The notes under the pieces: generated by a model
Databases searched by the model: none
What the model was told of the DNA's origin: nothing
What the model saw: only the letters and a program-made list of their open reading frames with translations
Shown here: piece after piece, positions 1-64,000 of the stretch
Layout of the letters: the number at the start of each line of letters is the position of its first letter
How positions within the stretch are numbered: position 1 is the stretch's first letter
Made by a program: the position numbers and the translations under genes
Origin: Actinomycetospora soli
Lineage (GTDB): Bacteria; Actinomycetota; Actinomycetes; Mycobacteriales; Pseudonocardiaceae
Reading direction: 5' to 3'
Assembly: GCF_021026295.1 (NCBI RefSeq)
Contig: NZ_JAJNDA010000020.1
Location: 1 to 64,000, forward strand
DNA length: 64,000 nucleotides

Positions 1-317
1 AGACGGTCATCCGGCAGGCGTTCGACATCGTCGGCAAGGGCTCGACCGTGGTGATGGTCAGCCAGGCGAACGCGGCGAACAACACCATCCAGCTGCCCAG
101 CGCCCTCATGGTCCGCAGCGAGAAGGTCCTCCGCGGCGCCCAGTTCGGGTCGTGCAACCCGCACCACGACATCCCCCGGCTCCTGCGGCTCTGGAACAAG
201 GGGTCGCTGAAGCTCGACGAACTCGTCACCAAGCAGTACACCCTCGACCAGGTCAACGAGGGCTACCAGGACCTGCGCGACGGCAAGATCATCCGCGGGG
301 TCGTGGTGCACGGCTGA
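1..317 (+). CDS. Zinc-type alcohol dehydrogenase, C-terminal part (gene enters from the left edge)
   Basis: The reading frame is open from base 3 to the TGA at 315-317, giving about 104 codons of the C-terminus. The segment has the end of a Rossmann nucleotide-binding lobe (GKGSTVVMVS) and then a tail of the form IPRLLRLWNKGSLKLDELVT...LDQVNEGYQDLRDGKIIRGVVV, as in class III and NDMA-dependent medium-chain alcohol dehydrogenases. Those enzymes oxidise primary alcohols or aldehyde adducts in the cytoplasm with a bound zinc and nicotinamide cofactor. The catalytic zinc ligands lie outside the window, so substrate and subfamily cannot be settled. Confidence 0.8.
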   Translation, partial: TVIRQAFDIVGKGSTVVMVSQANAANNTIQLPSALMVRSEKVLRGAQFGSCNPHHDIPRLLRLWNKGSLKLDELVTKQYTLDQVNEGYQDLRDGKIIRGVVVHG

Positions 318-469
318 CACCGCTGCCGCACGGACGCGCCGCCCGTCACGCTCGACCGTGACGGACGGCCCGTTCGTGGCGGGCCCTGATCATCCATGAC
401 CGTGTCCATCTCCTGCACAAGACCGTGTACCGCTGTTCAACAGTGCGGGTGCCGCGTCGTCCGGCGTAC

Positions 470-1402
470 TCAGCCCGTCACCGTCAGCTCCGGCAGCTCG
501 TAGCGGCGGACCTCGCGCAGCGCGGCGAGCCCGGCGGAGACGGCGGGCTGGTCGGCGGACCCGCGGCGCACCGCGGTGATCACGTGCCGGGTGGGCACGG
601 AGGCGCCGGCGATCGGGATGCGTCGGGTGTCGTCGTGGGCCGGCAGGTCGACCAGGCGCGGGATGAGCGCGACCCCGAACCCCCGGGCCACGAGGGCGGC
701 TCCGGTGTCCCAGGTGTCGGCGTGGTGGGCGACGGCCGGGTCGAACCCGGCTCCGGTGCAGGCCAGCGTCACGAGCTGGTGGTAGGCCCGGCCCGGCGAG
801 CCCATCACCCAGGGGTCGGCCGCGAGCTCGTCGAGCGAGACCGCGCTGCGGTCGGCGACGGGATGGTCCGGCCCGACGAGGACGTCGAGCGGCTCCTGGT
901 AGAGCGGGGACTGCTCGAAGGCCGGGTCGGTCCGCGGCGGGATGCTCGGCGTCGCGACCACGACGGCGATGTCGGTGTCGCCCGCGGCGAGCAGGTCGAA
1001 GGCCCGGGCGGGCTCGATCTCCCGGAGCCCGACCCGCAGCGCCGGGTGCCGTTCACGCAGCAGCGCGAGCGCCCGGGGCGCGACGACGGCGGCCGCGGTG
1101 GAGAACCCGCAGATCCGCAGCGTCCCGGTCAGCTCGGTGCGGTCCTGGTGCGCCGCGAGGTCGGCCTGCGCGCGCTCCCACTGCGCCGCGAGCGCCGCCG
1201 CGTGCTCGAGCAGCGTGTGCGCCCCCGCCGTCAGCCGGACCGTGCGCCCCGTCGGCTCGAGCAGCACGACGTCGAGCTCGCGCGCCAGGGCCTGCATCTG
1301 GTGGGACACCGCGGACGGGGTGATGCGACAGACCTCGGCGGCCGCGGTGACGGTGCCGTGCCGGGCGATCGCCTCGAGCACCTTCAGCCGACGATCGATC
1401 AT
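470..1402 (-). CDS. LysR-family transcriptional regulator
   Basis: A 310-aa protein with an N-terminal winged helix-turn-helix (about residues 1-60; GTVTAAAEVCRITPSAVSHQMQALARELDVVLLEPTGR split over helices 2-3) followed by a periplasmic-binding-like effector domain. The ATG at 1402 (MIDRRLKVLEAIARHG) is preferred to the in-frame ATG at 1423, because 1423 lies inside a palindrome that looks like the regulator's own binding site. The gene diverges from the five-gene betaine-type operon at 1532, the usual LysR arrangement, so it probably activates that operon in response to its substrate. The effector is inferred, not visible. Confidence 0.88.
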   Translation of the reverse strand: MIDRRLKVLEAIARHGTVTAAAEVCRITPSAVSHQMQALARELDVVLLEPTGRTVRLTAGAHTLLEHAAALAAQWERAQADLAAHQDRTELTGTLRICGFSTAAAVVAPRALALLRERHPALRVGLREIEPARAFDLLAAGDTDIAVVVATPSIPPRTDPAFEQSPLYQEPLDVLVGPDHPVADRSAVSLDELAADPWVMGSPGRAYHQLVTLACTGAGFDPAVAHHADTWDTGAALVARGFGVALIPRLVDLPAHDDTRRIPIAGASVPTRHVITAVRRGSADQPAVSAGLAALREVRRYELPELTVTG

Positions 1403-1409
1403 GTACCGA

Positions 1410-1431
1410 TCGTACAAGGTCACGTGTACGA
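1410..1431. promoter_or_regulatory. Palindrome TCGTACA-N8-TGTACGA, probable LysR operator
   Basis: Perfect 7-bp arms (1410-1416 and 1425-1431) with an 8-nt spacer lie immediately upstream of the LysR start and about 100 bp before the divergent operon. Position and dyad symmetry suggest the recognition site of the regulator at 470-1402. No binding data are implied. Confidence 0.6.
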
Positions 1432-1531
1432 ACCTTCGTTGGACGCCATGAATTGATCACCGCAGACTGAGTGAGCACCCCGGGGGCCCGGCGCCGCACC
1501 CCACCCACGCACCACATCTCTGGAGTCCGTC

Positions 1532-2716
1532 ATGGACACGTATCGCGCCATCGTCGTCGGCTGCGGCGGCCTGGGTTCCGCCGCGCTGTACCGCCTCGCC
1601 GCCGAGCTCGGACCCGGCGTCCTGGGCCTCGAGCAGTTCGAGCTCGGGCACTCCCGGGGCGCCTCCCAGGACCACTCCCGGATCATCCGCCTCGCCCAGC
1701 ACCAGCCGCAGTACGCCGCGCTCGCGTCGGCGGCCTACAAGGCCTGGGACGAGGTGGAGGGCGAGTCGCTGCAGCAGATCGTCACCCGCACCGGCGGCCT
1801 CGTCATGGAGGACCGGGCCGCACGCCGGGGCGCGGCGACCGGCAGCCGCAACATCGAGGGCTACACCGCGATGTTCGACCGCTTCGGCTACGCCTACGAG
1901 GTCCTCGACGCCGACGAGCTGGTCGCCCGCTGGCCCCAGTTCTCCGTCTCCGGCGACGTGCAGGCCCTCTACCAGCCGGAATCGGGCATCGTCGACGCCG
2001 CCCGCGCCAACGCCACCCACCTCGCCCTGGCCCGGGCGCACGGCGCCGAGGTCCGGTCGCACACCCCGGTGCGCTCGATCCGACCCGACGGCGACGGCGT
2101 CGTCGTGGTCACCGACACCGACACCATCCGCGCCGACCGCGTCGTCGTCGCCGCCGACGCGTGGACCAACCAGGTGCTCGCCGACACGGGGCTGCAGCTG
2201 CCGCTGACCGTGCTGCGCGAGCAGGTCACCTACTACTCGACCCCGCACCTCGCGGAGTTCGCGCCGTCGCGGTTCCCCGTCTTCATGTGGCACGGCGCCC
2301 ACAACTTCTACGGCTTCCCCGTCTACGGCGAGGTCGCCACGAAGCTCGGCCAGCACATGGGCGGCGAGGAGACCACGGCCGACTCCCGTTCCTTCGTCCC
2401 CGACGACGTGCGCCGGGAGCGCTACGCCGCGTTCCTCGACGCCCACGTGCCCCGCTTCCTGGGGCCGGAGCTGTACTCGAAGACCTGTCTCTACACCGTG
2501 CCGCCGGACCAGAACTTCATCCTCGACCGGCTGCCCGAGCACCCGCAGATCGTCGTCGCCAACGGAGCCGGGCACGCCTACAAGTTCGCCGCCCTCATCG
2601 GCTCGCTGCTCGCCGACCTCGCCCTCGACCGCGCCCCGGCCCACCCGGTCGACGCGTTCACGCTCGACCGGCCGGCGCTGACCGACCCGACGTTCCCGCG
2701 CAGCTTCCATGTCTGA
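1532..2716 (+). CDS. FAD-dependent N-methyl amino acid oxidase, monomeric sarcosine oxidase family
   Basis: 394 aa, the usual length of monomeric sarcosine oxidase and SolA. It begins with a GxGxxG dinucleotide fold (VVGCGGLGSAALYRLA) and has the family motif KTCLYTVPPDQNF, whose Cys319 matches the residue that binds FAD covalently. Lys271 (ATKLGQH) matches the oxygen-activating lysine. Such enzymes oxidise secondary or tertiary N-methyl amino acids to the demethylated product, formaldehyde and H2O2. It is first in an operon with a Rieske oxygenase, aldehyde dehydrogenase, reductase and HpbD-like enzyme, so N-methylproline, dimethylglycine or sarcosine are plausible substrates. A GGAG precedes the ATG. 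Confidence 0.85.
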   Translation: MDTYRAIVVGCGGLGSAALYRLAAELGPGVLGLEQFELGHSRGASQDHSRIIRLAQHQPQYAALASAAYKAWDEVEGESLQQIVTRTGGLVMEDRAARRGAATGSRNIEGYTAMFDRFGYAYEVLDADELVARWPQFSVSGDVQALYQPESGIVDAARANATHLALARAHGAEVRSHTPVRSIRPDGDGVVVVTDTDTIRADRVVVAADAWTNQVLADTGLQLPLTVLREQVTYYSTPHLAEFAPSRFPVFMWHGAHNFYGFPVYGEVATKLGQHMGGEETTADSRSFVPDDVRRERYAAFLDAHVPRFLGPELYSKTCLYTVPPDQNFILDRLPEHPQIVVANGAGHAYKFAALIGSLLADLALDRAPAHPVDAFTLDRPALTDPTFPRSFHV

Positions 2717-2789
2717 GCCCTGGTTCGTGACCGAGCGGGCCGCGCTCCCGCCCCACACCTCGCACCCGCCGCCGAGAGGAGTCCCCGCG

Positions 2790-4094
2790 ATGACCGGGAC
2801 CGTCGCCCGCGCCACCGACCCGAACGCCGCGCTCCCGGCCCGCCCGGTCGACCCGGCCCGGTTCACCGAGGAGGAGACCTACCGGCACACCCGGCTGCCG
2901 GTCGACCTGGCCTCGACCCTCATCCCGGACGCCTACTGCTCGCCGGAGTTCTTCGCGCAGGAGCAGGAGCGCGTCTTCACCACCAGCTGGGTCGCGGTGG
3001 GCCTCGTCGGCGACGTCGACGCGCCGGGGCGGTGCCTCGTCGTCGAGGTCGCCGGGCGTTCGATCCTCATCACCCGCAACCGCCACGGCGAGCTGCGCGG
3101 CTTCCACAACGTCTGCCGCCACCGCGCGACGAAGCTGCTCGACGCGGACGCCCGCGAGGTCGGCCACCGCAACCGCATCCGCTGCCCGTACCACAACTGG
3201 ACCTACGACACGGACGGCGCGTGCCTCGGCACGCCCCTGTTCGAGGGCTCCGACGTGCCGGCCGGCGAGGAGGCCGTCTTCGACCAGGTGGCCCAGGGCT
3301 TCGACAAGGCCGACTACGGCCTGCTGCCGGTGTCGGTGGACAGCTGGGGCTTCTTCCTGTTCGTCAACCTCTCGCCAGACCCGCAGCCGTTGACGACGGC
3401 CCTCGGCGACCTGCCGCAGCGGTTCGCCGACTACCGCCTCGACGAGTGGACCGCGCAGCGCCGGCTCACCTACGACGTCGCCGCGAACTACAAGCTCGTC
3501 GGCGAGAACTTCATGGAGTACTACCACCTGCCCTGGGTGCACCCCGAGCTCAACCAGGTGTCGAAGTTCTCCGACCACTACCGCTGGCAGGGACCCGGGC
3601 TCTACACCGGCATGTGCACCACCCCGGTGTCCGGCAACACGGACGCGGGCGGCTGGGACGGACTCGCGCCGCTGAGCTCGCTCGGTCGGCAGGACGCCGA
3701 CGCGGGGCGCTTCGTGTGGCTCTTCCCCTCGACCGCGCTCGTCGTGCTGCCCAACCACGCGTTCGTGCTGTTCAACCGACCCGCCGCGGCGAACCGCACC
3801 GTCGAGACCGCCGTCCTGCTGACCCACCCGGAGTCGGCCGACGACCCCGACGCCGAGGCCGGCATCGAGCAGCTCGCCAAGTTCTGGGACCTGGTCAACC
3901 GCCAGGACCTCGAGATCGTGGAACGGGTCCAGGAGGGCCTGGAGAACCCCGCCTACCGCGGCGGGCGGATGTGCTTCCGCTTCGAGGAGCCGCTGCACCG
4001 GTTCCAGAACATGGTCATCGACAAGATGGTCGGCCTCGATCGCGTCCCGGGCGGTGACGAGGACACCATGACGCGGATGTTCCCCGACCCGTGA
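2790..4094 (+). CDS. Rieske non-heme iron oxygenase, betaine-demethylase type
   Basis: 434 aa from the ATG at 2790, chosen because GAGAGGAG precedes it; an upstream ATG at 2709 overlaps the previous gene and has no such site. The Rieske centre is CRH (Cys109, His111) and CPYH (Cys132, His135). The catalytic domain has ENFMEYYHLPWVHPEL, carrying mononuclear iron ligands. Single-component alpha subunits of this size include glycine-betaine monooxygenase GbcA, choline monooxygenase and stachydrine demethylases, which remove a methyl group as formaldehyde. Electrons would come from the reductase two genes downstream. The HpbD-like neighbour favours proline betaine or hydroxyproline betaine; this is inference. 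Confidence 0.82.
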   Translation: MTGTVARATDPNAALPARPVDPARFTEEETYRHTRLPVDLASTLIPDAYCSPEFFAQEQERVFTTSWVAVGLVGDVDAPGRCLVVEVAGRSILITRNRHGELRGFHNVCRHRATKLLDADAREVGHRNRIRCPYHNWTYDTDGACLGTPLFEGSDVPAGEEAVFDQVAQGFDKADYGLLPVSVDSWGFFLFVNLSPDPQPLTTALGDLPQRFADYRLDEWTAQRRLTYDVAANYKLVGENFMEYYHLPWVHPELNQVSKFSDHYRWQGPGLYTGMCTTPVSGNTDAGGWDGLAPLSSLGRQDADAGRFVWLFPSTALVVLPNHAFVLFNRPAAANRTVETAVLLTHPESADDPDAEAGIEQLAKFWDLVNRQDLEIVERVQEGLENPAYRGGRMCFRFEEPLHRFQNMVIDKMVGLDRVPGGDEDTMTRMFPDP

Positions 4095-5521
4095 CCGCCA
4101 CCGTCGAGGTCCCCCGCGCCCACGAGGCCCTCGACGGGCGCACGCTGCCCGTCGAGGACCCGGCCACCGAGGTGACCGTCGCGCACGTCGCCCGGGGCGG
4201 ATCCGCCGAGGTCGACCGGGCGGTCGCCGCCGCGCGGTCCGCCACCCGCACGATGCGCGACACCCTCCCGCTCGAGCGGGGCCGCGCCCTGCGACGCCTC
4301 GCCGCCGAGGTCGACGCCGCCGCCGACGAACTCGCGCGCCTCGAGTCGCTCGACACCGGCAAGCCACCCGCCCTGGCGCGCGGTGAGATCGCCGGCTGCG
4401 TCGGCTACCTGGACTACTACGCCGGCGCCGCCACCGCCCTGCAGGGCGACACCATCCCGCTCGGCCCCGGCACGCTCGCCTGGACCACGCCCGAACCGGT
4501 CGGGGTCACCGCGCACATCGTGCCCTGGAACGCGCCGCTCTCCATGCTCTGCCGCAGCGTCGCGCCCGCCCTCGCCGCCGGGAACACCGCCGTGGTCAAG
4601 CCCGCGGAGCAGACCCCGCTGACCGCGCTGCGGTTCGCCGGGCTCGTCGAGGCCGCCGGGTTCCCCACCGGCACCTACGAGGTCGTCACCGGGCTCGGCG
4701 CCGAGGCCGGCGCCGCCCTCGCCGCGCACCGGGGCATCGGGTCGCTCACCTTCACCGGCTCGGTCGCCACCGGCCGCGCGGTGCTGCGCGCGGCGGCCGA
4801 GCACGTCACCCCCGTCGTCACCGAGCTCGGCGGCAAGAGCCCGCAGATCGTCTTCGCCGACGCCGACCTCGACGACGTCGCACGCCAGGTCGTCACCGGC
4901 TTCACCGCCAACTCGGGGCAGTACTGCGACGCGGGTTCGCGCCTGCTGGTCGAGCGCGCCGTCGCCGCCGAGCTCGTCGAGCGCATCCGCGCGCGGGCCG
5001 GCGCCCTGACGCTCGGCGCACCGGCCGACGACCCCGACCTCGGACCGATGGTCAGCGCCGACCACCGCCGACGGGTCGACGGGTACGTCGAGCTCGGCCG
5101 CGCCGAGGGCGCCCACGCCCCGGTTCCGCCGCAGACCCTCCCCGGCGCCGGGCACTTCGTCGCGCCGACCGTGGTCACCGGGGTCGCACCGACCATGCGC
5201 ATCGCCCGCGAGGAGATCTTCGGGCCGGTCCTCGCGGTGCTCGAGTTCGACACCGAGGAGCAGGCCCTCGAGCTCGCCGACGCCACCGACTACGGCCTGG
5301 GGGTCGGCATCCACACCGCCGACATCGACCGCGCCCTGCGCATCGCCGACCGCGTCGACGCCGGCTACGTGATGATCAACGACTACTTCGCCGGCGGACC
5401 CGCGGTCCCCTTCGGCGGCACCAAGCTCTCCGGCACCGGACGCGAACGCGGCCTCGTCGCCCTCGAGAGCTACCTCGCCCGCAAGACCGTCGTCGCCCGG
5501 AGGAGAGCCCCGTGGAACTGA
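4091..5521 (+). CDS. NAD(P)-dependent aldehyde dehydrogenase
   Basis: 476 aa with GTG start overlapping the Rieske stop (GTGA). The catalytic set is present: NAD-binding region with PWNAPLSM, general base Glu in VTELGGKSPQIVF, nucleophile Cys279 in NSGQYCDAGS, and EEIFGPVLAVL. It belongs to the betaine-aldehyde / gamma-aminobutyraldehyde branch in general appearance. In this operon it may oxidise a semialdehyde or formaldehyde-derived product of N-demethylation, or betaine aldehyde; the sequence alone does not decide. Confidence 0.88.
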   Translation: MTATVEVPRAHEALDGRTLPVEDPATEVTVAHVARGGSAEVDRAVAAARSATRTMRDTLPLERGRALRRLAAEVDAAADELARLESLDTGKPPALARGEIAGCVGYLDYYAGAATALQGDTIPLGPGTLAWTTPEPVGVTAHIVPWNAPLSMLCRSVAPALAAGNTAVVKPAEQTPLTALRFAGLVEAAGFPTGTYEVVTGLGAEAGAALAAHRGIGSLTFTGSVATGRAVLRAAAEHVTPVVTELGGKSPQIVFADADLDDVARQVVTGFTANSGQYCDAGSRLLVERAVAAELVERIRARAGALTLGAPADDPDLGPMVSADHRRRVDGYVELGRAEGAHAPVPPQTLPGAGHFVAPTVVTGVAPTMRIAREEIFGPVLAVLEFDTEEQALELADATDYGLGVGIHTADIDRALRIADRVDAGYVMINDYFAGGPAVPFGGTKLSGTGRERGLVALESYLARKTVVARRRAPWN

Positions 5522-6444
5522 TCGTCCGTGACCGCCGCGACGAGGCCGACGGCGTCGTCTCCCTGACCCTCGCGCACCCGGGGGGCGACGACCTGCCGAC
5601 CTGGACCGCGGGCGCCCACGTCGACGTCACCGTCGACGAGGGTGTGGTCCGCCAGTACTCGCTGTCCTCCGACCCGGCGGATCGCGGCGCCTGGCGGCTC
5701 GGGGTCCTGCGTGAACCCGCCGGGCGGGGAGGGTCGGAGTTCGTCTGCACCAAGCTCGACGTCGGCGACCTCGTCGAGGTCTCCGCGCCCCGCAACCACT
5801 TCGAGCTCGCGCCCGCCGCCCGCTACCTGTTCGTCGCCGGCGGCATCGGCATCACCCCGATCCTCGCCATGATCGCCACCGCCGAGGCCCGCGGCGCGGA
5901 CTGGACCCTGCTCTACGGCGGACGCACCCGGTCGTCGATGGCGTTCCTCGACGAGCTGGCCGTCCACGGCGACCGGGTCACCCTCGTCCCGCAGGACGAG
6001 CAGGGGCTCCTCCCCCTCGCCGACGTCCTCGGGCCGGCCGGCCGGGACACGCTCGTCTTCGCCTGCGGACCGGAGCCGATGCTCGCGGCCGTGGAGACGC
6101 ACGTCCTCGACCGGTCCGCGCTCCACCTCGAGCGGTTCACGCCGAAGGTCGTCGAGGCCGAGGGGCCCGACGAGGCCTTCGAGGTCGAGTTCGCGAGCTC
6201 CGGGCTCACGGCGACCGTCCCGGCGGAGGCCTCGATCCTCGAGATCGCCGAGGAGCTGAACCTCCCCGTCGACTTCTCCTGCCGCGAGGGCACCTGCGGC
6301 AGCTGCGAGACCCCGATCCTCGACGGGCGTGCCGACCACCGGGACTCCGTGCTCGACGGCGCCGAGCAGGCGGAGAACACCTGCCTGATGATCTGCGTGT
6401 CCCGTGCCGAGCGCGGGTGCACCCGACTGCGCCTGGAGCTGTAG
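5512..6444 (+). CDS. Phthalate-dioxygenase-reductase-type oxidoreductase (FMN/NAD plus C-terminal 2Fe-2S)
   Basis: 310 aa; GTG start after AGGAGAG, overlapping the aldehyde dehydrogenase by 10 bp. Domain order is flavin-binding barrel (RQYSLSSDP, about residues 45-55), NAD-binding lobe (FVAGGIGITPILAMI and FACGPEPML) and a plant-type ferredoxin domain at the C-terminus with CREGTCGSC and a distant CLMIC. This is the VanB/PDR/CntB architecture that feeds electrons straight to a Rieske oxygenase without a separate ferredoxin. It is almost certainly the partner of the oxygenase at 2790-4094. Confidence 0.9.
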   Translation: MELIVRDRRDEADGVVSLTLAHPGGDDLPTWTAGAHVDVTVDEGVVRQYSLSSDPADRGAWRLGVLREPAGRGGSEFVCTKLDVGDLVEVSAPRNHFELAPAARYLFVAGGIGITPILAMIATAEARGADWTLLYGGRTRSSMAFLDELAVHGDRVTLVPQDEQGLLPLADVLGPAGRDTLVFACGPEPMLAAVETHVLDRSALHLERFTPKVVEAEGPDEAFEVEFASSGLTATVPAEASILEIAEELNLPVDFSCREGTCGSCETPILDGRADHRDSVLDGAEQAENTCLMICVSRAERGCTRLRLEL

Positions 6445-7548
6445 GTGAAGATCGCCCGCATCCGTGTCCACCAGGCGCTGCTCCCCGTCGTCGGCGGGGC
6501 GTACCGGATGTCGCACACGACCGTCGAGGCGCTCGACAGCACGCTCGTCGAGATCGTCACCGACGACGGCCGCAGCGGGTGGGGCGAGACGTGCCCGCTG
6601 GGGCCCGTCTACCAGCCCCATCACGCCCTCGGCGCGCGCGCCGCGCTCGAGCAGATGGCGCCCGGGCTCGTCGGGACCGAGATCGAATCCCCCCGGGCGT
6701 TCGCCGCCCGGATGGACGGGCTCCTGGCCGGCCACGGGTACGCGAAGGCCGCGCTGGACACCGCCGTGCTCGACCTCCTCGGCCGGCAGCTCGGCGTGCC
6801 CGTGTCGACGCTGCTCGGCGGTGCCCTCGTCGACTCGGTGCCGTCGTACTACTCGGTGATCGTGGGCGACCCGGACGTCGGTGCCCGCGCGGCGGCGGAG
6901 AAGGTCGCCGCCGGGTACCGGCGGGTGCAGCTCAAGGTCGGCGGCCGCGACCTCGACCGCGACGTCGAGTCCGTGCGCGCCACCTGGGACGCGATCCGTG
7001 GCCGGGCCCGGCTCGCCGTCGACGCCAACCGCGCGATGACCGCGGCGCACGCCCTCCAGTTCGACCGGCTGTGCGCCGACGTCCCGTTCACCCTCGAACA
7101 GCCCTGCGCCCCCGTCGAGGAGATGGAGTCGCTGCGCGGCCGGCTGGTCCACCCGGTCTTCCTCGACGAGAACACCGAGGACGTCGCGACCGTCCTGCGC
7201 GTCGTCGCGGGCGGGACGGCCGACGGCTTCTCCTTCAAGGTCACCCGCCTCGGCGGGCCGACGCGGGCCGCCGTCGCACGCGACCTCTGCGCGCTGCGCT
7301 CGCTCCCGCACACCGTCGACGACGCGTGGGGCGGCGACGTCATCGCGGCCGCCTGCGTCCATCTCGCCGCCACCGTCGACCCGCGCCTGCTCGAGGGCAC
7401 GTGGATCGCCCACGACTGGGTCGAGGGGCACTACGACGACGAGCACCCCGTCGTCGTCCGCGACGGACGGATCGCCGTGCCCGCCGGCCCCGGCCTCGGC
7501 GTCCGGCCCGACCCGGACCGGCTCACCCCGGTGGCGACCTACGACTGA
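6445..7548 (+). CDS. Enolase-superfamily epimerase, HpbD-like (betaine 2-epimerase)
   Basis: 367 aa; GTG start directly abuts the preceding TAG. It is a mandelate racemase / muconate lactonizing enzyme fold with acid-base lysines in VQLKVGG and SFKVTRLGG and metal ligands in LAVDANR, LEQPC and FLDENTED. From memory, several stretches (GWGETCPLGPVYQP, HALGARAALEQMAPGL, DDAWGGDVIAAACVH) closely match 4-hydroxyproline betaine 2-epimerase HpbD of Pelagibaca, which starts betaine catabolism by epimerising the alpha carbon. Being the last gene of a Rieske/sarcosine-oxidase operon agrees with that role. A different N-methylated cyclic amino acid substrate is possible. Confidence 0.8.
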   Translation: MKIARIRVHQALLPVVGGAYRMSHTTVEALDSTLVEIVTDDGRSGWGETCPLGPVYQPHHALGARAALEQMAPGLVGTEIESPRAFAARMDGLLAGHGYAKAALDTAVLDLLGRQLGVPVSTLLGGALVDSVPSYYSVIVGDPDVGARAAAEKVAAGYRRVQLKVGGRDLDRDVESVRATWDAIRGRARLAVDANRAMTAAHALQFDRLCADVPFTLEQPCAPVEEMESLRGRLVHPVFLDENTEDVATVLRVVAGGTADGFSFKVTRLGGPTRAAVARDLCALRSLPHTVDDAWGGDVIAAACVHLAATVDPRLLEGTWIAHDWVEGHYDDEHPVVVRDGRIAVPAGPGLGVRPDPDRLTPVATYD

Positions 7549-7598
7549 CCGGACGACGCCCCCGCCGACCCCACCCCTCTCGACGGGAGCGTCGTCCT

Positions 7599-7632
7599 CC
7601 GATAACTTGCGTGTCATCTAACAAGTTATCGG
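7599..7632. promoter_or_regulatory. Perfect 11-bp inverted repeat, probable operator of the downstream hydrolase
   Basis: CCGATAACTTG (7599-7609) and CAAGTTATCGG (7622-7632) are exact reverse complements separated by 12 nt. The site ends 12 bp before the ATG of the hydrolase and is AT-rich against a very GC-rich background. Size and spacing fit a TetR- or MarR-type dimer site overlapping promoter and leader. No cognate regulator gene is adjacent. Confidence 0.65.
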
Positions 7633-7644
7633 GAAGGTGACTCC

Positions 7645-8409
7645 ATGCCGCGCACTCCCCTCGTCCTCGTCCACGGCAACCCCGAGTCGGCGGCCGCGTG
7701 GGGGCCGCTGATCGGTGAGCTCGACCGGGCGGATGCGGTCGCCCTGTCCCCGCCCGGCTTCGGCGTCCCCGCACCCCGGGGCTTCGACCGGTCGCCCACC
7801 GGCTACCGCGACTGGTTGGCGTCCCAGCTCGAACTGTTCCGCGATCCGGTCGACCTCGTCGGTCACGACTGGGGCGGCATCCACGTCGCGCACCTGGCCA
7901 TGAGCCGTCCGGACCTGATCCGCAGCTGGGCCTCCGACGCCCTCGGCGTGTTCGCACCCGACTACGCCTGGCACCCGCGGGCCCAGGTGTGGCAGCAGGA
8001 GGGCCCCGGAGAGGCCTCGGTGCGCGAGATCTGGGGAGGCGACCTGCAGCAGCGGCTCGCGGTGGCCTCGGCGCTGGGGATGACCGGGCGCATGGCGGAG
8101 CGGGTCGCGGCCGGGATGGATCCCGAGATGGGCGGTGCCGTCCTCGCCCTGCTGCGCGCCGCCCGGCAGCCGGCCATGGCCGAGGCCGGCACGCTGCTCC
8201 CCGACGCCGCCCGCCGACCCGGGCTCGCGCTCATCGCGCTGGACGACGTCGAGCGGGCCAGCGGGACGGTGGAGCAGCACGAGTGGGCCGCTCGCGAGGC
8301 GGGCGCCCGCATCGCCCGCCTCGCGGGCGTCGGGCACTGGTGGCCGGAGGAGACCCCGACCCCGGTGGCCGCGGCCCTCACGACCTTCTGGGGCGGACTC
8401 GACGGGTGA
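7645..8409 (+). CDS. Alpha/beta-fold hydrolase
   Basis: 254 aa, ATG after GGGAAGGTGA. The fold signatures are the oxyanion HGNPESAAAW near the N-terminus, a GHDWGG nucleophile elbow (Asp nucleophile about residue 75, as in epoxide hydrolases and haloalkane dehalogenases) and a late His in VGHWWPEE. The Asp elbow suggests epoxide- or halide-type ester intermediates rather than a serine esterase. It stands alone between the betaine operon and a convergent DUF4333 gene, and its own palindromic operator suggests induction by a small molecule. Confidence 0.82.
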   Translation: MPRTPLVLVHGNPESAAAWGPLIGELDRADAVALSPPGFGVPAPRGFDRSPTGYRDWLASQLELFRDPVDLVGHDWGGIHVAHLAMSRPDLIRSWASDALGVFAPDYAWHPRAQVWQQEGPGEASVREIWGGDLQQRLAVASALGMTGRMAERVAAGMDPEMGGAVLALLRAARQPAMAEAGTLLPDAARRPGLALIALDDVERASGTVEQHEWAAREAGARIARLAGVGHWWPEETPTPVAAALTTFWGGLDG

Positions 8410-8427
8410 CGCCGACCGGCGGGCGGA

Positions 8428-8452
8428 GGCCCCGACCGCTCCGGTCGGGGCC
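8428..8452. terminator. GC-rich hairpin between convergent genes
   Basis: GGCCCCGACCG and CGGTCGGGGCC form an 11-bp perfect stem with a CTC loop, 19 bp after the hydrolase stop and before the convergent DUF4333 stop. It probably acts in both directions; there is no long U tract. Confidence 0.7.
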
Positions 8453-8463
8453 CCGCGCTCAGG

Positions 8464-8910
8464 TCACGTCGACTCCAGGTCGTAGCTCACGACGTCCCCG
8501 TCGACGGCCGTGACGGTGGCGCGGATGCCGGCCGTGGGGTCACCCGGCGTCGAGCAGGTGGTGGTCGCGCCGACCTCGGCCCGGAGGTCACCGCAGATCC
8601 AGAACCCCGAGCCGCCGGCGCCGCTGACCTGGCTCGCGATCCGCTCCCCGGGGACCTCCCCCGGGCCGAACAGGTCGCCGATCTCCCCGAGCCCGCCGAC
8701 GAGCTGCACGACGGAGAACACGATCGAGACGATCGCCAGCAGGAGCCCGGCGACCGGTCCGACCCGCGACCTCCCGGGCGACGACGGCGGTGGGGCCTCC
8801 GCGGTGCCGGACCCGGATTCGGCGTCGGACCCGGCGGTCGCGGCGGACCCGGCGGTCGCGGCGGACCCGGCGGTCGCGGTGGCGGCGGTGGGGGTGTCGT
8901 GCTGCGTCAT
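8464..8910 (-). CDS. Membrane-anchored DUF4333-like protein
   Basis: 148 aa. An Ala/Gly/Ser/Thr-rich cytoplasmic N-terminus with tandem AGSAAT units precedes one transmembrane segment (VGPVAGLLLAIVSIVFSVVQL, about residues 51-71). The outer C-terminal part, CGDLRAEVGATTTCSTPGDPTAG and then VTAVDGDVVSYDLE, matches the DUF4333 pattern of actinobacterial envelope proteins, including its two Cys. Function unknown. It diverges from glutaminase. Confidence 0.7.
   Translation of the reverse strand: MTQHDTPTAATATAGSAATAGSAATAGSDAESGSGTAEAPPPSSPGRSRVGPVAGLLLAIVSIVFSVVQLVGGLGEIGDLFGPGEVPGERIASQVSGAGGSGFWICGDLRAEVGATTTCSTPGDPTAGIRATVTAVDGDVVSYDLEST
8833..8880 (-). repeat. 18-bp tandem repeat inside the DUF4333-like gene
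   Basis: Two exact 18-bp units (8833-8850, 8851-8868) and a partial third encode repeated AGSAAT hexapeptides in the cytoplasmic tail. Perfect identity suggests recent slippage and possible length variation between strains. Confidence 0.75.
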
Positions 8911-9083
8911 GGCGGTGCTCCTCGCTGCGGGGCCGCTCCTGGGACGGCGGCCCGACCCCGCAGAGCCTCGTCGCCCGCGGGCGGGAGCACCGCCACCGCC
9001 GTCACGCTGCGTGTGTCACCGCGGCGACACAACGGAGCGGGGACCCCACTCCGGAGCTCCGGCGTTCCGGCACACTCCGGGCC

Positions 9084-10073
9084 ATGGTGGACCCGAGCGA
9101 ACGCCAGATCGTCCAGGACCAGCTCGAGGAGCTGCACACCCGGCACGGGAGCAGCCCGTTCGACGACGTCGTCAGCTACTACCCGCCGGAGGCCGAGGCC
9201 GAGCGCGACCTGTTCGGCGTGGCGGGCGTCAACGTCGACGGCACCTGCTGGTCGATCGGGGACTGCGGCGTGCGCTTCCCCCTGCACTCGGTGTCGAAGG
9301 TCTTCACGTACGCCCTGGCGCTCGAGGACCACGGGCGGGCCGAGGTGATGCGCCACGTCGGCGTCGAGCCCTCCGGCGACCCCTTCAACTCGATCAGCTT
9401 CGACGAGGCCAACAACCGGCCCTACAACCCTATGATCAACGCGGGGGCGCTCGTCGCGGCGAGCCTCGTCGACGGGTTCGACGCGCAGGACCAGGTCGGA
9501 CGCATCGTCGAGCGCTACCGCCGCTACACCGGCAACCCGCACCTCGACGTGGACCGGGCGATCCTCGACGAGCAGCTGCGCAGCAACGACCGCAACGTCG
9601 GGCTCTGCTACCTCATGCGCTCGCTCGGCATGCTGCACGGCGACATCGACCGGATCGTCGAGGTGTACCTGTCGGCCTGCTCGATCACGGTGACGGCGGC
9701 CGAGCTCGCCGTCATGGGCGCGACCCTGGCCAACGGCGGGCTCAACCCGCTGACCGGCGAGCGCGCGGTGGAGCGGTCGCACGTGCGCGACGTGGTCAGC
9801 GTGATGATGTCCTGCGGCATGTACGACGCCGCCGGTACCTGGGCCACCGAGGTCGGCATCCCCGCCAAGAGCGGGGTCTCGGGCGGGATCGTCTGCGTGC
9901 TCCCCGAGTACTTCGGGCTGGGCACCTACTCCCCCGGCCTCGACGTCCACGGCAACTCGGTCCGCGGCGTGGCCCTGTGCCGCGAGCTCTCGGAGTCCTT
10001 CGGGCTGCACGTCTTCGCCGACCCGGCCGAGTCGGTGTTCGGCCGCGTCGCCCAGCCCGACCGGCAGCGATAG
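9084..10073 (+). CDS. glsA: Glutaminase (serine-dependent beta-lactamase fold)
   Basis: 329 aa from the ATG at 9084; upstream codons in the same frame overlap the divergent gene and look non-coding. It hydrolyses glutamine to glutamate and ammonia. Family features: catalytic Ser-x-x-Lys in LHSVSKVFTY, NNRPYNPMINAGA, the SNDRN stretch, the active-site Tyr region SCGMYDAAGTWA and SGGIVCVLP near the end. The length matches bacterial glutaminase A without extra STAS or cNMP domains. The upstream region carries a TGTGTC-N8-GACACA dyad (9012-9031) and a CCGGAGCTCCGG palindrome that could be regulatory. Confidence 0.93.
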   Translation: MVDPSERQIVQDQLEELHTRHGSSPFDDVVSYYPPEAEAERDLFGVAGVNVDGTCWSIGDCGVRFPLHSVSKVFTYALALEDHGRAEVMRHVGVEPSGDPFNSISFDEANNRPYNPMINAGALVAASLVDGFDAQDQVGRIVERYRRYTGNPHLDVDRAILDEQLRSNDRNVGLCYLMRSLGMLHGDIDRIVEVYLSACSITVTAAELAVMGATLANGGLNPLTGERAVERSHVRDVVSVMMSCGMYDAAGTWATEVGIPAKSGVSGGIVCVLPEYFGLGTYSPGLDVHGNSVRGVALCRELSESFGLHVFADPAESVFGRVAQPDRQR

Positions 10074-10082
10074 GTCCGGGCC

Positions 10083-10147
10083 GTAGGCAGATGATCATGT
10101 CGAGCGCGACGCCCGGCCTGTCGCGCTCGGCATGATCAATTGCCTAC
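10083..10147. repeat. Large near-perfect hairpin (about 28-nt arms, 9-nt loop)
   Basis: The arms pair as GTAGGCA/TGCCTAC, TGATCATG/CATGATCA and CGAGCGCGAC/GTCGCGCTCG, with one mismatch and two G-T positions between blocks: 25 Watson-Crick pairs around the loop 10111-10119. It lies 10 bp after the glutaminase stop and 56 bp before the LLM gene. It is far longer than a normal terminator and has no U tract. Confidence 0.8.
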
Positions 10148-10203
10148 GAGGTCGGACCGCGAGGGCGTTCCCGACGACGGGTCGGGCCCGGTAGGAACGC
10201 CTC

Positions 10204-11190
10204 ATGAAGATCGACGCCCGCCTGGACACGTCCCTGACCGCCGTCGCCGGGGACGTGCGGGCCATCGAGGAGATCGGGTTCGACGGGGCCTGGAACACCG
10301 AGAACCGGGCCGACCCGTTCCTCTCGCTGACCCTGGCGTGCGAGCACTCGGAGCGGCTCGCGCTCGGGCCGTCGGTCGCGATCGCGTTCGCCCGCACGCC
10401 GATGACGGTCGCGTACCCGTCCTGGGACCTGCAGCGGTTCTCGGAGGGGCGGCTGATCCTCGGGCTGGGGAGCCAGATCCGGCCGCACGTCGCGCGGCGG
10501 TTCTCGATGCCCTGGTCGGAGCCGGCCGACCGGATGCGGGAGTTCGTGCTCGCCCTCCGCGCGATCTGGCGGACCTGGGCCACCGGGGAGCGCCTCGAGC
10601 ACCGCGGCCGCTTCTACGAGCACACGCTCATGGCCCCGGCGTTCACCCCGCCCGCGAACCCCTCCGGCCCGCCGCCGGTCTTCCTCGCCGCGGTCGGGCC
10701 GCGGATGCTCCGCGTCGCCGCCGAGGTGGCGGACGGCCTGTTCGTCCACCCGTTCTGCACCGAGGCGTACCTGCGCGACGTGATCGTCCCCGAGGTCACC
10801 GCGCACCGGCCGGCGGACGCCGCGCCCCTGCAGATCGCTCTCTCGCCGTTCGTCGCGCTCGACGAGAGCGACGTCGAGGCGGTGCGCCGGCAGATCTCCT
10901 TCTACGGCTCGACCCCCGCCTACCGCCGGGTGCTCGAGCTCCACGGGCAGGGCGACCTGCAGACCGAGCTGCACCGGATGTCCAAGGAGGGGCGCTGGGA
11001 CGACATGCCCGCCCTCGTCGACGACGACCTCCTGCACGCCATGTGCGCCGTCGGCTCCCCCGGCGAGGCCGCCCGGACCCTGCGGGCACGCTACGGCGGC
11101 GTCGCCGACCGCCTGCGGCTCAACCGGCCCGGCGACACCCCGCCCCCGCCCACGCACTTCGCCGAGCTCGTCGACCTCCTGCGGCGGTGA
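10204..11190 (+). CDS. LLM-class (luciferase-like) flavin/F420-dependent oxidoreductase
   Basis: 328 aa, TIM-barrel type. The N-terminus MKIDARLDTSLTAVAGDVRAIEEIGFDGAWNTEN and the block RFSEGRLILGLGSQIRPHVARRFSMPW are typical of actinobacterial F420-type LLM proteins, in which reduced flavin or F420 is used to reduce or oxygenate a small substrate. Substrate unknown. It stands alone between the large hairpin and a convergent SDR gene. Confidence 0.82.
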   Translation: MKIDARLDTSLTAVAGDVRAIEEIGFDGAWNTENRADPFLSLTLACEHSERLALGPSVAIAFARTPMTVAYPSWDLQRFSEGRLILGLGSQIRPHVARRFSMPWSEPADRMREFVLALRAIWRTWATGERLEHRGRFYEHTLMAPAFTPPANPSGPPPVFLAAVGPRMLRVAAEVADGLFVHPFCTEAYLRDVIVPEVTAHRPADAAPLQIALSPFVALDESDVEAVRRQISFYGSTPAYRRVLELHGQGDLQTELHRMSKEGRWDDMPALVDDDLLHAMCAVGSPGEAARTLRARYGGVADRLRLNRPGDTPPPPTHFAELVDLLRR

Positions 11191-11205
11191 GGGGCGGGAC
11201 CCCGC

Positions 11206-11958
11206 TCAGCGCCACCCGCCGTCGAGGCGCAGGACCGACCCGGAGGCGTACGACGAGGCCGTCGTCGCGAAGAACAGCACCGCGCCGACGATCTCGTGCG
11301 GCTCGCCGCAGCGGTCCAGCGCCACCTGCGACTCGACCGCCTCGCGCATGCCCTCGGCCCAGTGCTCGGAGATGTCGGTGAGGAACGGTCCGGCCTGGAT
11401 CGTGTTGACGCGCACGGTGGGGCCGAACGCCTGCGCGAAGCCCTCGGTGAGCACGTGCAGGCCGGCCTTGGCGGCCGCGTAGGGCAGCGCCTGCGGGCTC
11501 GGCCGGATCGCCTCGATCGACCCGATGTTGATGATCGACCCGCCACCGTCGTCGACCATCCGGGAGCCGATCAGCGCCGTCAGCCGGAACGGGCCGCGCA
11601 GGTTCACCGCGACGACCTTGTCGAACAACGACTCGCTGACCTCGGGCAGGCTCGGGTAGTGCGGGGAGAGCCCGGCGTTGTTCACGAGCACGTCGACCCG
11701 GCCCCAGCGGTCCCGCACGGTGTCGGCCAGGTGGTCGCACTGCGCCCAGTCGCTGACGTTGACCGCGACGGGCAGGGCCTCGGCGCCGAAGCGGTCGCGG
11801 ACCTCCGCGGCCACCTCCTCGCACGCCTCGAGCTTGCGGCTCGCGATCACCACCCGGGCGCCGCGCTCGGCGCACGCGAGCACCACCTCACGGCCCAGTC
11901 CGCGGCTCCCGCCGGTCACGACGACGACCCGGCCGCCCAGTTCGCTCTCCACGACCAC
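11206..11958 (-). CDS. Short-chain dehydrogenase/reductase (SDR)
   Basis: 250 aa, classical SDR. It has the NAD(P) motif TGGSRGLGREV, NNAG (VLVNNAGLSPHYP), a catalytic Ser in IINIGSIEAIRP and Tyr-x3-Lys in YAAAKAGL. Substrate not evident. It ends 15 bp from the convergent LLM gene and may be co-transcribed with the GAF/ANTAR gene upstream, although a hairpin separates them. Confidence 0.88.
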   Translation of the reverse strand: MVVESELGGRVVVVTGGSRGLGREVVLACAERGARVVIASRKLEACEEVAAEVRDRFGAEALPVAVNVSDWAQCDHLADTVRDRWGRVDVLVNNAGLSPHYPSLPEVSESLFDKVVAVNLRGPFRLTALIGSRMVDDGGGSIINIGSIEAIRPSPQALPYAAAKAGLHVLTEGFAQAFGPTVRVNTIQAGPFLTDISEHWAEGMREAVESQVALDRCGEPHEIVGAVLFFATTASSYASGSVLRLDGGWR

Positions 11959-11961
11959 GCT

Positions 11962-11989
11962 CCTCTCCCCCGGTTGCTCCCGGGAGAGG
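11962..11989 (-). terminator. Hairpin between GAF/ANTAR gene and SDR
   Basis: CCTCTCCC (11962-11969) pairs with GGGAGAGG (11982-11989). Located in the leader of the SDR gene, it could terminate the upstream transcript or act as an attenuator; an ANTAR protein, which binds RNA hairpins, is encoded just upstream. Confidence 0.4.
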
Positions 11990-12036
11990 GTGGACCATCG
12001 CCCGGGTCACCGTCGGACGACGGGGCGCGGGAAGGG

Positions 12037-12804
12037 TCAGCGGGCCGGGCCGCGTCCCGCGTCCTCGGCCTCGCGCACGAGCCACTCCGCCACGGAGGCC
12101 AGCTTGAGGTTGGTGTTCTGCGAGGACTCGACGAGCATCGAGAACGCCCGCTCCTGTCCGACCCCGAAGCGCTCCATGAGGATGCCCTTGGCCTGCCCGA
12201 TCGTGTCCCGGCTCTCCACGGCGACGGTGAGGCCCTCGATGCGCTTCGCGCCGTGCAGCACCAGCGCCGCCTGCGCCGCGAAGAGCCGGCCGGTGTCGGC
12301 GGTGCCCTCGTCGAACACGTGGGTGCGGGAGGAGTAGAGGTTGAGCGCGCCCGCGCTGCCGCGCTGGGCGAACAGCTGGAAGGACATGAGGGACCCGATG
12401 CCGCGCTCCGCGGCCGCCCGGGCGTAGCGGGGCCATCGGTCGTGCGCGCGGCTCATGTCGTCGACGAGGGTGCGCTGCTCGTTCCAGATGGAGTCCAGGC
12501 ACGGACCCTCGCCGAGCTCGTTCTGCAACCGGTCGAGGTCGTGGACCACCTCGCTGCTGGGAGCGTGGGACTCGACATGTCCGCCCTTGGTGACCAGCGA
12601 GACGCCGGCCTGCTCGACGTGGGGCACGGACTGGATCGCGCCCCGCACGACGAGGCCGAGCGTGTGGTCGATCCCCTCCGAGTCCCCGCGTTCGAGCAGG
12701 TTGCGGGCGGCCTCCTCGAGGGTGTGCGCGAGGTCGGCCCCGATCCGCTCCCCCGGTTCCCGGGCGACCTGGTCGTCGCGGTCGCCTTCCTGTGTGGACG
12801 CCAT
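12037..12804 (-). CDS. GAF and ANTAR domain RNA-binding antitermination regulator
   Basis: 255 aa from ATG 12804. An N-terminal GAF-type sensor (about 40-180; FQLFAQRGSAGALNLYSSRTHVFDE) is followed by an ANTAR three-helix domain (about 190-245; IGQAKGILMERFGVGQERAFSMLVESSQNTNLKLASVAEWLV). ANTAR proteins bind paired RNA hairpins to prevent termination. GAF-ANTAR proteins are abundant in mycobacteria and relatives. The signal sensed is unknown. Confidence 0.88.
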   Translation of the reverse strand: MASTQEGDRDDQVAREPGERIGADLAHTLEEAARNLLERGDSEGIDHTLGLVVRGAIQSVPHVEQAGVSLVTKGGHVESHAPSSEVVHDLDRLQNELGEGPCLDSIWNEQRTLVDDMSRAHDRWPRYARAAAERGIGSLMSFQLFAQRGSAGALNLYSSRTHVFDEGTADTGRLFAAQAALVLHGAKRIEGLTVAVESRDTIGQAKGILMERFGVGQERAFSMLVESSQNTNLKLASVAEWLVREAEDAGRGPAR

Positions 12805-12861
12805 GGGACCCACTACCCGATGAACGAAGGCGATGACACGCCGACGTCGCCCGGAGCCCGA

Positions 12862-14217
12862 CTAGAGCGACGCGGAGCGCTCGTCGTCCCGCGCCACGGT
12901 GGCCGTCCCGCCCGCGCGCAGCGACTCCTTGTACGGGTCGGGCGACAGGAACGCCGTCACGATCGTGATCAGCACCATCGCCGACATGTACACGGCGATC
13001 CAGTCGTAGCCGCCGGTCGCGTCGAGCAGGGCGGTCGCGATCACGGGGGCCAGACCACCGGCGAACACGCTCGCGCCCTGGGCGCCGATCGAGGCGCCGC
13101 TGTAGCGGACCTCGGGCTCGAACAGCTCGGAGAAGTAGGCCGGCTGCGGGGCGTAGACCGCCGAGTTGCCGACGTTCACCGCGATCACCGTCGCGAGGAC
13201 GATCAGCGGCAGCGACCGCGTGTCCAGCGCCCAGAAGTACGGCCAGCTCATCGCGAGCAGCACGAACGAGCCCCACAGCACCACCGCGCGGCGGCCGAAG
13301 CGGTCGCAGGCCCAGCCGTAGAACGGGATCGTCGCGAGCCCGATGGCGGAGGAGACGATCACCGCGATCAGCAGGTCGCCGCGGGCCATCCCGAGCACCA
13401 CGGTGCCGTAGGTCAGGACGAAGGTGGTGTGGATGTAGAACGTGCTGTTCTCCGCGAAGCGCAGGCCGGCCGCGCGCAGCACGTTGAGCGGCTGGCGTCG
13501 CAGCACGGCGAGCACCGGTTGGCGCTCGATCCGCCCCTCGGCCCGGGCCGCCTCGAACACCGGCGATTCGGCGACCTTCAGCCGGATCGCGATCCCGACG
13601 GCGACCAGGACGATCGAGGCGAGGAACGGCACCCGCCAGCCCCAGGCGATGAAGGCCGCGTCGGACATGGCGGCCGACATCGCGAGCAGGGAGACGTTCG
13701 CGATCAGCATGCCGGCCGGCACCCCGATCTGCGGGAAGCTGCCGAAGAACCCGCGGCGGTGCGGGGGTGCGTACTCCACGGCCATGACGGCGGCCGCGCC
13801 CCACTCCCCGCCGAGGCCGATGCCCTGGATGATCCGCAGCAGCACGAGCAGCACCGGCGCGGCGACGCCGATCGCCTCGTAGGTGGGCAGCAGGCCGACG
13901 ACGAACGTGCCGCCGCCCATCATCAGCACCGACAGCACGAGCATCGACTTGCGGCCGATGCGGTCCCCGAAGTGGGCGAACACCACCCCGCCGAAGGGCC
14001 GGGCGACGAACCCGACCCCGAACGTGGAGAGCGCGAGCAGCGTCCCGGTGAGCGGGTTCGCCGTCGGGAAGAAGACCTTGTTGAACACGAGGGCGGCGGC
14101 CGCGCCGTAGACGAAGAAGTCGAACCACTCGATCGACGTGCCGATCAGCGTCGCGGAGGCGACGCGACGCGTCTCCTTCGCGGTCGGGGCGGGGCGGGCG
14201 CTCGCGGCGGCTTCCAT
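12862..14217 (-). CDS. MFS transporter of the metabolite:H+ symporter (MHS) family
   Basis: 451 aa from ATG 14217, which has GGAGGACGTCG just upstream; the longer frame to 14265 lacks this. Twelve predicted membrane segments. MHS signatures are present: GTSIEWFDFFVYG in helix 1, FGGVVFAHFGDRIGRKSML between helices 2 and 3, GEWGAAAVMAVEYAPPHRRGFFGSFPQIG and GWRVPFL. MHS carriers import organic acids, betaines or shikimate with protons. Substrate unknown. It diverges from the cupin gene; the intergenic segment has two GTGACGCG direct repeats. Confidence 0.88.
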   Translation of the reverse strand: MEAAASARPAPTAKETRRVASATLIGTSIEWFDFFVYGAAAALVFNKVFFPTANPLTGTLLALSTFGVGFVARPFGGVVFAHFGDRIGRKSMLVLSVLMMGGGTFVVGLLPTYEAIGVAAPVLLVLLRIIQGIGLGGEWGAAAVMAVEYAPPHRRGFFGSFPQIGVPAGMLIANVSLLAMSAAMSDAAFIAWGWRVPFLASIVLVAVGIAIRLKVAESPVFEAARAEGRIERQPVLAVLRRQPLNVLRAAGLRFAENSTFYIHTTFVLTYGTVVLGMARGDLLIAVIVSSAIGLATIPFYGWACDRFGRRAVVLWGSFVLLAMSWPYFWALDTRSLPLIVLATVIAVNVGNSAVYAPQPAYFSELFEPEVRYSGASIGAQGASVFAGGLAPVIATALLDATGGYDWIAVYMSAMVLITIVTAFLSPDPYKESLRAGGTATVARDDERSASL

Positions 14218-14357
14218 CGACGTCCTCCGACCTGGCGTGACGCGGTGTGGTGTGACGCGCACCATAGGTGGCGGCCGCCCGAGATCGCCAGGTTCGTCCC
14301 GGTGGACGGGAGGAACGGACGGTCCTCCCGAGGCCGCCCCCGCAGTACGGTCCCGGC

Positions 14358-14837
14358 ATGGTCGACGGTGACGAGATCGTGCTGGGTCCCCTGCCCAAGG
14401 GGATCGTGCGGGCCGGTGAGGGCCAGTACCGCCGTGTGTGGAACGTGCTCGGCCACACCTACTGGGCCCGGGCCGTCAGCGAGTCGAGCTTCGCGTTCGA
14501 GACGCTCGACCCGCCCGGCACGGGCGTGCCGCCGCACGTGCACCCGAAGCAGGACGAGCACATCCACGTCCTCGCGGGCGTCTTCACGCTCTACCTCGAC
14601 GGGCAGTGGGAGACCGCCGGGCCCGGCGACACCGTGCTGATGCCGCGCGGCCTGCCGCACGCGTACTACAACCGCTCCGAGGCCGACGCCCGCGCCCTGT
14701 TCTGGGTCAGCCCCACCGGGCGGCTCGCCCACCTCTTCGACCGGCTCCACGACCTCACCGATCCCGACGAGGTCGTGCGGCAGTCCGCGCTGCACGACGT
14801 GGACTTCCTCCCGCCGGGCTCCGTCCCGGGAGCCTGA
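14358..14837 (+). CDS. Cupin domain protein
   Basis: 159 aa from ATG 14358. A single cupin barrel is visible: the first motif G(X)5HXH with PPGTGVPPHVHPKQDEHIHVLAG and E/H-type metal ligands, and the second motif PGDTVLMPRGLPHAYYN. Small cupins of this kind are dioxygenases, isomerases or ligand sensors with a bound divalent metal; no substrate can be assigned. Confidence 0.8.
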   Translation: MVDGDEIVLGPLPKGIVRAGEGQYRRVWNVLGHTYWARAVSESSFAFETLDPPGTGVPPHVHPKQDEHIHVLAGVFTLYLDGQWETAGPGDTVLMPRGLPHAYYNRSEADARALFWVSPTGRLAHLFDRLHDLTDPDEVVRQSALHDVDFLPPGSVPGA

Positions 14838-14902
14838 GCGGCGAGACGCGCGTCTCGCGGACCGGCGGGACACGGGTGGGTACTCGGGCGCTCCACGGCC
14901 AC

Positions 14903-15955
14903 GTGCGGGGTGTTCGAGGAGGAGCCATCACCACCGAGGAGCCGACCGGCGACGCCGCGGCCGCCGACACCTCGCGCGAGGACGCGGCGTCGAACCGGCT
15001 GCAACGACGGGCCGGGCGCGCCACGGCGAGGGCGCAGGCGCGGGCCGACGACGCGGCGGGCCGGGCCGCACGGGCCGACGGGGTCGCCGCGGCGGTCCGG
15101 GCGCGCACCGCGCAGGCCGCCCACCGGACCCACGGCGCGCTCACCGGCCTGGGCGCGGCCGGCGAGGGCGAGGCCCCCGTGCGCGCCGTCGAGCTGCTCG
15201 GGCGGGTCGGGCTCGTCGGGTACGGGCTCGTGCACGTGCTGATCGGGGTGATCGCCGTCCACCTCGCGGTCGCGGGACGCGGGGAACCCGACCAGCAGGG
15301 CGCGCTCGGCGAGCTGGTCGACCGCCCGGTCGGGGTCGTCGCCCTCGCCGTAATCGTGGTGGGACTCGTGGCCTTCGCGCTCTGGCAGGGTCTCGGCGCG
15401 GCCGCCGGCTTCCGGTGGACGTCGGGCGGGGTGCGGTTCCGCAAGCGGACGGGGGCCGGTGCGAAGTGCGTCGCGGTCCTCGCCGTGGCCGTCGCCGGGG
15501 CGCGCCTGCTGCTCACCGGCTCCTCGGGCGGCTCCAGCTCGACCCGCACGGAGACCGCCTCGGCCGCGCTGCTCGCGCTCCCGGCGGGCCGGGTGCTCGT
15601 CGCCGTCCTCGGGCTGGTCGTCGTCGGGATCGCCGTGGCGGCCGCCTACACCGGGATCGCCCGCACCTTCTCCGACGACCTGGACTACGACCGACTCCCC
15701 GACCGGCTGCGCCGGCCCGTGGAGTGGCTCGGCGTCGTCGGCCACGTCGCGCGCGCCGTCGCCTTCGCCGTCGTGGGCGTCCTCTTCGGGCTCGCCGCGC
15801 TGTCCACCGACCCGCGGCGGGCCGGTGGACTCGACCAGGCGCTCACCACCCTCGCCGCCCAGCCGTACGGGACGGTCCTGCTGCTCGTCGTCGCCCTCGG
15901 CTTCGTCGCGTTCGGGCTGTACACGTTCGCCGAGTCCCGGGCGCGGCGGGTATGA
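14903..15955 (+). CDS. DUF1206 membrane protein
   Basis: About 350 aa with a charged Ala/Arg-rich cytoplasmic N-terminus (about 1-90) and six membrane segments in three repeated pairs, as in DUF1206 (VELLGRVGLVGYGLVHVLIG; VEWLGVVGHVARAVAFAVVGVLFG). Start uncertain: in-frame GTGs at 14876 and 14903 lack a ribosome site, while GAGGAGGAG sits just before an in-frame ATC at 14927 followed by TTEEP. The family's function is unknown. It overlaps the DUF998 gene by ATGA, so they form an operon. Confidence 0.75.
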   Translation: MRGVRGGAITTEEPTGDAAAADTSREDAASNRLQRRAGRATARAQARADDAAGRAARADGVAAAVRARTAQAAHRTHGALTGLGAAGEGEAPVRAVELLGRVGLVGYGLVHVLIGVIAVHLAVAGRGEPDQQGALGELVDRPVGVVALAVIVVGLVAFALWQGLGAAAGFRWTSGGVRFRKRTGAGAKCVAVLAVAVAGARLLLTGSSGGSSSTRTETASAALLALPAGRVLVAVLGLVVVGIAVAAAYTGIARTFSDDLDYDRLPDRLRRPVEWLGVVGHVARAVAFAVVGVLFGLAALSTDPRRAGGLDQALTTLAAQPYGTVLLLVVALGFVAFGLYTFAESRARRV

Positions 15956-16650
15956 CCGTGGCCTCGCGCCGCGCGGCGCTCACCGACCGCGTGGTCGGGT
16001 CGGTGACGGTGGCCGCGGGCGTCGTCTACTCGGCGTTCCTCGCGACCCCGCTGCTCGGGGCGCGGCTCGACCCCGGGCGCTCCTACGTCAGCGAGCTCGC
16101 GGCGCTCGACCAGCCGCACAGCGCGGTGTTCCGCACCGTCGACGCCGTCGTCGGGCTCGTCGTCGTCCTCGCCGGCGGCCACGTGGTGCGACGCGGCCGG
16201 GTGGCCGCCGTGCGGGGGGCCGGCGTCGCCCTCGCGCTGTTCGGCGTGGCCACCCTGCTCGACGTCGCCGCGCCGATGACGTGCGCGCCGTCGGCCGACG
16301 CCCCGTGCGCCGCGGCCGAGGCGTCCCGGTCGGCCCTCGCGTTCGGCGTGCACGAGGTGTCGAGCCTGCTCGCCAACGCCGCCGCGATCGGGGCCGTCGG
16401 GCTGCTCGCGGTCGCCCGGTCCCGGGACCGCGGTGCCGACCAGCCCGCCTCGCCGCTCGAGGGGACGCTCCTCGTCGGGCTGGCGCTGATCGCGTCGTCG
16501 GGGCTGGTCGTGGTGCTGGAGGAGACGGTGGGGCTGGGCCTCGACGCGGTCGTCGGATGGGTGCAGCGGGTGCAGGTCCTGACGCTCTCCGCCGTCCTCG
16601 TCACGATCGGCCTGGTGATCGTGGCCGGCTCGCGCTGGAGCCGGCGGTGA
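15952..16650 (+). CDS. DUF998 family membrane protein
   Basis: 232 aa from ATG 15952, overlapping the preceding stop. Six hydrophobic helices with the DUF998 layout: YVSELAALDQPHSAVFRTVDAVVG after helix 1, a Cys-containing outer loop (PMTCAPSADAPCAA) and HEVSSLLANAAAIG. Function unknown. It overlaps the downstream hydrolase by GTGA, so DUF1206, DUF998 and hydrolase are probably co-translated. Confidence 0.8.
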   Translation: MTVASRRAALTDRVVGSVTVAAGVVYSAFLATPLLGARLDPGRSYVSELAALDQPHSAVFRTVDAVVGLVVVLAGGHVVRRGRVAAVRGAGVALALFGVATLLDVAAPMTCAPSADAPCAAAEASRSALAFGVHEVSSLLANAAAIGAVGLLAVARSRDRGADQPASPLEGTLLVGLALIASSGLVVVLEETVGLGLDAVVGWVQRVQVLTLSAVLVTIGLVIVAGSRWSRR

Positions 16651-17405
16651 CCGGCACGGTGGTGGTGGTTCCGGGGCTCGGGTCGACGCCCGCCGAGTGG
16701 GACGAGGTGGTGCGGGCCCTCCCCGCGGACGTCGCGGTGCTCGTCGTCGACCCCGCGGAGGCCCCGCCGCTGCGCGACCGCGCGGACTGGACCCCCGACG
16801 CCGTCGCCGCCCGCCTCGCCGCCCGGGTGGCCGACGCGGCGCGGCCCCTGCTGCTCGTCGGGCACTCGTCGGGCGGGCTCCACGTGCAGGCCCTCGTGTT
16901 CTCGGGCGCCGACGTCGCGGGCGCGGTCCTGGTCGACGCCTCCCACGAGGCCTCGGTGCGCCTCGCGCCGACCGCACTGAGCGCGCTCGGGCGCCGGGTC
17001 GCCGACCTCGTCCTGGCCACGGGCGTCACGACGTGGCTCGGCCCGCGCCTGCGCCGGCTCGGGGTCCGGCTCGCCACGACCCGCCGTCGGGACCGCCTGG
17101 CACCGGCCGCGCTCCGGGCCGTCTACGGCTCCCGCGCCTGGGCCACCACGACGGTCGACGCCTGGTTCGGGCACGGTCCGCTGCAGGCCGGCATCCTCGC
17201 GTGGCAGCGCGAGCGCGCCGCGCCCGCCGTCCCGGTGCGGCTGGTGGTCGGCGCGGCCGGCGGCGGTCGTTGGCCGGCGGTCCAGCGCGACCTCGCCGCG
17301 CGGCTCGGGGCCCCCGCCCCGCTGCTGCTCGCCGACGCCGCGCACCTCGTGCACCTCGACCGGCCGGACGCGGTGGCCGCCGCGATCCGGTCGCTGCTCG
17401 GGTGA
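16647..17405 (+). CDS. Alpha/beta hydrolase (serine type)
   Basis: 252 aa, GTG start overlapping the DUF998 stop. Oxyanion region VVVVPGLGSTPAEW, nucleophile elbow GHSSGG (about residue 75), and a C-terminal ADAAHLVHLDRPDAV supplying the catalytic His. The family includes esterases, lipases and peptidases. As the last gene of a membrane-protein operon it may act on lipid or envelope material. Confidence 0.82.
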   Translation: MTGTVVVVPGLGSTPAEWDEVVRALPADVAVLVVDPAEAPPLRDRADWTPDAVAARLAARVADAARPLLLVGHSSGGLHVQALVFSGADVAGAVLVDASHEASVRLAPTALSALGRRVADLVLATGVTTWLGPRLRRLGVRLATTRRRDRLAPAALRAVYGSRAWATTTVDAWFGHGPLQAGILAWQRERAAPAVPVRLVVGAAGGGRWPAVQRDLAARLGAPAPLLLADAAHLVHLDRPDAVAAAIRSLLG

Positions 17406-17408
17406 GGG

Positions 17409-18341
17409 TCAGTCCTCGGGCCGCGTGCGGTCCAGCAGCCCGGTCCGGCGCAGCCACAGCACGATCGCCAGGCACGACACCAGGGTCCCGCCCACCCCGA
17501 ACACGAGGAACGCCCAGCCCGAGCCGATGTGGTCGAGCATCCACTGGAAGTTCGTGCCGAAGAAGCCGGTGAGCGCGGTCAGCGGCAGGAAGATCGTCGC
17601 GACGATCGTCAGCCGCTCCTGCACCTCGTTGGAGTACGTGTCCAGCATCCCCTGCAGGGACTCGCGGTCCGCCTCGATCTCGTCGAGCGCCTGCGACAGG
17701 TGGTCGCCGACGTCCGCCAGGTAGGCCCGCGACTCCTCGGCGTCGGCGGAGATCGCCACCACCTGCTCGACGATCCGCGGCCACACCTGGCGCTGGACGG
17801 CGAGCGTGCGCCGGAGCCCGTTGAGCCCGCGCCGCAGCACGGCCATCCGGTCGCGGTCCCGGGCGCGGGGGTGGTCGAAGATCGTCCGCTCGAAGGCGTC
17901 GACCTCGTCGGCCACCACCTCGAGCCCCTCCGTGAGGGAGTCGACCACCGCGTCGATCACCCGGTACACGAGCTCGCCCGTGCTGCAGTCGCCGCCGTCG
18001 AGCCGGCGCCGGACCCGGTCGAGCTGCGCGGGCGGCCTCCGGCTGATCGTCACCACGGTCGCGTCGACGACGTGGACGTGCACCTCGACCAGCTCCGGGA
18101 CGCCGCCGGGCTCCATGGTCAGCCCGTACACCACGAGCAGGAGCTGGTCGGGGTAGCGGTCGAGCTTCGGGCGCTGGCCGAACTCCCGGCTGTCCTCGAG
18201 CGCGAGCGAGTGCAGCCCCAGGACCCCGGCGACGGCCTCCAGCTCCGCGGGGTCGGGGTCCCGCAGGTCCAGCCACGTCGGTTCGCGCCGCGCGTGGCGC
18301 GCGTCCAGTTCCTCGAGGTCCATCCGGTCGCGTACGAGCAC
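17409..18341 (-). CDS. CorA-like divalent cation channel
   Basis: 310 aa from GTG 18341; an ATG at 18323 is the alternative. The soluble funnel domain (about 1-250) is followed by two C-terminal membrane helices, the architecture of CorA Mg2+ channels. The pore signature usually written GMN appears as GTNF (FFGTNFQWML). The second helix is followed by a basic tail (LRRTGLLDRTRPED). It is convergent with the hydrolase gene, 4 bp apart. Confidence 0.85.
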   Translation of the reverse strand: MLVRDRMDLEELDARHARREPTWLDLRDPDPAELEAVAGVLGLHSLALEDSREFGQRPKLDRYPDQLLLVVYGLTMEPGGVPELVEVHVHVVDATVVTISRRPPAQLDRVRRRLDGGDCSTGELVYRVIDAVVDSLTEGLEVVADEVDAFERTIFDHPRARDRDRMAVLRRGLNGLRRTLAVQRQVWPRIVEQVVAISADAEESRAYLADVGDHLSQALDEIEADRESLQGMLDTYSNEVQERLTIVATIFLPLTALTGFFGTNFQWMLDHIGSGWAFLVFGVGGTLVSCLAIVLWLRRTGLLDRTRPED

Positions 18342-18376
18342 GGCGGCTGGTCTACCCGGGGAGACCGCCGCGGAAG

Positions 18377-19225
18377 CTACTCGCTCCGGACGACGGGTCG
18401 CGGGCCGAGCACCGACAGCAGCTCCAGCTTCTCGTGGCTCTCGGTGCCCGGGACGGCCGTGTAGACCAGCAGCAGGTGGGACTGCGCGGGGTCGACCAGC
18501 GTCTGGCAGTTGAGCTCCAGCAGGCCCACCTCGGGGTGCACGAAGCGTTTGACGTCGGCCGGGCGGACGCCCACCTCGTGGGTCTCCCACAGCCGGCGGA
18601 ACTCCTCGCTCTGCGGGAGCAGGAGCTCGGCGAGTCCGGCGGCGCGGGACTCCGGCCCGCGCAGCGTGACGATGCCGCGCAGCCCGGAGACGTACACCCG
18701 GGAGAGGGTCGCGTGGTCCTCGGGGGCGTAGCGCGCCCGCATCGCCGGATCGGTGAACCACCGGTAGCCGAGGCTGCGCGCCGGGCCGGTGTAGGCGGTG
18801 GTGTCGCCGGTCAGGGCCACCCCCATCGGGGTCTGGCGCAGCGTCTCGCCGATCTCGGTCACGATCTCGGCCGGGGTGTCGGTCAGTCGGTCGAGGATCC
18901 GAAGCAGGCCCGGGCTGACGTGCTCGCTCGTGGCGCCGCGCAGGGGCGGACGGTGGCCGGCGAGCCGGAACAGGTGGTCGCGCTCGTCGAGCGAGAGGTG
19001 CAGCCCCTGCGCGATCGAGGCGATCATCTGCTCGGAGGGCTGCGGGCCCCGCTCGCGCTCGAGCCGCGAGTAGTAGTCGGTGGACATGTGGCACAGCGCC
19101 GCCACCTCCTCGCGGCGCAGCCCGCTCGTCCGGCGCCGCGGCCCGCGGGACAGCCCCACGTCCTCGGGCTGCAGCGCCTCGCGGCGCCGCCGCAGGAAGT
19201 CCGCCAGCCCGGTCCGGTCGATCAT
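18377..19225 (-). CDS. XRE-type regulator with MmyB-like ligand-binding domain
   Basis: 282 aa. An N-terminal helix-turn-helix (about 10-75; RTSGLRREEVAALCHMSTDYYSRLERERGPQPSEQM) is followed by a PAS-like MmyB domain (about 105-270; TPMGVALTGDTTAYTGPARSLGYRWFTDP). The family is abundant in actinobacteria; members often control a neighbouring redox gene and bind fatty-acid-like ligands. It is divergent from the DUF3159 gene, the likeliest target. Confidence 0.88.
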   Translation of the reverse strand: MIDRTGLADFLRRRREALQPEDVGLSRGPRRRTSGLRREEVAALCHMSTDYYSRLERERGPQPSEQMIASIAQGLHLSLDERDHLFRLAGHRPPLRGATSEHVSPGLLRILDRLTDTPAEIVTEIGETLRQTPMGVALTGDTTAYTGPARSLGYRWFTDPAMRARYAPEDHATLSRVYVSGLRGIVTLRGPESRAAGLAELLLPQSEEFRRLWETHEVGVRPADVKRFVHPEVGLLELNCQTLVDPAQSHLLLVYTAVPGTESHEKLELLSVLGPRPVVRSE

Positions 19226-19408
19226 CCGCGCGTCCTCTCGTCAGCCGCCGCCCCCGTTCCTACCGGCGACGCCGCGCCGCAGCCACGGACCGCCGATCCC
19301 CCCGTCGGGGCACGAACCGGATCCGCGAGCCTCGGATCGGGAGGCCGTGGCTGCGCCGGCGGGCACCGGCCACGGTCGGGACCACACACCCCGAACCGCG
19401 GAGGACCC

Positions 19409-20065
19409 GTGACGACGACCGATCCCGCACCGCCCGTCGACGAGCACGACCAGGAGTCCCTCGGTGGCGCGCTGCGCCGCACCCTCGCCCGCTCCGGCGG
19501 GGCGACCGGCATCCTCGTCGCCGCCACGCCCGCCGTCGCCTTCGTCGTCGCCGACGCCGTCGCCGGGCTCACCTGGGCGTTCGTCGCCCTCGCGGTCGCC
19601 GCGCCCGCCGCGGCCGGCCTCCGGCTCGCCCGCCGCGAGTCGGTCCGGGGCGTCCTGGTCGGCCTCGCCCTCGCCGGGGTCTGCGCGGTCGCCGCCGCCG
19701 TCTCCGGGGAGGCCCGGGCGTTCTTCCTGCTGCCCACGCTCCTGCCCGCCGTCCTCGGCGTCGTCTTCCTCGGCTCGGTACTGGTCCGCCGACCGGTGGC
19801 GGGGACGTTGTTCAACCGCCTCGTCGGCGGTCCCGACGACTGGCGCTCGCACCCCGCCCTGCTGCGCGTCTACACGCTGGCGACGCTCGCCGGCGTCGCG
19901 TTCCACGCCGTGAACCTCGCCCTGCGCGGAGTGGCCTACCTCGACGACCAGCCGGCGGTCCTGGCCGCCCTCGGCGTCGCCGCCGCGCCCGCCTTCGCCG
20001 TGCTCGCCGCCGTCACGCTCGTCGCCGCCCGGCGCGCCGTCACCGCCGCCCCGTCCCCGGCCTGA
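19409..20065 (+). CDS. DUF3159 integral membrane protein
   Basis: 218 aa, GTG start after GGAGGA. About six hydrophobic helices; the block PVAGTLFNRLVGGPDDWRSHPALLRVYTLAT is characteristic of DUF3159. Function unknown. Its 3' end overlaps the convergent frameshifted regulator frame by about 130 bp. Confidence 0.78.
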   Translation: MTTTDPAPPVDEHDQESLGGALRRTLARSGGATGILVAATPAVAFVVADAVAGLTWAFVALAVAAPAAAGLRLARRESVRGVLVGLALAGVCAVAAAVSGEARAFFLLPTLLPAVLGVVFLGSVLVRRPVAGTLFNRLVGGPDDWRSHPALLRVYTLATLAGVAFHAVNLALRGVAYLDDQPAVLAALGVAAAPAFAVLAAVTLVAARRAVTAAPSPA

Positions 20066-21320
20066 CCCGTCGGCGCCGCTGCCGCGGCGGGCGCCTCCGC
20101 GGCGGGGACGACCGGGGGCCACCCCAGGTGCCGGCACACGAGCAGGGCCACCTCGACGTCGAGACGGCCCTCCGTGACCGGGTGGCCGAGGACCTCCTCG
20201 GCGCGGCGGAGCCGGTAGTGCACGGTGTTCTTGTGCAGGTGCAGCCGCGCGGCCGCCTCGGAGGAGCTGCGGTCGGCGGCGAGGTAGGCGTGCAGCGTCT
20301 CGCGGAGCCGGCCCGTCGCCTCGTCGGCCGCGGCGAGCCCGCCCAGGGTGCGCGCAGCCAGGCGTGCAGGTCCTCGTGGTGCTCCGCGAGCAGGGCCGGG
20401 AGGGCGACCTCGTCGTAGTCGACCACCGCCGGCCCGTCCGGTCGCAGCTCCGCGAGGGCCCGCGCCCGCCAGGCCTCCCGGTGGCTCGTCCGGAAGCCCT
20501 CGAGGCCGCTCCCCGCGCCGCCGAGCGCGACGCGCAGGCCGGGGTGGGCGCCGGCCAGCCGCGCGAGCGCCGCGGGCCGCACCGCGAGGCGGGTCGTCGC
20601 GCTCCACCAGACCCACAGGCAGTCGTGCTCGGCGAGGACCGACAGCGGCGCGCGGCCGGCCACCGCGACGAGGCCGGCCTCGACGTCGCGCATCACCGGT
20701 CCCGGCTCGGGCGCCCAGAGCACCGCGGCCCGGTGCCACCCGCGCAGCGGGGCGCCGAGCGTCTCCTCGGCCGCGCCGACGTCCAGGTCGGGGTCCGAGA
20801 GCACGGCGCGGATCGTCGCGGCGCGCGCGGCGTCCGATCGCGCGTCCCAGGTGCGGCGCTCCTCCTCGTAGATGTCGATGAGGCCCTCGATGACCTGGTC
20901 GATGTAGCGGTTGGTCCGCGCCCCGAGCTCCGACGTCGCGGCGAGGACGGTCCGCGCGTCGAGGTCGAGCCCGCCCAGCGCGCGCAGGGACCACTGCACG
21001 AAGCGGTGCTCCCCGAGGCGGTAGGCCCGCAGCAGCGCCTCGAGGGACAGGTCGCGCTGCGCGAAACGGCGGGCGTACTCGGCCGCGGCCACCGGCACGG
21101 TGAGGTCGTCGAACGCGATGCCGTGCTCGAGCAGGTCGACGATCGCCGAGAGGTTCGACGCTGTGCTCGAGACCATCAGCTCCCGCACGGCGTCGTCGTG
21201 CCGGAACTCCGGGATGACCTCGACGAAGTGCTCGGTCATCTCGCGGGTCAGCGCCGGCAGCGTCCCGGCGATGCCGCGGGCGACCGTGGCGACGACGGCG
21301 TCGACGTCGGCCTGCTCCAT
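19936..21320 (-). pseudogene. PucR/CdaR-type transcriptional regulator, frameshifted
   Basis: From ATG 21320 (MEQADVDAVVATVARG) the product reads as an RsbRD-like N-terminal domain and a GGDEF-like middle, up to HEDLHAWLR. At about 20346-20358 coding similarity jumps to the next frame, which encodes RTLGGLAAADEATGRLRETLHAYLAADRS and the PucR helix-turn-helix (ARLHLHKNTVHYRLRRAEEVLG) to about 20095. One base appears to be missing, so as written the DNA-binding domain is lost, unless this is a sequencing error. The second frame continues to 19936 inside the convergent DUF3159 gene, so the original stop is uncertain. Confidence 0.78.
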
Positions 21321-21345
21321 GCCGGCGGAGCCTATCCAGCACCGT

Positions 21346-21362
21346 TTGTGCCGGCGGCACAA
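21346..21362. promoter_or_regulatory. Palindrome TTGTGCCG-G-CGGCACAA, probable PucR-type operator
   Basis: Perfect 8-bp arms around a single central G, lying 26 bp upstream of the regulator start and about 85 bp upstream of the divergent DUF3556 start. Flanking bases extend it imperfectly to 21341-21366. It probably binds the regulator at 19936-21320 and controls both directions. Confidence 0.6.
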
Positions 21363-21447
21363 CGGTCCCCACCGGCTTCGTGACCGGGGAATATGGTCCC
21401 GATCACAACCCCTCCCTACCGTTTCGCCGCAGTCGGGAGGAGAGATG

Positions 21448-21597
21448 ATGGGATTCACGACGGGGACGTTCCCGCCGGTCGAGCCGGCGGAATTCCTGCA
21501 GCGGCCGCTGATGGAGCGGATGAAGGTGCTGGCCCTGCACTGGGTCGATCACGGGTTCGGCACGCCGAAGATGATTCCGACGACCTACGTCGTGCAG
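21448..21597 (+). pseudogene. DUF3556 membrane protein, 5' fragment
   Basis: A good ribosome site (GGGAGGAG) precedes ATGATG; from 21448 the frame reads MGFTTGTFPPVEPAEFLQRP then WVDHGFGTPKMIPTTYVVQ, the recognisable start of DUF3556 proteins. The similarity stops at about 21597, where a truncated ISL3 transposase begins. The C-terminal part of the same family reappears at 26030. A large central section is missing on both sides, so this is not a clean insertion. Confidence 0.75.
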
Positions 21598-22203
21598 CCT
21601 TGCTGGGCCGGCGCCATCGCGGACCGGGGTGAGGTCGATGATCACGGTGACGTTTTTGTCGCCACGCCTGGTGTGGCGCCAGACGTGCTCATCGACGCCA
21701 ATGACCTTCACGCCCTCGAACCGCGTGGGGTCGTTGATCAGCAGCCGATTGCCTTCGGCCAGGACCGCGTCGTTGGCGGTGTCCCACGCGACCCCGAGTC
21801 CCTCGGCGACACGGGCGACGGTGAGGTGTGCGACCACGATCCCTTCCAGCGCCCACCGCAACCTGGTGCGCGAGAGCTTCGCGCGTGGCTCCGCCGCGGC
21901 GCTGGTGTCTTGGCGCCACAGGTGTCCGCAGTCGGCACAGCGGTAGCGGCGCACTACAACTTCCAGCACGGTCGGTCGCCAGCCCAGCGGCTCGTGGGCC
22001 AACCGCCGGATCACGGTGTCACGAGCAGCGCCTTCGCTGCCGCACCGTCGGCAAGACTGATCTGGTTCCACCACGCGGCACGCGAGGACCGCACGATCCG
22101 GTTCAAGTCGTTGCCCGGTCACGCTCAGACCGAGGCCGTCGAGTCGAGCGAAGGCGGTCAGGTCAGGGCGGCCGAAGCCGGCCGGCGGGGTAGCGTCGGA
22201 CAC
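21598..22203 (-). pseudogene. ISL3-family transposase, C-terminally truncated
   Basis: GTG start at 22203. About 200 residues remain: a zinc-finger-like region (CRRCGSEGAARDTVIRRL; YRCADCGHLWRQD), a helix-turn-helix (VARVAEGLGVAWDTANDAVLAEG) and the start of the DDE domain (VKVIGVDEHVWRHTRRGDKNVTVIIDLTPVRDG). The first catalytic Asp region is present; the remaining catalytic residues are lost, so it cannot transpose alone. Confidence 0.82.
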
Positions 22204-22314
22204 GTCGAGGTCTTTCGGATGGATGGCGTAGGAACCTCCATCGTCGGGAGACCTCGACGTCTATCTGCGGACCGACGCGCCCGGCCGACCTACAACCCTC
22301 ATCTGGGAAGAGCC
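21598..22314 (-). mobile_element. ISL3-family insertion sequence, truncated (left copy)
   Basis: It holds the N-terminal two-thirds or so of an ISL3 transposase and the intact end beyond its 5' side. Read on the minus strand that end is GGCTCTTCCCAGATG (up to 22314), typical of ISL3 terminal repeats. The other end is absent; the element breaks off at about 21598 inside the transposase. The last 167 bp (22148-22314) are repeated at 25864-26029. Confidence 0.78.
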
Positions 22315-22327
22315 CGCAAAGCCGACG

Positions 22328-22362
22328 TGATTAGGTCGTCGGTTCGATTCCGACAGGCGGCT
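22328..22362 (+). other. 3' fragment of a tRNA gene (probably tRNA-Thr), attachment-site-like
   Basis: 35 nt match the end of a tRNA: the 3' strand of an anticodon stem (TGATT), variable loop AGGTC, T stem-loop GTCGG-TTCGATT-CCGAC, acceptor strand AGGCGGC and discriminator T. The 5' half is absent. The acceptor strand would pair with GCCGCCT, as in actinobacterial tRNA-Thr. A segment from anticodon stem to 3' end is the usual core of tRNA attachment sites of integrases. No integrase gene is in the window. Confidence 0.65.
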
Positions 22363-22373
22363 CCGGCGAACAG

Positions 22374-22403
22374 CCCCTGACCTGCGCAAACGCAGGGCAG
22401 GGG
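22374..22403 (+). terminator. Hairpin terminator following the tRNA fragment
   Basis: CCCCTG and CCTGCG pair with CGCAGG and CAGGGG around a CAAA loop, with one A-G mismatch: a 12-bp stem, 12 nt after the tRNA 3' end. This is the expected native terminator of a tRNA gene carried along with the fragment. Confidence 0.65.
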
Positions 22404-22980
22404 CGGTTCGGTTCTGGTGGTCGCGCGATGCGCTGGCCTCACGGCTCTGCCCGACACCGACGTCGCTCTCCTCTGCGACGGCCCCCTCGCCGGCCGAGCG
22501 CTCGCGGCCGGCCTCCTGTCCGTGTGCCGATATGCCTCGCTCCGCTCGGCAACGCAGCGTGGCGTTGTGTCGCGACCTGGACGTGCGAGGTGTCAACGGT
22601 GCGTCGGCGCAGCGATCGTTGTGTGCGCAGCGAGATGCTCCATGCCGCACGCGCGGCGCGCACGAACGCAACGCCCCGGAACGCCAACGACCCGTCATCG
22701 CCGCGACGCGCAACGCGTCTCCCGTCACGGCAACGGATCGCAACCACGACCCGCCCACGGCGCCGCGCGGGACGGAGGGCAAGTTGACACAGTTGCGCTG
22801 CCATGGAACCGCGCTGGCTCTCTCGATGACCACCGGTGAAACAGTGCCGCTCCAGGCTTGCGCCCGGTGTTGCCTGGCCTCCTCGTGATCGGCCCGTCGG
22901 GGATCGTCAACGTGGTGCGGGTGTCGAGGCGGTCGGGTCCGACGGCTCGGCGGGGCGCGATCGTCTCGTGCGTTGGCGGA
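22404..22980. other. No gene recognised (577 bp inside the mobile scar)
   Basis: Several open frames cross this stretch on both strands, but none has a ribosome site, codon bias or recognisable protein motifs, and Arg-rich translations in all frames look random. Base composition looks less GC-rich than the host genes around it. It is probably imported flanking DNA. Confidence 0.5.
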
Positions 22981-23292
22981 CTACGGGAGCTTGGACGCCA
23001 GGACGTCGGCCGCCAGGATCTCGGGTGCTGCGCCGAGGAGGTGCTGGTTGGCCATCAGGGCTGCGACGATGGCGCCGTTGGCATGGGCGTCGCGAGCGGC
23101 CTCGTCGGGGAATGCATCGAAGATCCAGAAGGTGTCGGCGTGGGTCCTAGCCGCGAACCAGACAATCGTTCCTACTTCTTCGTTGGCGAGTGCGACAGCG
23201 CCGGCGAGCAGATCGGCGAGCGCGTCGTGCTGTCCATCGGCCGCGACGATCTTGGCGACGAAGGCATACGGAAGTGATGCGGGTGTGGACAT
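22981..23292 (-). CDS. Antibiotic biosynthesis monooxygenase (ABM/YgiN-like) domain protein
   Basis: 103 aa, ATG with GGAGAA upstream. The ferredoxin-like ABM fold is suggested by AFVAKIVAADGQHDALADLLAGAV, GTIVWFAARTHADTFWIFDAFPDEAARDAHANG and the terminal HLLGAAPEILAADVLASKLP. Such small dimeric proteins act as cofactor-free quinol monooxygenases or in dehalogenation. It lies in the imported segment and diverges from a GlxA/AraC-type regulator, its likely controller. Confidence 0.82.
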   Translation of the reverse strand: MSTPASLPYAFVAKIVAADGQHDALADLLAGAVALANEEVGTIVWFAARTHADTFWIFDAFPDEAARDAHANGAIVAALMANQHLLGAAPEILAADVLASKLP

Positions 23293-23399
23293 GAGGGGTT
23301 CTCCTTGAAGTCGGGGTTCTTCGTGGGGCGAGTTCAGCGTATGACGAGCGAGGGCCGGTGGGGAGTGGCGTATACGGCAGTATTGCTATTGTTCGCGCC

Positions 23400-24341
23400 A
23401 TGCGTATCGGACTGATCGCGATCGACGGCTGCTTCGGTTCGGCGGTCGCGTCGGTCATCGACATCGTGCGGGTGGCCGACGGAGCCCGCGGCGACGTCGA
23501 CCCGCGGATCGACCCGATCGAACTCGCCATCCTCGGACCGAAACGGCGAGTGACCACGACGGCATCGATGACCCTGTCGGTGGACCACCCGCTGTCGGAG
23601 TCCGGAGAGTTCGACGTGGTCGTCGTCCCTGCGCTTGGAACCCTCACGGCCGCCGCGACCCACGACGCCCTCCAGAGCCGAGATGCTCGTTCGGTCATCG
23701 CCTCACTCGGGCGCCTCGACGACGCGACCACCCGGATCGCCGCGGCGTGCACCGGCGTGTTCGCCGTCGCCGAGACCGGACGGATGCATCATCGGCGGGC
23801 GACGACCAGCTGGTTCCTGGGGCCGGAGTTCCTGAAGCGCTATCCGACCGTCGCCCTCGATCTCGACACCATGGTCGTGGTCGACGGGAACCTCGTCACC
23901 GCCGGCGCCGCCTTCGCCCACATCGACCTCGCGCTCTCACTCGTGCGATCGATCAGCCCCGACCTGGCCCAACATGTCGCCAAGCTCCTCATCATCGACG
24001 AGCGCCCGTCGCAGGCGGCCTTCGTCGCCTACGAACATCTCCGGCACGAGGACCCGATCGTCGTCGAGTTCGAACGCTTCGTGCGCGTCCGCCTGGACGA
24101 ACCGTTCAACGTCGCCTTCGTCGCGCAGTCGCTCGGCACCAGCCGGCGCACCCTCGAACGACGAGTCCGTGCGGCGCTCAACCTCACTCCGCTCGGCTTC
24201 GTCCAACGGCTTCGCATCGAACGAGCTCGGCACCTCTCAGCAACCACGGACCTCACCTCCGCCGAGATCGCGCGACGGGTCGGCTACGCGAACGCCGAGA
24301 CTCTGCGCTCCCTCCTGCGCAGGGAGCGACGCCGTTCCTGA
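23400..24341 (+). CDS. GlxA-type transcriptional regulator (DJ-1/PfpI-like plus AraC domain)
   Basis: 313 aa from ATG 23400 (MRIGLIAIDGCFGSAVASVIDIV). The N-terminal DJ-1/PfpI-like domain (about 1-190) contains the elbow AACTGVFAVAETGRM and TSWFLGPEFLKRYP; the C-terminal AraC domain has two helix-turn-helices (NVAFVAQSLGTSRRTLERRVRA; SAEIARRVGYANAETLRSLL). These regulators sense small metabolites and usually activate an adjacent gene; here the divergent monooxygenase is the obvious target. The promoter region contains GTATAC-like dyads. It lies within DNA brought in between IS copies. Confidence 0.88.
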   Translation: MRIGLIAIDGCFGSAVASVIDIVRVADGARGDVDPRIDPIELAILGPKRRVTTTASMTLSVDHPLSESGEFDVVVVPALGTLTAAATHDALQSRDARSVIASLGRLDDATTRIAAACTGVFAVAETGRMHHRRATTSWFLGPEFLKRYPTVALDLDTMVVVDGNLVTAGAAFAHIDLALSLVRSISPDLAQHVAKLLIIDERPSQAAFVAYEHLRHEDPIVVEFERFVRVRLDEPFNVAFVAQSLGTSRRTLERRVRAALNLTPLGFVQRLRIERARHLSATTDLTSAEIARRVGYANAETLRSLLRRERRRS

Positions 24342-24617
24342 CCTATCGCCATGCCTGTAGCCGGTGTCCTAGCGCTCGGTTGGAACCACCTCTCAGCACG
24401 TCGCGTCGACGCTCCTGCGTCGCCCCTGGACGACCCACGCGACACGCCCGCAGCACAGGCCATGTGACGTGCCCCGGCTTCCCGGACGGTCGGGGTTGGG
24501 TGGCTGTGATGTCGCTGCGTTCTCGTCGAGGGGGTCAGCAGACCCGATCTGAGCTTGACCCCTCCCACCGGACACCTCGCCTGAGGTGGACCCGGTCCGC
24601 CAGGGAGGATCGTCTTC

Positions 24618-24917
24618 GTGCCTGCCCCACACGCGCCTGAGTTCCGGCGTCGAGCGGTCGAGCTTGCCCGTCTGGGCGAGCAACCCGTCGCCCAGATCGC
24701 GAAAGAGCTCAGCATTTCCGAGTCCTGCCTGCGGAACTGGATGGCCCAGGCCGACGCCGACGACGGCAAGAACGGCGTCGAGCAGGGCCGCTTGAGCACC
24801 GATGAGCGAGCCGAGCTCGCCGAGCTGCGGAAGAAGACGAAACGACTCGAGGTCGAACTCGAGATCGTCAAGCGGGCCGCGGCGTACTTCGCGAAGGAGA
24901 ACGTCCTCCCAAAGTAG
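24618..24917 (+). CDS. IS3 OrfA (DNA-binding subunit)
   Basis: 99 aa, GTG start. Helix-turn-helix (EFRRRAVELARLGEQPVAQIAKELSISESCLRNWM, about 5-40) followed by a leucine-zipper-like coil (ELRKKTKRLEVELEIVKRAAAYFAKE). It binds the IS ends and, as the OrfAB fusion, supplies DNA recognition for transposition. The stop overlaps the OrfB start by one base. Confidence 0.92.
   Translation: MPAPHAPEFRRRAVELARLGEQPVAQIAKELSISESCLRNWMAQADADDGKNGVEQGRLSTDERAELAELRKKTKRLEVELEIVKRAAAYFAKENVLPK
24908..24914 (+). promoter_or_regulatory. -1 ribosomal frameshift slippery heptamer C CCA AAG
   Basis: In the OrfA frame the heptamer reads C CCA AAG, an X XXY YYZ slippery site directly before the OrfA stop TAG. 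A -1 slip joins OrfA to the open OrfB frame (PKVVFPLVCE), giving the OrfAB transposase expected for IS3 elements. Confidence 0.75.
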
Positions 24918-25801
24918 TGTTCCCGCTGGTCTGTGAACTCGCCGACGACGGCATCGACGTCACGGTGGCCTGCCGGGTCCTGAACGTTTCCCGCTCCGGA
25001 TACTACGAATGGCGGACCGGGGTGAAATCGGGGCGCGCCCAGCAGAACGAGTTGCTGGCCAAGGTGATCGAGAAGATCCACAGCGAGTCCCGCGGCACCT
25101 ACGGCGCGCCGCGGGTGCACGCCGAACTCGTCCTCGGGCTCGGCGAGCGGGTCAACCACAAGCGGGTGGCCCGGCTCATGCGCGAGGCCGGGCTGCAGGG
25201 CCTCTACCGGCGCCGCACCCGCCGCTGCACCCGACGCGACCCTGCCGCCGACCCCTACCCGGACCTGGTCGACCGGGACTTCACCGCCGCCGGCCCGGAC
25301 CGGCTGTGGGTCACCGACATCACCGAACACCACACCAGGGAAGGAAAGATCTACGCTGCGGCGGTCCTCGACGTGTATTCACGACGGATCGTGGGCTGGT
25401 CAATCGATGACAACATGCGCACCGAACTGGTCACCGACGCCCTCGGTATGGCGATCCTGCGCCGGAAACCGATCAGCGACGGCTCCACGGTCCTGCACTC
25501 CGACCACGGGTCACAATTCACGTCGTGGGCGTTCGGGCGGCGTCTGGTCGAGGCGGGGATCGTCCCGTCGATGGGTTCGATCGGTGACTGTTACGACAAC
25601 TCGATGATGGAATCGTTCTGGGGCACGATGCAACTCGAACTGCTCGACTCCCGCAAGTGGGAATCACGCACTGAACTTGCGACCGGGATCTTCGAGTGGA
25701 TAGAGTGCTGGTACAACCCGATCAGACGCCATTCCAGCATCGGAATGCTCTCACCGGTCGACTTCGAAGCCCGCCACACCAGCCCCGACCAAGATCACTG
25801 A
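24917..25801 (+). CDS. IS3 OrfB / DDE integrase-type transposase
   Basis: 294 aa if read from GTG 24917; the active form is probably the OrfAB fusion. An HTH_21 region (ESRGTYGAPRVHAEL) precedes the rve integrase core with the catalytic triad in WVTDITEH (Asp), VLHSDHGSQFTS (Asp) and MMESFWGTMQLEL (Glu). No disruption is visible, so catalytic activity is likely. Confidence 0.93.
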   Translation: MFPLVCELADDGIDVTVACRVLNVSRSGYYEWRTGVKSGRAQQNELLAKVIEKIHSESRGTYGAPRVHAELVLGLGERVNHKRVARLMREAGLQGLYRRRTRRCTRRDPAADPYPDLVDRDFTAAGPDRLWVTDITEHHTREGKIYAAAVLDVYSRRIVGWSIDDNMRTELVTDALGMAILRRKPISDGSTVLHSDHGSQFTSWAFGRRLVEAGIVPSMGSIGDCYDNSMMESFWGTMQLELLDSRKWESRTELATGIFEWIECWYNPIRRHSSIGMLSPVDFEARHTSPDQDH

Positions 25802-25863
25802 CCCCACACCCCAGGTGTCCGGTCTACGGGGTCAAGCTCAATCAGGGTCGATTGGGATGAGCC

Positions 25864-26029
25864 GCGAAGGCGGTCAGGTCAGGGCGGCCGAAGCCGGCCG
25901 GCGGGGTAGCGTCGGACACGTCGAGGTCTTTCGGATGGATGGCGTAGGAACCTCCACCGTCGGGAGACCTCGACGTCTATCTGCGGACCGACGCGCCCGG
26001 CCGACCTACACCCTCATCTGGGAAGAGCC
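25864..26029 (-). mobile_element. ISL3 end fragment (right copy, direct repeat of 22148-22314)
   Basis: 166 bp identical to the terminal part of the left ISL3 copy except for a C/T change and one missing A. It carries the transposase start region and the terminal repeat, ending at 26029, and then joins directly to DUF3556 coding sequence. It marks the right boundary of the scar. Confidence 0.85.
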
Positions 26030-26785
26030 CCCAACCAGGCGGGCTTCGCGGTGTGGGACATGGACCCGGCGTGGCTGCTCGTCCCGCTGGTCGCGGGCCT
26101 CGTGTTCTTCCCGGTCCTCGGCAACCTGCGGCCCGACCTCGTCGCCTTCACCCCGTCGATGCGCCAGTACGCGGGCAACTGGGCCTCCGCCCTCTGGGCC
26201 TTCGCGCCGGGCTGCGAGGACAAGCTGGACGCCGTCGTCCGGCCGTGCCGCAACCAGGTCCACCAGCTGCAGGCGCTGGGCTACGAGCCCCTCGTCGCCG
26301 AGGTGACCATGCAGCAGACCGCCGCGTGGCGCTCCATGCACTCGCAGGGCCGCGGGCTGTTCTCCCTGCTGCTCACCCACGTCCCCGACGTCGACCGCTC
26401 CACGGTGCGCGAGGCCGAGTTCGCCGCGAACTCCGTGATCGGCTTCAACTTCGGCGACGGGCACCTGCACGACGCCGCCCTGATCGCCGCCCTGCAGCGC
26501 CGCTGCCACTTCGCGCCCGGCGAGCTGGTGGTGGCCTGGGTCGAGTCGCAGCCCATCCACAAGGGGATCCAGGAGTACCAGGTGATCGACGCGGCGCTCG
26601 GCGTGGTCGAGCGCGGCTGGTGGAGCGTGCAGGACGCCGTCGACGCGTAGCCGTGGCTGCCGGACGGGCCCATCCCGCTGCACCCGACCTGGCGTCGGGA
26701 GGGCTCCGACGTCCCGGCGCCCGGCCACCCGGCGGCCGCCTCCGCCGCGCCGGTCCCCGAGGGATCGCGGACACTGCCGGCGTGA
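26030..26785 (+). pseudogene. DUF3556 membrane protein, 3' fragment with internal TAG
   Basis: The frame opens with NQAGFAVWDMDPAWLLVPLVAGLVFFPVLGNLRP and continues through MRQYAGNWASALW, typical DUF3556 C-terminal sequence, to a TAG at 26648-26650. Beyond it the same frame continues as PWLPDGPIPLHPTWRREG for 44 codons to TGA 26783-26785, so TAG probably arose from CAG. The ancestral stop overlaps the next gene's GTG as GTGA, indicating former translational coupling. Whether a shortened product is still made is unknown. Confidence 0.78.
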
Positions 26786-28239
26786 CGGTCGGAGACGGAG
26801 CGCAGCGGAGCTCGACCGGAGCGACGGCGCTCGTGGTCGGCAGCGGGCCCAACGGGCTCGCTGCCGCCGTCGTCCTCGCCGCCGCCGGCTGCTCGGTCAC
26901 GGTCCTCGAGGCCGAGTCCGAGATCGGCGGCGGGACCCGGACCCACGCCCCGCTCGGTCCCGGGCTGCTCGTCGACCACTGCTCGGGCTTCCACCCGATG
27001 GCCGTCGACTCCCCCGCGCTCGCGGGCCTCGAGGCCCACGGGCTGCGGTGGGCGTGGCCCGAGGTCGACTGCGCCCACCCGCTCGACGACGGGTCCGCGG
27101 CGCTGCTGCACCGCTCGGTCACGACGACCGCGGCGGGCCTCGGTCCCGACGGCGGGCGCTACCGGGCCCTCGTCGCGGGACCGTCGCGGCGCTACCCCGA
27201 CCTGGCTCCCGACCTGCTCGGGCCGGTCGTCCACGTCCCGCGCCGCCCGGTGCTGTTCGCGCGCTTCGGGGCCCCCACGGTGCTGCCCGCCGCGGTGCTC
27301 GGGCGCGTGTTCCGCACCGGGCGGGCCCGCGCGCTGTGGGCCGGCGTCGCCGCCCACGCGATGCGCCCGCACACCGAGCCGCTCTCCTCCGCGATCGGCC
27401 TCGGCATCCTGACGGCGGGTCACCACGCCGGCTGGCCGGTCGCGGTCGGCGGCTCGCAGGCCATCGCCGACGCGCTCGTCGCCCGGCTCGAAGAGCTCGG
27501 CGGGACGGTCGAGACCGGCGTGCGGGTCACCTCGGCCGACCAGCTGGCGGGCGCGGACGTCGTCGTCCACGACCTCGACCCCGCCTCGATCCTGCGCATC
27601 CTCGGCGACCGCCTGCCGCCCGCGACCCGCCGCGCGTACCGGCGGTTCCGCCGCGGGATCGGGTCGGTGAAGGTCGACTACGCCGTCGACGGCGGCGTGC
27701 CGTGGACCGCGCCCGAGGTCGGACGGGCCGGCACGGTCCACGTCGGGGGGACCGCCACCGAGATCGCCGCCGCGGAGTCCGCCGCGAACCGCGGGGAGCT
27801 GCCCCGGCGGCCGTTCGTGCTCGTCGGGCAGCAGTCCGTCGCCGACCCGGGCCGCGCCCGCGGCGCCGTGGTCCCGGTCTACGCCTACGCGCACGTCCCG
27901 CTCGGCTGGCCCGGCACCGAGGCCGAGGTCGAGGCCCTGGTCACGGCACAGATCGAGCGGTTCGCCCCCGGTTTCCGCGACCGCGTCGTCGGCACCTCGG
28001 TCACGACGACGGCGGGCTTCGCCGCGACCAACGCGACCATGGTCGGCGGCGACATCCTCGCCGGCGCCAAGGACCCGGTGCAGCTGGCCCTCGGGCCACG
28101 TCCGCTGCGCGACCCCTACGCGACCGGGCTCCCCGGGCACTGGCTCGCCTCGGCCGCCGCTCCCCCGGGACCCGGCGCGCACGGCATGGCGGGCTGGCAC
28201 GCGGCCCACCGGGCCCTCGCGGAGCTGCGCTCCCGGTAG
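26782..28239 (+). CDS. FAD-dependent oxidoreductase, phytoene-desaturase-like
   Basis: 485 aa, GTG start overlapping the ancestral DUF3556 stop. N-terminal FAD motif VVGSGPNGLAAAVVLAAAGCSVTVLEAESEIGGGTRT and C-terminal GTGxxP-like flavin contact region (PGHWLASAAAPPGPGAHGMAGWHAAH) are those of CrtI/amine-oxidase-type flavoproteins. Actinobacterial homologues often sit beside DUF3556-type or lipid genes; no substrate is known. Its translation may suffer from loss of the upstream cistron. Confidence 0.8.
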   Translation: MTVGDGAQRSSTGATALVVGSGPNGLAAAVVLAAAGCSVTVLEAESEIGGGTRTHAPLGPGLLVDHCSGFHPMAVDSPALAGLEAHGLRWAWPEVDCAHPLDDGSAALLHRSVTTTAAGLGPDGGRYRALVAGPSRRYPDLAPDLLGPVVHVPRRPVLFARFGAPTVLPAAVLGRVFRTGRARALWAGVAAHAMRPHTEPLSSAIGLGILTAGHHAGWPVAVGGSQAIADALVARLEELGGTVETGVRVTSADQLAGADVVVHDLDPASILRILGDRLPPATRRAYRRFRRGIGSVKVDYAVDGGVPWTAPEVGRAGTVHVGGTATEIAAAESAANRGELPRRPFVLVGQQSVADPGRARGAVVPVYAYAHVPLGWPGTEAEVEALVTAQIERFAPGFRDRVVGTSVTTTAGFAATNATMVGGDILAGAKDPVQLALGPRPLRDPYATGLPGHWLASAAAPPGPGAHGMAGWHAAHRALAELRSR

Positions 28240-28263
28240 GTCGTGCGCCCGGTCACGCCCGTC

Positions 28264-28290
28264 GGAACCGGTGCCGACGGCACCGGTTCC
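28264..28290. terminator. Perfect 12-bp hairpin between convergent genes
   Basis: GGAACCGGTGCC and GGCACCGGTTCC are separated by GAC. The hairpin lies 25 bp after the flavoprotein stop and 27 bp from the convergent secreted-protein stop, so it is probably a bidirectional terminator. Confidence 0.72.
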
Positions 28291-28316
28291 GGCGGGGGTG
28301 GTGCCGTGCTCGGCGC

Positions 28317-29447
28317 TCAGACCCGTCCGGCCGGGACGCGCTCCACGACGGTGGTGTCGGCGTAGGGGTCGATGTCGGCGTCGACCAGCGACGTCTCCGG
28401 GTCGAAGCGCGCGACCACGGTCGTGTCGGCCTGCTCGAACGCCGTGGCCTCGGGGACGTACGCGGTGGGCTCGAACGCGTTCGGCGCCCACGGGGCCGGC
28501 TCGAAGCTGGCGCGCACCGGCGCGTGGTCGGCGAAGCGCTCGTCGGCCCAGTGCTCGTCGACCCAGTGCTCGGGGACGCGGTCCTCGACGGCCTGGGGGG
28601 CGACCGGGGCGGCGACCGGGGCCAGCTGCGTGGCCTGCTCGTCCTCGACGGCGGGGGCGGCGTGGCGACCGCCCTCGGCGACGGGCGCGGGCTCGGGCGT
28701 CGCGGGCTGGTCCGCGGTCATGCGGCGGTGCAGCATCCGGTACCGGATCGCGCCGGCGGCCGCGGCACCGACGGCGAGGGCGCCGAGCACCAGCGGCACG
28801 TCCGAGGGGCCCTCGCCGGTGTCCGGGCGACCCTCCGCGGTGCGGTTCACCGCGGTCGAGGGGTCGGCGACGGCGGGGCCGGAGGCGACGGGGGGCAGGG
28901 CGCCGGGCGCGAACCCGGGCGCGAGACCCGGGGCGGCCGCGCCCGCCGGGGCGCCGGCGAACGAGGGGCTGAGCAGCGACGACGGCGCCTGCGCGGCGGC
29001 CCGCGGTGCGGCGGCCGACATCGGGGCGGGCGCGACCGGGGCGACCGGCGGGAGGGCACCGGCGGCGGGCGCGGTGCCGGCGGCGGGGGCGACGGGGGCG
29101 ACCGGCGCGACGGGGGCGACCGGCGCCACCGGGGTCACGGCGGCCGGCGCGACCGCGCGCTGCACGGCGTTGACCCGCACCTGGCAGAGCGGGCCCGCCG
29201 ACCAGACCTGCGTGGACGGCGACTGCTGGGTCACGTTGACGTTGTAGGCCTTGCCGGTCCGCGAGGTGATGCGGACCTGGTCGCCCGGGCTCGCGGAGAC
29301 CGTCTTGCCGCAGGAGGCCGGGATGACCTGGCCGCCGCCGGGTGCGGCGGGCGCGGCGAGGGCCGCCGCCCCTCCGCCGAGCAGCCCCGCGGTGACGGAG
29401 CCGGCGATGACGAGGTGGCGGGCGAGCCCGCGTGCCGGGACGGACAT
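28317..29447 (-). CDS. Secreted/anchored Ala-Pro-Val-rich protein
   Basis: 376 aa from ATG 29447 (GGGAGG upstream). A signal peptide (about 1-33, HLVIAGSVTAGLLGGGAAALAAP) is followed by a small Cys-containing domain (CGKTVSASPGDQVRIT...GPLCQVRV), a low-complexity VAP-repeat linker, one membrane helix (VPLVLGALAVGAAAAGAIRY, about 233-252) and an acidic cytoplasmic tail with EHWVDEHWADERF. The Cys pair suggests a disulfide. Not recognised; possibly an envelope structural protein. Confidence 0.65.
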   Translation of the reverse strand: MSVPARGLARHLVIAGSVTAGLLGGGAAALAAPAAPGGGQVIPASCGKTVSASPGDQVRITSRTGKAYNVNVTQQSPSTQVWSAGPLCQVRVNAVQRAVAPAAVTPVAPVAPVAPVAPVAPAAGTAPAAGALPPVAPVAPAPMSAAAPRAAAQAPSSLLSPSFAGAPAGAAAPGLAPGFAPGALPPVASGPAVADPSTAVNRTAEGRPDTGEGPSDVPLVLGALAVGAAAAGAIRYRMLHRRMTADQPATPEPAPVAEGGRHAAPAVEDEQATQLAPVAAPVAPQAVEDRVPEHWVDEHWADERFADHAPVRASFEPAPWAPNAFEPTAYVPEATAFEQADTTVVARFDPETSLVDADIDPYADTTVVERVPAGRV

Positions 29448-29604
29448 GGCCGGACCTCCCACTCCTGCGGCGCCGGTGCCGCGTGATGCGTCGATACGGA
29501 GGCAACGACGCTGCACCCTCCGGGTGACGCCCCGGCGGAGAACCGGACTTACGGCGGTGCGCGACCCTCCCGCCGCTCACCGTCCGTGGGGCACCATCGC
29601 GGGC

Positions 29605-29874
29605 ATGTGCCGCAACATCCGGGTCCTGCACAACTTCGAGCCCCCGGCGTCCGAGGACGAGGTGCACGAGGCCGCGCTGCAGTTCGTCCGCAAGATCAGC
29701 GGGTCGGCACGCCCGTCGAAGGCCAACGAGGCGGCCTTCGCCCGCGCCGTCGCCGACATCACGGCGAGCACCCGCACCCTGCTCGACGAGCTCGTCACCA
29801 CCGCTCCGCCCAAGGACCGCGAGGTCGAGGCCGCGAAGGCCCGCGAACGCTCCCGCGAGCGCTACGGCCGCTGA
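29605..29874 (+). CDS. DUF2277 small protein
   Basis: 89 aa starting MCRNIRVLHNFEPPASEDEVHEAALQFVRKISG, the hallmark of DUF2277; the rest is helical and charged. The family is a short cytoplasmic protein of unknown role, widespread in bacteria. No partner genes are evident. Confidence 0.88.
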   Translation: MCRNIRVLHNFEPPASEDEVHEAALQFVRKISGSARPSKANEAAFARAVADITASTRTLLDELVTTAPPKDREVEAAKARERSRERYGR

Positions 29875-30054
29875 CCCCGGGCGGGGCCGCTCGGCGACGA
29901 TGGCGATCTGCACGCACCCGGTGGGAGCAGCGCGCCATCGACGGTCAGCCGGACGACGGCCCCGCACAGCCGGCCCGGCGACGCGACCGGCGAGTAACGC
30001 GAACGGCCCAACTGCCGACGTCCAGTCGTACCAACTGGTTCGTCCGGGGGAGCC

Positions 30055-30774
30055 ATGGCCCGTCGCCGTCGCACGATCGTCCTGTCCGTCGCGGTGTTCG
30101 CGGTCCTCGCCGCCCTGCTCGTGGCGATCAGCGCGAAGAGCGCGGCCGAGCAGCGGCGTGCGGACGAGGCCCGGGTGGCCACGGCGACGCTCGCCGGGAG
30201 CGCGCGGCCCAGCACACCGGTCTCGGTGATCGGCGACAGCTTCACCACCGGCACCGCCCAGGGCGGGACGGGCGCCGCGAACTGGGTCTCGCTGGTCGCC
30301 GGCCCCCGGGACTGGACGGTCACCTCCACCGCGATCGGCGGCACGGGCTACGTCGCCACCCTGCCCGGCGCCGCGCCCTACCAGCCCGCCCAGCTCGACG
30401 CGGCCCTCGCCGCCGCCCCGCGCCTCGTCATCGTCGAGGGGTCGCGCAACGACGCCGGCTCGTCCCCCGACCGCGTCGGGGCCGCGGCCGCCGCCCTGTA
30501 CCGCGACCTCCGCGCGCGGGCACCGCAGGCCCGGCTCGTCGTCATCGGCCCCGTGTGGTCGGACGGCACCGCGCCGGCGCCGGTGCGCGCGATCCGCGAC
30601 GCGGTGCGCGACGCCGCGACGGACGCGGGCGCGACCTGGATCGACCCCGTCGCCGACGGCTGGTTCGCCCGCCCCGCCGGCCTGATCGGCGCCGACGGCA
30701 TCCACCCGACCGACGCCGGGCACCGGGTCATGGCCGAGCGGGTCGACGCGGCGCTGCGCGCGGCCGGGCTCTGA
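30055..30774 (+). CDS. SGNH/GDSL-type hydrolase, membrane-anchored or secreted
   Basis: 239 aa. An N-terminal hydrophobic segment (IVLSVAVFAVLAALLVAI, about 8-25) is a signal anchor. SGNH blocks follow: block I VIGDSFTTG (Ser nucleophile), block II Gly in IGGTGY, block III VEGSRND (Asn), and block V DGIHPTDAGH (Asp, His). These enzymes are esterases or lipases acting outside the membrane. A GGGGGAGCC precedes the ATG. Confidence 0.87.
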   Translation: MARRRRTIVLSVAVFAVLAALLVAISAKSAAEQRRADEARVATATLAGSARPSTPVSVIGDSFTTGTAQGGTGAANWVSLVAGPRDWTVTSTAIGGTGYVATLPGAAPYQPAQLDAALAAAPRLVIVEGSRNDAGSSPDRVGAAAAALYRDLRARAPQARLVVIGPVWSDGTAPAPVRAIRDAVRDAATDAGATWIDPVADGWFARPAGLIGADGIHPTDAGHRVMAERVDAALRAAGL

Positions 30775-30794
30775 GCCGGGCCGCCGGACCCGGC
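30775..30794. terminator. Short hairpin between convergent SGNH and eutC genes
   Basis: GCCGGG and CCCGGC with an 8-nt loop lie directly after the SGNH stop and 12 bp before the convergent eutC stop. A weak candidate. Confidence 0.35.
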
Positions 30795-30805
30795 ACGACC
30801 CGTCG

Positions 30806-31546
30806 TCAGGAAGGCCCCTCCTCCGCGGCGGCGAGCGCCGGATCGGCCTTGAGCGCCGTGCCCGAGAGCTTCAGCCGCCGCGCCTCGGCCATGAGCATGG
30901 CGAGGGTGTCGGCCGCCGGGGCGTAGTCGACGCCGTGCGGTGGGCGGACGTTGGACAGGCAGTTGCGCTCGGAGTCGCGGCGGCCGCGGCGCGCGTCGTA
31001 GGTGAAGTAGGCGCCGAGGCTGTCGGTCGAGCTCATGCCCGGCCGCTCCCCGATGAGCACGAGGACGCTGCGCGCCCCGACCGCCGTCGCGATCTCGTCG
31101 CCGAGCGCCACCCGGGCCTGCGTCGCGACGACGACGGGGGCGACCCGCCAGCCGTCGAGCCGCGCGAGGACCTCGCGCAGCATCGGCACGGCGTGCCGGC
31201 GGATCGCGAGCGGCGAGAGCCCGTCGCCGACGACGATCACGAGGTCGTGCTCGCCGCGCGGCAGCTCCGTGTCCTCCGCGAGGCGACGCCCCTGGTCGGG
31301 GCGCTGCAGGTACCGCGACCGGTCCGGGGCGCTGCTGCGCACGCGACACACCCCGACGCGGAGCTCGGCCTCGATCTCGTGGGCGAGCGCCTCATCGTCC
31401 AGCGGGTCGTGCACCGCGTCGCGGGCCGCGGCGTGCGCCTGGCGCAGGGTCAGCAGGTGACCGGTGGGCATCGCGTCGCCCGCGCGGCCGAGCGCGACGC
31501 GGGCGCGGGTCGCCTGCCGGAGAGCGTCGAGCGGGTCGGCGCTCAT
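30806..31546 (-). CDS. eutC: Ethanolamine ammonia-lyase small (light) subunit
   Basis: 246 aa, ATG 31546 overlapping the eutB stop (ATGA). EutC signatures: MPTGHLLTLRQAHAAARDAV near the N-terminus, ELRVGVCRVRSSAPDRSRYLQRPDQGRRL, VIVVGDGLSPLAI, LIGERPGMSSTDSLGAYFTYDARRG and SERNCLSNVRPPHGVDY. With EutB it converts ethanolamine to acetaldehyde and ammonia using adenosylcobalamin. No eutA reactivase or microcompartment genes are nearby. Confidence 0.96.
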   Translation of the reverse strand: MSADPLDALRQATRARVALGRAGDAMPTGHLLTLRQAHAAARDAVHDPLDDEALAHEIEAELRVGVCRVRSSAPDRSRYLQRPDQGRRLAEDTELPRGEHDLVIVVGDGLSPLAIRRHAVPMLREVLARLDGWRVAPVVVATQARVALGDEIATAVGARSVLVLIGERPGMSSTDSLGAYFTYDARRGRRDSERNCLSNVRPPHGVDYAPAADTLAMLMAEARRLKLSGTALKADPALAAAEEGPS

Positions 31547-32922
31547 CGCAGACCCGCCGTCAGCACCCGCAGGCTGGACGCGTCGGCGGTGAGTTCCCGG
31601 ACGCGGCCGTCGTCGGTCATCAGGTCCATCCGCGCGAGCCACTCGGCGAACTCGGGCGCGGGCCGCAGCCCGAGCGTCTGCCGGGCGTAGAGCGCGTCGT
31701 GGAACGACAGCGACTGGTAGTGCAGCATCACGTCGTCGCCGCCCGGCACGCAGATCACGAACGGGCAGCCCGCGGCGCCGAGCAGGGTGAGCAGCACGTC
31801 GGTGTCGTCCGCGTCGGCCTCGGCGTGGTTGGTGTAGCAGACGTCCACGCCCATCGGCAGGCCGAGCAGCTTGCCGCAGAAGTGGTCCTCCAGCCCCGCG
31901 CGGATGATCTGCTTGCCGTCGAACAGGTACTCCGGGCCGATGAACCCGACGACGGTGTTGACCAGCAGGGGGTCGAACGCCCGCGCCACGGCGTAGGCCC
32001 GGGCCTCGAGGGTCTGCTGGTCGACGCCGTGGTGGGCGTCGGCCGACAGCGCCGAGCCCTGCCCCGTCTCGAAGTACATGCACTGCGTCCCGACGGTGCC
32101 GCGCCCGAGCGCGAGGGCGCCCTCGTGGGCCTCGCGGAGCAGGTCCAGCGTGACGCCGAACCCGTCGTTGGCGGCCTCGGTGCCGGCGATCGACTGGAAC
32201 ACGAGGTCCACCGGGGCCCCGCGCTCCAGGATCTGCAGCGTGGTGGTGACGTGGGCGAGCACGCAGCTCTGGGTGGGGATGGCGTAGCGCTCGCGCACGT
32301 CGTCGATGAGGTGCAGCAGGTCGGTCGTGCGCCGCGGCGAGTCGGTGGCGGGGTTGATCCCGATGACGGTGTCGCCGCAGCCGTGCAGCAGCCCGTCGAC
32401 GATCGCGGCGCTGACGCCGAGCGGGTCGTCGGTCGGGTCGTTGGGCTGCAGGCGGGTCGCGAGGGTGCCCGGCAGCCCGATCGTCGAGCGGAACGCGGTG
32501 ACCACGGGCGTGCGCCGCGCGACCGAGACGAGGTCCTGGACGCGGCACAGCTTGCTGGTCGCGGCCACCATCTCCGGGGTGAGGCCGGCTTCGAGGCCGC
32601 GCGTGTCGGTCTCCGGGCGCAGCAGGTACTCGCGGAACTCCCCCACCGTCATCGCGGCCACCGGGGCGAACGCCGCGGCGTCGTGGGTGTCGACGATCAG
32701 CCGCGTGACCTCGTCGTCCTCGTAGGGCACCACGTGCTCGGCGAGGAAGGTGGCGAGCGGCAGGTCGGCGAGCAGCCACTGGGCCGCGACCCGCTCCTGC
32801 TCCGAGGCGGCCGCGACCCCCGCCAGGGCGTCGCCCGAGCGCTCCGGCGTGGCCGCGGCCAGCAGCGCCTTCAGGTCGGCGAACTCGTAGGTGTGCCCGG
32901 AGAGCGTGATCCGTCGGGTCAC
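31543..32922 (-). CDS. eutB: Ethanolamine ammonia-lyase large (heavy) subunit
   Basis: 459 aa, GTG start overlapping the permease stop (GTGA). Conserved EutB blocks include GLPGTLATRLQPNDPTDDP, GDTVIGINPATDSP, PTQSCVLAHVTTTLQ, FQSIAGTEAANDGFGV, GTQCMYFETGQGSALSADAHHGVDQQT and YTNHAEADADD. It houses the substrate and B12 site of the TIM barrel. Tight overlaps show one operon permease-eutB-eutC: uptake then cleavage of ethanolamine as nitrogen or carbon source. Confidence 0.96.
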   Translation of the reverse strand: MTRRITLSGHTYEFADLKALLAAATPERSGDALAGVAAASEQERVAAQWLLADLPLATFLAEHVVPYEDDEVTRLIVDTHDAAAFAPVAAMTVGEFREYLLRPETDTRGLEAGLTPEMVAATSKLCRVQDLVSVARRTPVVTAFRSTIGLPGTLATRLQPNDPTDDPLGVSAAIVDGLLHGCGDTVIGINPATDSPRRTTDLLHLIDDVRERYAIPTQSCVLAHVTTTLQILERGAPVDLVFQSIAGTEAANDGFGVTLDLLREAHEGALALGRGTVGTQCMYFETGQGSALSADAHHGVDQQTLEARAYAVARAFDPLLVNTVVGFIGPEYLFDGKQIIRAGLEDHFCGKLLGLPMGVDVCYTNHAEADADDTDVLLTLLGAAGCPFVICVPGGDDVMLHYQSLSFHDALYARQTLGLRPAPEFAEWLARMDLMTDDGRVRELTADASSLRVLTAGLR

Positions 32923-34331
32923 TTCAGGGCCTCCTCGGCGGCGGCGAGCGCGGCGAACTCCTCGTCCGGCGCGGCGGCGACGAGGTGGTGGCGCGAGTAG
33001 AACCCGAACCAGGCCATGAACAGCGCGAACGCGCCGAGGGCGCACAGCGCGGCCACGGTGTCGACGAGGAAGGTCGCCACCACCGCGATGCACGCGACGA
33101 CGAGGGCGAAGCCGGTGGTCGCGGTGCCGCCCGGCGTGCGGTACGGGCGGGGCATGTCGGGCTCGCGGCGGCGCAGCACGATGTGGCTGACCATCATCAG
33201 GACATAGCTCAGGGCCGCGCCGAACACCGCCATGTTGAGCAGGGTCGCCCCCTCGCCGGTGAAGGTGAGCAGGAAGCCGATCACGCCGGGCACGATCAGC
33301 GCCAGCGTCGGCGCCTTGCGGGAGTTCGTCACCGACAGCACCCGCGGCAGGTAGCCGGCGCGGGAGAGCGCGAAGGTCTGGCGCGAGTACGCGTAGATGA
33401 TCGAGAAGAAGCTGGCGATCAGGCCGGCCAGCCCGATGTAGTTGACGACGGTGGCCGCGACCCCGGTGCCGAGCGCCTCCACGAGCGGGTTGCCCGACTG
33501 CGACAGCGCCTGCGCCCCGAGGGCGCCGGTGGACAGCACGAGCACGGCCGCCCCGGTGACCACCAGGACGAGCATGCTCACGACGATGCCGCGCGGTACG
33601 TCGCGGCGCGGGTCGCGGGCCTCCTCGGCCGCGAGCGGCACCCCCTCGACGGCGAGGAAGAACCAGATCGCGAACGGCACCGCCGACCACACCCCGAGCA
33701 GCCCGAACGGCAGCGCCGCGCTCGCGCCGGCCGCGTCGGTGGCGGGGATGTCGACGAGGTTCGCCGGGTCGAACAGCGGCACGGCGGCGATCGCGAAGAC
33801 GATCAGCCCGACCACCGCGATCGCGGTGATGACGAACATGACCTTGAGCGCCTCACCGGCGCCCGAGAGGTGGATGCCGACGAAGATCGCGTAGGCGGCG
33901 AGGTAGACCCACCAGCCGTCGGTGATGCCGAACAGCTGCAGGGACTCGACGTAGGCGCCGATGAACGTGGCGATCGCGGCCGGGGCGATGGAGTACTCGA
34001 TGAGGATCGCGGTGCCGGTCGCGTACCCGCCCCACGGGCCCAGCGCGCGGCGGGCGAAGGTGTAGCCGCCCCCCGCCGTCGGGAGGGCGCTGGAGAGTTC
34101 GGCCATGCCCAGGACCATCGCGAAGTACATCGCGGCGATGACGACGCCGGCGATCGCGAGACCACCGAAGCCGCCCTCGGCGAGCCCGAAGTTCCAGCCC
34201 GAGTAGTCCCCGGAGATCACGTAGCTGACGCCGAGCCCGGCCAGCAGGACCCACCCGGCGGCGCCGCTGCGCAGCTGCCGTTTCGCCAGGTACTCGTCGT
34301 CCGCGTCCGGACCCACTCCCGTCGTCGTCAT
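32919..34331 (-). CDS. APC-family amino acid/ethanolamine permease
   Basis: 470 aa from ATG 34331 (AGGACGGAG upstream; longer frames lack it). About twelve membrane helices with APC features: SGDYSGWNFGLAEGGFGGLAIAG, MAELSSALPTAGGGYTFARRALGPWGGYATG, FFLAVEGVPLAAEEARDPRRDVPRG. The same motif order is found in ethanolamine permease Eat. The eutBC context makes ethanolamine the expected substrate. Confidence 0.88.
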   Translation of the reverse strand: MTTTGVGPDADDEYLAKRQLRSGAAGWVLLAGLGVSYVISGDYSGWNFGLAEGGFGGLAIAGVVIAAMYFAMVLGMAELSSALPTAGGGYTFARRALGPWGGYATGTAILIEYSIAPAAIATFIGAYVESLQLFGITDGWWVYLAAYAIFVGIHLSGAGEALKVMFVITAIAVVGLIVFAIAAVPLFDPANLVDIPATDAAGASAALPFGLLGVWSAVPFAIWFFLAVEGVPLAAEEARDPRRDVPRGIVVSMLVLVVTGAAVLVLSTGALGAQALSQSGNPLVEALGTGVAATVVNYIGLAGLIASFFSIIYAYSRQTFALSRAGYLPRVLSVTNSRKAPTLALIVPGVIGFLLTFTGEGATLLNMAVFGAALSYVLMMVSHIVLRRREPDMPRPYRTPGGTATTGFALVVACIAVVATFLVDTVAALCALGAFALFMAWFGFYSRHHLVAAAPDEEFAALAAAEEALK

Positions 34332-34530
34332 GGCCGGCTCCGTCCTGCTCGGGCCGGTCCCGGTGCCGGCGGTGGGAGAACCGTAGGAACCGTGTGAGGT
34401 CGCGAGAAGCACCGTCGGGTAAATCCGGCGAGAACGACCGCGCGGTGCCGACACCCGGCGCAACCGGCGCGTCCGGACGCGGGCACGACGACGGCTCGAC
34501 GCCGATCGGGGGACGTGCCACCGTGATCGG

Positions 34531-36285
34531 GTGCACCCGACGCGCGGACGGTCGAGCGCGGCCGCGCGCACGCTCCGGCTCGCCCTGACCGCGCTGACCG
34601 GGGCGGTCCTGTTCCTCGCCGTGGTCGAGATGGTGCTGCTGCTCGGCAGCCCCGAGGCGCCCTACGGCCTGCTCGTGCTGCTGCCGCTGACCGGCGTCGT
34701 CTTCACGGTCGTCGGGGCGGTGGCGTGGGCGCGGCGGCCGAGCAACCGCACCGGACCGCTGCTCGTCGCCGGGGGTCTCGCGTGGCTCGCCGCCGGACTC
34801 GTGAACACCCTCGTGCCGCCGCTGATCGCGGTGGGGCAGGTCGCCGCCTGGCTGCCGATCGCGGTCGTGCTGCACGCCCTGCTCGCCTTCCCGTCCGGCG
34901 TGCTCGACGGGTGGGGCACGCGGGCGCTGGCCGGCGCCGGGTACGTCGTCGCGATCGCGCCCCAGCCCGTGCGCTACGCGGCGACGCCCCTCGACCCGCC
35001 CTACGCCCCGCTGCTCGTCGCCGACCGTCCGGCGGTCGCGGCGGCCGCCACCCTGGCGCAGTCCGTGGCGGCGACCGTGCTGCTCGCCGCGGTGGCCGCG
35101 GTGCTCGTGCGGCGGCTCGTCGCGGCCGACCGGGAGCGACGACGGGCCCTGCTGCCGGTCTACGCCTACGGCGCGGTCGCGGTGCTCGGCATCTCCGTGC
35201 TCAGCGCGCTCACCCGGTACGCCGGGGTGCACCCCGTCGTCGTGCCGCTGGCCCAGCTGCTCGTGCAGGCCGGCGTCCCGGTGGCCTTCGCGGTGGCGAT
35301 GCTGCGCGGCGGGTTCGCCCGGGCCGGGGAGCTCGAGGAGCTCGCCGCGTGGGTCGCCCGGCCCGCCCGCGACGGCGACCTGCGCGACGGCCTCGCCCGG
35401 GCGCTCGGCGACGACTCGCTGCTGCTCGCGTTCCGGGTCGACCTGCCGGAGGAGCCGGACCCGACGTGGGTCGACGAGGCCGGCGCCGTCGTGACCCTCC
35501 CCGCGGCCGGTTCGGGCCGGCTCGCCGTGCCGGTGGAGCTCGGCGCGCGGGAGATCGCCGTGGTCGTCGTCGACCGGTCCCTGCACCCCGACCCCGGGCC
35601 CGTCCGCTCCGCGGGCCGCATCGTCGCGCTCGCCGCCGAGCGGGAGCGGCTGGCCGCGGAGACGGCCGCCACCCGCGACGAGCTGCGCGCCTCCCGCGCC
35701 CGCCTGCTCGCCGCCGGCGACGGCGAGCGCCGCAGGCTCGCCCGCGACCTGCACGACCGGCTGCAGAGCCGCCTCGTCCTGCTCGCGATCACCGCCTCGG
35801 AGGCGTCGGTCGACGAGGCCGGCTCGCTCGAGGCGGTGCGCCGCGGCATCGAGGAGGTCGTCACCGAGCTCCGCCACCTCGTGCAGGGCGTGCTGCCGAC
35901 CCTGCTGATCGAGCGCGGCCTCGTCGCCGCGATCGAGGAGCTCGCCGACCGCAGCCCGCTGCCGCTGCTCCTCTCCGCCGAGGAGGGTGCCGACGACGAC
36001 CTGCCGCCCGCGATCGAGAGCTCGGTCCACCACGTGGTGGTCGAGGCCGTGACCAACGCCGTCAAGCACGCCCGGGCCACCAAGGTCGCGGTCGAGGTGG
36101 CCCGGGTGGCCGACCGGCTGCGGGTGGAGATCGACGACGACGGGGTGGGCGGGGCGCGCATCGGCGGCGGCGCGGGGCTGCGCGGCATCGCCGACCGGGT
36201 CGGTGCGCTCGACGGCACCCTGCTCCTCGACAGTCCGCCGGGCCGCGGGACCCGGCTCGTGCTGGAGGTGCCGTGCGGGTCGTGA
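34531..36285 (+). CDS. Sensor histidine kinase (NarL/DesK-type, HisKA_3)
   Basis: 584 aa, GTG start. Seven or so N-terminal membrane helices (about 10-265) form a membrane sensor without a large outer domain. The cytoplasmic part has a coiled region, HisKA_3 with phospho-acceptor His408 (RRLARDLHDRLQSRLVLL) and an HATPase with EAVTNAVKHA and DDGVGGARIGGGAGLRGIADRVGALDG. The downstream regulator overlaps by 13 bp and is its partner. Signal unknown; the divergent ethanolamine operon is a possible target. Confidence 0.9.
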   Translation: MHPTRGRSSAAARTLRLALTALTGAVLFLAVVEMVLLLGSPEAPYGLLVLLPLTGVVFTVVGAVAWARRPSNRTGPLLVAGGLAWLAAGLVNTLVPPLIAVGQVAAWLPIAVVLHALLAFPSGVLDGWGTRALAGAGYVVAIAPQPVRYAATPLDPPYAPLLVADRPAVAAAATLAQSVAATVLLAAVAAVLVRRLVAADRERRRALLPVYAYGAVAVLGISVLSALTRYAGVHPVVVPLAQLLVQAGVPVAFAVAMLRGGFARAGELEELAAWVARPARDGDLRDGLARALGDDSLLLAFRVDLPEEPDPTWVDEAGAVVTLPAAGSGRLAVPVELGAREIAVVVVDRSLHPDPGPVRSAGRIVALAAERERLAAETAATRDELRASRARLLAAGDGERRRLARDLHDRLQSRLVLLAITASEASVDEAGSLEAVRRGIEEVVTELRHLVQGVLPTLLIERGLVAAIEELADRSPLPLLLSAEEGADDDLPPAIESSVHHVVVEAVTNAVKHARATKVAVEVARVADRLRVEIDDDGVGGARIGGGAGLRGIADRVGALDGTLLLDSPPGRGTRLVLEVPCGS

Positions 36286-36911
36286 TCGGGGAGGACGAGG
36301 CGCTGCTGCGCGAGGGGCTGGCCCTGGTCCTCGAACGGGCCGGCATCGAGGTCGTCGGCAGCGCGGCCGACGCCGACGAGGTGGTGGAGCTGGTCGGGCG
36401 CCTGCGCCCCGACCTGCTGCTCACCGACATCCGCATGCCGCCGCGCCACGCCGACGACGGGCTCCGGGCCGCGCTGCGCGTCCGTGCGGCGATGCCGGGC
36501 ACGGGCGTCGTCGTGCTGTCCCAGTACGTGGCGCACCGGTACGCGCGGGAACTGCTCGGGACGGACGCCGCGCGGGTCGGGTACCTGCTCAAGTACCGCA
36601 TCGCGGACAGCGCCGGCTTCTGCGCCGACCTCCGCCGCGTGGCCGCGGGCGGGACCGCCCTCGACCCCGAGGTCGCCTCCGCCATGCTGTCGCGCTCCGC
36701 TCCGGCGATCGAGGCGCTCGGGCCCCGCCGACGACAGGTCCTCGCCCTGATCGCGGAGGGCCGGACCAACAGCGGCATCGCGCGTCGGCTGGACATCACG
36801 GAGAAGGCCGTCGTGGCGCACACGTCGGGCATCTACGACGCGCTCGGGCTCCCCGTGACCGACGACGACCACCGGCGTGTCCTGGCGGTCGTCCGCTACC
36901 TGACGGGCTGA
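36273..36911 (+). CDS. LuxR/NarL-type response regulator
   Basis: 212 aa, GTG start. Receiver domain (1-120) with acidic pocket GEDEALLREG, phospho-acceptor Asp52 (LLLTDIRMPP), switch Ser in VVVLSQYV and conserved Lys in YLLKYRIAD. The C-terminal LuxR helix-turn-helix (about 150-210) reads LGPRRRQVLALIAEGRTNSGIARRLDITEKAVVAHTSGIYDALGL. In most relatives the Lys is followed by Asp or Glu (LLKDRV); here it is Tyr. Confidence 0.92.
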   Translation: MRVVIGEDEALLREGLALVLERAGIEVVGSAADADEVVELVGRLRPDLLLTDIRMPPRHADDGLRAALRVRAAMPGTGVVVLSQYVAHRYARELLGTDAARVGYLLKYRIADSAGFCADLRRVAAGGTALDPEVASAMLSRSAPAIEALGPRRRQVLALIAEGRTNSGIARRLDITEKAVVAHTSGIYDALGLPVTDDDHRRVLAVVRYLTG

Positions 36912-37026
36912 GGAGCGACCCCGGTCCCCGCCCGACCCCTGGACCCAGGTCCATGGGCTCCCGGGGCGGAGCTGCCTAGCGTCGACGGACAGCCGATCCT
37001 GTCCGCCGACCCGCCCGGAGCCGACC

Positions 37027-38289
37027 ATGCGTGGTGCTCGTCTCGCGACCGTCCTCGCCGCGTTCGCGCTCCTCGCCGCCTGCGCTCCGGGCGCGCCGTC
37101 CACCGGGGACGTGGCGGTGCCGGTCCGGCCCGGGCCGCCGGACCCCCCGGTGTTCCAACCGCTGGTGATCACGCCGGTGCCGCAGTCGCCGTCGCCGGTG
37201 CGCGGGACCGACGGCCGCTTCCACGTCGTCTACGAACTGCAGGTGCTCAACGCCGGCCCCCGCGCGGCGACCGTCACCTCCGTGGAGTCCCTCGCCGACG
37301 GCCCGACGGGCCGGGTGGTCGGCGCGATCTCGGGGCCGGAGGTCGTCGCCCGCACGCTGGTCCTCGGGGACTACACGCTGCCCCCGGCCCCGGCGACGGA
37401 GGTCCCGGCGGGGCGGACCGCACTCCTCATCCTCGAGGACGCCTACGACACCCGGGAGGCGGTGCCCGCCGCCGTCGTGCACCGGGTCCGCGCCACCTAC
37501 GGTCCGCTCCCCCCGAACCAGGCCGAGTTCGCCTCGGGCTTCCCCGCGCAGAGCGAGCAGATCACCGGACCGGTGCGGATCGACGGGCCCGCACCGCGGG
37601 TCGTCGGGCCTCCGCTGACCGGACCCGACTGGGTCGCGGTGAACGCCTGCTGCGAGCTCTCCCCGCACCGCGGCGCGATGGTGCCGCTCGGCGGACGCAT
37701 CAACGGCGGCGAGCGCTACGCCGTCGACTGGTCCCGCTTCGACCTGACCGCCCGGCCGATCGTCGACCTGGCCGCCGGGACCCAGGCCACCGTCCGGGGC
37801 GACCGGACCCGCAACGAGGACTACTTCACCTTCGACCAGCCCGTGCTCGCGGTCGCCGACGCCACGGTCGTGGCGGTGGAGGGCGGACTGCCGGAGGCGC
37901 AGCCCGGGCAGTTCCTGCCGCTCGCGGTGTCCGACCTCGGCGGCAACCGCGTCGTCCTGGACATCGGCGGTGGCGCGTACGCGTTCTACGCCCACCTGAA
38001 GACCGGGTCGCCACGGGTGAAGGTGGGTGACCGGGTGCGGCGGGGCCAGGAGATCGCGCGCACCGGGAACTCCGGCAACACCAGCGAGTCGCACCTGCAC
38101 TTCCAGCTCATGGACTCGACGCAGGCCCTCACGGCCACCAACCTGCCGTTCGAGATCGACACCTTCACCTGGCAGGGCACCGTGACACCGGACGCCCTGG
38201 TCGCCGAGCCGCCCGCGGGACCACGGTCGGGCGAGCTGCCGCTGATCTACAGCGCCGTCACCTTCCCCGCACCTCCCGCGGCGGGCTGA
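37027..38289 (+). CDS. M23-family peptidase, lipoprotein
   Basis: 420 aa. A lipobox signal peptide ends at LLAAC (Cys about 19), so the protein should be anchored outside. The C-terminal half is LytM/M23: RYAVDWSRFD supplies the zinc-binding Asp, GNRVVLDIGGGAYAFYAHL and RTGNSGNTSESHLHFQLMDS give the HxH ligands. An upstream HxxxD His is less clear, so activity could be altered. The middle is an immunoglobulin-like domain with VTSVESLADG. Likely role: cell-wall turnover or a regulator of amidases. Confidence 0.85.
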   Translation: MRGARLATVLAAFALLAACAPGAPSTGDVAVPVRPGPPDPPVFQPLVITPVPQSPSPVRGTDGRFHVVYELQVLNAGPRAATVTSVESLADGPTGRVVGAISGPEVVARTLVLGDYTLPPAPATEVPAGRTALLILEDAYDTREAVPAAVVHRVRATYGPLPPNQAEFASGFPAQSEQITGPVRIDGPAPRVVGPPLTGPDWVAVNACCELSPHRGAMVPLGGRINGGERYAVDWSRFDLTARPIVDLAAGTQATVRGDRTRNEDYFTFDQPVLAVADATVVAVEGGLPEAQPGQFLPLAVSDLGGNRVVLDIGGGAYAFYAHLKTGSPRVKVGDRVRRGQEIARTGNSGNTSESHLHFQLMDSTQALTATNLPFEIDTFTWQGTVTPDALVAEPPAGPRSGELPLIYSAVTFPAPPAAG

Positions 38290-38290
38290 A

Positions 38291-38327
38291 TGACCGGACC
38301 TTTCGCTCCCGCCTGACCGGACCTTTC
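38291..38327. repeat. 14-bp direct repeat TGACCGGACCTTTC, 23 bp apart
   Basis: Exact copies at 38291-38304 and 38314-38327, starting directly after the M23 stop and ending 48 bp before the NodA-like start. A 23-bp period places them on the same helix face, as expected for a tandem binding site of a dimeric or oligomeric activator. Confidence 0.65.
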
Positions 38328-38374
38328 CTCCTTCCGCGAGTAGGCTCGGGCGCCGGACGGGCGGAGGGAGCCGG

Positions 38375-38932
38375 GTGACGGGGACGTCGAGCACGCAGTG
38401 GCAGCTCGCGTGGGAAACCCACCTCGGCCCGGCGGACCACGAGGTCGTCGGCGCGCTGCTGGCGCGCAGCTACGCCGCCACCACCACGGTGTTCACGCCG
38501 GGACACAGCTGGGCCGGCGCCCGCCCCGAGCTGCGCGTCCTCGGGTGGCAGCGCGACGAGCTGGTGGCCCACGCGGGCGTCGTGCGGCGCTTCCTGCGCG
38601 CGGGCGGGCACTCGCAGCTCGTCGGAGACGTCGGGCTCGTCGCCGTGCACCCCGGGCACCAGGGCGAGGGCCTCGGGGGCGCACTCCTCGACGTGGTGCG
38701 CCGGACCCTCGTGCAGCTCGCCGCGCCCTACGGCTTCCTCACCTGCGACCCCGACCTGCGTCCGTTCTACGCACGCTCGGGTTGGGTCGCGCTGGCCGAC
38801 ACCGACCTGTGCTCGGTCGGAATCGACCACCGGACCGAGCACGACCGGCGCAACGGGATGCTGCTGCCCGTCCTCGCCCCGCTCGACGCGTGGCCGGCCG
38901 GCCCGGTGGAGCGCAACGGCCAGGAGATCTGA
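38375..38932 (+). CDS. NodA-like GNAT N-acyltransferase
   Basis: 185 aa, GTG start. The sequence follows rhizobial NodA in order: WQLAWETHLGPADH at the N-terminus (NodA: W-x-L-x-WE-x2-L-x2-ADH), HSWAGARPELRVLGWQ (NodA: RSWAGARPE-x-RAIGYD), VAHAGVVRRFLRAGG, then the acyl-CoA-type loop VAVHPGHQGEGLGGALLDVV. NodA transfers an acyl chain to a chitooligosaccharide in Nod-factor synthesis, but simple actinobacterial relatives also resemble aminoglycoside acetyltransferases. No nodB or nodC is visible, so substrate is open. Confidence 0.7.
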   Translation: MTGTSSTQWQLAWETHLGPADHEVVGALLARSYAATTTVFTPGHSWAGARPELRVLGWQRDELVAHAGVVRRFLRAGGHSQLVGDVGLVAVHPGHQGEGLGGALLDVVRRTLVQLAAPYGFLTCDPDLRPFYARSGWVALADTDLCSVGIDHRTEHDRRNGMLLPVLAPLDAWPAGPVERNGQEI

Positions 38933-39049
38933 CCGCGAGAATTCGATGGCCCGCCATGGAATGGCGTCGGCCGGGGTATTCCGGGGACCGGAGCACGGGC
39001 CGGTTGAGCAGACAGCCGGTCCGTGCCTTCCCCTGCGTACCGATCGGCC

Positions 39050-39076
39050 GCGGGCCCACCCCAGGGGTGGGCCCGC
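39050..39076. terminator. 13-bp hairpin between convergent genes
   Basis: GCGGGCCCACCCC and GGGGTGGGCCCGC flank a single A; a few central pairs would open to form the loop. It lies between the NodA-like gene and the convergent small membrane protein, a probable bidirectional terminator. Confidence 0.72.
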
Positions 39077-39085
39077 GACGCGCGA

Positions 39086-39244
39086 TCAGAAGTACGTCTT
39101 GCGGCCACCCACCCCGCGCCCGACGGCGCCGAGGACGGTGAGGATCAGGCCGACCACCAGCAGGATCCAGCCGATGGTGGCGACGAAGGCCGGCACGGGT
39201 GCCACGTAGCCGACGACGATGAGGATGATGCCCAGAATGATCAT
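39086..39244 (-). CDS. Small two-helix membrane protein (DUF6131-like)
   Basis: 52 aa from ATG 39244, with GGAGG five bases upstream; longer frames lack this site. MIILGIILIVVGYVAPVPAF and IGWILLVVGLILTVLGAVG form two membrane helices, ending in a basic tail GRGVGGRKTYF. This two-helix layout with a GRxVGGR tail is common in actinobacterial small proteins often linked to stress regulons. Function unknown. Confidence 0.75.
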   Translation of the reverse strand: MIILGIILIVVGYVAPVPAFVATIGWILLVVGLILTVLGAVGRGVGGRKTYF

Positions 39245-39471
39245 GAATGCCTCCGGAGCGGGGAGCGAGTGACGTCGGACAGGACGGTGGCTTCGTCCTG
39301 ACTGGCCCGACAACGAATTCCCTCGCTCAGCGGTACTGCTCGGTTACCGATCCGGACGGAATTGCGCCGGACGCGTCATCCGCGGGCGCGCTCGGGGCAA
39401 CGCGATCATTCCCGGCGGCGGCGAACGGACCCCCTCCGGCTCGGCGGACGCGGCCTTGTTCGGCCACTCGT

Positions 39472-39489
39472 TTTTAGTCTAGCTTCAAA
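39472..39489. promoter_or_regulatory. TetR-type operator site a
   Basis: TTTTAGTCTAGCTTCAAA matches the cluster consensus TTCTAATCTAGATTAGAA at 13 of 18 positions. It ends 3 bp before the GTG of the first acyl-CoA dehydrogenase gene. Confidence 0.6.
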
Positions 39490-39492
39490 GGC

Positions 39493-40476
39493 GTGCCGCT
39501 CTACGCCTCCGAACACGAGCAGCTGCGCGCCTCGGTGCGCGGTCTGCTGGGGACCGCCGACCCCCGGGCCGACGGGTACGACCGGGCGCTCTGGCGCCGG
39601 CTCTGCGACGAGCTCGGCGTCGCCGGTCTCGCGATCGGCGAGGAGCAGGGCGGCTCGGGCTACGGGCCCGTCGAGCTCGCCGTCGTGGCCGAGGAGGTCG
39701 GCCGCGCCAACCTCCCCTCCCCCTTCCTGACGACGACGCTGGCCGGTCTCGCGCTCGCGGCCGGCGGGGAGGACGTCGGCCCGGTCGTCCGCGGCGACCG
39801 CCTCGCGACCGTGTCCTTCTCCTCCGACGGCCGCCACGTCGTGGACGGCGACGTCGCCGACGTGCTCGTGCTGGTCGGGGACACCGCCGGCACGGTCACG
39901 GTGGTCGAGCTCGCGTCCGTCGTCCGGACCCCGCTCACGACGATGGACCTCACGCGCGGTCAGGCCCACCTCGACCTCGCGGACGCGCCCCGCCGCACGA
40001 TCGCCGCGGACCCCGACCGGATCGCCGCCCTCGCCGTCACCCTGCTGGCCTGCGAGCAGATCGGCGGCGCGGAGCGGGTGCTGGAGATGTCCACGGCGTA
40101 CGCAACGCAGCGCGTCCAGTTCGGGCGGCCGATCGGGTCGTTCCAGGCCGTGAAGCACCTGCTCGCCGACATGCTCGTCGAGCTCGAACTGGCGCGGTCG
40201 GCCCAGCAGCACGCGGTGGCGCTGGCCGCCGACCCCGCCACGACCGCCCCGGAGCTCGACGCGGCCGCGCGCACCGCGCACGTGGCCTGCACGCGCGCGT
40301 TCGTCCGGCTCACCGGCGACGCGATCCGCGCGCACGGCGGGATCGGCTACACCTGGGAGCACGACGCACACCGGTACTTCCGGCGGGCCCGTGCCTCCGC
40401 CGTCCTCTTCGGGTCCCCCGCCGACGACGCCGACCGTCTCGCCGAGCACGCGGGCCTGGCGAGGGCCGCGTCGTGA
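39493..40476 (+). CDS. Acyl-CoA dehydrogenase, small-type subunit (FadE, steroid/terpenoid type)
   Basis: 327 aa, GTG start, shorter than the usual 380-400. N-terminal helical domain (EHEQLRASVRGLL; GEEQGGSGYGPVELAVVAEEVG), a reduced middle sheet domain, and C-terminal helices with TQRVQFGRPIGSFQAVKHLLADM and HGGIGYTWEHDAHRYFRRA. Mycobacterial steroid-catabolic acyl-CoA dehydrogenases are alpha2-beta2 heterotetramers encoded by adjacent genes; this gene and the next (GTGA overlap) fit that pattern. Introduces the alpha-beta double bond. Confidence 0.88.
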   Translation: MPLYASEHEQLRASVRGLLGTADPRADGYDRALWRRLCDELGVAGLAIGEEQGGSGYGPVELAVVAEEVGRANLPSPFLTTTLAGLALAAGGEDVGPVVRGDRLATVSFSSDGRHVVDGDVADVLVLVGDTAGTVTVVELASVVRTPLTTMDLTRGQAHLDLADAPRRTIAADPDRIAALAVTLLACEQIGGAERVLEMSTAYATQRVQFGRPIGSFQAVKHLLADMLVELELARSAQQHAVALAADPATTAPELDAAARTAHVACTRAFVRLTGDAIRAHGGIGYTWEHDAHRYFRRARASAVLFGSPADDADRLAEHAGLARAAS

Positions 40477-41669
40477 CCGAGACCGTGCCCGCCTTCCGCC
40501 GCCGCGCGGCGGACTTCCTCGCCCGCCAGGGGTGCCGCCACGAGGACGCCCCGAGCCGGTCGCGCGCCCCCGGCGACTACGTCGCCGCCGCCCGGGTCCA
40601 CCAGCACGCCCTGGCCGAGCACGGGCTGGCGGGGATCACCTGGCCGGCCGAGTACGGCGGACTCGGGCTGGGCCCGGAGTTCCGGGCGGCCTTCGACGAG
40701 GAGGCCGCCGGGTTCGAGACGTTCTCCGCCCTGTTCACCATCGGCCTCGGCATGTGCGGTCCGGTGCTGCTCGCCCTCGGCACGCCGGAGCAGCGGGAGC
40801 GGTACCTGCCGCCGCTCCTGCGGGCCGACGAGGTCTGGTGCCAGCTGTTCTCCGAGCCCGCCGCGGGGTCCGACCTGGCGGCGCTGGCCACCCGTGCGAC
40901 CCCGGACGGCGACGGCTGGCGGGTCTCCGGGCAGAAGGTGTGGACGACCTACGCCCACCAGAGCGACCGCGGCCTCCTGCTCGCCCGGACCGACCCCGGG
41001 AAGCCCAAGCACCGCGGCATCACGATGTTCGTGCTCGACATGGCCGCGCCCGGGGTGACGGTCCGCCCGCTGCGGCAGGCCACCGGCGACGCCGAGTTCA
41101 ACGAGGTGTTCCTCGACGACGTCCGGGTCGGGCCCGGGGACGTCGTCGGCGCGGTCGACGAGGGCTGGCGCGCGGCCACGCTGATGCTGATGAACGAACG
41201 GGCGGCGCTCGCCGACAGCCCGATCGGCTCGCCGGTCACGCTCGAGGCCGTCGTCGCCCTGGCGCGGCGGACCGGCCGGACCGGCGACCCCTTCGTCCGG
41301 AGGGCCGTGGCCGACGCCTACGTCATGCAGCAGCAGGTGGAGCTCTTCGCCCGGCGTGTCGCGGGCGACGTGCGCGTCGGGCGGGACCCGGGCGCCCTCG
41401 CGTCGATCGGCAAACTCGCCGCCGGACGGCTCGCCACCCAGGTCGCCGCGCTCGCGCTGGAGGTCGCGGGACCGGACGCCGTCGCGTGGGACCCCGCCGA
41501 CCCCGACGGCGAGCTGTGGGCCTACGGCGAGCTCTACGCGCCGTCGCTCTCGATCGCCGGCGGCACCGAGCAGATCCAGCGCACCGTCCTCGGCGAGCGG
41601 GTGCTCGGGCTGCCCCGCGAGCCGCAGACCGACCGTGACGTCCCGTTCCGCGACCTGCGGCGCGGGTGA
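40473..41669 (+). CDS. Acyl-CoA dehydrogenase, large-type subunit
   Basis: 398 aa, GTG start overlapping the preceding stop. Contains EYGGLGLGPEFRAAFDEEAAGFE, the FAD/substrate region WCQLFSEPAAGSDLAALATRA, KVWTTYAHQSDRGLLLART, and C-terminal LSIAGGTEQIQRTVLGERVLGLP. It probably dimerises with the product at 39493-40476. First gene pair of an operon that continues with an acyl-CoA synthetase. Confidence 0.9.
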   Translation: MTETVPAFRRRAADFLARQGCRHEDAPSRSRAPGDYVAAARVHQHALAEHGLAGITWPAEYGGLGLGPEFRAAFDEEAAGFETFSALFTIGLGMCGPVLLALGTPEQRERYLPPLLRADEVWCQLFSEPAAGSDLAALATRATPDGDGWRVSGQKVWTTYAHQSDRGLLLARTDPGKPKHRGITMFVLDMAAPGVTVRPLRQATGDAEFNEVFLDDVRVGPGDVVGAVDEGWRAATLMLMNERAALADSPIGSPVTLEAVVALARRTGRTGDPFVRRAVADAYVMQQQVELFARRVAGDVRVGRDPGALASIGKLAAGRLATQVAALALEVAGPDAVAWDPADPDGELWAYGELYAPSLSIAGGTEQIQRTVLGERVLGLPREPQTDRDVPFRDLRRG

Positions 41670-41679
41670 GGAGCCGACG

Positions 41680-43278
41680 ATGGCCCTCACGACCTCGTAC
41701 CGCCCCGCGGACACCACGCCCCCGCTGTGGGAGGAGACCGTCGGCGCCCTGCTCGTCCGTCGGGCGGCCGAGCACCCCGACCGGTTCGCGCTCGTCGGCA
41801 CGCGGCACGGCGACGGCACCGAGGTCCGGCTGACCTACGCCGAACTGCTCGACGAGGCCCGCCGCGTCGCCGCCGCCCTCGCCCGCCTCGTCGAGCCCGG
41901 GGAGCCGGTCGCGTTGTGGGCGCCGAACGTCGTCGAGTGGCCGGTGATCGAGTACGGCGCCGCGCTCGCGGGCGTGGTCCTCGTGGCCCTGAACCCGGTC
42001 CTGCGCCGGCGCGAGCTCGAGTACGCCCTCGACCACTCGCGCGCGACGGTGCTGCTGCACGCCGACCGCAGCCGGGACCATGACATGGCGGCGATCGCCC
42101 GCGACCTCCCCGGCGTCACCGCGATCAGCCTCGCCGAGACCGCCCGCTGGAAGGCCGACGCGGCGGACGACGCGGTGGTCGCCGCGGAGCCGGCCGACCC
42201 GTCGGCGCCGGTGATGCTGCAGTACACGTCCGGGACGACGGGGAACCCGAAGGGCGTCCTGCTCTGCCACCGGTCATTGGTCAACGTCGCGCAGCTGACG
42301 ATGCACGTCACGCGGGCCGCGCCGGGCGCGGCGTGCGTGAACCCGCTGCCGATGTTCCACACGGCGGCGTGCGTCATCGGCACCCTCGGCCCGCTGTGTC
42401 TCGCTGGCACCGAGGTGCTCGTGGAGCAGTTCGCGCCCGGGCCGGTCCTCGCGCTGATCCACCGCGAGGCGGCGTCGGTCCTGTTCTACGTCCCGGCGGT
42501 GCTCGGCGCCCTGCTCGAGGCCCAGCGCGCCGCCGACCGGCCCGCCCCGCGACTGACCACCGCGATGGGTGGCGCCGCGACCGTCTCCCCCACGATGATC
42601 CAGGCCGCCGAGGACGTCTTCGGGGCCTCCGTGATCAACCTGTTCGGGCAGACCGAGCTCGCTCCCGTCCTCACCGCCACCCGCCCCGACGACGCCCGCA
42701 CCGACCAGCTCGAGACCGTCGGTCGCCCGCTGCCCCACGTCGAGGTGAAGGTCGTCGACCCGGTCGACGGCGAGGTCGTCCCGCTCGGCGAACCGGGCGA
42801 GATCTGCGCCCGCGGGTACCAGCAGATGCTCCGCTACCTGCACGACCCGGAGGCCACCGCCGCGACCGTCGACGCCGACGGCTTCCTGCACACCGGGGAC
42901 CTCGGGGCGCTCGACGACCGCGGCCACCTCCGCCTCACCGGCCGGCTCAAGGAGCTGATCATCCGCAAGGGCGAGAACATCGCCCCGCCGGAGATCGAGA
43001 ACGTGGTGGTCAGCCACGCGGCGGTCGTCGGGGCGGCGGTCCTCGGCCTTCCCGACGACAGGTCGGGGGAGATCGTCGCGGCCGTGCTGCGGGTGCGGGA
43101 GGAACGGTCCGGTCTGCGCGACGAGCTCGTCGCGCACTGCCGGGAGCGGCTGTCCCCGCACAAGATCCCGAGCCGCTGGTTCGTGGTGGAGGACTTCCCG
43201 CTGACGCCCACGCAGAAGGTGCAGAAGTTCCGCCTCGCGGAGCTCGCGACGTCCGGCGAGCTCCGCGAGCTGACCTGA
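41680..43278 (+). CDS. AMP-binding acyl-CoA synthetase
   Basis: 532 aa from ATG 41680 (GAGGAG upstream, 10 bp after the dehydrogenase). Adenylation motifs: YTSGTTGNPKGVLLCH (phosphate loop), FGQTELAPVLTATRP, GFLHTGDLGALDDRGHLRLTGRLKELIIRKGENI and PLTPTQKVQKFRLAEL with catalytic Lys. It activates a carboxylic acid to its CoA thioester at the start of the pathway. The fatty-acid/cyclohexane-carboxylate-type motif set does not fix the substrate. Confidence 0.9.
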   Translation: MALTTSYRPADTTPPLWEETVGALLVRRAAEHPDRFALVGTRHGDGTEVRLTYAELLDEARRVAAALARLVEPGEPVALWAPNVVEWPVIEYGAALAGVVLVALNPVLRRRELEYALDHSRATVLLHADRSRDHDMAAIARDLPGVTAISLAETARWKADAADDAVVAAEPADPSAPVMLQYTSGTTGNPKGVLLCHRSLVNVAQLTMHVTRAAPGAACVNPLPMFHTAACVIGTLGPLCLAGTEVLVEQFAPGPVLALIHREAASVLFYVPAVLGALLEAQRAADRPAPRLTTAMGGAATVSPTMIQAAEDVFGASVINLFGQTELAPVLTATRPDDARTDQLETVGRPLPHVEVKVVDPVDGEVVPLGEPGEICARGYQQMLRYLHDPEATAATVDADGFLHTGDLGALDDRGHLRLTGRLKELIIRKGENIAPPEIENVVVSHAAVVGAAVLGLPDDRSGEIVAAVLRVREERSGLRDELVAHCRERLSPHKIPSRWFVVEDFPLTPTQKVQKFRLAELATSGELRELT

Positions 43279-43295
43279 CCCGACGTCGGGAACGC

Positions 43296-44438
43296 TCAGG
43301 CCTGGACGGCGGCACCCGAGGCGAGCAGCGCGTCCACGTCGACGCCGGCCGCGGCGAGCACCTCCCGGGAGTGGGCACCCGGCGCCGGGGACGGCGCGGG
43401 GTCGGCCACGGGATGGCCCGAGAAGCGGGGCGCGGGGCCGGGCTGGAGGCGGCCGTCGTGCTCGACGACGCTGCCCCGCGCGGCGACCTGGGGGTGCGTC
43501 GCGGCCTCGGTGAGTCCGAGGACGGGCGCGACACAGGCGTCGGTGCCGGCGAAGACGGTGGCCCACTCGTCGCGCGTGCGGCTCGCGAACGCGGCGGCGA
43601 TCGTGGCGCGCAGCTCCGGCCAGTGGTCGCGGTCGTGCTGGCGGGCCGGGTCCTCGTCGACGCCGAGCAGGCGGAGGAACTCGGCGTAGAACTTCGGTTC
43701 CAGTGCCCCGACCGCCATGTGTCCACCGTCGGCGGTGGCGTAGACCGCGTAGTAGGGCGTCCCGCCGTCGAGCATGTTCGCGCCGCGGCGGTCGGTCCAG
43801 CGGCCGGAGCCGAGCATGGCGTGGATCGCGGCGAGCAGGTGCGAGGCGCCGTCGAGGATCGCGGCGTCGACGACCTGCCCGCGGCCCGTGCGCGCGGCCT
43901 CGGCGAGCGCCGCGAGGACGCCGATGACGAGGTAGGTGGACCCGCCGCCGAAGTCGCCGAGGAGGTTGAGGGGCGGCACGGGCGGACCGTCCGCCGGACC
44001 GATCGCGTGCAGCGCGCCGGTGAGCGCGATGTAGCCGATGTCGTGGCCGGCGGTGTGCGCCCAGGGCCCGTCCTGCCCCCAGCCGGTCATGCGGCCGTAG
44101 ACCAGGCGCGGGTTGCGGGCCCACACGTCGTCGGGTCCGACCCCGAGGCGTTCGGTGACGCCCGGGCGGTTGCCCTCGATGAGGACGTCGGCGGTCGCGG
44201 TGAGCGCCAGCAGGGCCTCGACCGCCTCCGGACGCTTGAGGTCGAGGACGACCGAGCGTTTCCCGCGGTTCAGCACGTCGGCCGTGGGCGGCGCCGGGGC
44301 CAGTCCCGCGCCGGTGGGCCGGTCGACGCGGATCACGTCGGCGCCGAGGTCGGCGAGCAGCATCGCGGCGAAGGGCCCCGGACCGATCCCGGCCAGTTCG
44401 ACGACCGTGACACCGGAGAGCGGACCCGCGATTCTCAT
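43296..44438 (-). CDS. Alpha-methylacyl-CoA racemase (CaiB/BaiF family III)
   Basis: 380 aa. Racemase-type features: GVTVVELAGIGPGPFAAMLLADLGADVIRVDRP, DVLNRGKRSVVLDLKRPE, the active-site stretch YGRMTGWGQDGPWAHTAGHDIGYIALTGALHAIG and LNLLGDFGGGSTYLVIGVLAAL (Asp). It would interconvert 2R and 2S methyl-branched acyl-CoAs, needed for oxidation of isoprenoid or sterol side chains. The ATG lies within operator site b, so repression would block initiation directly. Confidence 0.9.
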   Translation of the reverse strand: MRIAGPLSGVTVVELAGIGPGPFAAMLLADLGADVIRVDRPTGAGLAPAPPTADVLNRGKRSVVLDLKRPEAVEALLALTATADVLIEGNRPGVTERLGVGPDDVWARNPRLVYGRMTGWGQDGPWAHTAGHDIGYIALTGALHAIGPADGPPVPPLNLLGDFGGGSTYLVIGVLAALAEAARTGRGQVVDAAILDGASHLLAAIHAMLGSGRWTDRRGANMLDGGTPYYAVYATADGGHMAVGALEPKFYAEFLRLLGVDEDPARQHDRDHWPELRATIAAAFASRTRDEWATVFAGTDACVAPVLGLTEAATHPQVAARGSVVEHDGRLQPGPAPRFSGHPVADPAPSPAPGAHSREVLAAAGVDVDALLASGAAVQA

Positions 44439-44449
44439 ACAGATTAGAA
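44432..44449. promoter_or_regulatory. TetR-type operator site b
   Basis: TTCTCATACAGATTAGAA matches the consensus at 15 of 18. It covers the ATG of the racemase gene and ends 7 bp before the GTG of the divergent SDR gene, so both genes must be leaderless or nearly so. Confidence 0.75.
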
Positions 44450-44456
44450 TACGGGG

Positions 44457-45200
44457 GTGGACGGTTCCTGGGCACTGGTGGCGGGCGGATCGGGCGGGAT
44501 CGGCCGGGCGGTGTGCCGGGCACTGGCGCAGGACGGGTGGGACGTCGTCCTCACCTACCGGCACGGCGTCGACGCCGCGGGGGTCGCGGCGGGTGAGGTC
44601 GAGGCGGCCGGGCGGCGGGCCGTCGTCGCGCAGGTCGACCTGACCGACGCCGCCGCGACCGCAGCGGTGGTCCGGTCCGCACCGTTCGGCGCCGTCGTCT
44701 ACGCGGCCGGCCCGCACATCCCGATGCGCTACATCTCCACGATCACCCCGGAGCAGTACCGCGACCAGCTCCTCGGTGACACCGTGGCCGCCTACAACCT
44801 GCTGCACCCGGCCATCGAGGTGCTGCGCGGGACGCAGGGGTCGATGGTCGCGCTGGTGACGCCCGCGGTGGAGCGCTACTCGAAGAAGGACATGCTCTCC
44901 TCGGCACCCAAGGCGTCGGTGGCGGCCACCGTCCGCGGCATCGCCGCCGAGGAGGGCCGGTACGGCGTGCGCGCGAACTGCGTCGGGGTCGGGCTGCTCG
45001 AGGGCGAGGGGATGTGGTCCGAGCTGGTGGCGCGCGGCGACTACACCGAGGAGCTCCTCGCCACGGCACGCGCGAACCTCGCGCTGCGGCGGTTCGGGTC
45101 GGTGGAGGACGTGGCCGAGGCGGTGCGCTTCCTCGTCTCCGCCCGCGCCGGCTGGATCACCGGTCAGACGCTCAACGTCGACGGCGGCTACGCCCTCTGA
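44457..45200 (+). CDS. SDR-family oxidoreductase with altered active site
   Basis: 247 aa, GTG start. Rossmann motif VAGGSGGIGRAVCRALAQDG and C-terminal GWITGQTLNVDGGYAL are intact. The expected Tyr-x3-Lys is replaced by a Ser at the Tyr position (LSSAPKASVAATVRG), and the nearest Tyr is in VERYSKKD. It could be a non-classical reductase or have lost activity. Regulated from site b together with the racemase. Confidence 0.82.
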   Translation: MDGSWALVAGGSGGIGRAVCRALAQDGWDVVLTYRHGVDAAGVAAGEVEAAGRRAVVAQVDLTDAAATAAVVRSAPFGAVVYAAGPHIPMRYISTITPEQYRDQLLGDTVAAYNLLHPAIEVLRGTQGSMVALVTPAVERYSKKDMLSSAPKASVAATVRGIAAEEGRYGVRANCVGVGLLEGEGMWSELVARGDYTEELLATARANLALRRFGSVEDVAEAVRFLVSARAGWITGQTLNVDGGYAL

Positions 45201-46288
45201 GCCGTGAGCCCGACGTCGCGGTGGACGTCGATCGCGGCGAGCCGCGGGAGCACCTGCTCGGCGTAGACGTCCGCCGCCCGCTGCGCGACGTGCTGGGGCA
45301 TGCCGCCGAAGGCGAACAGGTTGACCACACCGCCCGCGTCGAGGGCACGGACCCGCTCGACGGTCTGCTCGACCAGCTCGTCGGGCGTACCGCCCATCTG
45401 CAGGTCGGCGAGGAACCGGTTGAACGCGGGCAGGCCGTGCTTCTCGATGTTCCGGCGCAGCCCGGCGTAGTACTCGTAGCCCGGCACGGTCTCGAGGCGC
45501 GGGTCGGTGAACCCGTAGTGCTCGATCGTCGAGCGGGCGTAGGCCGTGGCGTACTCGTCGTGCAGGTCCCGCGCGCGGGCCGGGTCGGGGTCGATCGTCG
45601 TGAAGTTGACGAGCACCGGCGCGGGCGGGTCCTCGTCGTGGATCGACCGGTAGAGCTCGCGGTACTCCGCGGTCTCCCGCACCGTGACCTCCCACGGCTT
45701 CTGCGCGATCAGCATCAGGCCATAACCCAGACCGGCCATGATGCGGGCGGACTCCGGCGACACCGCCGAGGCGTAGGTGCGCCCGCGGAACGTGGTGAAC
45801 GCCGGCGGGTGCAGTTCCGCGCGGGGCTGGCGGTAGAGCTCGCCGTCGTGCTCGATCGCCCCGGACTCGAAGGCCGCCGAGATCGCGGTGGCGTACTCGA
45901 CGAACCGCTGCCGCGACTCCCCCATCTCGAGGCGGAAGTCGTCGAACTCGATCGCGCCGAGCCCGCGACCGAGGCCGAGCAGCACCCGGCCGCCGGACAC
46001 CGAGTCCAGCCAGGCGATCTCCTCGGCGACACGGACCGGGTCGTGCCACGGCAGCACCATGACCATGGTGCCGAGCCGGACGGTGCGCGTGCGGCCCGCG
46101 AGATAGGTCAGCAGCTGCGCCGGGTTCGGCATCATGTGATAGCGCGTGAAGTGGTGCTCGGCGGTCCAGATCGAGTCGAACCCGCGCGGCTCGGCCTGGT
46201 CGGCGAGCGCCAGGCCGCCGCGCACGACGTCGTGGTCGTCGCGGCCGGGCTCCAGCCCCTGGAAGAACAGCCCCATCCCGACGTGCAC
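45188..46288 (-). CDS. LLM-class flavin-dependent oxidoreductase
   Basis: 366 aa from GTG 46288 (VHVGMGLFFQG, matching the family's MxVGMGLFFQ start). LLM barrel motifs: FDSIWTAEHHFTRYHMMPNPAQLLTYLAGRT, GRVLLGLGRGLGAIEFDDF, and a long insert with HPPAFTTFRGRTYASAVSPESARIM. It resembles group II luciferase-like monooxygenases using reduced FMN. It is last of a four-gene operon from site c and overlaps the convergent SDR gene by 13 bp. Confidence 0.87.
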   Translation of the reverse strand: MHVGMGLFFQGLEPGRDDHDVVRGGLALADQAEPRGFDSIWTAEHHFTRYHMMPNPAQLLTYLAGRTRTVRLGTMVMVLPWHDPVRVAEEIAWLDSVSGGRVLLGLGRGLGAIEFDDFRLEMGESRQRFVEYATAISAAFESGAIEHDGELYRQPRAELHPPAFTTFRGRTYASAVSPESARIMAGLGYGLMLIAQKPWEVTVRETAEYRELYRSIHDEDPPAPVLVNFTTIDPDPARARDLHDEYATAYARSTIEHYGFTDPRLETVPGYEYYAGLRRNIEKHGLPAFNRFLADLQMGGTPDELVEQTVERVRALDAGGVVNLFAFGGMPQHVAQRAADVYAEQVLPRLAAIDVHRDVGLTAQRA

Positions 46289-46292
46289 GCGC

Positions 46293-47156
46293 TCACCCCA
46301 CCGGGTTGACGCCGGGCGTGGCGCCGGAGAGGTCGGTGATCTCGGCCCAGCGGTCGGTGACCTGCTCCGGGGTCGGGACGTCGGCGAACGTGACGCCCTT
46401 CGACTGGAACCAGGCCACCGTGTGGACCTGCCCGCCACCCGCGACGATCACCTCGCCGGAGTCCGTGCACTCGTCGCCGAGCAGATGCGCCACCACGGGC
46501 GCGACGTGCGCGGGCCCGAGCTTCTCCAGCACCTCGGGCGGCGCGATGTCCGCGGTCATCCGGGTCGCGGCCATCGGCGCGATCGCGTTGGCGAGGATTC
46601 CGTACCGGGCGCCCTCGATCGCGAGCGTGCGGATCAGTCCGATCAGCCCGCCCTTGGCGGTGCCGTAGTTCGCCTGGCCGAAGTTGCCGTAGATGCCCGA
46701 CGTCGACGTGGCGACGACGACGCGCCCGTGGCGCTGCTCGCGGAAGTGCGGCCAGGCCGCGCGGACGACGTGGAAGGCGCCGCCGACGTGGACGTCCTGC
46801 ACCGCCTGCCAGTCCGCCTCGCTCATCTTGTGGAACGCGCCGTCGCGCAGGATCCCGGCATTGGCCACGACGCCGTCGATGCGCCCGAACGCCTCGACCG
46901 CGTCGGCGACGACCTGCGCGCCGCCCGCCGGGTCGGCGACGCTGTCGTGGTTCGCGACCGCCTCACCGCCGGCACCGCGGATCTCCTCGACGACGGCGTC
47001 GGCCGCGGAGTGGCCCGACCCGGTGCCGTCCCGGGCACCGCCCAGGTCGTTCACCACGACGCGCGCGCCGTGCCGGGCCAGCAGCAGGGCGTACTCCCGG
47101 CCGAGCCCACCGCCCGCCCCGGTGACGGCGACGACGCGACCTTCGACTCCGGACAC
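46293..47156 (-). CDS. 3-hydroxyacyl-CoA dehydrogenase-type SDR (MFE-2/HSD17B4-like)
   Basis: 287 aa, GTG start after GGGAGGA. Features of the HSD17B4 dehydrogenase domain: TGAGGGLGREYALLLARHGARVVVNDLGG with the inserted loop GTGSGHSAADAVVEEIRGAGGEA, NAGILRD, catalytic Ser STSGIYGNFGQ and YGTAKGGLIGL. It would oxidise the 3-hydroxyacyl-CoA made by the MaoC hydratase encoded directly upstream, an arrangement known for sterol and branched fatty acid side-chain oxidation. Confidence 0.9.
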   Translation of the reverse strand: MSGVEGRVVAVTGAGGGLGREYALLLARHGARVVVNDLGGARDGTGSGHSAADAVVEEIRGAGGEAVANHDSVADPAGGAQVVADAVEAFGRIDGVVANAGILRDGAFHKMSEADWQAVQDVHVGGAFHVVRAAWPHFREQRHGRVVVATSTSGIYGNFGQANYGTAKGGLIGLIRTLAIEGARYGILANAIAPMAATRMTADIAPPEVLEKLGPAHVAPVVAHLLGDECTDSGEVIVAGGGQVHTVAWFQSKGVTFADVPTPEQVTDRWAEITDLSGATPGVNPVG

Positions 47157-47170
47157 TGGTCCTCCCGTTC

Positions 47171-47623
47171 TCAGACGTAGAAGCGGCCGACGCTCTCGAC
47201 CACGCAGGCGGGCTTCGATTCGCCCTCGATCTCGATGACGGTGGCGAACACGACCTGCACGGCCCCGTCCAGCGGAGTCACCTCCGCGACCGTGGCAGTG
47301 GCGCGGACCCGGGACCCCACGGCGACGGGCGCCGGGAAGCGGACCCTGTTGAAGCCGTAGTTCACACCCATCCGCACGCCCTCGATGCGGTACAGCCCGG
47401 CCAGCAGGACCGGCAGCAGCGAGAGCGTGAGCAGCCCGTGCGCGATGGGCCCGCCGAACGGCCCCTGCGCCGCGCGCTCCGGGTCGACGTGGATCCACTG
47501 GTGGTCCCCGGTCGCGTCGGCGAACGTGTCGACGGTCTTCTGGTCGACCGTCACCCACTCCCCCGGCCCGAGCGTCTCCCCGACCGCGGCGAGCACCTCG
47601 TCGACCCCGGCGAACGTCCGCAT
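47171..47623 (-). CDS. MaoC-like hydratase/dehydratase
   Basis: 150 aa, single hotdog domain. Catalytic Asp/His motif TVDTFADATGDHQWIHVDPERAAQGPFGGPIAHGLLTLSLLP is complete, and GVNYGFNRVRFPAPVAVGSRVRATATV follows. It hydrates 2-enoyl-CoA (R-specific type), feeding the SDR downstream. First gene of the leftward operon from site c. Confidence 0.92.
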   Translation of the reverse strand: MRTFAGVDEVLAAVGETLGPGEWVTVDQKTVDTFADATGDHQWIHVDPERAAQGPFGGPIAHGLLTLSLLPVLLAGLYRIEGVRMGVNYGFNRVRFPAPVAVGSRVRATATVAEVTPLDGAVQVVFATVIEIEGESKPACVVESVGRFYV

Positions 47624-47653
47624 CGGACCTCCTTGCTGCTCGACGAGCCCTTG

Positions 47654-47671
47654 TTCTAATCTCGATTAAAA
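47654..47671. promoter_or_regulatory. TetR-type operator site c
   Basis: TTCTAATCTCGATTAAAA matches the consensus at 16 of 18. It lies between the divergent MaoC (ATG 47623) and FAD oxidoreductase (ATG 47697) genes and serves both. Confidence 0.8.
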
Positions 47672-47696
47672 CATGCTGCGGTCGAGGAGGACACCC

Positions 47697-49010
47697 ATGG
47701 CGAACCCGGAGCACCGGTTCGACGCGCTCGTGATCGGTGCCGGGGCCGGCGGCCTCTTCGCTGCCGCCCGCCTGTCGCACCAGGGCTACCGGACGCTCGT
47801 GGTCGAGCGGCTCGACCGCGTCGGCGGCCGCGCCTCGAGCGAGGTGATCGACGGGTTCACCGTGAACAACGGGGCGATCGTCATCGAGGTCGGCGGTGTC
47901 ACCGAGGAGACGTTCGCCGAGGTCGGGGCGCGGTTCGACGTCCGCCGTCCGAAGCCGCCGATCCTCTATCGGATCGGCGGCAAGGACGTGGACGTGACCG
48001 GCGGCGGCTGGGGCTTCCTGCTCTCCCAGCTCACCCGGCAGGGCGCGAAGCTGCTCGACGGGCTGGGTGCCGCCCGCACCGACGAGGGGATGCCGACCGG
48101 GTCACTCTCCACCGCCGACTGGATCCGGCGCTACACGTCGAACGAGAACGTGCACGGCATCTTCCGCAACATGTGCGGGTCGGTGTTCGCGGTCAGTTCC
48201 GAGGAGCTGCCCGCGCAGGTGTTCCTCACCTACTTCACGCGCAAGAGCGCCTTCAAGAAGTTCGGGTTCTGCCCCGAGGGCACGATCGGCATCTGGCAGG
48301 CGCTCGCCGAGGTCGTCGTCGGATGCGGCGGGGAGGTCTGGCTCGACAGCGAGGTCACCGACCTGCGCCTGCACGACGACGGGTCGGTCGCCGGGGTGAC
48401 CGTCGCGCGCCCCGGCGAGCAGGTCGAGGTGGACTGCCGGGTCGCGGTCAGCGACGTCGGGCCCGCCGCGACCGCCGACCTCGTCGGGCGGGAGCGCCTC
48501 GCCGCGGAGTACGTGGCGACGGTGGACACCACGCCGTGCTCGATGATCGTCGTCAACTTCGCGAGCCGGACGCCGCTGGTCGACGCACCGGGCCTGCTGT
48601 CGTTCGCGAAGACCCGGCGCATGGCCTACGTCGCGAACTTCACCGCCACCTGCCCGGAGACCGCGCCGGAGGGTTGGCACCTCTACAACGGGACGTCGGT
48701 GCCCCAGCCCGCGACCGGTCCGTTCGACGAGGCCGCCGAGACCGAGCTGCTGCACCAGGACCTGCACGAGCAGATCCCCGGGTTCGCCGACGCCCGTATC
48801 CTCTCGACGTCGGTGTGGCGCGACGGCTGGCCGCCCCAGCGCGCCGTGGCGGGCTTCGACATCACGCACACCACGCCGGTGCCGAACCTGTGGAACGTCG
48901 GCGACGCCGTGAAGCAGTACGCCAACGGCGGCACGACCGCCTGTGCCGAGACGGCGAAGATCGTGGTCTCCGAGATCACCGCCCGGTACCCGGTCCCGGC
49001 GACGATCTGA
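47697..49010 (+). CDS. FAD-dependent oxidoreductase, phytoene-desaturase/amine-oxidase-like
   Basis: 437 aa from ATG 47697, with GAGGAGG upstream; the ATG at 47673 lacks such a site and is next to the operator. N-terminal FAD motif VIGAGAGGLFAAARLSHQGYRTLVVERLDRVGGRASS, middle substrate domain with CGSVFAVSSEELPAQVFLTYF, C-terminal NLWNVGDAVKQYANGGTTACAETAKI. The family dehydrogenates lipophilic compounds. Unlike the flavoprotein at 26782 it belongs to the catabolic regulon and may desaturate a ring. Confidence 0.82.
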   Translation: MANPEHRFDALVIGAGAGGLFAAARLSHQGYRTLVVERLDRVGGRASSEVIDGFTVNNGAIVIEVGGVTEETFAEVGARFDVRRPKPPILYRIGGKDVDVTGGGWGFLLSQLTRQGAKLLDGLGAARTDEGMPTGSLSTADWIRRYTSNENVHGIFRNMCGSVFAVSSEELPAQVFLTYFTRKSAFKKFGFCPEGTIGIWQALAEVVVGCGGEVWLDSEVTDLRLHDDGSVAGVTVARPGEQVEVDCRVAVSDVGPAATADLVGRERLAAEYVATVDTTPCSMIVVNFASRTPLVDAPGLLSFAKTRRMAYVANFTATCPETAPEGWHLYNGTSVPQPATGPFDEAAETELLHQDLHEQIPGFADARILSTSVWRDGWPPQRAVAGFDITHTTPVPNLWNVGDAVKQYANGGTTACAETAKIVVSEITARYPVPATI

Positions 49011-49020
49011 GGTCGCCCGC

Positions 49021-49073
49021 GTCAGCCGTGGCCCACCACTGACGTCCGTCGTCAGCAGTGGGCCACGGCTGAC
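49021..49073. repeat. Hairpin repeat between convergent genes (copy 1)
   Basis: A 16-bp arm GTCAGCCGTGGCCCAC pairs with 49058-49073, followed inside by CTGACG/CGTCAG, with a 2x2 mismatch and a 5-nt loop. It fills the gap between two convergent stops. A degraded second copy is at 56028-56073, so this is a small interspersed family that may double as a bidirectional terminator. Confidence 0.75.
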
Positions 49074-49079
49074 GGCGGC

Positions 49080-50786
49080 TCAGCCCGCCACCGGGGCGCG
49101 CTCGGCCACCATCCGGGCCAGCCGGAACTTCTGGATCTTCCCGGTCGGGGTGCTGGGCAGCTCCTCGGCGGTGAGGAACACGACCCGGCGCGGGACCTTG
49201 AACCGCGCCAGCTGCTCCTTGCACAGCGCGATCAGCTCCTCGGCCTCGACCTCGGCGCCGGGCTTCCGGACGATGCACGCCACGCCGATCTCGCCCCACC
49301 GGTCGTCGGCCACGCCCACCGCGTAGGCCTGGCTGACGCCGGGGTGGCGGGAGAGGACCTCCTCGACCTCCTTCGGCATCACGAGCTCGCCGCCGGACTT
49401 GTAGAGCTCCTTGCTGCGCCCGGTCAGCACGAGGTAGCGGTCCGCGCGGACGATGCCGAGGTCGCCCGAGCGCACCCACCCGTCGTCGGACAGCGCGAGT
49501 ACGGTCTCCTCGGGCTTGCCCCAGAACCCGAGCATGTTCGTCGGCCCGCGCGCGGTGAGCTCGCCCTCCTGCCCGTCGGGCAACGGCTCGCCGTCGAACA
49601 CGTCGATCGTGCGGAACTCGGTGAGGTCGCCGTCGCGCTCCGGGATTCCGGCGACGCCGGCCATCTTGACCCGGCCCACCGTCGTCGCCATGACCTCGAG
49701 CGGGTCCTCGGGCAGCGAGAGGGTCATGGCGCCGCCCTGCTCGGTCATGCCGTAGCCGGTGACGATCTCGTCGACCCCGAGGCCGTCGCGGACCTTCTCC
49801 CACAGCCACACCGGAGCCGGCGCCGCACCGGAGAGGATGGCGCGCAGGCTCGAGAGGTCGCGGGTGGCGAGGTCCGGGTGCTCGAGCAGGGCCACCGTCA
49901 TCGTCGGGACGCAGAGGATGTCCGTGGCACGGTGGCGCTCGATGCCCTCGAGGTAGCGCCCGGGATCGAACGCGGTCTGCGGGACGATCGCGCCACCGAC
50001 CATCATCGCCGCCATGAGGCCCTCGACGTAGCCGAACATGTGGTAGCAGGGCAGCGAGAACAGGATGCGGCGCCCGTCCCCGAAGGCGCGGGTCAGCGCG
50101 GAGGCGTAGCCGGTGCGCTGGCTCGCGTCGTGCGTGATCAGCACGCCCTTGGGCGAGCCGGTGGTGCCCGAGGTGTAGAGGATGTCCGCGACGTCGCCCG
50201 GCTCGGCGCCACGGCCGTCGGCGGCACCCGCGTGCGCGGTACCCAGGCTCTCCAGGTCGGCGACGGAGCGGACGCCGTCGCGGGTGCGCCCGTCGGTGGA
50301 CAGCACGACCACCTCGCGCAGCTCCGGCAGCGCCGTCTGCTCGCCGCGGTCCCACCCGGGGGCGATCTCGTCGAGCATTCCGAGCTGGTCGAGGCCCATG
50401 AACCCGGTCATCGTCACGAGGACCTGGCACGCCGACTGCTCGAGCACGTAGCGCAGCTCGTCGGTGCGGTAGAGGTAGTTGAACGGCACCGCGACCGCCC
50501 CCGCCCGCGCAACGGCGAACTTCAGCGGCACGAACTCGAGGTAGTTGGCCATGACGATCCCGACCCGGTCGCCCGGGCGGACACCCAGTGCCGCCAGACC
50601 GTCGGCGAGACGGCGCGACCAGGCGTCGGTCTCGGCGTAGGTGACCGTGCGGTCGTCGGTGATGACGAAGGGGCGCTCACCGAATTCGCCCGCGAGCTGC
50701 GCGAGCCGCTCGTGCAACGTCATCGGGGTCCAGACGGGGAACCGGCGACGCAGGGCGTCCCGGCGCTCGTCGAGGCTCTCGGTCAT
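49080..50786 (-). CDS. Long-chain/aryl acyl-CoA synthetase (class I adenylate-forming)
   Basis: 568 aa. Motifs: ILYTSGTTGSPKGVLITHDA, YGMTEQGGAMTLSLPEDP, DGWVRSGDLGIVRADRYLVLTGRSKELYKSGGELV and LPSTPTGKIQKFRLARM with catalytic Lys. It is the second CoA ligase of the cluster, possibly for a later acid intermediate after ring opening. It is transcribed alone from site d. Confidence 0.9.
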   Translation of the reverse strand: MTESLDERRDALRRRFPVWTPMTLHERLAQLAGEFGERPFVITDDRTVTYAETDAWSRRLADGLAALGVRPGDRVGIVMANYLEFVPLKFAVARAGAVAVPFNYLYRTDELRYVLEQSACQVLVTMTGFMGLDQLGMLDEIAPGWDRGEQTALPELREVVVLSTDGRTRDGVRSVADLESLGTAHAGAADGRGAEPGDVADILYTSGTTGSPKGVLITHDASQRTGYASALTRAFGDGRRILFSLPCYHMFGYVEGLMAAMMVGGAIVPQTAFDPGRYLEGIERHRATDILCVPTMTVALLEHPDLATRDLSSLRAILSGAAPAPVWLWEKVRDGLGVDEIVTGYGMTEQGGAMTLSLPEDPLEVMATTVGRVKMAGVAGIPERDGDLTEFRTIDVFDGEPLPDGQEGELTARGPTNMLGFWGKPEETVLALSDDGWVRSGDLGIVRADRYLVLTGRSKELYKSGGELVMPKEVEEVLSRHPGVSQAYAVGVADDRWGEIGVACIVRKPGAEVEAEELIALCKEQLARFKVPRRVVFLTAEELPSTPTGKIQKFRLARMVAERAPVAG

Positions 50787-50820
50787 GCAGCACCCACTCC
50801 TGATCGTTGGCCCCCGGTTC

Positions 50821-50838
50821 TTTTAATCAAGAGTAGAG
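50821..50838. promoter_or_regulatory. TetR-type operator site d
   Basis: TTTTAATCAAGAGTAGAG matches the consensus at 14 of 18. It lies 35 bp upstream of the acyl-CoA synthetase start. Confidence 0.65.
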
Positions 50839-50908
50839 AAGAGATGTGGGCCGGACCATGTCCAGTTCCGTCACGTGATCGCCACGGGTGGTGACGACGT
50901 CGGTGGTC

Positions 50909-50977
50909 CCAAGATCTGATCGAGCCGCGCGATGTGATCGCTGGGCGATCACATTGCGCGGCTCGTCGGGATCTTGG
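50909..50977. repeat. Large hairpin (32-nt arms, 5-nt loop)
   Basis: Blocks CCAAGATC/GATCTTGG, CGAGCCGCGC/GCGCGGCTCG and ATGTGATCG/CGATCACAT pair perfectly (27 pairs), separated by one wobble and a 4-nt mismatched patch. Its build (three perfect blocks, few-base interruptions) resembles the hairpin at 10083-10147. It lies in the 583-bp gene-free stretch 50787-51369. Confidence 0.8.
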
Positions 50978-51028
50978 TCGCCCGGCGCCCGGTCGCCTGG
51001 TCGTGGCGAGCTCACCCACCCCGAGCCA

Positions 51029-51355
51029 CCTTGTCGCGGCGAGCTCACTCACTCCGGCCACCTTGTCGTTGTGAATCACCGCGACAAGGCGGGACGCCGG
51101 CGCTGGAAGCCCGCGACAAGGCGGGGTGGCCGGACCCGCGCGGACCGGACCGCAGGCCGCCCCGGCCACCTTGTCGTTGTGAGCTCACCCGCCCCGGCCA
51201 CCCTGTCGTTGTGAATCACCGCGACAAGGCGGGACGCAGGCACTGGAAGCCCGCGACAAGGTGGCCGGGGCCGTGACTCACCGCGACAAGGCGGGGCGCA
51301 GGCGTCGAGAGCCCGCGACAAGGCGGGGCGCAGGCGCCGGAAGCCCGCGACAAGG
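51029..51355. repeat. Cluster of 11 CGACAAGG/CCTTGTCG octamers
   Basis: Ten exact copies and one with a single mismatch (51201-51208) occur in 327 bp, four pointing one way (51029, 51061, 51169, 51201) and seven the other (51082, 51114, 51222, 51254, 51284, 51316, 51348). A longer unit of about 56 bp is repeated at 51066-51121 and 51206-51261, 140 bp apart. No gene is evident in 50787-51369; open frames across it only reflect the repeats. Confidence 0.85.
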
Positions 51356-51369
51356 CCCCGGGGAGCCGC

Positions 51370-52128
51370 CTACCGCGCCCGCACTGCTCGGACCAGCCGC
51401 TCCGCCGCCCCGTCCGCCAGGTGCTCCACGACGACGTCGGTCTCCAGCGCCAACCCGTCCTCGAGCGGCAGCCGCAGCCCCTCGTGCACCAGACGCTTGG
51501 TGCGGGCCACAGCCTGGGGATCGCGGCTCGCCAACCGGGCCACCACGGCGTCGACCATCGCCTCGAACTCCTCGGCCGGCGCGGAGCGGTAGGCCAGCCC
51601 CCACTCGACGGCCTGCCGGCCGGAGAGCCGGTCGCCGAGCAGGATGTGCCCGAGCGCCCGCTGCGGGCCGACCAACCGCGGCAACCGCTGCGACCCGCCG
51701 CCCCCGGGCACCTGGCCGACGGCGAGGTGGTTGTCGGCGATCACCGCGTCGTCGCGGACCAGCGCGATGTCGCTGGCCTGCATGAACTCGAAGCCGCCCG
51801 CCATCGCGTGGCCCTCGACCACCGACACCACCGGCACCGGCAGCGTGGCGACCACAGCGCAGGCGCGCCCGAAGCGCTCGAAGAGCACCCGCAGCGCCGA
51901 CGGCCCGTCCGCCGCCAGCCGGGCCACCTCGTCGACGTCGCCCCCGGCGCAGAACGTGCCCCCGGCGCCCCGCACGACGATGACCGCGACCCCACCCGCC
52001 AGCGAGACCAGCGCGTCGTGCAGCCCGTCGGCGAGACCGATCGTCACGGCGTTGCGCGCGTGCGGCCGGTTCAGCGTCACGTGGCCGACGCGCCCCTCCA
52101 CCCGCGTGCGGACCGGGGCGTCCGACAT
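51370..52128 (-). CDS. Enoyl-CoA hydratase/isomerase
   Basis: 252 aa crotonase fold. CoA-binding FCAGGDVDEVARL and the oxyanion block VEGHAMAGGFEFMQASDIALV are present; one catalytic acid position falls in DNHLAVGQVPGGGGSQRLPRLVG, where a Gly replaces a classical Glu, so isomerase or hydrolase chemistry is possible. It is expressed from site e, divergent from the dioxygenase operon. Confidence 0.88.
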   Translation of the reverse strand: MSDAPVRTRVEGRVGHVTLNRPHARNAVTIGLADGLHDALVSLAGGVAVIVVRGAGGTFCAGGDVDEVARLAADGPSALRVLFERFGRACAVVATLPVPVVSVVEGHAMAGGFEFMQASDIALVRDDAVIADNHLAVGQVPGGGGSQRLPRLVGPQRALGHILLGDRLSGRQAVEWGLAYRSAPAEEFEAMVDAVVARLASRDPQAVARTKRLVHEGLRLPLEDGLALETDVVVEHLADGAAERLVRAVRAR

Positions 52129-52152
52129 GGGAGACCTCCTCGTCGAGCTATG

Positions 52153-52170
52153 TTCTAATCTGGATTAGAA
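52153..52170. promoter_or_regulatory. TetR-type operator site e
   Basis: TTCTAATCTGGATTAGAA matches the consensus at 17 of 18. It sits between the divergent enoyl-CoA hydratase gene (ATG 52128) and the dioxygenase operon (ATG 52191). Confidence 0.85.
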
Positions 52171-52190
52171 CTGTAGCCGAGGGAGTGCCG

Positions 52191-53408
52191 ATGTCCGACC
52201 GCGAGAAGCTCGCGCGCACGCTCTACGACGCGCTCGCCGCGGGCGACGCCGCCACGCTCGCCGACCTGCTCCACCCGGACTTCGTCGGTGAGACGACGGA
52301 GGGCCTGCCCCTCGACCTGGGCGGTCGCCACACCGGCCCCGAGGCGATGACGCAGGACTTCTGGTGGGCGATCGGGCGTAACTACCGGGCGCGCGCCGAG
52401 CCGGAGCGGATGCTCCCCCTCGCCGACGGCGGGCTCGTCGTCCTCGGCCGCTACACCGGCAGCGCCCGCGACGGCGGCGCCCCGCTGGACGCGGCCTTCG
52501 CGCACGTCCTGACCTTCGACGACGACCGGATCGTCGGGCTCGCGCAGTACACCGACAGCGCCCGCTGGGCGGCCGCGCTCCCCGCGCCGCCTGCCGGGCA
52601 GCGCCCGCTGCGGGTGGTCGAGTACGAGGTCGACGGCGGGGTGGCGACGGTTCGGCTGAACCGGCCCGACGCCGGGAACGCGATCGACCCGACCATGGTC
52701 GAGGACCTCTACGAGGCGTCCTTCCGGGCGGGCGCCGACCCTGCGGTGCGCGCCGTCCTGATCTGCGGGGCCGGGAGGAACCTCAGCGTCGGCGGCGACC
52801 TGCCGTTCTTCGCGCACACCGACGACGCCGAGCGCGCCTCTCGCCTGCGGCAGATGACCGACCTCTACCACCTGGCGCTCGACCGGTTCGCCGCGCTCGA
52901 CGTCCCCGTCGTGTGTGCGGTGCGCGGCGCCGCGGCCGGTGGCGGGATGGGCCTCGCGCACGTCGCCGACATCGTGGTCGCCGCCGAGGACGCGGCCTTC
53001 GTACTCGGCTACGGCGCGATCGGGCTGGCCATCGACGGCGCGAACAGCTGGTACCTGCCCCGCGTGGTCGGGATGCGGCGGGCGCAGGAGATGTTCCTGC
53101 TCAACCGTCGCCTCGACGGGCGGGAGGCGTACGAGTGGGGCCTCGTCACCGAGGTCCTGCCCGCCGACCAGGTCGAGACGCGCGCCCGCGCCCTCGCCGA
53201 CCGCCTCGCCGCCGGACCCACCGCCGCGTTCGGGCGGATGCGGCGGCTGCTCCGAGCCAGCTGGCAGACCGAGCTCTCCGAGCAGCTGGTGGCCGAGACC
53301 GCCGAGATGAGCGCGGCCGGGGCCACCGCCGACGCGGGCGAGGGCATCCGGGCCTTCGTCGCCAAGCGTCGTCCCGTGTTCCGTGGGCACGCAGGAGGAG
53401 ACCGTTGA
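52191..53408 (+). CDS. SnoaL-like domain fused to enoyl-CoA hydratase
   Basis: 405 aa from ATG 52191 (GAGGGAG upstream). Residues about 1-130 are an NTF2/SnoaL-like fold (ARTLYDALAAGDAATLADLLHPDFVGETTEGLPLDLGGRHTGPEAM); about 145-400 are crotonase (NRPDAGNAIDPTMV, CGAGRNLSVGGDLPFF, VRGAAAGGGMGLAHVADIVVA). The in-frame junction shows no break. SnoaL domains cyclise or hydrate small substrates, so the fusion may do two consecutive steps on a CoA-linked intermediate. First gene of the dioxygenase operon. Confidence 0.85.
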   Translation: MSDREKLARTLYDALAAGDAATLADLLHPDFVGETTEGLPLDLGGRHTGPEAMTQDFWWAIGRNYRARAEPERMLPLADGGLVVLGRYTGSARDGGAPLDAAFAHVLTFDDDRIVGLAQYTDSARWAAALPAPPAGQRPLRVVEYEVDGGVATVRLNRPDAGNAIDPTMVEDLYEASFRAGADPAVRAVLICGAGRNLSVGGDLPFFAHTDDAERASRLRQMTDLYHLALDRFAALDVPVVCAVRGAAAGGGMGLAHVADIVVAAEDAAFVLGYGAIGLAIDGANSWYLPRVVGMRRAQEMFLLNRRLDGREAYEWGLVTEVLPADQVETRARALADRLAAGPTAAFGRMRRLLRASWQTELSEQLVAETAEMSAAGATADAGEGIRAFVAKRRPVFRGHAGGDR

Positions 53409-54661
53409 CCACCACCACCGACCTCCGGTCACGGGTCGAGCCCGACCGGGTCCACGGGTCGCTCTACACCGACCCCGCGATCTACGCGCAGGAGCTCGAG
53501 CGCATCTGGTACACGACGTGGGTCTACGTCGGGCACACCAGTGAGATCCCGCAGCCCAACGACTACGTCCGCAAGAACATCGGCCCGCAGCAGGTGGTAC
53601 TCACCCGCGACCGCACCGGGGCGATCCACGTCCTGCACAACCGGTGCTCGCACCGCGGGAACCTCGTCTGCGACGCCGACCGCGGCAACTCCTCGTCGTT
53701 CCGCTGCCCGTACCACGGGTGGACGTTCGCGAACACGGGCGAGCTCCTCGGGTTCCCGTTCAACCAGGGCTACGGGGGTGCGCAGGCGAAGGAGCGGCTC
53801 GCCGGACTCGGCGCCGCCCCCCGCGTCGAGAGCTACCGCGGCTTCGTCTTCGCGAGCCTCGCCGCCGAGGGCCCGACCCTGCGCGAGCACCTCGGCGCGG
53901 CCGCCGAGCGCATCGACCAGCTGTGTCGCCTCTCCCCCGAGGGCGAGGTGGAGCTGACGGCGGGCTGGGTCCGCCACGAGGTCACCGCGAACTGGAAGAT
54001 GCTCGTCGAGAACGAGACCGACGGCTACCACCCGCAGTTCGTGCACTCGTCGATCTTCTCGATCTCCGGCAGCGGGATCGGCGCGCTCTACAGCGACAAG
54101 TCGACCGCGGTGACCCGCGCCCTGGGCGGCGGGCACTCGGAGAACGACCTGAGCCCCGAGTTCCGCAAGCTCGGCGTCCCCATGGGGTGGGCCGGCACCC
54201 CGGAGGCGAGGATTCCGGACTACGCGGCCGCGATGCGCGCGGCGTACGGGAAGGAGACCGGCGACGAGATCATGATCAACGGGTCACCCCACGTCATGAT
54301 CTTCCCGAACCTCTTCATCGCCGAGATCCAGCTCTTCGTCATCCAGCCGCTCGCGGTCGACCGCACCGTCCAGCACGTCACGGCCATCCAGTTCGCCGGC
54401 GCGCCCGACCTCAACCGCCGGCTGGTCACCCAGTGCGTCGGCTCCGTCGGCCCCGCCGGGATGCTGCTCGCCGACGACGCCGAGATGTACGAGCGCAACC
54501 AGCGCGGCGTCGCCCAGCGGCAACCGGAGTGGCTCGACCTCAGCCGGGGCCTCCAGCGCGAGCGCACCGACGAGCGCGGGTTCACCGTCGGGACCGCCAC
54601 CGACGAGACGTCGATGCGCGCGATGTGGGCGCACTACCTCACGCTCATGGACCCGGCATGA
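53405..54661 (+). CDS. Ring-hydroxylating Rieske dioxygenase, alpha subunit
   Basis: 418 aa, TTG start overlapping the previous stop (TTGA) with GGAGGAG upstream. Rieske cluster CSHRGNLV and CPYHGWTF; mononuclear iron site in NWKMLVENETDGYHPQFVHSSIF (Asp, His, His). Together with the beta subunit downstream it forms an aromatic-ring or C-H hydroxylating oxygenase. No ferredoxin or reductase gene lies nearby, so electron transfer proteins must be encoded elsewhere. Confidence 0.93.
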   Translation: MTTTTDLRSRVEPDRVHGSLYTDPAIYAQELERIWYTTWVYVGHTSEIPQPNDYVRKNIGPQQVVLTRDRTGAIHVLHNRCSHRGNLVCDADRGNSSSFRCPYHGWTFANTGELLGFPFNQGYGGAQAKERLAGLGAAPRVESYRGFVFASLAAEGPTLREHLGAAAERIDQLCRLSPEGEVELTAGWVRHEVTANWKMLVENETDGYHPQFVHSSIFSISGSGIGALYSDKSTAVTRALGGGHSENDLSPEFRKLGVPMGWAGTPEARIPDYAAAMRAAYGKETGDEIMINGSPHVMIFPNLFIAEIQLFVIQPLAVDRTVQHVTAIQFAGAPDLNRRLVTQCVGSVGPAGMLLADDAEMYERNQRGVAQRQPEWLDLSRGLQRERTDERGFTVGTATDETSMRAMWAHYLTLMDPA

Positions 54662-55146
54662 CCGCCGTCGAGGAGGGCACGATCGCGCTCGCCGAGGCCG
54701 CGGCGTTCCTCTACCGGGAGGCGCGCCTGGCCGACGCCTGGGAGCTCGAGGCGTGGGAGGCGCTCTGGACCGACGACGCGACCTACCACGTCCCGGTCGA
54801 CGACGCCCAGGACCCACGGACTCACATGTCGATCATCTTCGACAACCGGAACCGCATCGCCACCCGCATCAAGCAGCTGCAGACCGGCAAGCGCCACTCC
54901 CAACGACCGCTCTCCCGGCTGTGCCGCTCGGTCACCAACGTCGAGGTCCTCGGGCAGGAGGGCACGGACACCGTCGTCACCTCGGTGGTGCAGGTCCTGG
55001 AGTCCCGCGACCGCGGCTCGACGTGGTGGGTGGGCCGCGTGACCCACCGGCTGCGCCGGGTCGACGGCGAGCTGCGGATGGCGGGCAAGAAGGTCGTGCT
55101 CGTCGACTCCGACCGCGCGCTGCCCTCGATGTCGTTCCTGCTCTGA
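54658..55146 (+). CDS. Ring-hydroxylating dioxygenase, beta subunit
   Basis: 162 aa, ATG overlapping the alpha stop (ATGA). The NTF2-like beta fold is shown by AAAFLYREARLADAWELEAWEALWTDDATYHVPV, RIATRIKQLQTGKRHSQRPLSRLCRSVTNVEV and VGRVTHRLRRVDGELRMAGKKVVLVDSD. It is structural in the alpha3-beta3 hexamer. Confidence 0.93.
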   Translation: MTAVEEGTIALAEAAAFLYREARLADAWELEAWEALWTDDATYHVPVDDAQDPRTHMSIIFDNRNRIATRIKQLQTGKRHSQRPLSRLCRSVTNVEVLGQEGTDTVVTSVVQVLESRDRGSTWWVGRVTHRLRRVDGELRMAGKKVVLVDSDRALPSMSFLL

Positions 55147-55379
55147 TGGACGACGACGGGTTGGTGGCCAGCGAGTTCGCCACCGTGCGGGTCTCGCTCG
55201 ACACGCAGGGCAACAGCCCTCGGCTGCGCCTCGAGGACCTCCGGTCCGGCGCCGTGCGGTTCCTCGACGCGCTGGAGCTCGAGTCGATCGTCTGGGCGCC
55301 CGAGGGCTTCCTGCGCGAGCTGCTCGACCCGTCCCGGCACCGGTGGCGTGACGACGGGTCCGCGGGCGGCGGACCGTAG
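55146..55379 (+). CDS. Small conserved-looking protein coupled to the dioxygenase
   Basis: 77 aa; its ATG shares one base with the beta-subunit stop (TGATG), so it is translationally coupled. MDDDGLVASEFATVRVSLDTQGNSPRLRLEDLRSG then ALELESIVWAPEGFLRELLDPSRHRW: a short beta region followed by helix, no Cys or membrane segment. Not recognised. Coupling suggests a chaperone-like or accessory role for the oxygenase. Confidence 0.6.
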   Translation: MDDDGLVASEFATVRVSLDTQGNSPRLRLEDLRSGAVRFLDALELESIVWAPEGFLRELLDPSRHRWRDDGSAGGGP

Positions 55380-55388
55380 GCTCCGGCC

Positions 55389-56009
55389 GTGGCACGAGAA
55401 CGGCCCGGGCCGGTGCGCGAGGGAGCGAAGTCCGCGCGGACGCGGGAGCGCATCCTGCTCGCCGCCGCCCAGGTGCTGAGCCGGAAGGGCTACGCCGGGA
55501 CCCGGCTCTCCGACGTCGCCACGCTCGCCGAGGTCCAGGCGCCCGCCGTCTACTACTACTGGACCTCGCGCGAGGAGCTGCTCGAGGAGGTCGTCACCGT
55601 CGGCCAGCGGGCCACCATGGAGCACGTCGTCGCATCCATGGAGGCGCTGCCCGTCGGCACCCCGGCGATGGAGCGGATCGCCCGCGCGGTCGCCGCGCAC
55701 CTCGAGGTGGTCCTCGGCCGCTCGGACTTCTCCCAGGCCGCGATCCGCAACGCCGGACAGCTCCCCGCCGACATCCGCGAACGCCAGCTCGTCGGGCAGC
55801 GGGAGTACGCGGACGTCTGGCGCCGGCTCGTCGAGGAGGCCGTCGCCGCCGGGGAGATGTCCCCCGACGTCGACACCCGGGCCGCCCGGATGCTCGTGCT
55901 CGGCGCGCTCAACTGGGCGCCGGAGTGGTGGGACCCGGAGCGCAACCCGCTGGAGGAGGTCGTCGCGATCACCCAGCGGATCGTGCGCCGGGGTCTCCGC
56001 CCGTCCTGA
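55389..56009 (+). CDS. TetR-family regulator 1
   Basis: 206 aa, GTG start. The helix-turn-helix region ARTRERILLAAAQVLSRKGYAGTRLSDVATLAEVQAPAVYYYWTSREELLEEV is nearly the same as in the TetR at 61472, including recognition helix QAPAxYYY; the ligand domain is also similar. It probably binds the eight palindromic sites of the cluster. Located 10 bp downstream of the dioxygenase operon, which is likely to include it and so give feedback. Confidence 0.9.
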   Translation: MARERPGPVREGAKSARTRERILLAAAQVLSRKGYAGTRLSDVATLAEVQAPAVYYYWTSREELLEEVVTVGQRATMEHVVASMEALPVGTPAMERIARAVAAHLEVVLGRSDFSQAAIRNAGQLPADIRERQLVGQREYADVWRRLVEEAVAAGEMSPDVDTRAARMLVLGALNWAPEWWDPERNPLEEVVAITQRIVRRGLRPS

Positions 56010-56027
56010 CGGCGGGTGCGGGTGCGG

Positions 56028-56073
56028 GTCAGCCGTGGCCCACCGCTGACGCTGGACGTCAGCAGGTCGCCAC
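56028..56073. repeat. Hairpin repeat (copy 2, degraded)
   Basis: It shares GTCAGCCGTGGCCCAC-N2-CTGACG with the repeat at 49021-49073 but has lost most of the outer 3' arm (CGTCAGCAGGTCGCCAC remains). It lies between the TetR stop and operator f. Confidence 0.7.
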
Positions 56074-56090
56074 ACTCCCCTGTCCGAAGT

Positions 56091-56108
56091 TCTTACTCTG
56101 GATTAAAC
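56091..56108. promoter_or_regulatory. TetR-type operator site f
   Basis: TCTTACTCTGGATTAAAC matches the consensus at 12 of 18, with the TCTGGATTA core preserved. It lies 34 bp before the thiolase ATG. Confidence 0.55.
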
Positions 56109-56142
56109 TCGGCGCACCCAGTTCCCGCACGCGGAGGTGCCC

Positions 56143-57294
56143 ATGCCCGAGGCCTACATCGTCGACGCCGTCCGCAGCCCGGTCGGCCGGCGCAACGGGG
56201 GGCTGGCGAAGGTCCACCCGGCCGACCTGGCGGCGCACCCGATCCGGCAGCTCGTCGAGCGCACCGGGGTCGACCCGGAGGCGATCGACGACGTCATCCT
56301 CGGCTGCCTCGACACGATCGGCGCCCAGGCCGGCGACATCGCACGCACCGCGGCCCTGGCGGCCGGGCTCCCCGAATCGGTCCCCTGCGTCACCGTGGAC
56401 CGGCAGTGCGGCTCGTCGCAACAGGCCGTCGGCTTCGCCGCGCAGGCGGTGATGTCCGGGACCGCCGACCTCGTCCTCGCGGGCGGGGTGCAGGTCATGA
56501 GCCAGTACCCGATCCTGTCGTCGTTCGCCGCCGGCGAGCCCTTCGGCGCGGTCGACCCCTGGACCGGCTGCGAGGGCTGGGAGGCGCGCTACGGCAACCA
56601 GGAGATCTCCCAGTTCCGGGCGGCCGAGATGATCGCCGACCGCTGGGACATCTCCCGCGAGGCCATGGAGCGCTTCGCCTACGAGAGCCACCACCGGGCG
56701 CTGCGGGCGATCGACGAGGGCCGGTTCGACCGCGAGATCGTGCCGATCGCCGGGCTCTCCGCCGACGAGGGCCCGCGCGCCGACACCACCCCCGAGAAGA
56801 TGGCCGGCCTGAAGACGCTCGCGCCCGGCGGGAAGATCACCGCCGGTGTGGCCAGCCAGATCTCCGACGGCGCGGCGTGCCTCGCGATCGCCTCGGAGCA
56901 GGCCGTGGCCGACCACGGTCTCACCCCCCGGGCCCGCGTCCACCACGTCTCGGCCCGCGGCACCGACCCGGTGATCATGCTGACCGCCCCGATCCCGGCC
57001 ACCGCGCACGCCTTGAAGAAGACCGGGCTCGACATCGGCGACATCGACGTCGTCGAGATCAACGAGGCCTTCGCCAGCGTCGTGCAGGCGTGGCTGATCG
57101 AGACCGGCGCCGACCCGGCGCGCGTCAACCCGAACGGCGGGGCCATCGCCCTCGGGCACCCGCTCGGCGCCACCGGCGCGCGGCTCATGACGACGATGCT
57201 CCACGAACTGGAGCGCACCGGCGGCCGCTACGGGCTGCAGACGATGTGCGAGGGCGGCGGCCAGGCCAACGTCACGATCATCGAGCGGCTGTAG
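56143..57294 (+). CDS. Thiolase (acetyl-CoA acetyltransferase, FadA type)
   Basis: 383 aa from ATG 56143 (GGAGG upstream). Nucleophile Cys in VDRQCGSSQQAV (about residue 88), His in NGGAIALGHPLGATGARLMT and second Cys in LQTMCEGGGQANVTIIE. It releases acetyl- or propionyl-CoA from 3-ketoacyl-CoA, closing a beta-oxidation round. Its stop abuts the stop of the convergent hydratase with no gap. Confidence 0.94.
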   Translation: MPEAYIVDAVRSPVGRRNGGLAKVHPADLAAHPIRQLVERTGVDPEAIDDVILGCLDTIGAQAGDIARTAALAAGLPESVPCVTVDRQCGSSQQAVGFAAQAVMSGTADLVLAGGVQVMSQYPILSSFAAGEPFGAVDPWTGCEGWEARYGNQEISQFRAAEMIADRWDISREAMERFAYESHHRALRAIDEGRFDREIVPIAGLSADEGPRADTTPEKMAGLKTLAPGGKITAGVASQISDGAACLAIASEQAVADHGLTPRARVHHVSARGTDPVIMLTAPIPATAHALKKTGLDIGDIDVVEINEAFASVVQAWLIETGADPARVNPNGGAIALGHPLGATGARLMTTMLHELERTGGRYGLQTMCEGGGQANVTIIERL

Positions 57295-58089
57295 CTACCG
57301 ACCGACGAACCTCGGGGGCCGCCGCTCGATGACGGCGGCGAGCCCCTCGAGGGAGTCGGCGGTACCGGACAGCTCGGACACGGTCCGGGCCTCCTCCGGC
57401 AGCTGCGCCTCCACCCGCGAGCCGAGCCCCGACCACATCAGCCGCTTCGTCGCGGCCAGCGCCAGCGGGGCGCCGTCGACGAGGCGGGCGACCAGCTCGT
57501 CGACCGCCGCGTCGAGCCCGTCGTCGGGAACGACCCGCGTGAGCAGCCCCAGCTCGAGCGCCTCCGCGGCCGTGAGCACCGGGTTGGTCAGCGAGATCTC
57601 CAGCGCCTTGCGCAGCCCGACCAGCGCCGGGAGCGTCACCGTGGTCCCGGCGTCGGGCGCCATGCCCACCCGCGTCGCCCCGCCGAGGAAGGACGCCGAC
57701 TCCGCCGCCACGACGAGGTCGGAGGCGCAGACCAGCCCGAAGCCGCCGCCCCCGGCGGCGAATCCCTGCACCTTCGTGACGACGGGTGCGGGCAGGTTCA
57801 GCAGTCCCTGCACCACGATCTGCAGCCACGACGTGGCCTCGCGCAGGTAGTCGGGCAGCCCCTCGCCCTTGCTCGCGAACGTCTTGACGTCGCCGCCGGC
57901 GCAGAAGTGCCGCCCCTCCCCCGACAGCACGAGGACACGCAGGCCCGGCCGGCCGTGGCAGGTCATGACGGCGTCGTGGAAGGCGCGCAGGAGCGGTACG
58001 TCGAGCCCGTTGCTCGCCTCCGGACGATTCAGCCGCAGGCGCGCGACGCCGCGGTCGTCGACGTCGAGCAGGACGGGCGAGGAGCTCAC
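57295..58089 (-). CDS. Enoyl-CoA hydratase/isomerase
   Basis: 264 aa. Crotonase features: NRPEASNGLDVPLL, FCAGGDVKTFASKGEG, VQGFAAGGGGFGLVCASDLVVAA, GATRVGMAPDAGTTVTLPALVG (one catalytic acid), and LTRVVPDD. Its start directly follows the P450 stop, so both come from site g. Confidence 0.9.
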   Translation of the reverse strand: MSSSPVLLDVDDRGVARLRLNRPEASNGLDVPLLRAFHDAVMTCHGRPGLRVLVLSGEGRHFCAGGDVKTFASKGEGLPDYLREATSWLQIVVQGLLNLPAPVVTKVQGFAAGGGGFGLVCASDLVVAAESASFLGGATRVGMAPDAGTTVTLPALVGLRKALEISLTNPVLTAAEALELGLLTRVVPDDGLDAAVDELVARLVDGAPLALAATKRLMWSGLGSRVEAQLPEEARTVSELSGTADSLEGLAAVIERRPPRFVGR

Positions 58090-59358
58090 TCAGGGCCTCC
58101 GCAAGGTGTATGGCATGGACGTGATCGCCTGCATGAAGTTGCCGGCGAGGTAGGTCGGCTCTCCGGCCTCGAGCCCCGGAGCGCGCGTCAGGAGCTCGCC
58201 GAACAGGGCGCGGAGCTGGGTCTTCGCGAGCTGGTTCCCGAGGCAGTAGTGCGGCCCGCCGCCGCCGAAGCCGACGTGCGGGTTGGGGTCGCGGGTGATG
58301 TCGAAGCGCATCGGGTCGGCGAACACCTCGGGGTCGCGGTTGCCCGAGGCGTAGAACAGCACCACCCAGTCGCCCTGCCGGATGCGCCGGCCGTGCAGCT
58401 CGACGTCGCGGGTCGCGGTGCGTCGGAAGGTCATGACGGGGGTGGCCCAGCGGACGAACTCGTCCACGGCGGGGCCGATCCGCCCGTCGAGGTCGGCCGC
58501 CAGCAGGTCCCGCTGGTCGGGGTGCAGCGTGAACTGCCGGACCGTGCTCGAGATCGTGTTCCGCGTCGTGTCGTTGCCGGCCACCGAGAGCAGCACGAAG
58601 AAGGCCGCGATCTCGTCGTCGTTGAGACGCTCGCCGTCGACCTCGGCCTGGACGAGGTTCGTCATGAGGTCGTCGGCCGGGTGCGCGCGGCGGTCCTCGG
58701 CGTGCTCGAGCGCGATCCGCATCAGCCCGAGCAGGGACTCCCAGAGCAGCTCGGCGGGCTCCCGGCCCTGCCGGACGTCCTCGTCGCCCCAGCTCACCAT
58801 GCCGTCCGCCGCGGCGGTCGCGAGCTCCCGCGTCTCCTGGTCCTCGAGCCCCATCATCTCGAAGATCGTCCACTGCGGGAGGCGGCGGGAGACCTGCGCG
58901 ACGAAGTCGCCGCTCTCCGTCTCCAGGAGCTCGTCGACGAGCCGGCGGGCCTGGTCGCGGATCTGCGCCTCGATCGTCCGCACCCGCTTCGGGGTGAAGG
59001 CCGCCGAGACGAGGCGGCGCAGCTGGGTGTGCCGCGGGGCGTCGGTCGCGAGGAACGAGCTGGCCGACTCCAGGATCGCGACCGGGACGTCCTCCATCTG
59101 GATGCCCTCGCCGGAGCAGAAGGTCCCGGGGTCCTTGCTGACGGCGACGATGTCGGCGTGGCGGGTCACCGCCCAGAAGCCGGCGCCGTCCTCCGGCGGC
59201 ATCATCGAGCCCTCCGCGGGCGGGTGCCAGCTGATCGGGCGTTCCCGGCGCAGGACCGCGAAGTCGGCCTCCCGGTCCTCCGGGGACTTCGCCCAGAACG
59301 ACAGCGGCGCGAGCGAGACCTCGTCGTTGGGGGGCCGGTCGGTGGTCGCGGTCGTCAT
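58090..59358 (-). CDS. Cytochrome P450 (CYP125/CYP142-like)
   Basis: 422 aa soluble P450. I-helix AGNDTTRNTISSTVRQF (the A-G-N-x-T-T pattern of CYP124/125/142), K-helix ExxR in DEFVRWATPVMTFRRTA and haem Cys in GFGGGGPHYCLGNQLAKTQLRALF. In mycobacteria these P450s hydroxylate the terminal methyl of cholesterol or branched lipids to a carboxylic acid. With CoA ligase and racemase in the cluster this suggests an isoprenoid-like side chain. No dedicated ferredoxin gene is adjacent. Confidence 0.93.
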   Translation of the reverse strand: MTTATTDRPPNDEVSLAPLSFWAKSPEDREADFAVLRRERPISWHPPAEGSMMPPEDGAGFWAVTRHADIVAVSKDPGTFCSGEGIQMEDVPVAILESASSFLATDAPRHTQLRRLVSAAFTPKRVRTIEAQIRDQARRLVDELLETESGDFVAQVSRRLPQWTIFEMMGLEDQETRELATAAADGMVSWGDEDVRQGREPAELLWESLLGLMRIALEHAEDRRAHPADDLMTNLVQAEVDGERLNDDEIAAFFVLLSVAGNDTTRNTISSTVRQFTLHPDQRDLLAADLDGRIGPAVDEFVRWATPVMTFRRTATRDVELHGRRIRQGDWVVLFYASGNRDPEVFADPMRFDITRDPNPHVGFGGGGPHYCLGNQLAKTQLRALFGELLTRAPGLEAGEPTYLAGNFMQAITSMPYTLRRP

Positions 59359-59380
59359 CGCACACTCCCTCGCAGCGGTG

Positions 59381-59398
59381 GTCTAATCTAGATTAGAA
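59381..59398. promoter_or_regulatory. TetR-type operator site g (perfect palindrome)
   Basis: GTCTAATCTAGATTAGAA contains an exact 16-bp palindrome TCTAATCTAGATTAGA, the best copy in the window. It lies between the divergent P450 (ATG 59358) and SDR (GTG 59427) genes. Confidence 0.9.
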
Positions 59399-59426
59399 GA
59401 AGTGCCCCCGGGACGGAAGGACGGCC

Positions 59427-60221
59427 GTGGACCTCGGACTGGGCGGCGCCCGGGTGATCGTGACCGGTGGCGCCTCGAACATCGGGCGTGGCATCGTGCA
59501 CGGCTTCGCCCGCGAGGGCGCCCGCGTGCTGCTCGCGGACCGGGACGCCGAGCAGTCGGCCCGCGTGCGGACCGAGGCGCTCGACCTCGGCGCGGCCGAG
59601 GTGCGCGAGGTGATCGGCGACCTGACCGCCGAGGGCGCCGGGGACCGCGTCGTCGCCGACGCCGTCGGGGCGTGGGGCGGCGTGGACGTGCTGGTGAACA
59701 ACTGCGGCTGGAGCGTGCCGGGGTTCCTCACCGAGCAGACCGACCGGGCGCTCTGGCAGCGCACGATCGAGACCAACCTCTACACCGCGATCGACGCGAC
59801 GCAGGCCGTGCTCGCGACCATGACCGAGCAGCGCGCCGGCGCGGTCGTCTTCATCTCCAGCGACGCCGCCTTCGGGGCGGTCCGCCAGGGCGTCTACGGC
59901 ACGACGAAGGCCGGCCTCATCGCCCTCGCCCGCACCACGGCGCGCGAGCAGGGCCGGCACGGCATCCGCGCCAACGTCGTCTGCCCGGGGCTCGTCCTGC
60001 CCGACGAGGGCGGGGTCGGCGCCGACAGCCTCTGGGCCGCGGGGCGCGACGCGATCTTCGATGACGACCAGATCGCCCACGTCACGAAGCAGACCCCGCT
60101 GCGGCGGCTGACCACCCCGGAGGACGTGGCCGCCGCCGTCGTCTGGCTCGCCTCCGACGTCGCCGCCCGCCAGGTCACCGGCCAGGTCGTCGCGGTCGGC
60201 GGCGGATCGTCGATGCCGTGA
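59427..60221 (+). CDS. SDR-family oxidoreductase
   Basis: 264 aa, GTG start. TGGASNIGRGI cofactor motif, a variant NNCGWSVPG where NNAG is usual, Ser in VFISSDAAFG and YGTTKAGLIAL. It may oxidise a hydroxy group introduced by the P450 or a dihydrodiol formed by the dioxygenase. Controlled by site g. Confidence 0.9.
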   Translation: MDLGLGGARVIVTGGASNIGRGIVHGFAREGARVLLADRDAEQSARVRTEALDLGAAEVREVIGDLTAEGAGDRVVADAVGAWGGVDVLVNNCGWSVPGFLTEQTDRALWQRTIETNLYTAIDATQAVLATMTEQRAGAVVFISSDAAFGAVRQGVYGTTKAGLIALARTTAREQGRHGIRANVVCPGLVLPDEGGVGADSLWAAGRDAIFDDDQIAHVTKQTPLRRLTTPEDVAAAVVWLASDVAARQVTGQVVAVGGGSSMP

Positions 60222-60244
60222 GCTTGACCCGGCCGCCCGCCGGT

Positions 60245-60262
60245 TTTTACTCTCGATGAAAT
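60245..60262. promoter_or_regulatory. TetR-type operator site h
   Basis: TTTTACTCTCGATGAAAT matches the consensus at 12 of 18. It lies 20 bp upstream of the acyl-CoA dehydrogenase GTG and overlaps an alternative ATG (60256) that is therefore unlikely to be the start. Confidence 0.5.
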
Positions 60263-60282
60263 TCTGTCGCAGGGAGAGCCCC

Positions 60283-61458
60283 GTGAACACGTCCTCGATC
60301 GTCCCCGAGACCGACGAGCGCGCCGCGCTGCGCGACGCCGTCACCGCGCTCGTGAGCCGCTACGGGCACGACTACTTCGTGGAGAAGGCGCACGCGCACG
60401 CCGAGCCCACCGAGTTGTGGAAGGAGCTCGGCGCCGCCGGGTTCCTCGGCGTGCACCTGCCCGAGGAGTACGGCGGGGGCGGCGGCACCCTCGGCGACCT
60501 GCTGGTCGTCGTGGAGGCGGCGTCGGCGGCCGGGTGCCCGCTGCTCATGACGGTCATCTCCCCCGCGATCTGCGGGACGATCCTCGCGCGGCACGCGTCG
60601 CACGAGATGAAGCAGCGCTGGCTGACCGGCATCGCCGACGGCTCGCTCAAGATGGCCTTCGCGATCACCGAGCCCGACGCCGGGTCCAACAGCCACGAGG
60701 TCACCACCACCGCCCACCCCGACGGCGACGGGGGCTGGCGGCTCTCGGGCACGAAGTACTGGACCTCCGGGATCGACGAGGCCGACGCCGTGCTCGTCGT
60801 CGCCCGCAGCGGCAGCGCCCCCGCCACGGGTGACCGCAAGCCGCTGTCGCTCTACGTCGTCCCCACCGACTCCGCGGGCCTGACCTGGCAGCCGATCCCG
60901 GCCGCCCTCACCCAGCCCGAGCAGCAGTTCACGGTGTTCTTCGACGACGTCCCGCTCGGTCCCGAGGCGCTCATCGGCGACGACGGCAACGGGCTGCGGC
61001 AGGTCTTCGCCGGGCTCAACCCCGAGCGCATCACCGCGGCGGCGATCAGCAACGGCATCTCGCTGTACTCGCTGGAGAAGGCGACGGCGTACGCGAACGA
61101 GCGGGCGGTGTGGAAGGGCGTGAAGATCGGGGCGCACCAGGGCGTGGCCCACCCGCTGGCCGAGTGCTACATCGCGGTCGCGCAGGCGCGGCTCATGGCG
61201 CAGCGCGCCGCCGACCTGTTCGACGAGGGCGCCGACGCCGCCGAGGCGTCGAACATCGCCAAGTTCGCGGCCGCCGACTCCTCGCTGCGCACGCTCGACC
61301 AGGCGATGCAGACCCACGGCGGCAACGGCATGTCGCTGGAGTACGGGCTCGCCGACCTGTGGTTCCTGGCCCGCATGCTCAAGACCGCGCCGGTCAGCCG
61401 GGAGATGGTGCTCAACTTCGTCGCCCAGCGCTCGCTCGGACTGCCCGCGTCGTACTGA
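60283..61458 (+). CDS. Acyl-CoA dehydrogenase
   Basis: 391 aa from GTG 60283, which follows AGGGAGAG; the upstream ATG lies in operator h. Motifs: HLPEEYGGGGGTLGDLLVVVEAAS, MAFAITEPDAGSNSHEVTTTA, KYWTSGIDEADAVLVVARSG, HPLAECYIAVAQARLMAQRA and MQTHGGNGMSLEYGLADLWFLARM. Full-length type with its own FAD site. It is followed at 13 bp by a TetR gene, probably in one operon. Confidence 0.92.
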   Translation: MNTSSIVPETDERAALRDAVTALVSRYGHDYFVEKAHAHAEPTELWKELGAAGFLGVHLPEEYGGGGGTLGDLLVVVEAASAAGCPLLMTVISPAICGTILARHASHEMKQRWLTGIADGSLKMAFAITEPDAGSNSHEVTTTAHPDGDGGWRLSGTKYWTSGIDEADAVLVVARSGSAPATGDRKPLSLYVVPTDSAGLTWQPIPAALTQPEQQFTVFFDDVPLGPEALIGDDGNGLRQVFAGLNPERITAAAISNGISLYSLEKATAYANERAVWKGVKIGAHQGVAHPLAECYIAVAQARLMAQRAADLFDEGADAAEASNIAKFAAADSSLRTLDQAMQTHGGNGMSLEYGLADLWFLARMLKTAPVSREMVLNFVAQRSLGLPASY

Positions 61459-61471
61459 CTACGCTGACGCC

Positions 61472-62101
61472 GTGCCCGCGTCCCCCGCCCCGTCGAGCGA
61501 GGGGACCGGTCGCGGCACGAAGTCGGCGCGGACCCGCCGTCGGGTGGTGGACGCCGCGGCGCACGTGCTGGTGCGCCGCGGGTACGCCGGGACGCGGCTC
61601 TCGGACGTCGCGGCGGTCGCCCAGGTGCAGGCGCCGGCGATCTACTACTACTTCTCCTCGCGCGACGAGCTCATCGAGGAGGCGGTCGCCGTCGGGCTGG
61701 CCCGGGCCCGCACGCTGGTGGAGGAGGCGCTCGCGGAGGCCGACGGCTCGCCGCTGGACCGGCTCCGGGTCGCGGTGGCCGCGCACCTGAGCACGCTGCT
61801 GACCCACTCCGACCACGCGGCGGCGGCGATCCGCACCGTGCCGCAGCTGCCCGAGTCGATGCGGGCCCGCCACCGCCAGGCCGAGCGGGACTACGTGGAG
61901 ATCTGGCGGGGCCTGGTCGCCGAGGCCCGGGCGGCCGGCGAGATCGACCGGGACCTCGACCCCGGGGTGGCGCTCATGGTGGTGCTCGGGGCCCTGAACT
62001 GGACCGCCGAGTGGTGGGACCCGGGCCGCGGGTCCCTCGAGGGCATCATCGCCACCGCGCAGCGCCTCGTGGTCGACGGGCTCGCCGCCGACCACGAGTG
62101 A
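61472..62101 (+). CDS. TetR-family regulator 2
   Basis: 209 aa, GTG start. RRRVVDAAAHVLVRRGYAGTRLSDVAAVAQVQAPAIYYYFSSRDELIEEAV differs by few residues from TetR 1 (55389), and both share a C-terminal LGALNWxxEWWDP. The two almost certainly read the same operator and may respond to different ligands. Confidence 0.9.
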   Translation: MPASPAPSSEGTGRGTKSARTRRRVVDAAAHVLVRRGYAGTRLSDVAAVAQVQAPAIYYYFSSRDELIEEAVAVGLARARTLVEEALAEADGSPLDRLRVAVAAHLSTLLTHSDHAAAAIRTVPQLPESMRARHRQAERDYVEIWRGLVAEARAAGEIDRDLDPGVALMVVLGALNWTAEWWDPGRGSLEGIIATAQRLVVDGLAADHE

Positions 62102-62113
62102 GCCGCGCGGGGG

Positions 62114-62452
62114 TCAGCCGACCTGGCGCCGGGCGGTGTCCTCCCGGGCCGCGAGCGGCGCCCCGGCCAGGTCCTCCTCGTTGCACAGGACCTTGACCTT
62201 GAAGTAGGGCGAGCCCTGGGCGTCGTCGTAGTCGAGGTGGATGGCGATGACGTCGACGGCCTCGCCGAGCCAGGTCTCCGTCTCGCGCAGCCACCCGGCG
62301 CACCGCTCCAGGGCGGCCGGGAGTTCGTCGTCGCAGAACTCGACCGCGCGGTAGGGCACGTCCTCGACGCGGTCCTGGGCCCCGGACGGCCGGGGAAGTC
62401 CCGCGGCGAGGCCGAGGTCGTCGAGCTCCAACTTCGTCACGTGCTGGGTCAC
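62114..62452 (-). CDS. Hypothetical protein
   Basis: 112 aa from GTG 62452 (GGGAGG nine bases upstream); GTG 62440 is possible. Sequence VTKLELDDLGLAAGLPRPSG, VPYRAVEFCDDELPAALERCAGWLRETETWLGEAVDVIAIHLDYDDAQGSPYFKVKVLCNEEDLAG: mixed alpha/beta, acidic, three Cys, no membrane segment. Not recognised. It lies between the catabolic cluster and the MHS transporter on the opposite strand. Confidence 0.6.
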   Translation of the reverse strand: MTQHVTKLELDDLGLAAGLPRPSGAQDRVEDVPYRAVEFCDDELPAALERCAGWLRETETWLGEAVDVIAIHLDYDDAQGSPYFKVKVLCNEEDLAGAPLAAREDTARRQVG

Positions 62453-62744
62453 CCCTCCGAGCCTCCCAGGCCCGAGGGCGGGCGGAAACCCCGGGTCGAC
62501 GGGTCCGCGGGCCGGAGCGCCCTCGTCGGACCGGGTCGGCCCGACCCGGTTCCGCACGTCCGCTCCGGGATCCCCGACCCCATCACCGCGCGGTTCCCGT
62601 CGTGTGAACAACGGTCGCGCGGGCCGGGTGGAGTGAGGGATTCCCCTACACCGGTGCCCGTACTTCCCGATGGCTCCCGATCCGCGGCCTGGGGTTCTCT
62701 GTGAACCGCCCCACCGGTCCCCCACCACCCCTCGGGAGCTGCTC

Positions 62745-64000
62745 TTGTCCACCGAGCACGAGACCCAGGCGAGCGTCCGCACCGCCGACGACCAGCCACG
62801 CACCGGACTGCTGAAGGTCGCGGCCGCCACCGGGATCGGGACGTCGCTGGAGTTCTACGACTTCGCGATCTACGGCACCGCGACCGCGCTGGTCTTCACC
62901 GACACGTTCTTCCGGTCCGACGACGCCTGGTTCGCCACCTTCATGGGGCTCGCGACCTTCGGCATCGGGTTCCTCATGGCCCCGCTCGGCGCCCTGCTGT
63001 TCGGCTGGGTCGGGGACCGGAAGGGGCGCCGCACGGCCCTGATGATGACCTTCATCGGCATGGGCCTCGCGACCGTGCTGATGGGCCTGCTGCCGCCCTA
63101 CGCGGTGATCGGTGTCGCCGCCCCGCTCCTGCTCGTCCTGCTGCGCATGGTCCACGGCCTCGCCCGCGGCGGCGAGACCGGCGGCGCCGCGACGCTCGCG
63201 ATGGAGCACGCACCCCCGCGGCACCGCGCGCTCTGGGGCGTCTTCACCGCCCTGGGCTCGCCGCTCGGCACGATCCTCGCCAACGTCGCGTTCGCGCTCG
63301 TGCTGCTGCTGCCCCGCGAGGCGGTCGCGAGCTGGGGCTGGCGCCTGCCGTTCCTGTTCGGCGGCGTGGTGCTGGTGCTCGGGCTGTGGGTCCGCCGCAG
63401 CGTCCACGAGAGCCCGGTGTTCCAGGACATGGTCCGCCACGCGGGCGAGGTCCGGCGCGCCCCCGCCGCCGAGGTGTTCCGCACCGGCTGGCGCCGCGTG
63501 CTGCTCGCCGCCGGGGCGAACATCGGCCTCAACTCGATGACCTTCGTGCTCGCGATCTTCATGCTGTCCTACGCCACGGCCGCGGCGCCGCAGGGCCTCG
63601 GCCTGCCGCGCGGCCCGGTCGTCGCCGGCAGCATCGTCGCGCTGCTGCTCCACGCCCTCGCCAACGTCGGCGGCGCGGTGGCCTCCGACCGCTTCGGCCG
63701 CCGCCCGGTGATGATCACCGGAGCCGTCGCGTCGATGGGCGCCGCGCTCGTGCTCTTCCCGATCGCGGAGGGCGGCACCGTCACCGCCTTCGTCCTCGCG
63801 GTCTCCCTCGGGTTCCTGACGACGGGTGTGCTCTTCGGGCCGATGTACGTCTACTTCGGCGAGCTCTTCCCCCGCGAGCAGCGCCAGACCGGCATGGGCA
63901 TCGCCTACCACGTCGGTGCGGTCCTGGGCGGCGGCATCTCCCCGCTGGTCGCGAACCGCATCCTCGCCCTCACCGGCGACGCCGCGAACATCGGCTTCTA
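62745..64000 (+). CDS. MHS-family MFS transporter (runs off the right edge)
   Basis: TTG start after GGGAG; 418 codons are visible and the frame is open at 64000. MHS signatures: GTSLEFYDFAIYGTATALVF, APLGALLFGWVGDRKGRRTAL, HGLARGGETGGAATLAMEHAPPRHRALWG, WGWRLPFLFGG, and VYFGELFPREQRQTGMGIAYHVGAV. It could import the acid degraded by the cluster next door, but no operator of the cluster type precedes it, so this link is weak. Confidence 0.88.
   Translation, partial: MSTEHETQASVRTADDQPRTGLLKVAAATGIGTSLEFYDFAIYGTATALVFTDTFFRSDDAWFATFMGLATFGIGFLMAPLGALLFGWVGDRKGRRTALMMTFIGMGLATVLMGLLPPYAVIGVAAPLLLVLLRMVHGLARGGETGGAATLAMEHAPPRHRALWGVFTALGSPLGTILANVAFALVLLLPREAVASWGWRLPFLFGGVVLVLGLWVRRSVHESPVFQDMVRHAGEVRRAPAAEVFRTGWRRVLLAAGANIGLNSMTFVLAIFMLSYATAAAPQGLGLPRGPVVAGSIVALLLHALANVGGAVASDRFGRRPVMITGAVASMGAALVLFPIAEGGTVTAFVLAVSLGFLTTGVLFGPMYVYFGELFPREQRQTGMGIAYHVGAVLGGGISPLVANRILALTGDAANIGF

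What the first reader, a model, noticed from the sequence alone, without database searches (positions are those of the whole stretch)
39493..62101. Candidate new degradation pathway combining a CYP125/142-like P450, alpha-methylacyl-CoA racemase, two-subunit Rieske dioxygenase and MFE-2-type beta-oxidation
The mix points to a substrate with a methyl-branched side chain and a ring: P450 and CoA ligase make an acyl-CoA, racemase sets stereochemistry, the dehydrogenase pair, MaoC, SDR and thiolase shorten it, and the dioxygenase plus flavoprotein attack the ring. Genes typical of cholesterol catabolism (kstD, hsaC, kshA, mce transport) are absent, so this is probably not ordinary sterol degradation. 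Cyclic terpenoid or alkyl-aromatic acids are candidates.
Basis: partly seen in the sequence, partly recalled or inferred. Interest (0 to 1): 0.72.

Follow-up and report, generated by a model that had tools for sequence, protein, structure and literature searches.

The report
Unassigned CoA-dependent ring-acid degradation gene cluster
This soil actinobacterium carries a real, shared set of genes, for which I found no published role, that most likely breaks down ring-containing oily acids after tagging them with coenzyme A, using a dioxygenase related to, but distinct from, the one some bacteria use on ibuprofen.

Summary
Two labels change. The P450 is CYP268-type (53.6% identical to CYP268A2), not CYP125/142. 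"mce absent" holds only locally: mce genes lie elsewhere in the genome, and beside orthologous clusters in two other bacteria. The racemase call holds.

The cluster is a conserved unit: orthologues of rhoA, rhoB, ech1, ech2, sdr2, fad and the ligases sit together in varying sets in Mycobacterium, Rhodococcus, Pseudonocardia and others; rhoAB-ech2 recurs in proteobacteria. In seven of eight fully read congeners a 12-gene core is complete, while the P450 and the MFE-2-type pair come and go together. This suggests a ring module plus a removable side-chain module.

RhoA's clade neighbours that of IpfA (ibuprofen-CoA dioxygenase), but this genome lacks the thiolase/DUF35 partners that finish the ipf reaction. 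Two crotonases look PaaG-like, and one extradiol query found nothing in 45 orthologous loci. Best reading: dihydroxylation of a CoA-bound ring, isomerisation and ring opening without a ring-cleaving dioxygenase, fed by trimming a methyl-branched side chain. Substrate and chemistry are inferred. I found no published description.

The parts
39493..40476 (+). acad1, small acyl-CoA dehydrogenase subunit (IpdE2/PimD-like)
   Evidence: Pfam; NCBIfam IpdE2 234 bits, below its cut-off of 450; in 2 of 9 genus loci, 0 of 45 loci outside the genus
40473..41669 (+). acad2, large acyl-CoA dehydrogenase subunit (PimC-like, below cut-off)
   Evidence: in 2 of 9 genus loci, 0 of 45 outside
41680..43278 (+). 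lig1, acyl-CoA ligase
   Evidence: Pfam; orthologue in 10 of 24 actinobacterial and 0 of 21 proteobacterial loci
43296..44438 (-). cat3, alpha-methylacyl-CoA racemase
   Evidence: PDB racemases up to 8e-122; His132 and Asp162 kept in 6 of 6 orthologues counted; 4 of 24 and 2 of 21 loci
44457..45200 (+). sdr1, short-chain dehydrogenase, seen in the genus only
45188..46276 (-). lux, luciferase-like oxidoreductase, seen in the genus only
46293..47156 (-). sdrMFE, MFE-2-type SDR (best NCBIfam PRK07791, below cut-off)
   Evidence: 10 of 24 and 1 of 21 loci
47171..47623 (-). maoC, MaoC-type hydratase family, next to sdrMFE
   Evidence: Pfam; 3 of 24 and 0 of 21 loci
47673..49010 (+). fad, amine-oxidase/phytoene-desaturase-type flavoprotein (core)
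   Evidence: Pfam, PDB; 8 of 24 and 8 of 21 loci
49080..50786 (-). lig2, acyl-CoA ligase (core)
   Evidence: Pfam; 9 of 24 and 0 of 21 loci
51370..52128 (-). ech1, crotonase with one Glu and a His in place of the second hydratase Glu (core)
   Evidence: alignment; Glu and His kept in 19 of 19 orthologues counted; 19 of 24 and 0 of 21 loci
52185..53408 (+). snoech, SnoaL_2 domain fused to a PaaG-like crotonase (core)
   Evidence: Pfam; 4 of 24 and 0 of 21 loci
53405..54661 (+). rhoA, Rieske oxygenase alpha subunit (TTG start inferred)
   Evidence: Pfam; Rieske Cys/His, bridging Asp and two iron His residues kept in 45 of 45; tree
54658..55146 (+). rhoB, Rieske oxygenase beta subunit
   Evidence: Pfam; 24 of 24 and 20 of 21 loci
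55146..55379 (+). small, 77-residue conserved protein of unknown function
   Evidence: no Pfam match; 24 of 24 and 0 of 21 loci; alignment
55389..56009 (+). tetR1, regulator (core)
   Evidence: Pfam; 6 of 24 and 0 of 21 loci
56137..57294 (+). thio, acetyl-CoA acyltransferase (NCBIfam PRK07801 equivalog, 673.5 bits over its cut-off of 591)
   Evidence: 8 of 24 and 1 of 21 loci
57295..58089 (-). ech2, PaaG-like crotonase (core)
   Evidence: PDB matches include Thermus and E. coli PaaG-type proteins; Asp kept in 38 of 38 counted; 19 of 24 and 19 of 21 loci
58090..59358 (-). CYP268-type cytochrome P450
   Evidence: 53.6% identity to CYP268A2; 3 of 24 and 0 of 21 loci
59427..60221 (+). sdr2, short-chain dehydrogenase (core)
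   Evidence: Pfam; 14 of 24 and 0 of 21 loci at 45% identity or more
60256..61458 (+). acad3, acyl-CoA dehydrogenase (core)
   Evidence: Pfam; 5 of 24 and 0 of 21 loci
61472..62101 (+). tetR2, regulator (core within the genus; 0 of 45 loci outside)
   Evidence: Pfam

Best explanation
A catabolic island for ring-containing hydrophobic acids, built of two modules. Side-chain module (here, but lacking its P450, maoC and sdrMFE in 5 of 8 fully read congeners): the CYP268 P450 oxidises a terminal methyl of a methyl-branched chain, a ligase makes the acyl-CoA, the racemase sets the 2-methyl configuration, and acyl-CoA dehydrogenase, MaoC, the MFE-2-type SDR and thiolase shorten the chain. Ring module (fad, lig2, ech1, snoech, rhoAB, small, ech2, sdr2, acad3, two TetR): the short ring-bearing acid, held as a CoA thioester, is cis-dihydroxylated by RhoAB. 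sdr2 and PaaG-like crotonases then oxidise and isomerise the dearomatised ring, and the ring is opened by a crotonase-type C-C hydrolysis, not by a ring-cleaving dioxygenase. Shown: gene content, conservation, modularity, conserved catalytic-position residues, RhoA's kinship to IpfA, no DUF35 and no close Ltp2-like match in this genome. Inferred: substrate, order of steps, the CoA thioester as substrate of RhoAB, hydrolytic ring opening.
For: Conserved neighbourhoods in 24 actinobacterial and 21 proteobacterial loci outside the genus, with 16 other window frames as control. Genus comparison: the 12-gene core is complete in 7 of 8 fully read loci (no lig2 orthologue in the 40 kb read of G006); orthologues of P450, maoC and sdrMFE are together present in 3 of 8 and together absent in 5 of 8. 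The RhoA clade (100/98) lies next to a group (98/98) holding IpfA, reported to act on ibuprofen-CoA (PMC10004696 and PMC11347016, passages). ech2 directly follows rhoAB in 19 of 21 proteobacterial loci and carries an Asp at the PaaG position, not the hydratase Glu pair (the roles of these residues are recalled). One extradiol query found nothing in 45 loci, 889,614 bases, and no ring-cleavage dioxygenase is listed in 5 of 5 annotated stretches (those gene tables are incomplete). Racemase residues. The only PF00848 match in the ibuprofen degrader Patulibacter medicamentivorans I11 fits the position of its rhoA orthologue, near mce genes, an ABC ATPase and a CoA ligase. Reviews report a Rieske protein, acyl-CoA synthetase, enoyl-CoA hydratase and ABC transporter raised by ibuprofen in strain I11 (passages).
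Against: No substrate, expression or metabolite data. The extradiol search used one query, and this genome was not searched for catechol-cleaving enzymes, so a catechol route encoded elsewhere remains open. A thiolase/DUF35-type pair stands in 32 of 45 other loci of the clade (two of them are the source of the queries), and this genome lacks it, so the chemistry may differ between members. P450 and racemase recur in only 3 and 6 of 45 loci. acad1, acad2, sdr1 and lux recur in none. ech2 and snoech score far below the PaaG cut-off (160 and 187 of 345 bits). The Patulibacter locus as held (15 kb) shows no orthologue of ech1, ech2 or snoech, the genome has 6 Rieske-domain matches, and the proteomics paper itself was not held, so identity of its Rieske protein with this one is unproven.
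Confidence: 0.4

Rival explanations
1. An ipf-like pathway: RhoAB attacks the ring carbon that bears the acyl-CoA side chain, an acyl fragment is split off, and the resulting catechol is degraded by general enzymes elsewhere.
For: The RhoA clade lies next to the group with IpfA; thiolase/DUF35-type pairs accompany 32 of 45 clade loci; a racemase suits 2-arylpropionyl-CoA substrates (inference); the Patulibacter link.
Against: This genome has 0 OB_ChsH2_C matches while 12 of 18 genomes of the genus have some, no match to the R. opacus DUF35 protein (which by itself shows little) and only one weak partial match to its thiolase (32%). rhoA is 41% identical to IpfA and outside its group. The one extradiol query found nothing in the loci. 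The core also carries three crotonases, a flavoprotein and an acyl-CoA dehydrogenase.
Confidence: 0.2
2. Two unrelated pathways lie side by side: a branched-lipid beta-oxidation set (P450, racemase, MFE-2 pair, acad1/2) and a ring-acid set, with no shared substrate.
For: Five of 8 fully read congeners keep the ring core without orthologues of P450, maoC and sdrMFE; acad1/acad2 recur in 0 of 45 loci outside the genus.
Against: P450, sdrMFE and maoC orthologues also sit near rhoAB on a Pseudonocardia plasmid (68, 74 and 63% identical); a P450 orthologue (58%) lies about 6 kb from rhoA in M. palustre and 14 kb from it in M. avium; sdrMFE recurs in 10 of 24 actinobacterial loci.
Confidence: 0.25
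3. Sterol or bile-acid degradation.
For: mce genes lie near orthologous clusters in Patulibacter and on an M. avium plasmid; acad1/acad2 resemble IpdE2/PimC (below cut-offs).
Against: No KshA_C match in the genome (weak control); P450 is CYP268-type; no KstD- or Ltp2/DUF35-type family among the interval proteins scanned; KstD and HsaC were not searched genome-wide.
Confidence: 0.05
4. A biosynthetic or detoxifying cluster.
For: TetR regulators, luciferase-like oxidoreductases and P450s also occur in such clusters (general knowledge).
Against: CoA ligases, crotonases, acyl-CoA dehydrogenases and a thiolase with no synthase among the interval proteins scanned; patchy distribution (8 of 394 genomes of the class) and nine plasmid records with 64-68% identical rhoA.
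Confidence: 0.05

Closest known systems
ipfABDEF ibuprofen pathway (Sphingomonas Ibu-2, Rhizorhabdus wittichii pIBU218)
   Same: Two-subunit Rieske dioxygenase of a neighbouring clade (rhoA 41%, rhoB 48% identical), CoA ligase, probably CoA-thioester logic
   Different: No DUF35 and no close IpfD/Ltp2-type match in this genome, extradiol query negative in the loci, extra crotonases, flavoprotein, dehydrogenases and P450
paa phenylacetyl-CoA pathway
   Same: PaaG-like crotonases; CoA-bound ring attack (inferred here)
   Different: Rieske dioxygenase instead of the PaaABCE epoxidase (recalled); no PaaZ-like protein among the interval proteins scanned; crotonases far below the PaaG cut-off
Uncharacterised loci of R. 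opacus PD630, Rhodococcus sp. 008, M. avium pP7a and Pseudonocardia pBCI2-1
   Same: Orthologous rhoAB, small, ech1, ech2, sdr2 with varying sets of ligases, fad, acad3, racemase, P450
   Different: The Rhodococcus and M. avium stretches carry a DUF35/Ltp2-type pair and a third crotonase next to rhoAB; the Pseudonocardia stretch, like the window, does not show the pair
CYP268A2 of Mycobacterium marinum
   Same: 53.6% identity over 416 residues
   Different: Substrate of the window enzyme unknown; terpenoid substrates of CYP268A2 are recalled, not read
Alpha-methylacyl-CoA racemase MCR (1x74)
   Same: 1.2e-121, His and Asp kept
   Different: Not assayed; partner enzymes differ

Membership tests
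ipf ibuprofen pathway | dioxygenase alpha subunit in the same clade as IpfA | tested here: not met
   window clade 100/98 apart from the 98/98 group with IpfA; 41% identity
ipf ibuprofen pathway | IpfD thiolase and IpfE DUF35 partners | tested here: not met
   0 OB_ChsH2_C matches in this 98% complete genome, 12 of 18 genomes of the genus as positive control; no DUF35 match; thiolase only a 32% partial match
ipf ibuprofen pathway | two-subunit Rieske oxygenase plus CoA ligase | tested here: met
   lig2 is only 30% identical to IpfF
ipf ibuprofen pathway | turnover of 2-arylpropionyl-CoA thioesters | not testable with these tools
   needs enzyme assay
paa-type pathway | PaaG-type isomerase | tested here: inconclusive
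   ech2 Asp conserved 38 of 38 counted, but ech2 and snoech score 160 and 187 bits against a cut-off of 345
paa-type pathway | PaaABCE epoxidase and PaaZ | tested here: inconclusive
   none among the interval proteins scanned; genome not searched
Sterol catabolism | KshA 9-alpha-hydroxylase | tested here: not met
   0 matches of PF19298 in the genome; weak positive control (1 of 14, below cut-off)
Sterol catabolism | KstD and HsaC | not tested
   not searched genome-wide
CYP125/142 | closest to these P450 families | tested here: not met
   CYP268A2 475 bits; CYP124A1 326; CYP125 270; CYP142 195
CYP268 | more than 40% identity to a CYP268 member (naming rule recalled) | tested here: met
   53.6%, 223 of 416
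Alpha-methylacyl-CoA racemase | catalytic His and Asp (recalled for MCR) and closest match to racemases | tested here: met
   NCBIfam listed only CoA-transferases, all below cut-off
Rieske ring-hydroxylating oxygenase, alpha-beta type | Rieske Cys/His ligands, bridging Asp, iron His residues, beta subunit | tested here: met
   the third iron ligand was not checked

The most novel reading that the evidence does not exclude
A further aerobic strategy for CoA-bound rings, beside the box and paa routes: a Rieske dioxygenase dihydroxylates the CoA-tethered ring, PaaG-like and SnoaL-fused crotonases move the double bonds, and an unusual Glu/His crotonase (ech1) opens the ring by hydrolysis. It is fed by a removable CYP268/racemase module that trims methyl-branched side chains such as those of aromatic terpenoids.
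Probability: 0.25. Interest if true: 0.75.

Novelty: new variant of a known kind. Interest (0 to 1): 0.5.

Why it matters
If right, it adds a CoA-dependent ring-degradation route shared by actinobacteria and proteobacteria, gives a natural context for the ipf type of dioxygenase, and offers a strong candidate enzyme for ibuprofen attack in Patulibacter. It also leaves a conserved 77-residue protein of actinobacterial Rieske operons to be explained.

Tried and rejected
CYP125/142 assignment: rejected. CoA-transferase reading of cat3: rejected, although NCBIfam listed only CoA-transferases, all below cut-off. First RhoA tree (57 rows) with a distant benzoate-like row: set aside because that row had a branch of 7.15 and stood beside the window's own row; rebuilt with 35 rows without it. 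In the rebuilt tree the fork joining the window clade, the IpfA group and L054 is unresolved and the root is a midpoint, so 'next to' is all that is shown. Fold search with the model of the 77-residue protein (mean pLDDT 77.5, pTM 0.60): no match at E <= 0.001. PDB search with the flavoprotein: best match 3ka7, labelled only 'Oxidoreductase'. Literature: of the papers listed for Actinomycetospora degradation clusters (1), DUF35 plus ring-hydroxylating dioxygenase (15 of 45, none of the listed ones holding DUF35) and racemase plus Rieske plus P450 (15 of 18, none of the listed ones holding the racemase term), none is on this set by title or start of abstract. CYP268A2 substrates could not be read, so its terpenoid substrates are recall. 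An earlier count said the core is in 8 of 8 genus loci; the correct count is 7 of 8.
Full report
Observation. The window is the start of contig C12 of a 6.5 Mb, 98% complete genome. Its nearest named relatives by rhoA are Actinomycetospora strains at 86-96% identity. The CoA-transferase-fold protein is an alpha-methylacyl-CoA racemase. The P450 is of CYP268 type (53.6% identity to CYP268A2). The Rieske oxygenase has both subunits and all the ligand residues that I checked.

Is it a unit? I compared the cluster and 16 other predicted window frames with 24 actinobacterial (one of them an unclassified bacterium, L016) and 21 proteobacterial loci carrying rhoA relatives outside the genus. A gene counted if the best-matching stretch was at least 45% identical over half the gene; nine of the 45 loci are shorter than 15 kb, and the five Actinomycetospora loci L009-L013 were left out. 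Counts, actinobacterial then proteobacterial: rhoA 24 and 21, rhoB 24 and 20, small 24 and 0, ech2 19 and 19, ech1 19 and 0, sdr2 14 and 0, lig1 10 and 0, sdrMFE 10 and 1, lig2 9 and 0, fad 8 and 8, thio 8 and 1, tetR1 6 and 0, acad3 5 and 0, cat3 4 and 2, snoech 4 and 0, p450 3 and 0, maoC 3 and 0. acad1, acad2, sdr1, lux, tetR2 and the MFS gene: 0. Fifteen of the 16 control frames scored 0; one, an MFS transporter, scored 2. The R. opacus PD630 plasmid shares a racemase (66%), lig2 (66%), rhoA (67%), ech2 (66%), sdr2 (62%), acad3 (60%) and fad (68%); a Pseudonocardia plasmid shares thio (78%), acad3 (76%), sdrMFE (74%), p450 (68%) and maoC (63%).

Modules. Ten other genomes of the genus have a close rhoA; I read the locus in nine (one contig ends early). 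The core fad, lig2, ech1, snoech, rhoA, rhoB, small, tetR1, ech2, sdr2, acad3, tetR2 is complete in 7 of the 8 fully read loci; G006 shows no lig2 orthologue in the 40 kb read. Orthologues of P450, maoC and sdrMFE are all present in 3 of 8 and all absent in 5 of 8; more distant P450s and SDRs (26-36%) occur in some of the five. Racemase, thiolase, lig1 and acad1/2 are less regular. In the genus, 11 of 18 genomes including this one have rhoA; across the class, 8 of 394 including this one, in 4 of 138 genera.

Kinship. In a 35-row tree the rhoA clade has 100/98 support and is separate from a group (98/98) holding IpfA of the ibuprofen plasmid pIBU218; the fork joining them with L054 is unresolved (pIBU218 locus). 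IpfABHI is reported to act on ibuprofen-CoA, and IpfD/IpfE then to release propionyl-CoA and isobutylcatechol (PMC10004696 and PMC11347016, passages; PMC9195938, passages). A DUF35-containing protein (also KASIII-like in a proteobacterial one) and an Ltp2-like thiolase accompany rhoA in 15 of 24 actinobacterial and 17 of 21 proteobacterial loci, the two query loci included (families). The window's genome shows no DUF35 domain and no close match to the thiolase, so the ipf ending is unlikely here.

Patulibacter. Its genome has one PF00848 match, which fits the position of the rhoA orthologue (68%), and six Rieske-domain matches. Near it lie MlaD/Mce proteins, an ABC ATPase, an SDR, an acyl-CoA dehydrogenase and a CoA ligase, but no orthologue of ech1, ech2 or snoech in the 15 kb held. 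Two reviews state that a Rieske protein, acyl-CoA synthetase, enoyl-CoA hydratase and ABC transporter are raised or identified with ibuprofen in this organism (passages). The original paper was not held, so the match is suggestive only.

Mechanism. ech2 and the crotonase half of snoech carry an Asp at the PaaG position (ech2 38 of 38, snoech 5 of 5 orthologues counted; alignment of ech2 to a Thermus protein). ech1 keeps one Glu and has His for the other in 19 of 19. The roles of these residues are recalled, and the PaaG resemblance is far below the family cut-off. With one extradiol query negative in 45 loci, I infer dihydroxylation of a CoA-bound ring, isomerisation and hydrolytic opening. 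The P450 and racemase suggest a methyl-branched side chain. An aromatic terpenoid trimmed to a 2-arylpropionyl-CoA would fit both modules, but this is speculation.

Verdict. An uncharacterised, conserved, probably catabolic cluster; kin to, but not a member of, the ipf pathway.

Noticed in passing
window 50988-51360: Intergenic repeat array with 8 copies of CCGCGACAAGG (0.08 expected); a 14-base form occurs 33 times in the genome, many in clusters, against 3 for the reversed control.
   Followed up: partly
window 55146-55379: Conserved 77-residue protein near rhoB in 24 of 24 actinobacterial loci, with relatives upstream of rhoA in a second Rieske clade (for example L057, L058, L066); no Pfam match and no fold match at E <= 0.001.
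   Followed up: partly
window 52185-53408: SnoaL_2 domain fused to a PaaG-like crotonase; a relative of similar length in R. opacus (L089 18725-19915, 48% identical).
   Followed up: no
window 1532-7548: Another Rieske alpha gene among a DAO-type oxidoreductase, aldehyde dehydrogenase, Fer2 reductase and mandelate-racemase-family gene; perhaps amine or betaine catabolism (guess).
   Followed up: partly
L124 4820-12073 (contig C12 about 66.8-74.1 kb, 3-10 kb beyond the window): A further two-subunit Rieske oxygenase with SDR, Fer2 reductase, an acyl-CoA-dehydrogenase-fold protein and a flavin reductase.
   Followed up: partly
L020 58-4880; L094 1-7587: mce/MlaD genes near orthologous clusters in Patulibacter and on an M. 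avium plasmid, suggesting an imported hydrophobic substrate.
   Followed up: partly
L032-L048 (not L038), L090: A compact proteobacterial operon rhoA-rhoB-ech2-SDR-hydrolase-KASIII/DUF35-thiolase-crotonase-crotonase-HADH, recurring from Variovorax to Zhongshania.
   Followed up: partly
whole genome: 47 P450 profile matches in a 6.5 Mb genome, some of them pieces of one gene.
   Followed up: no
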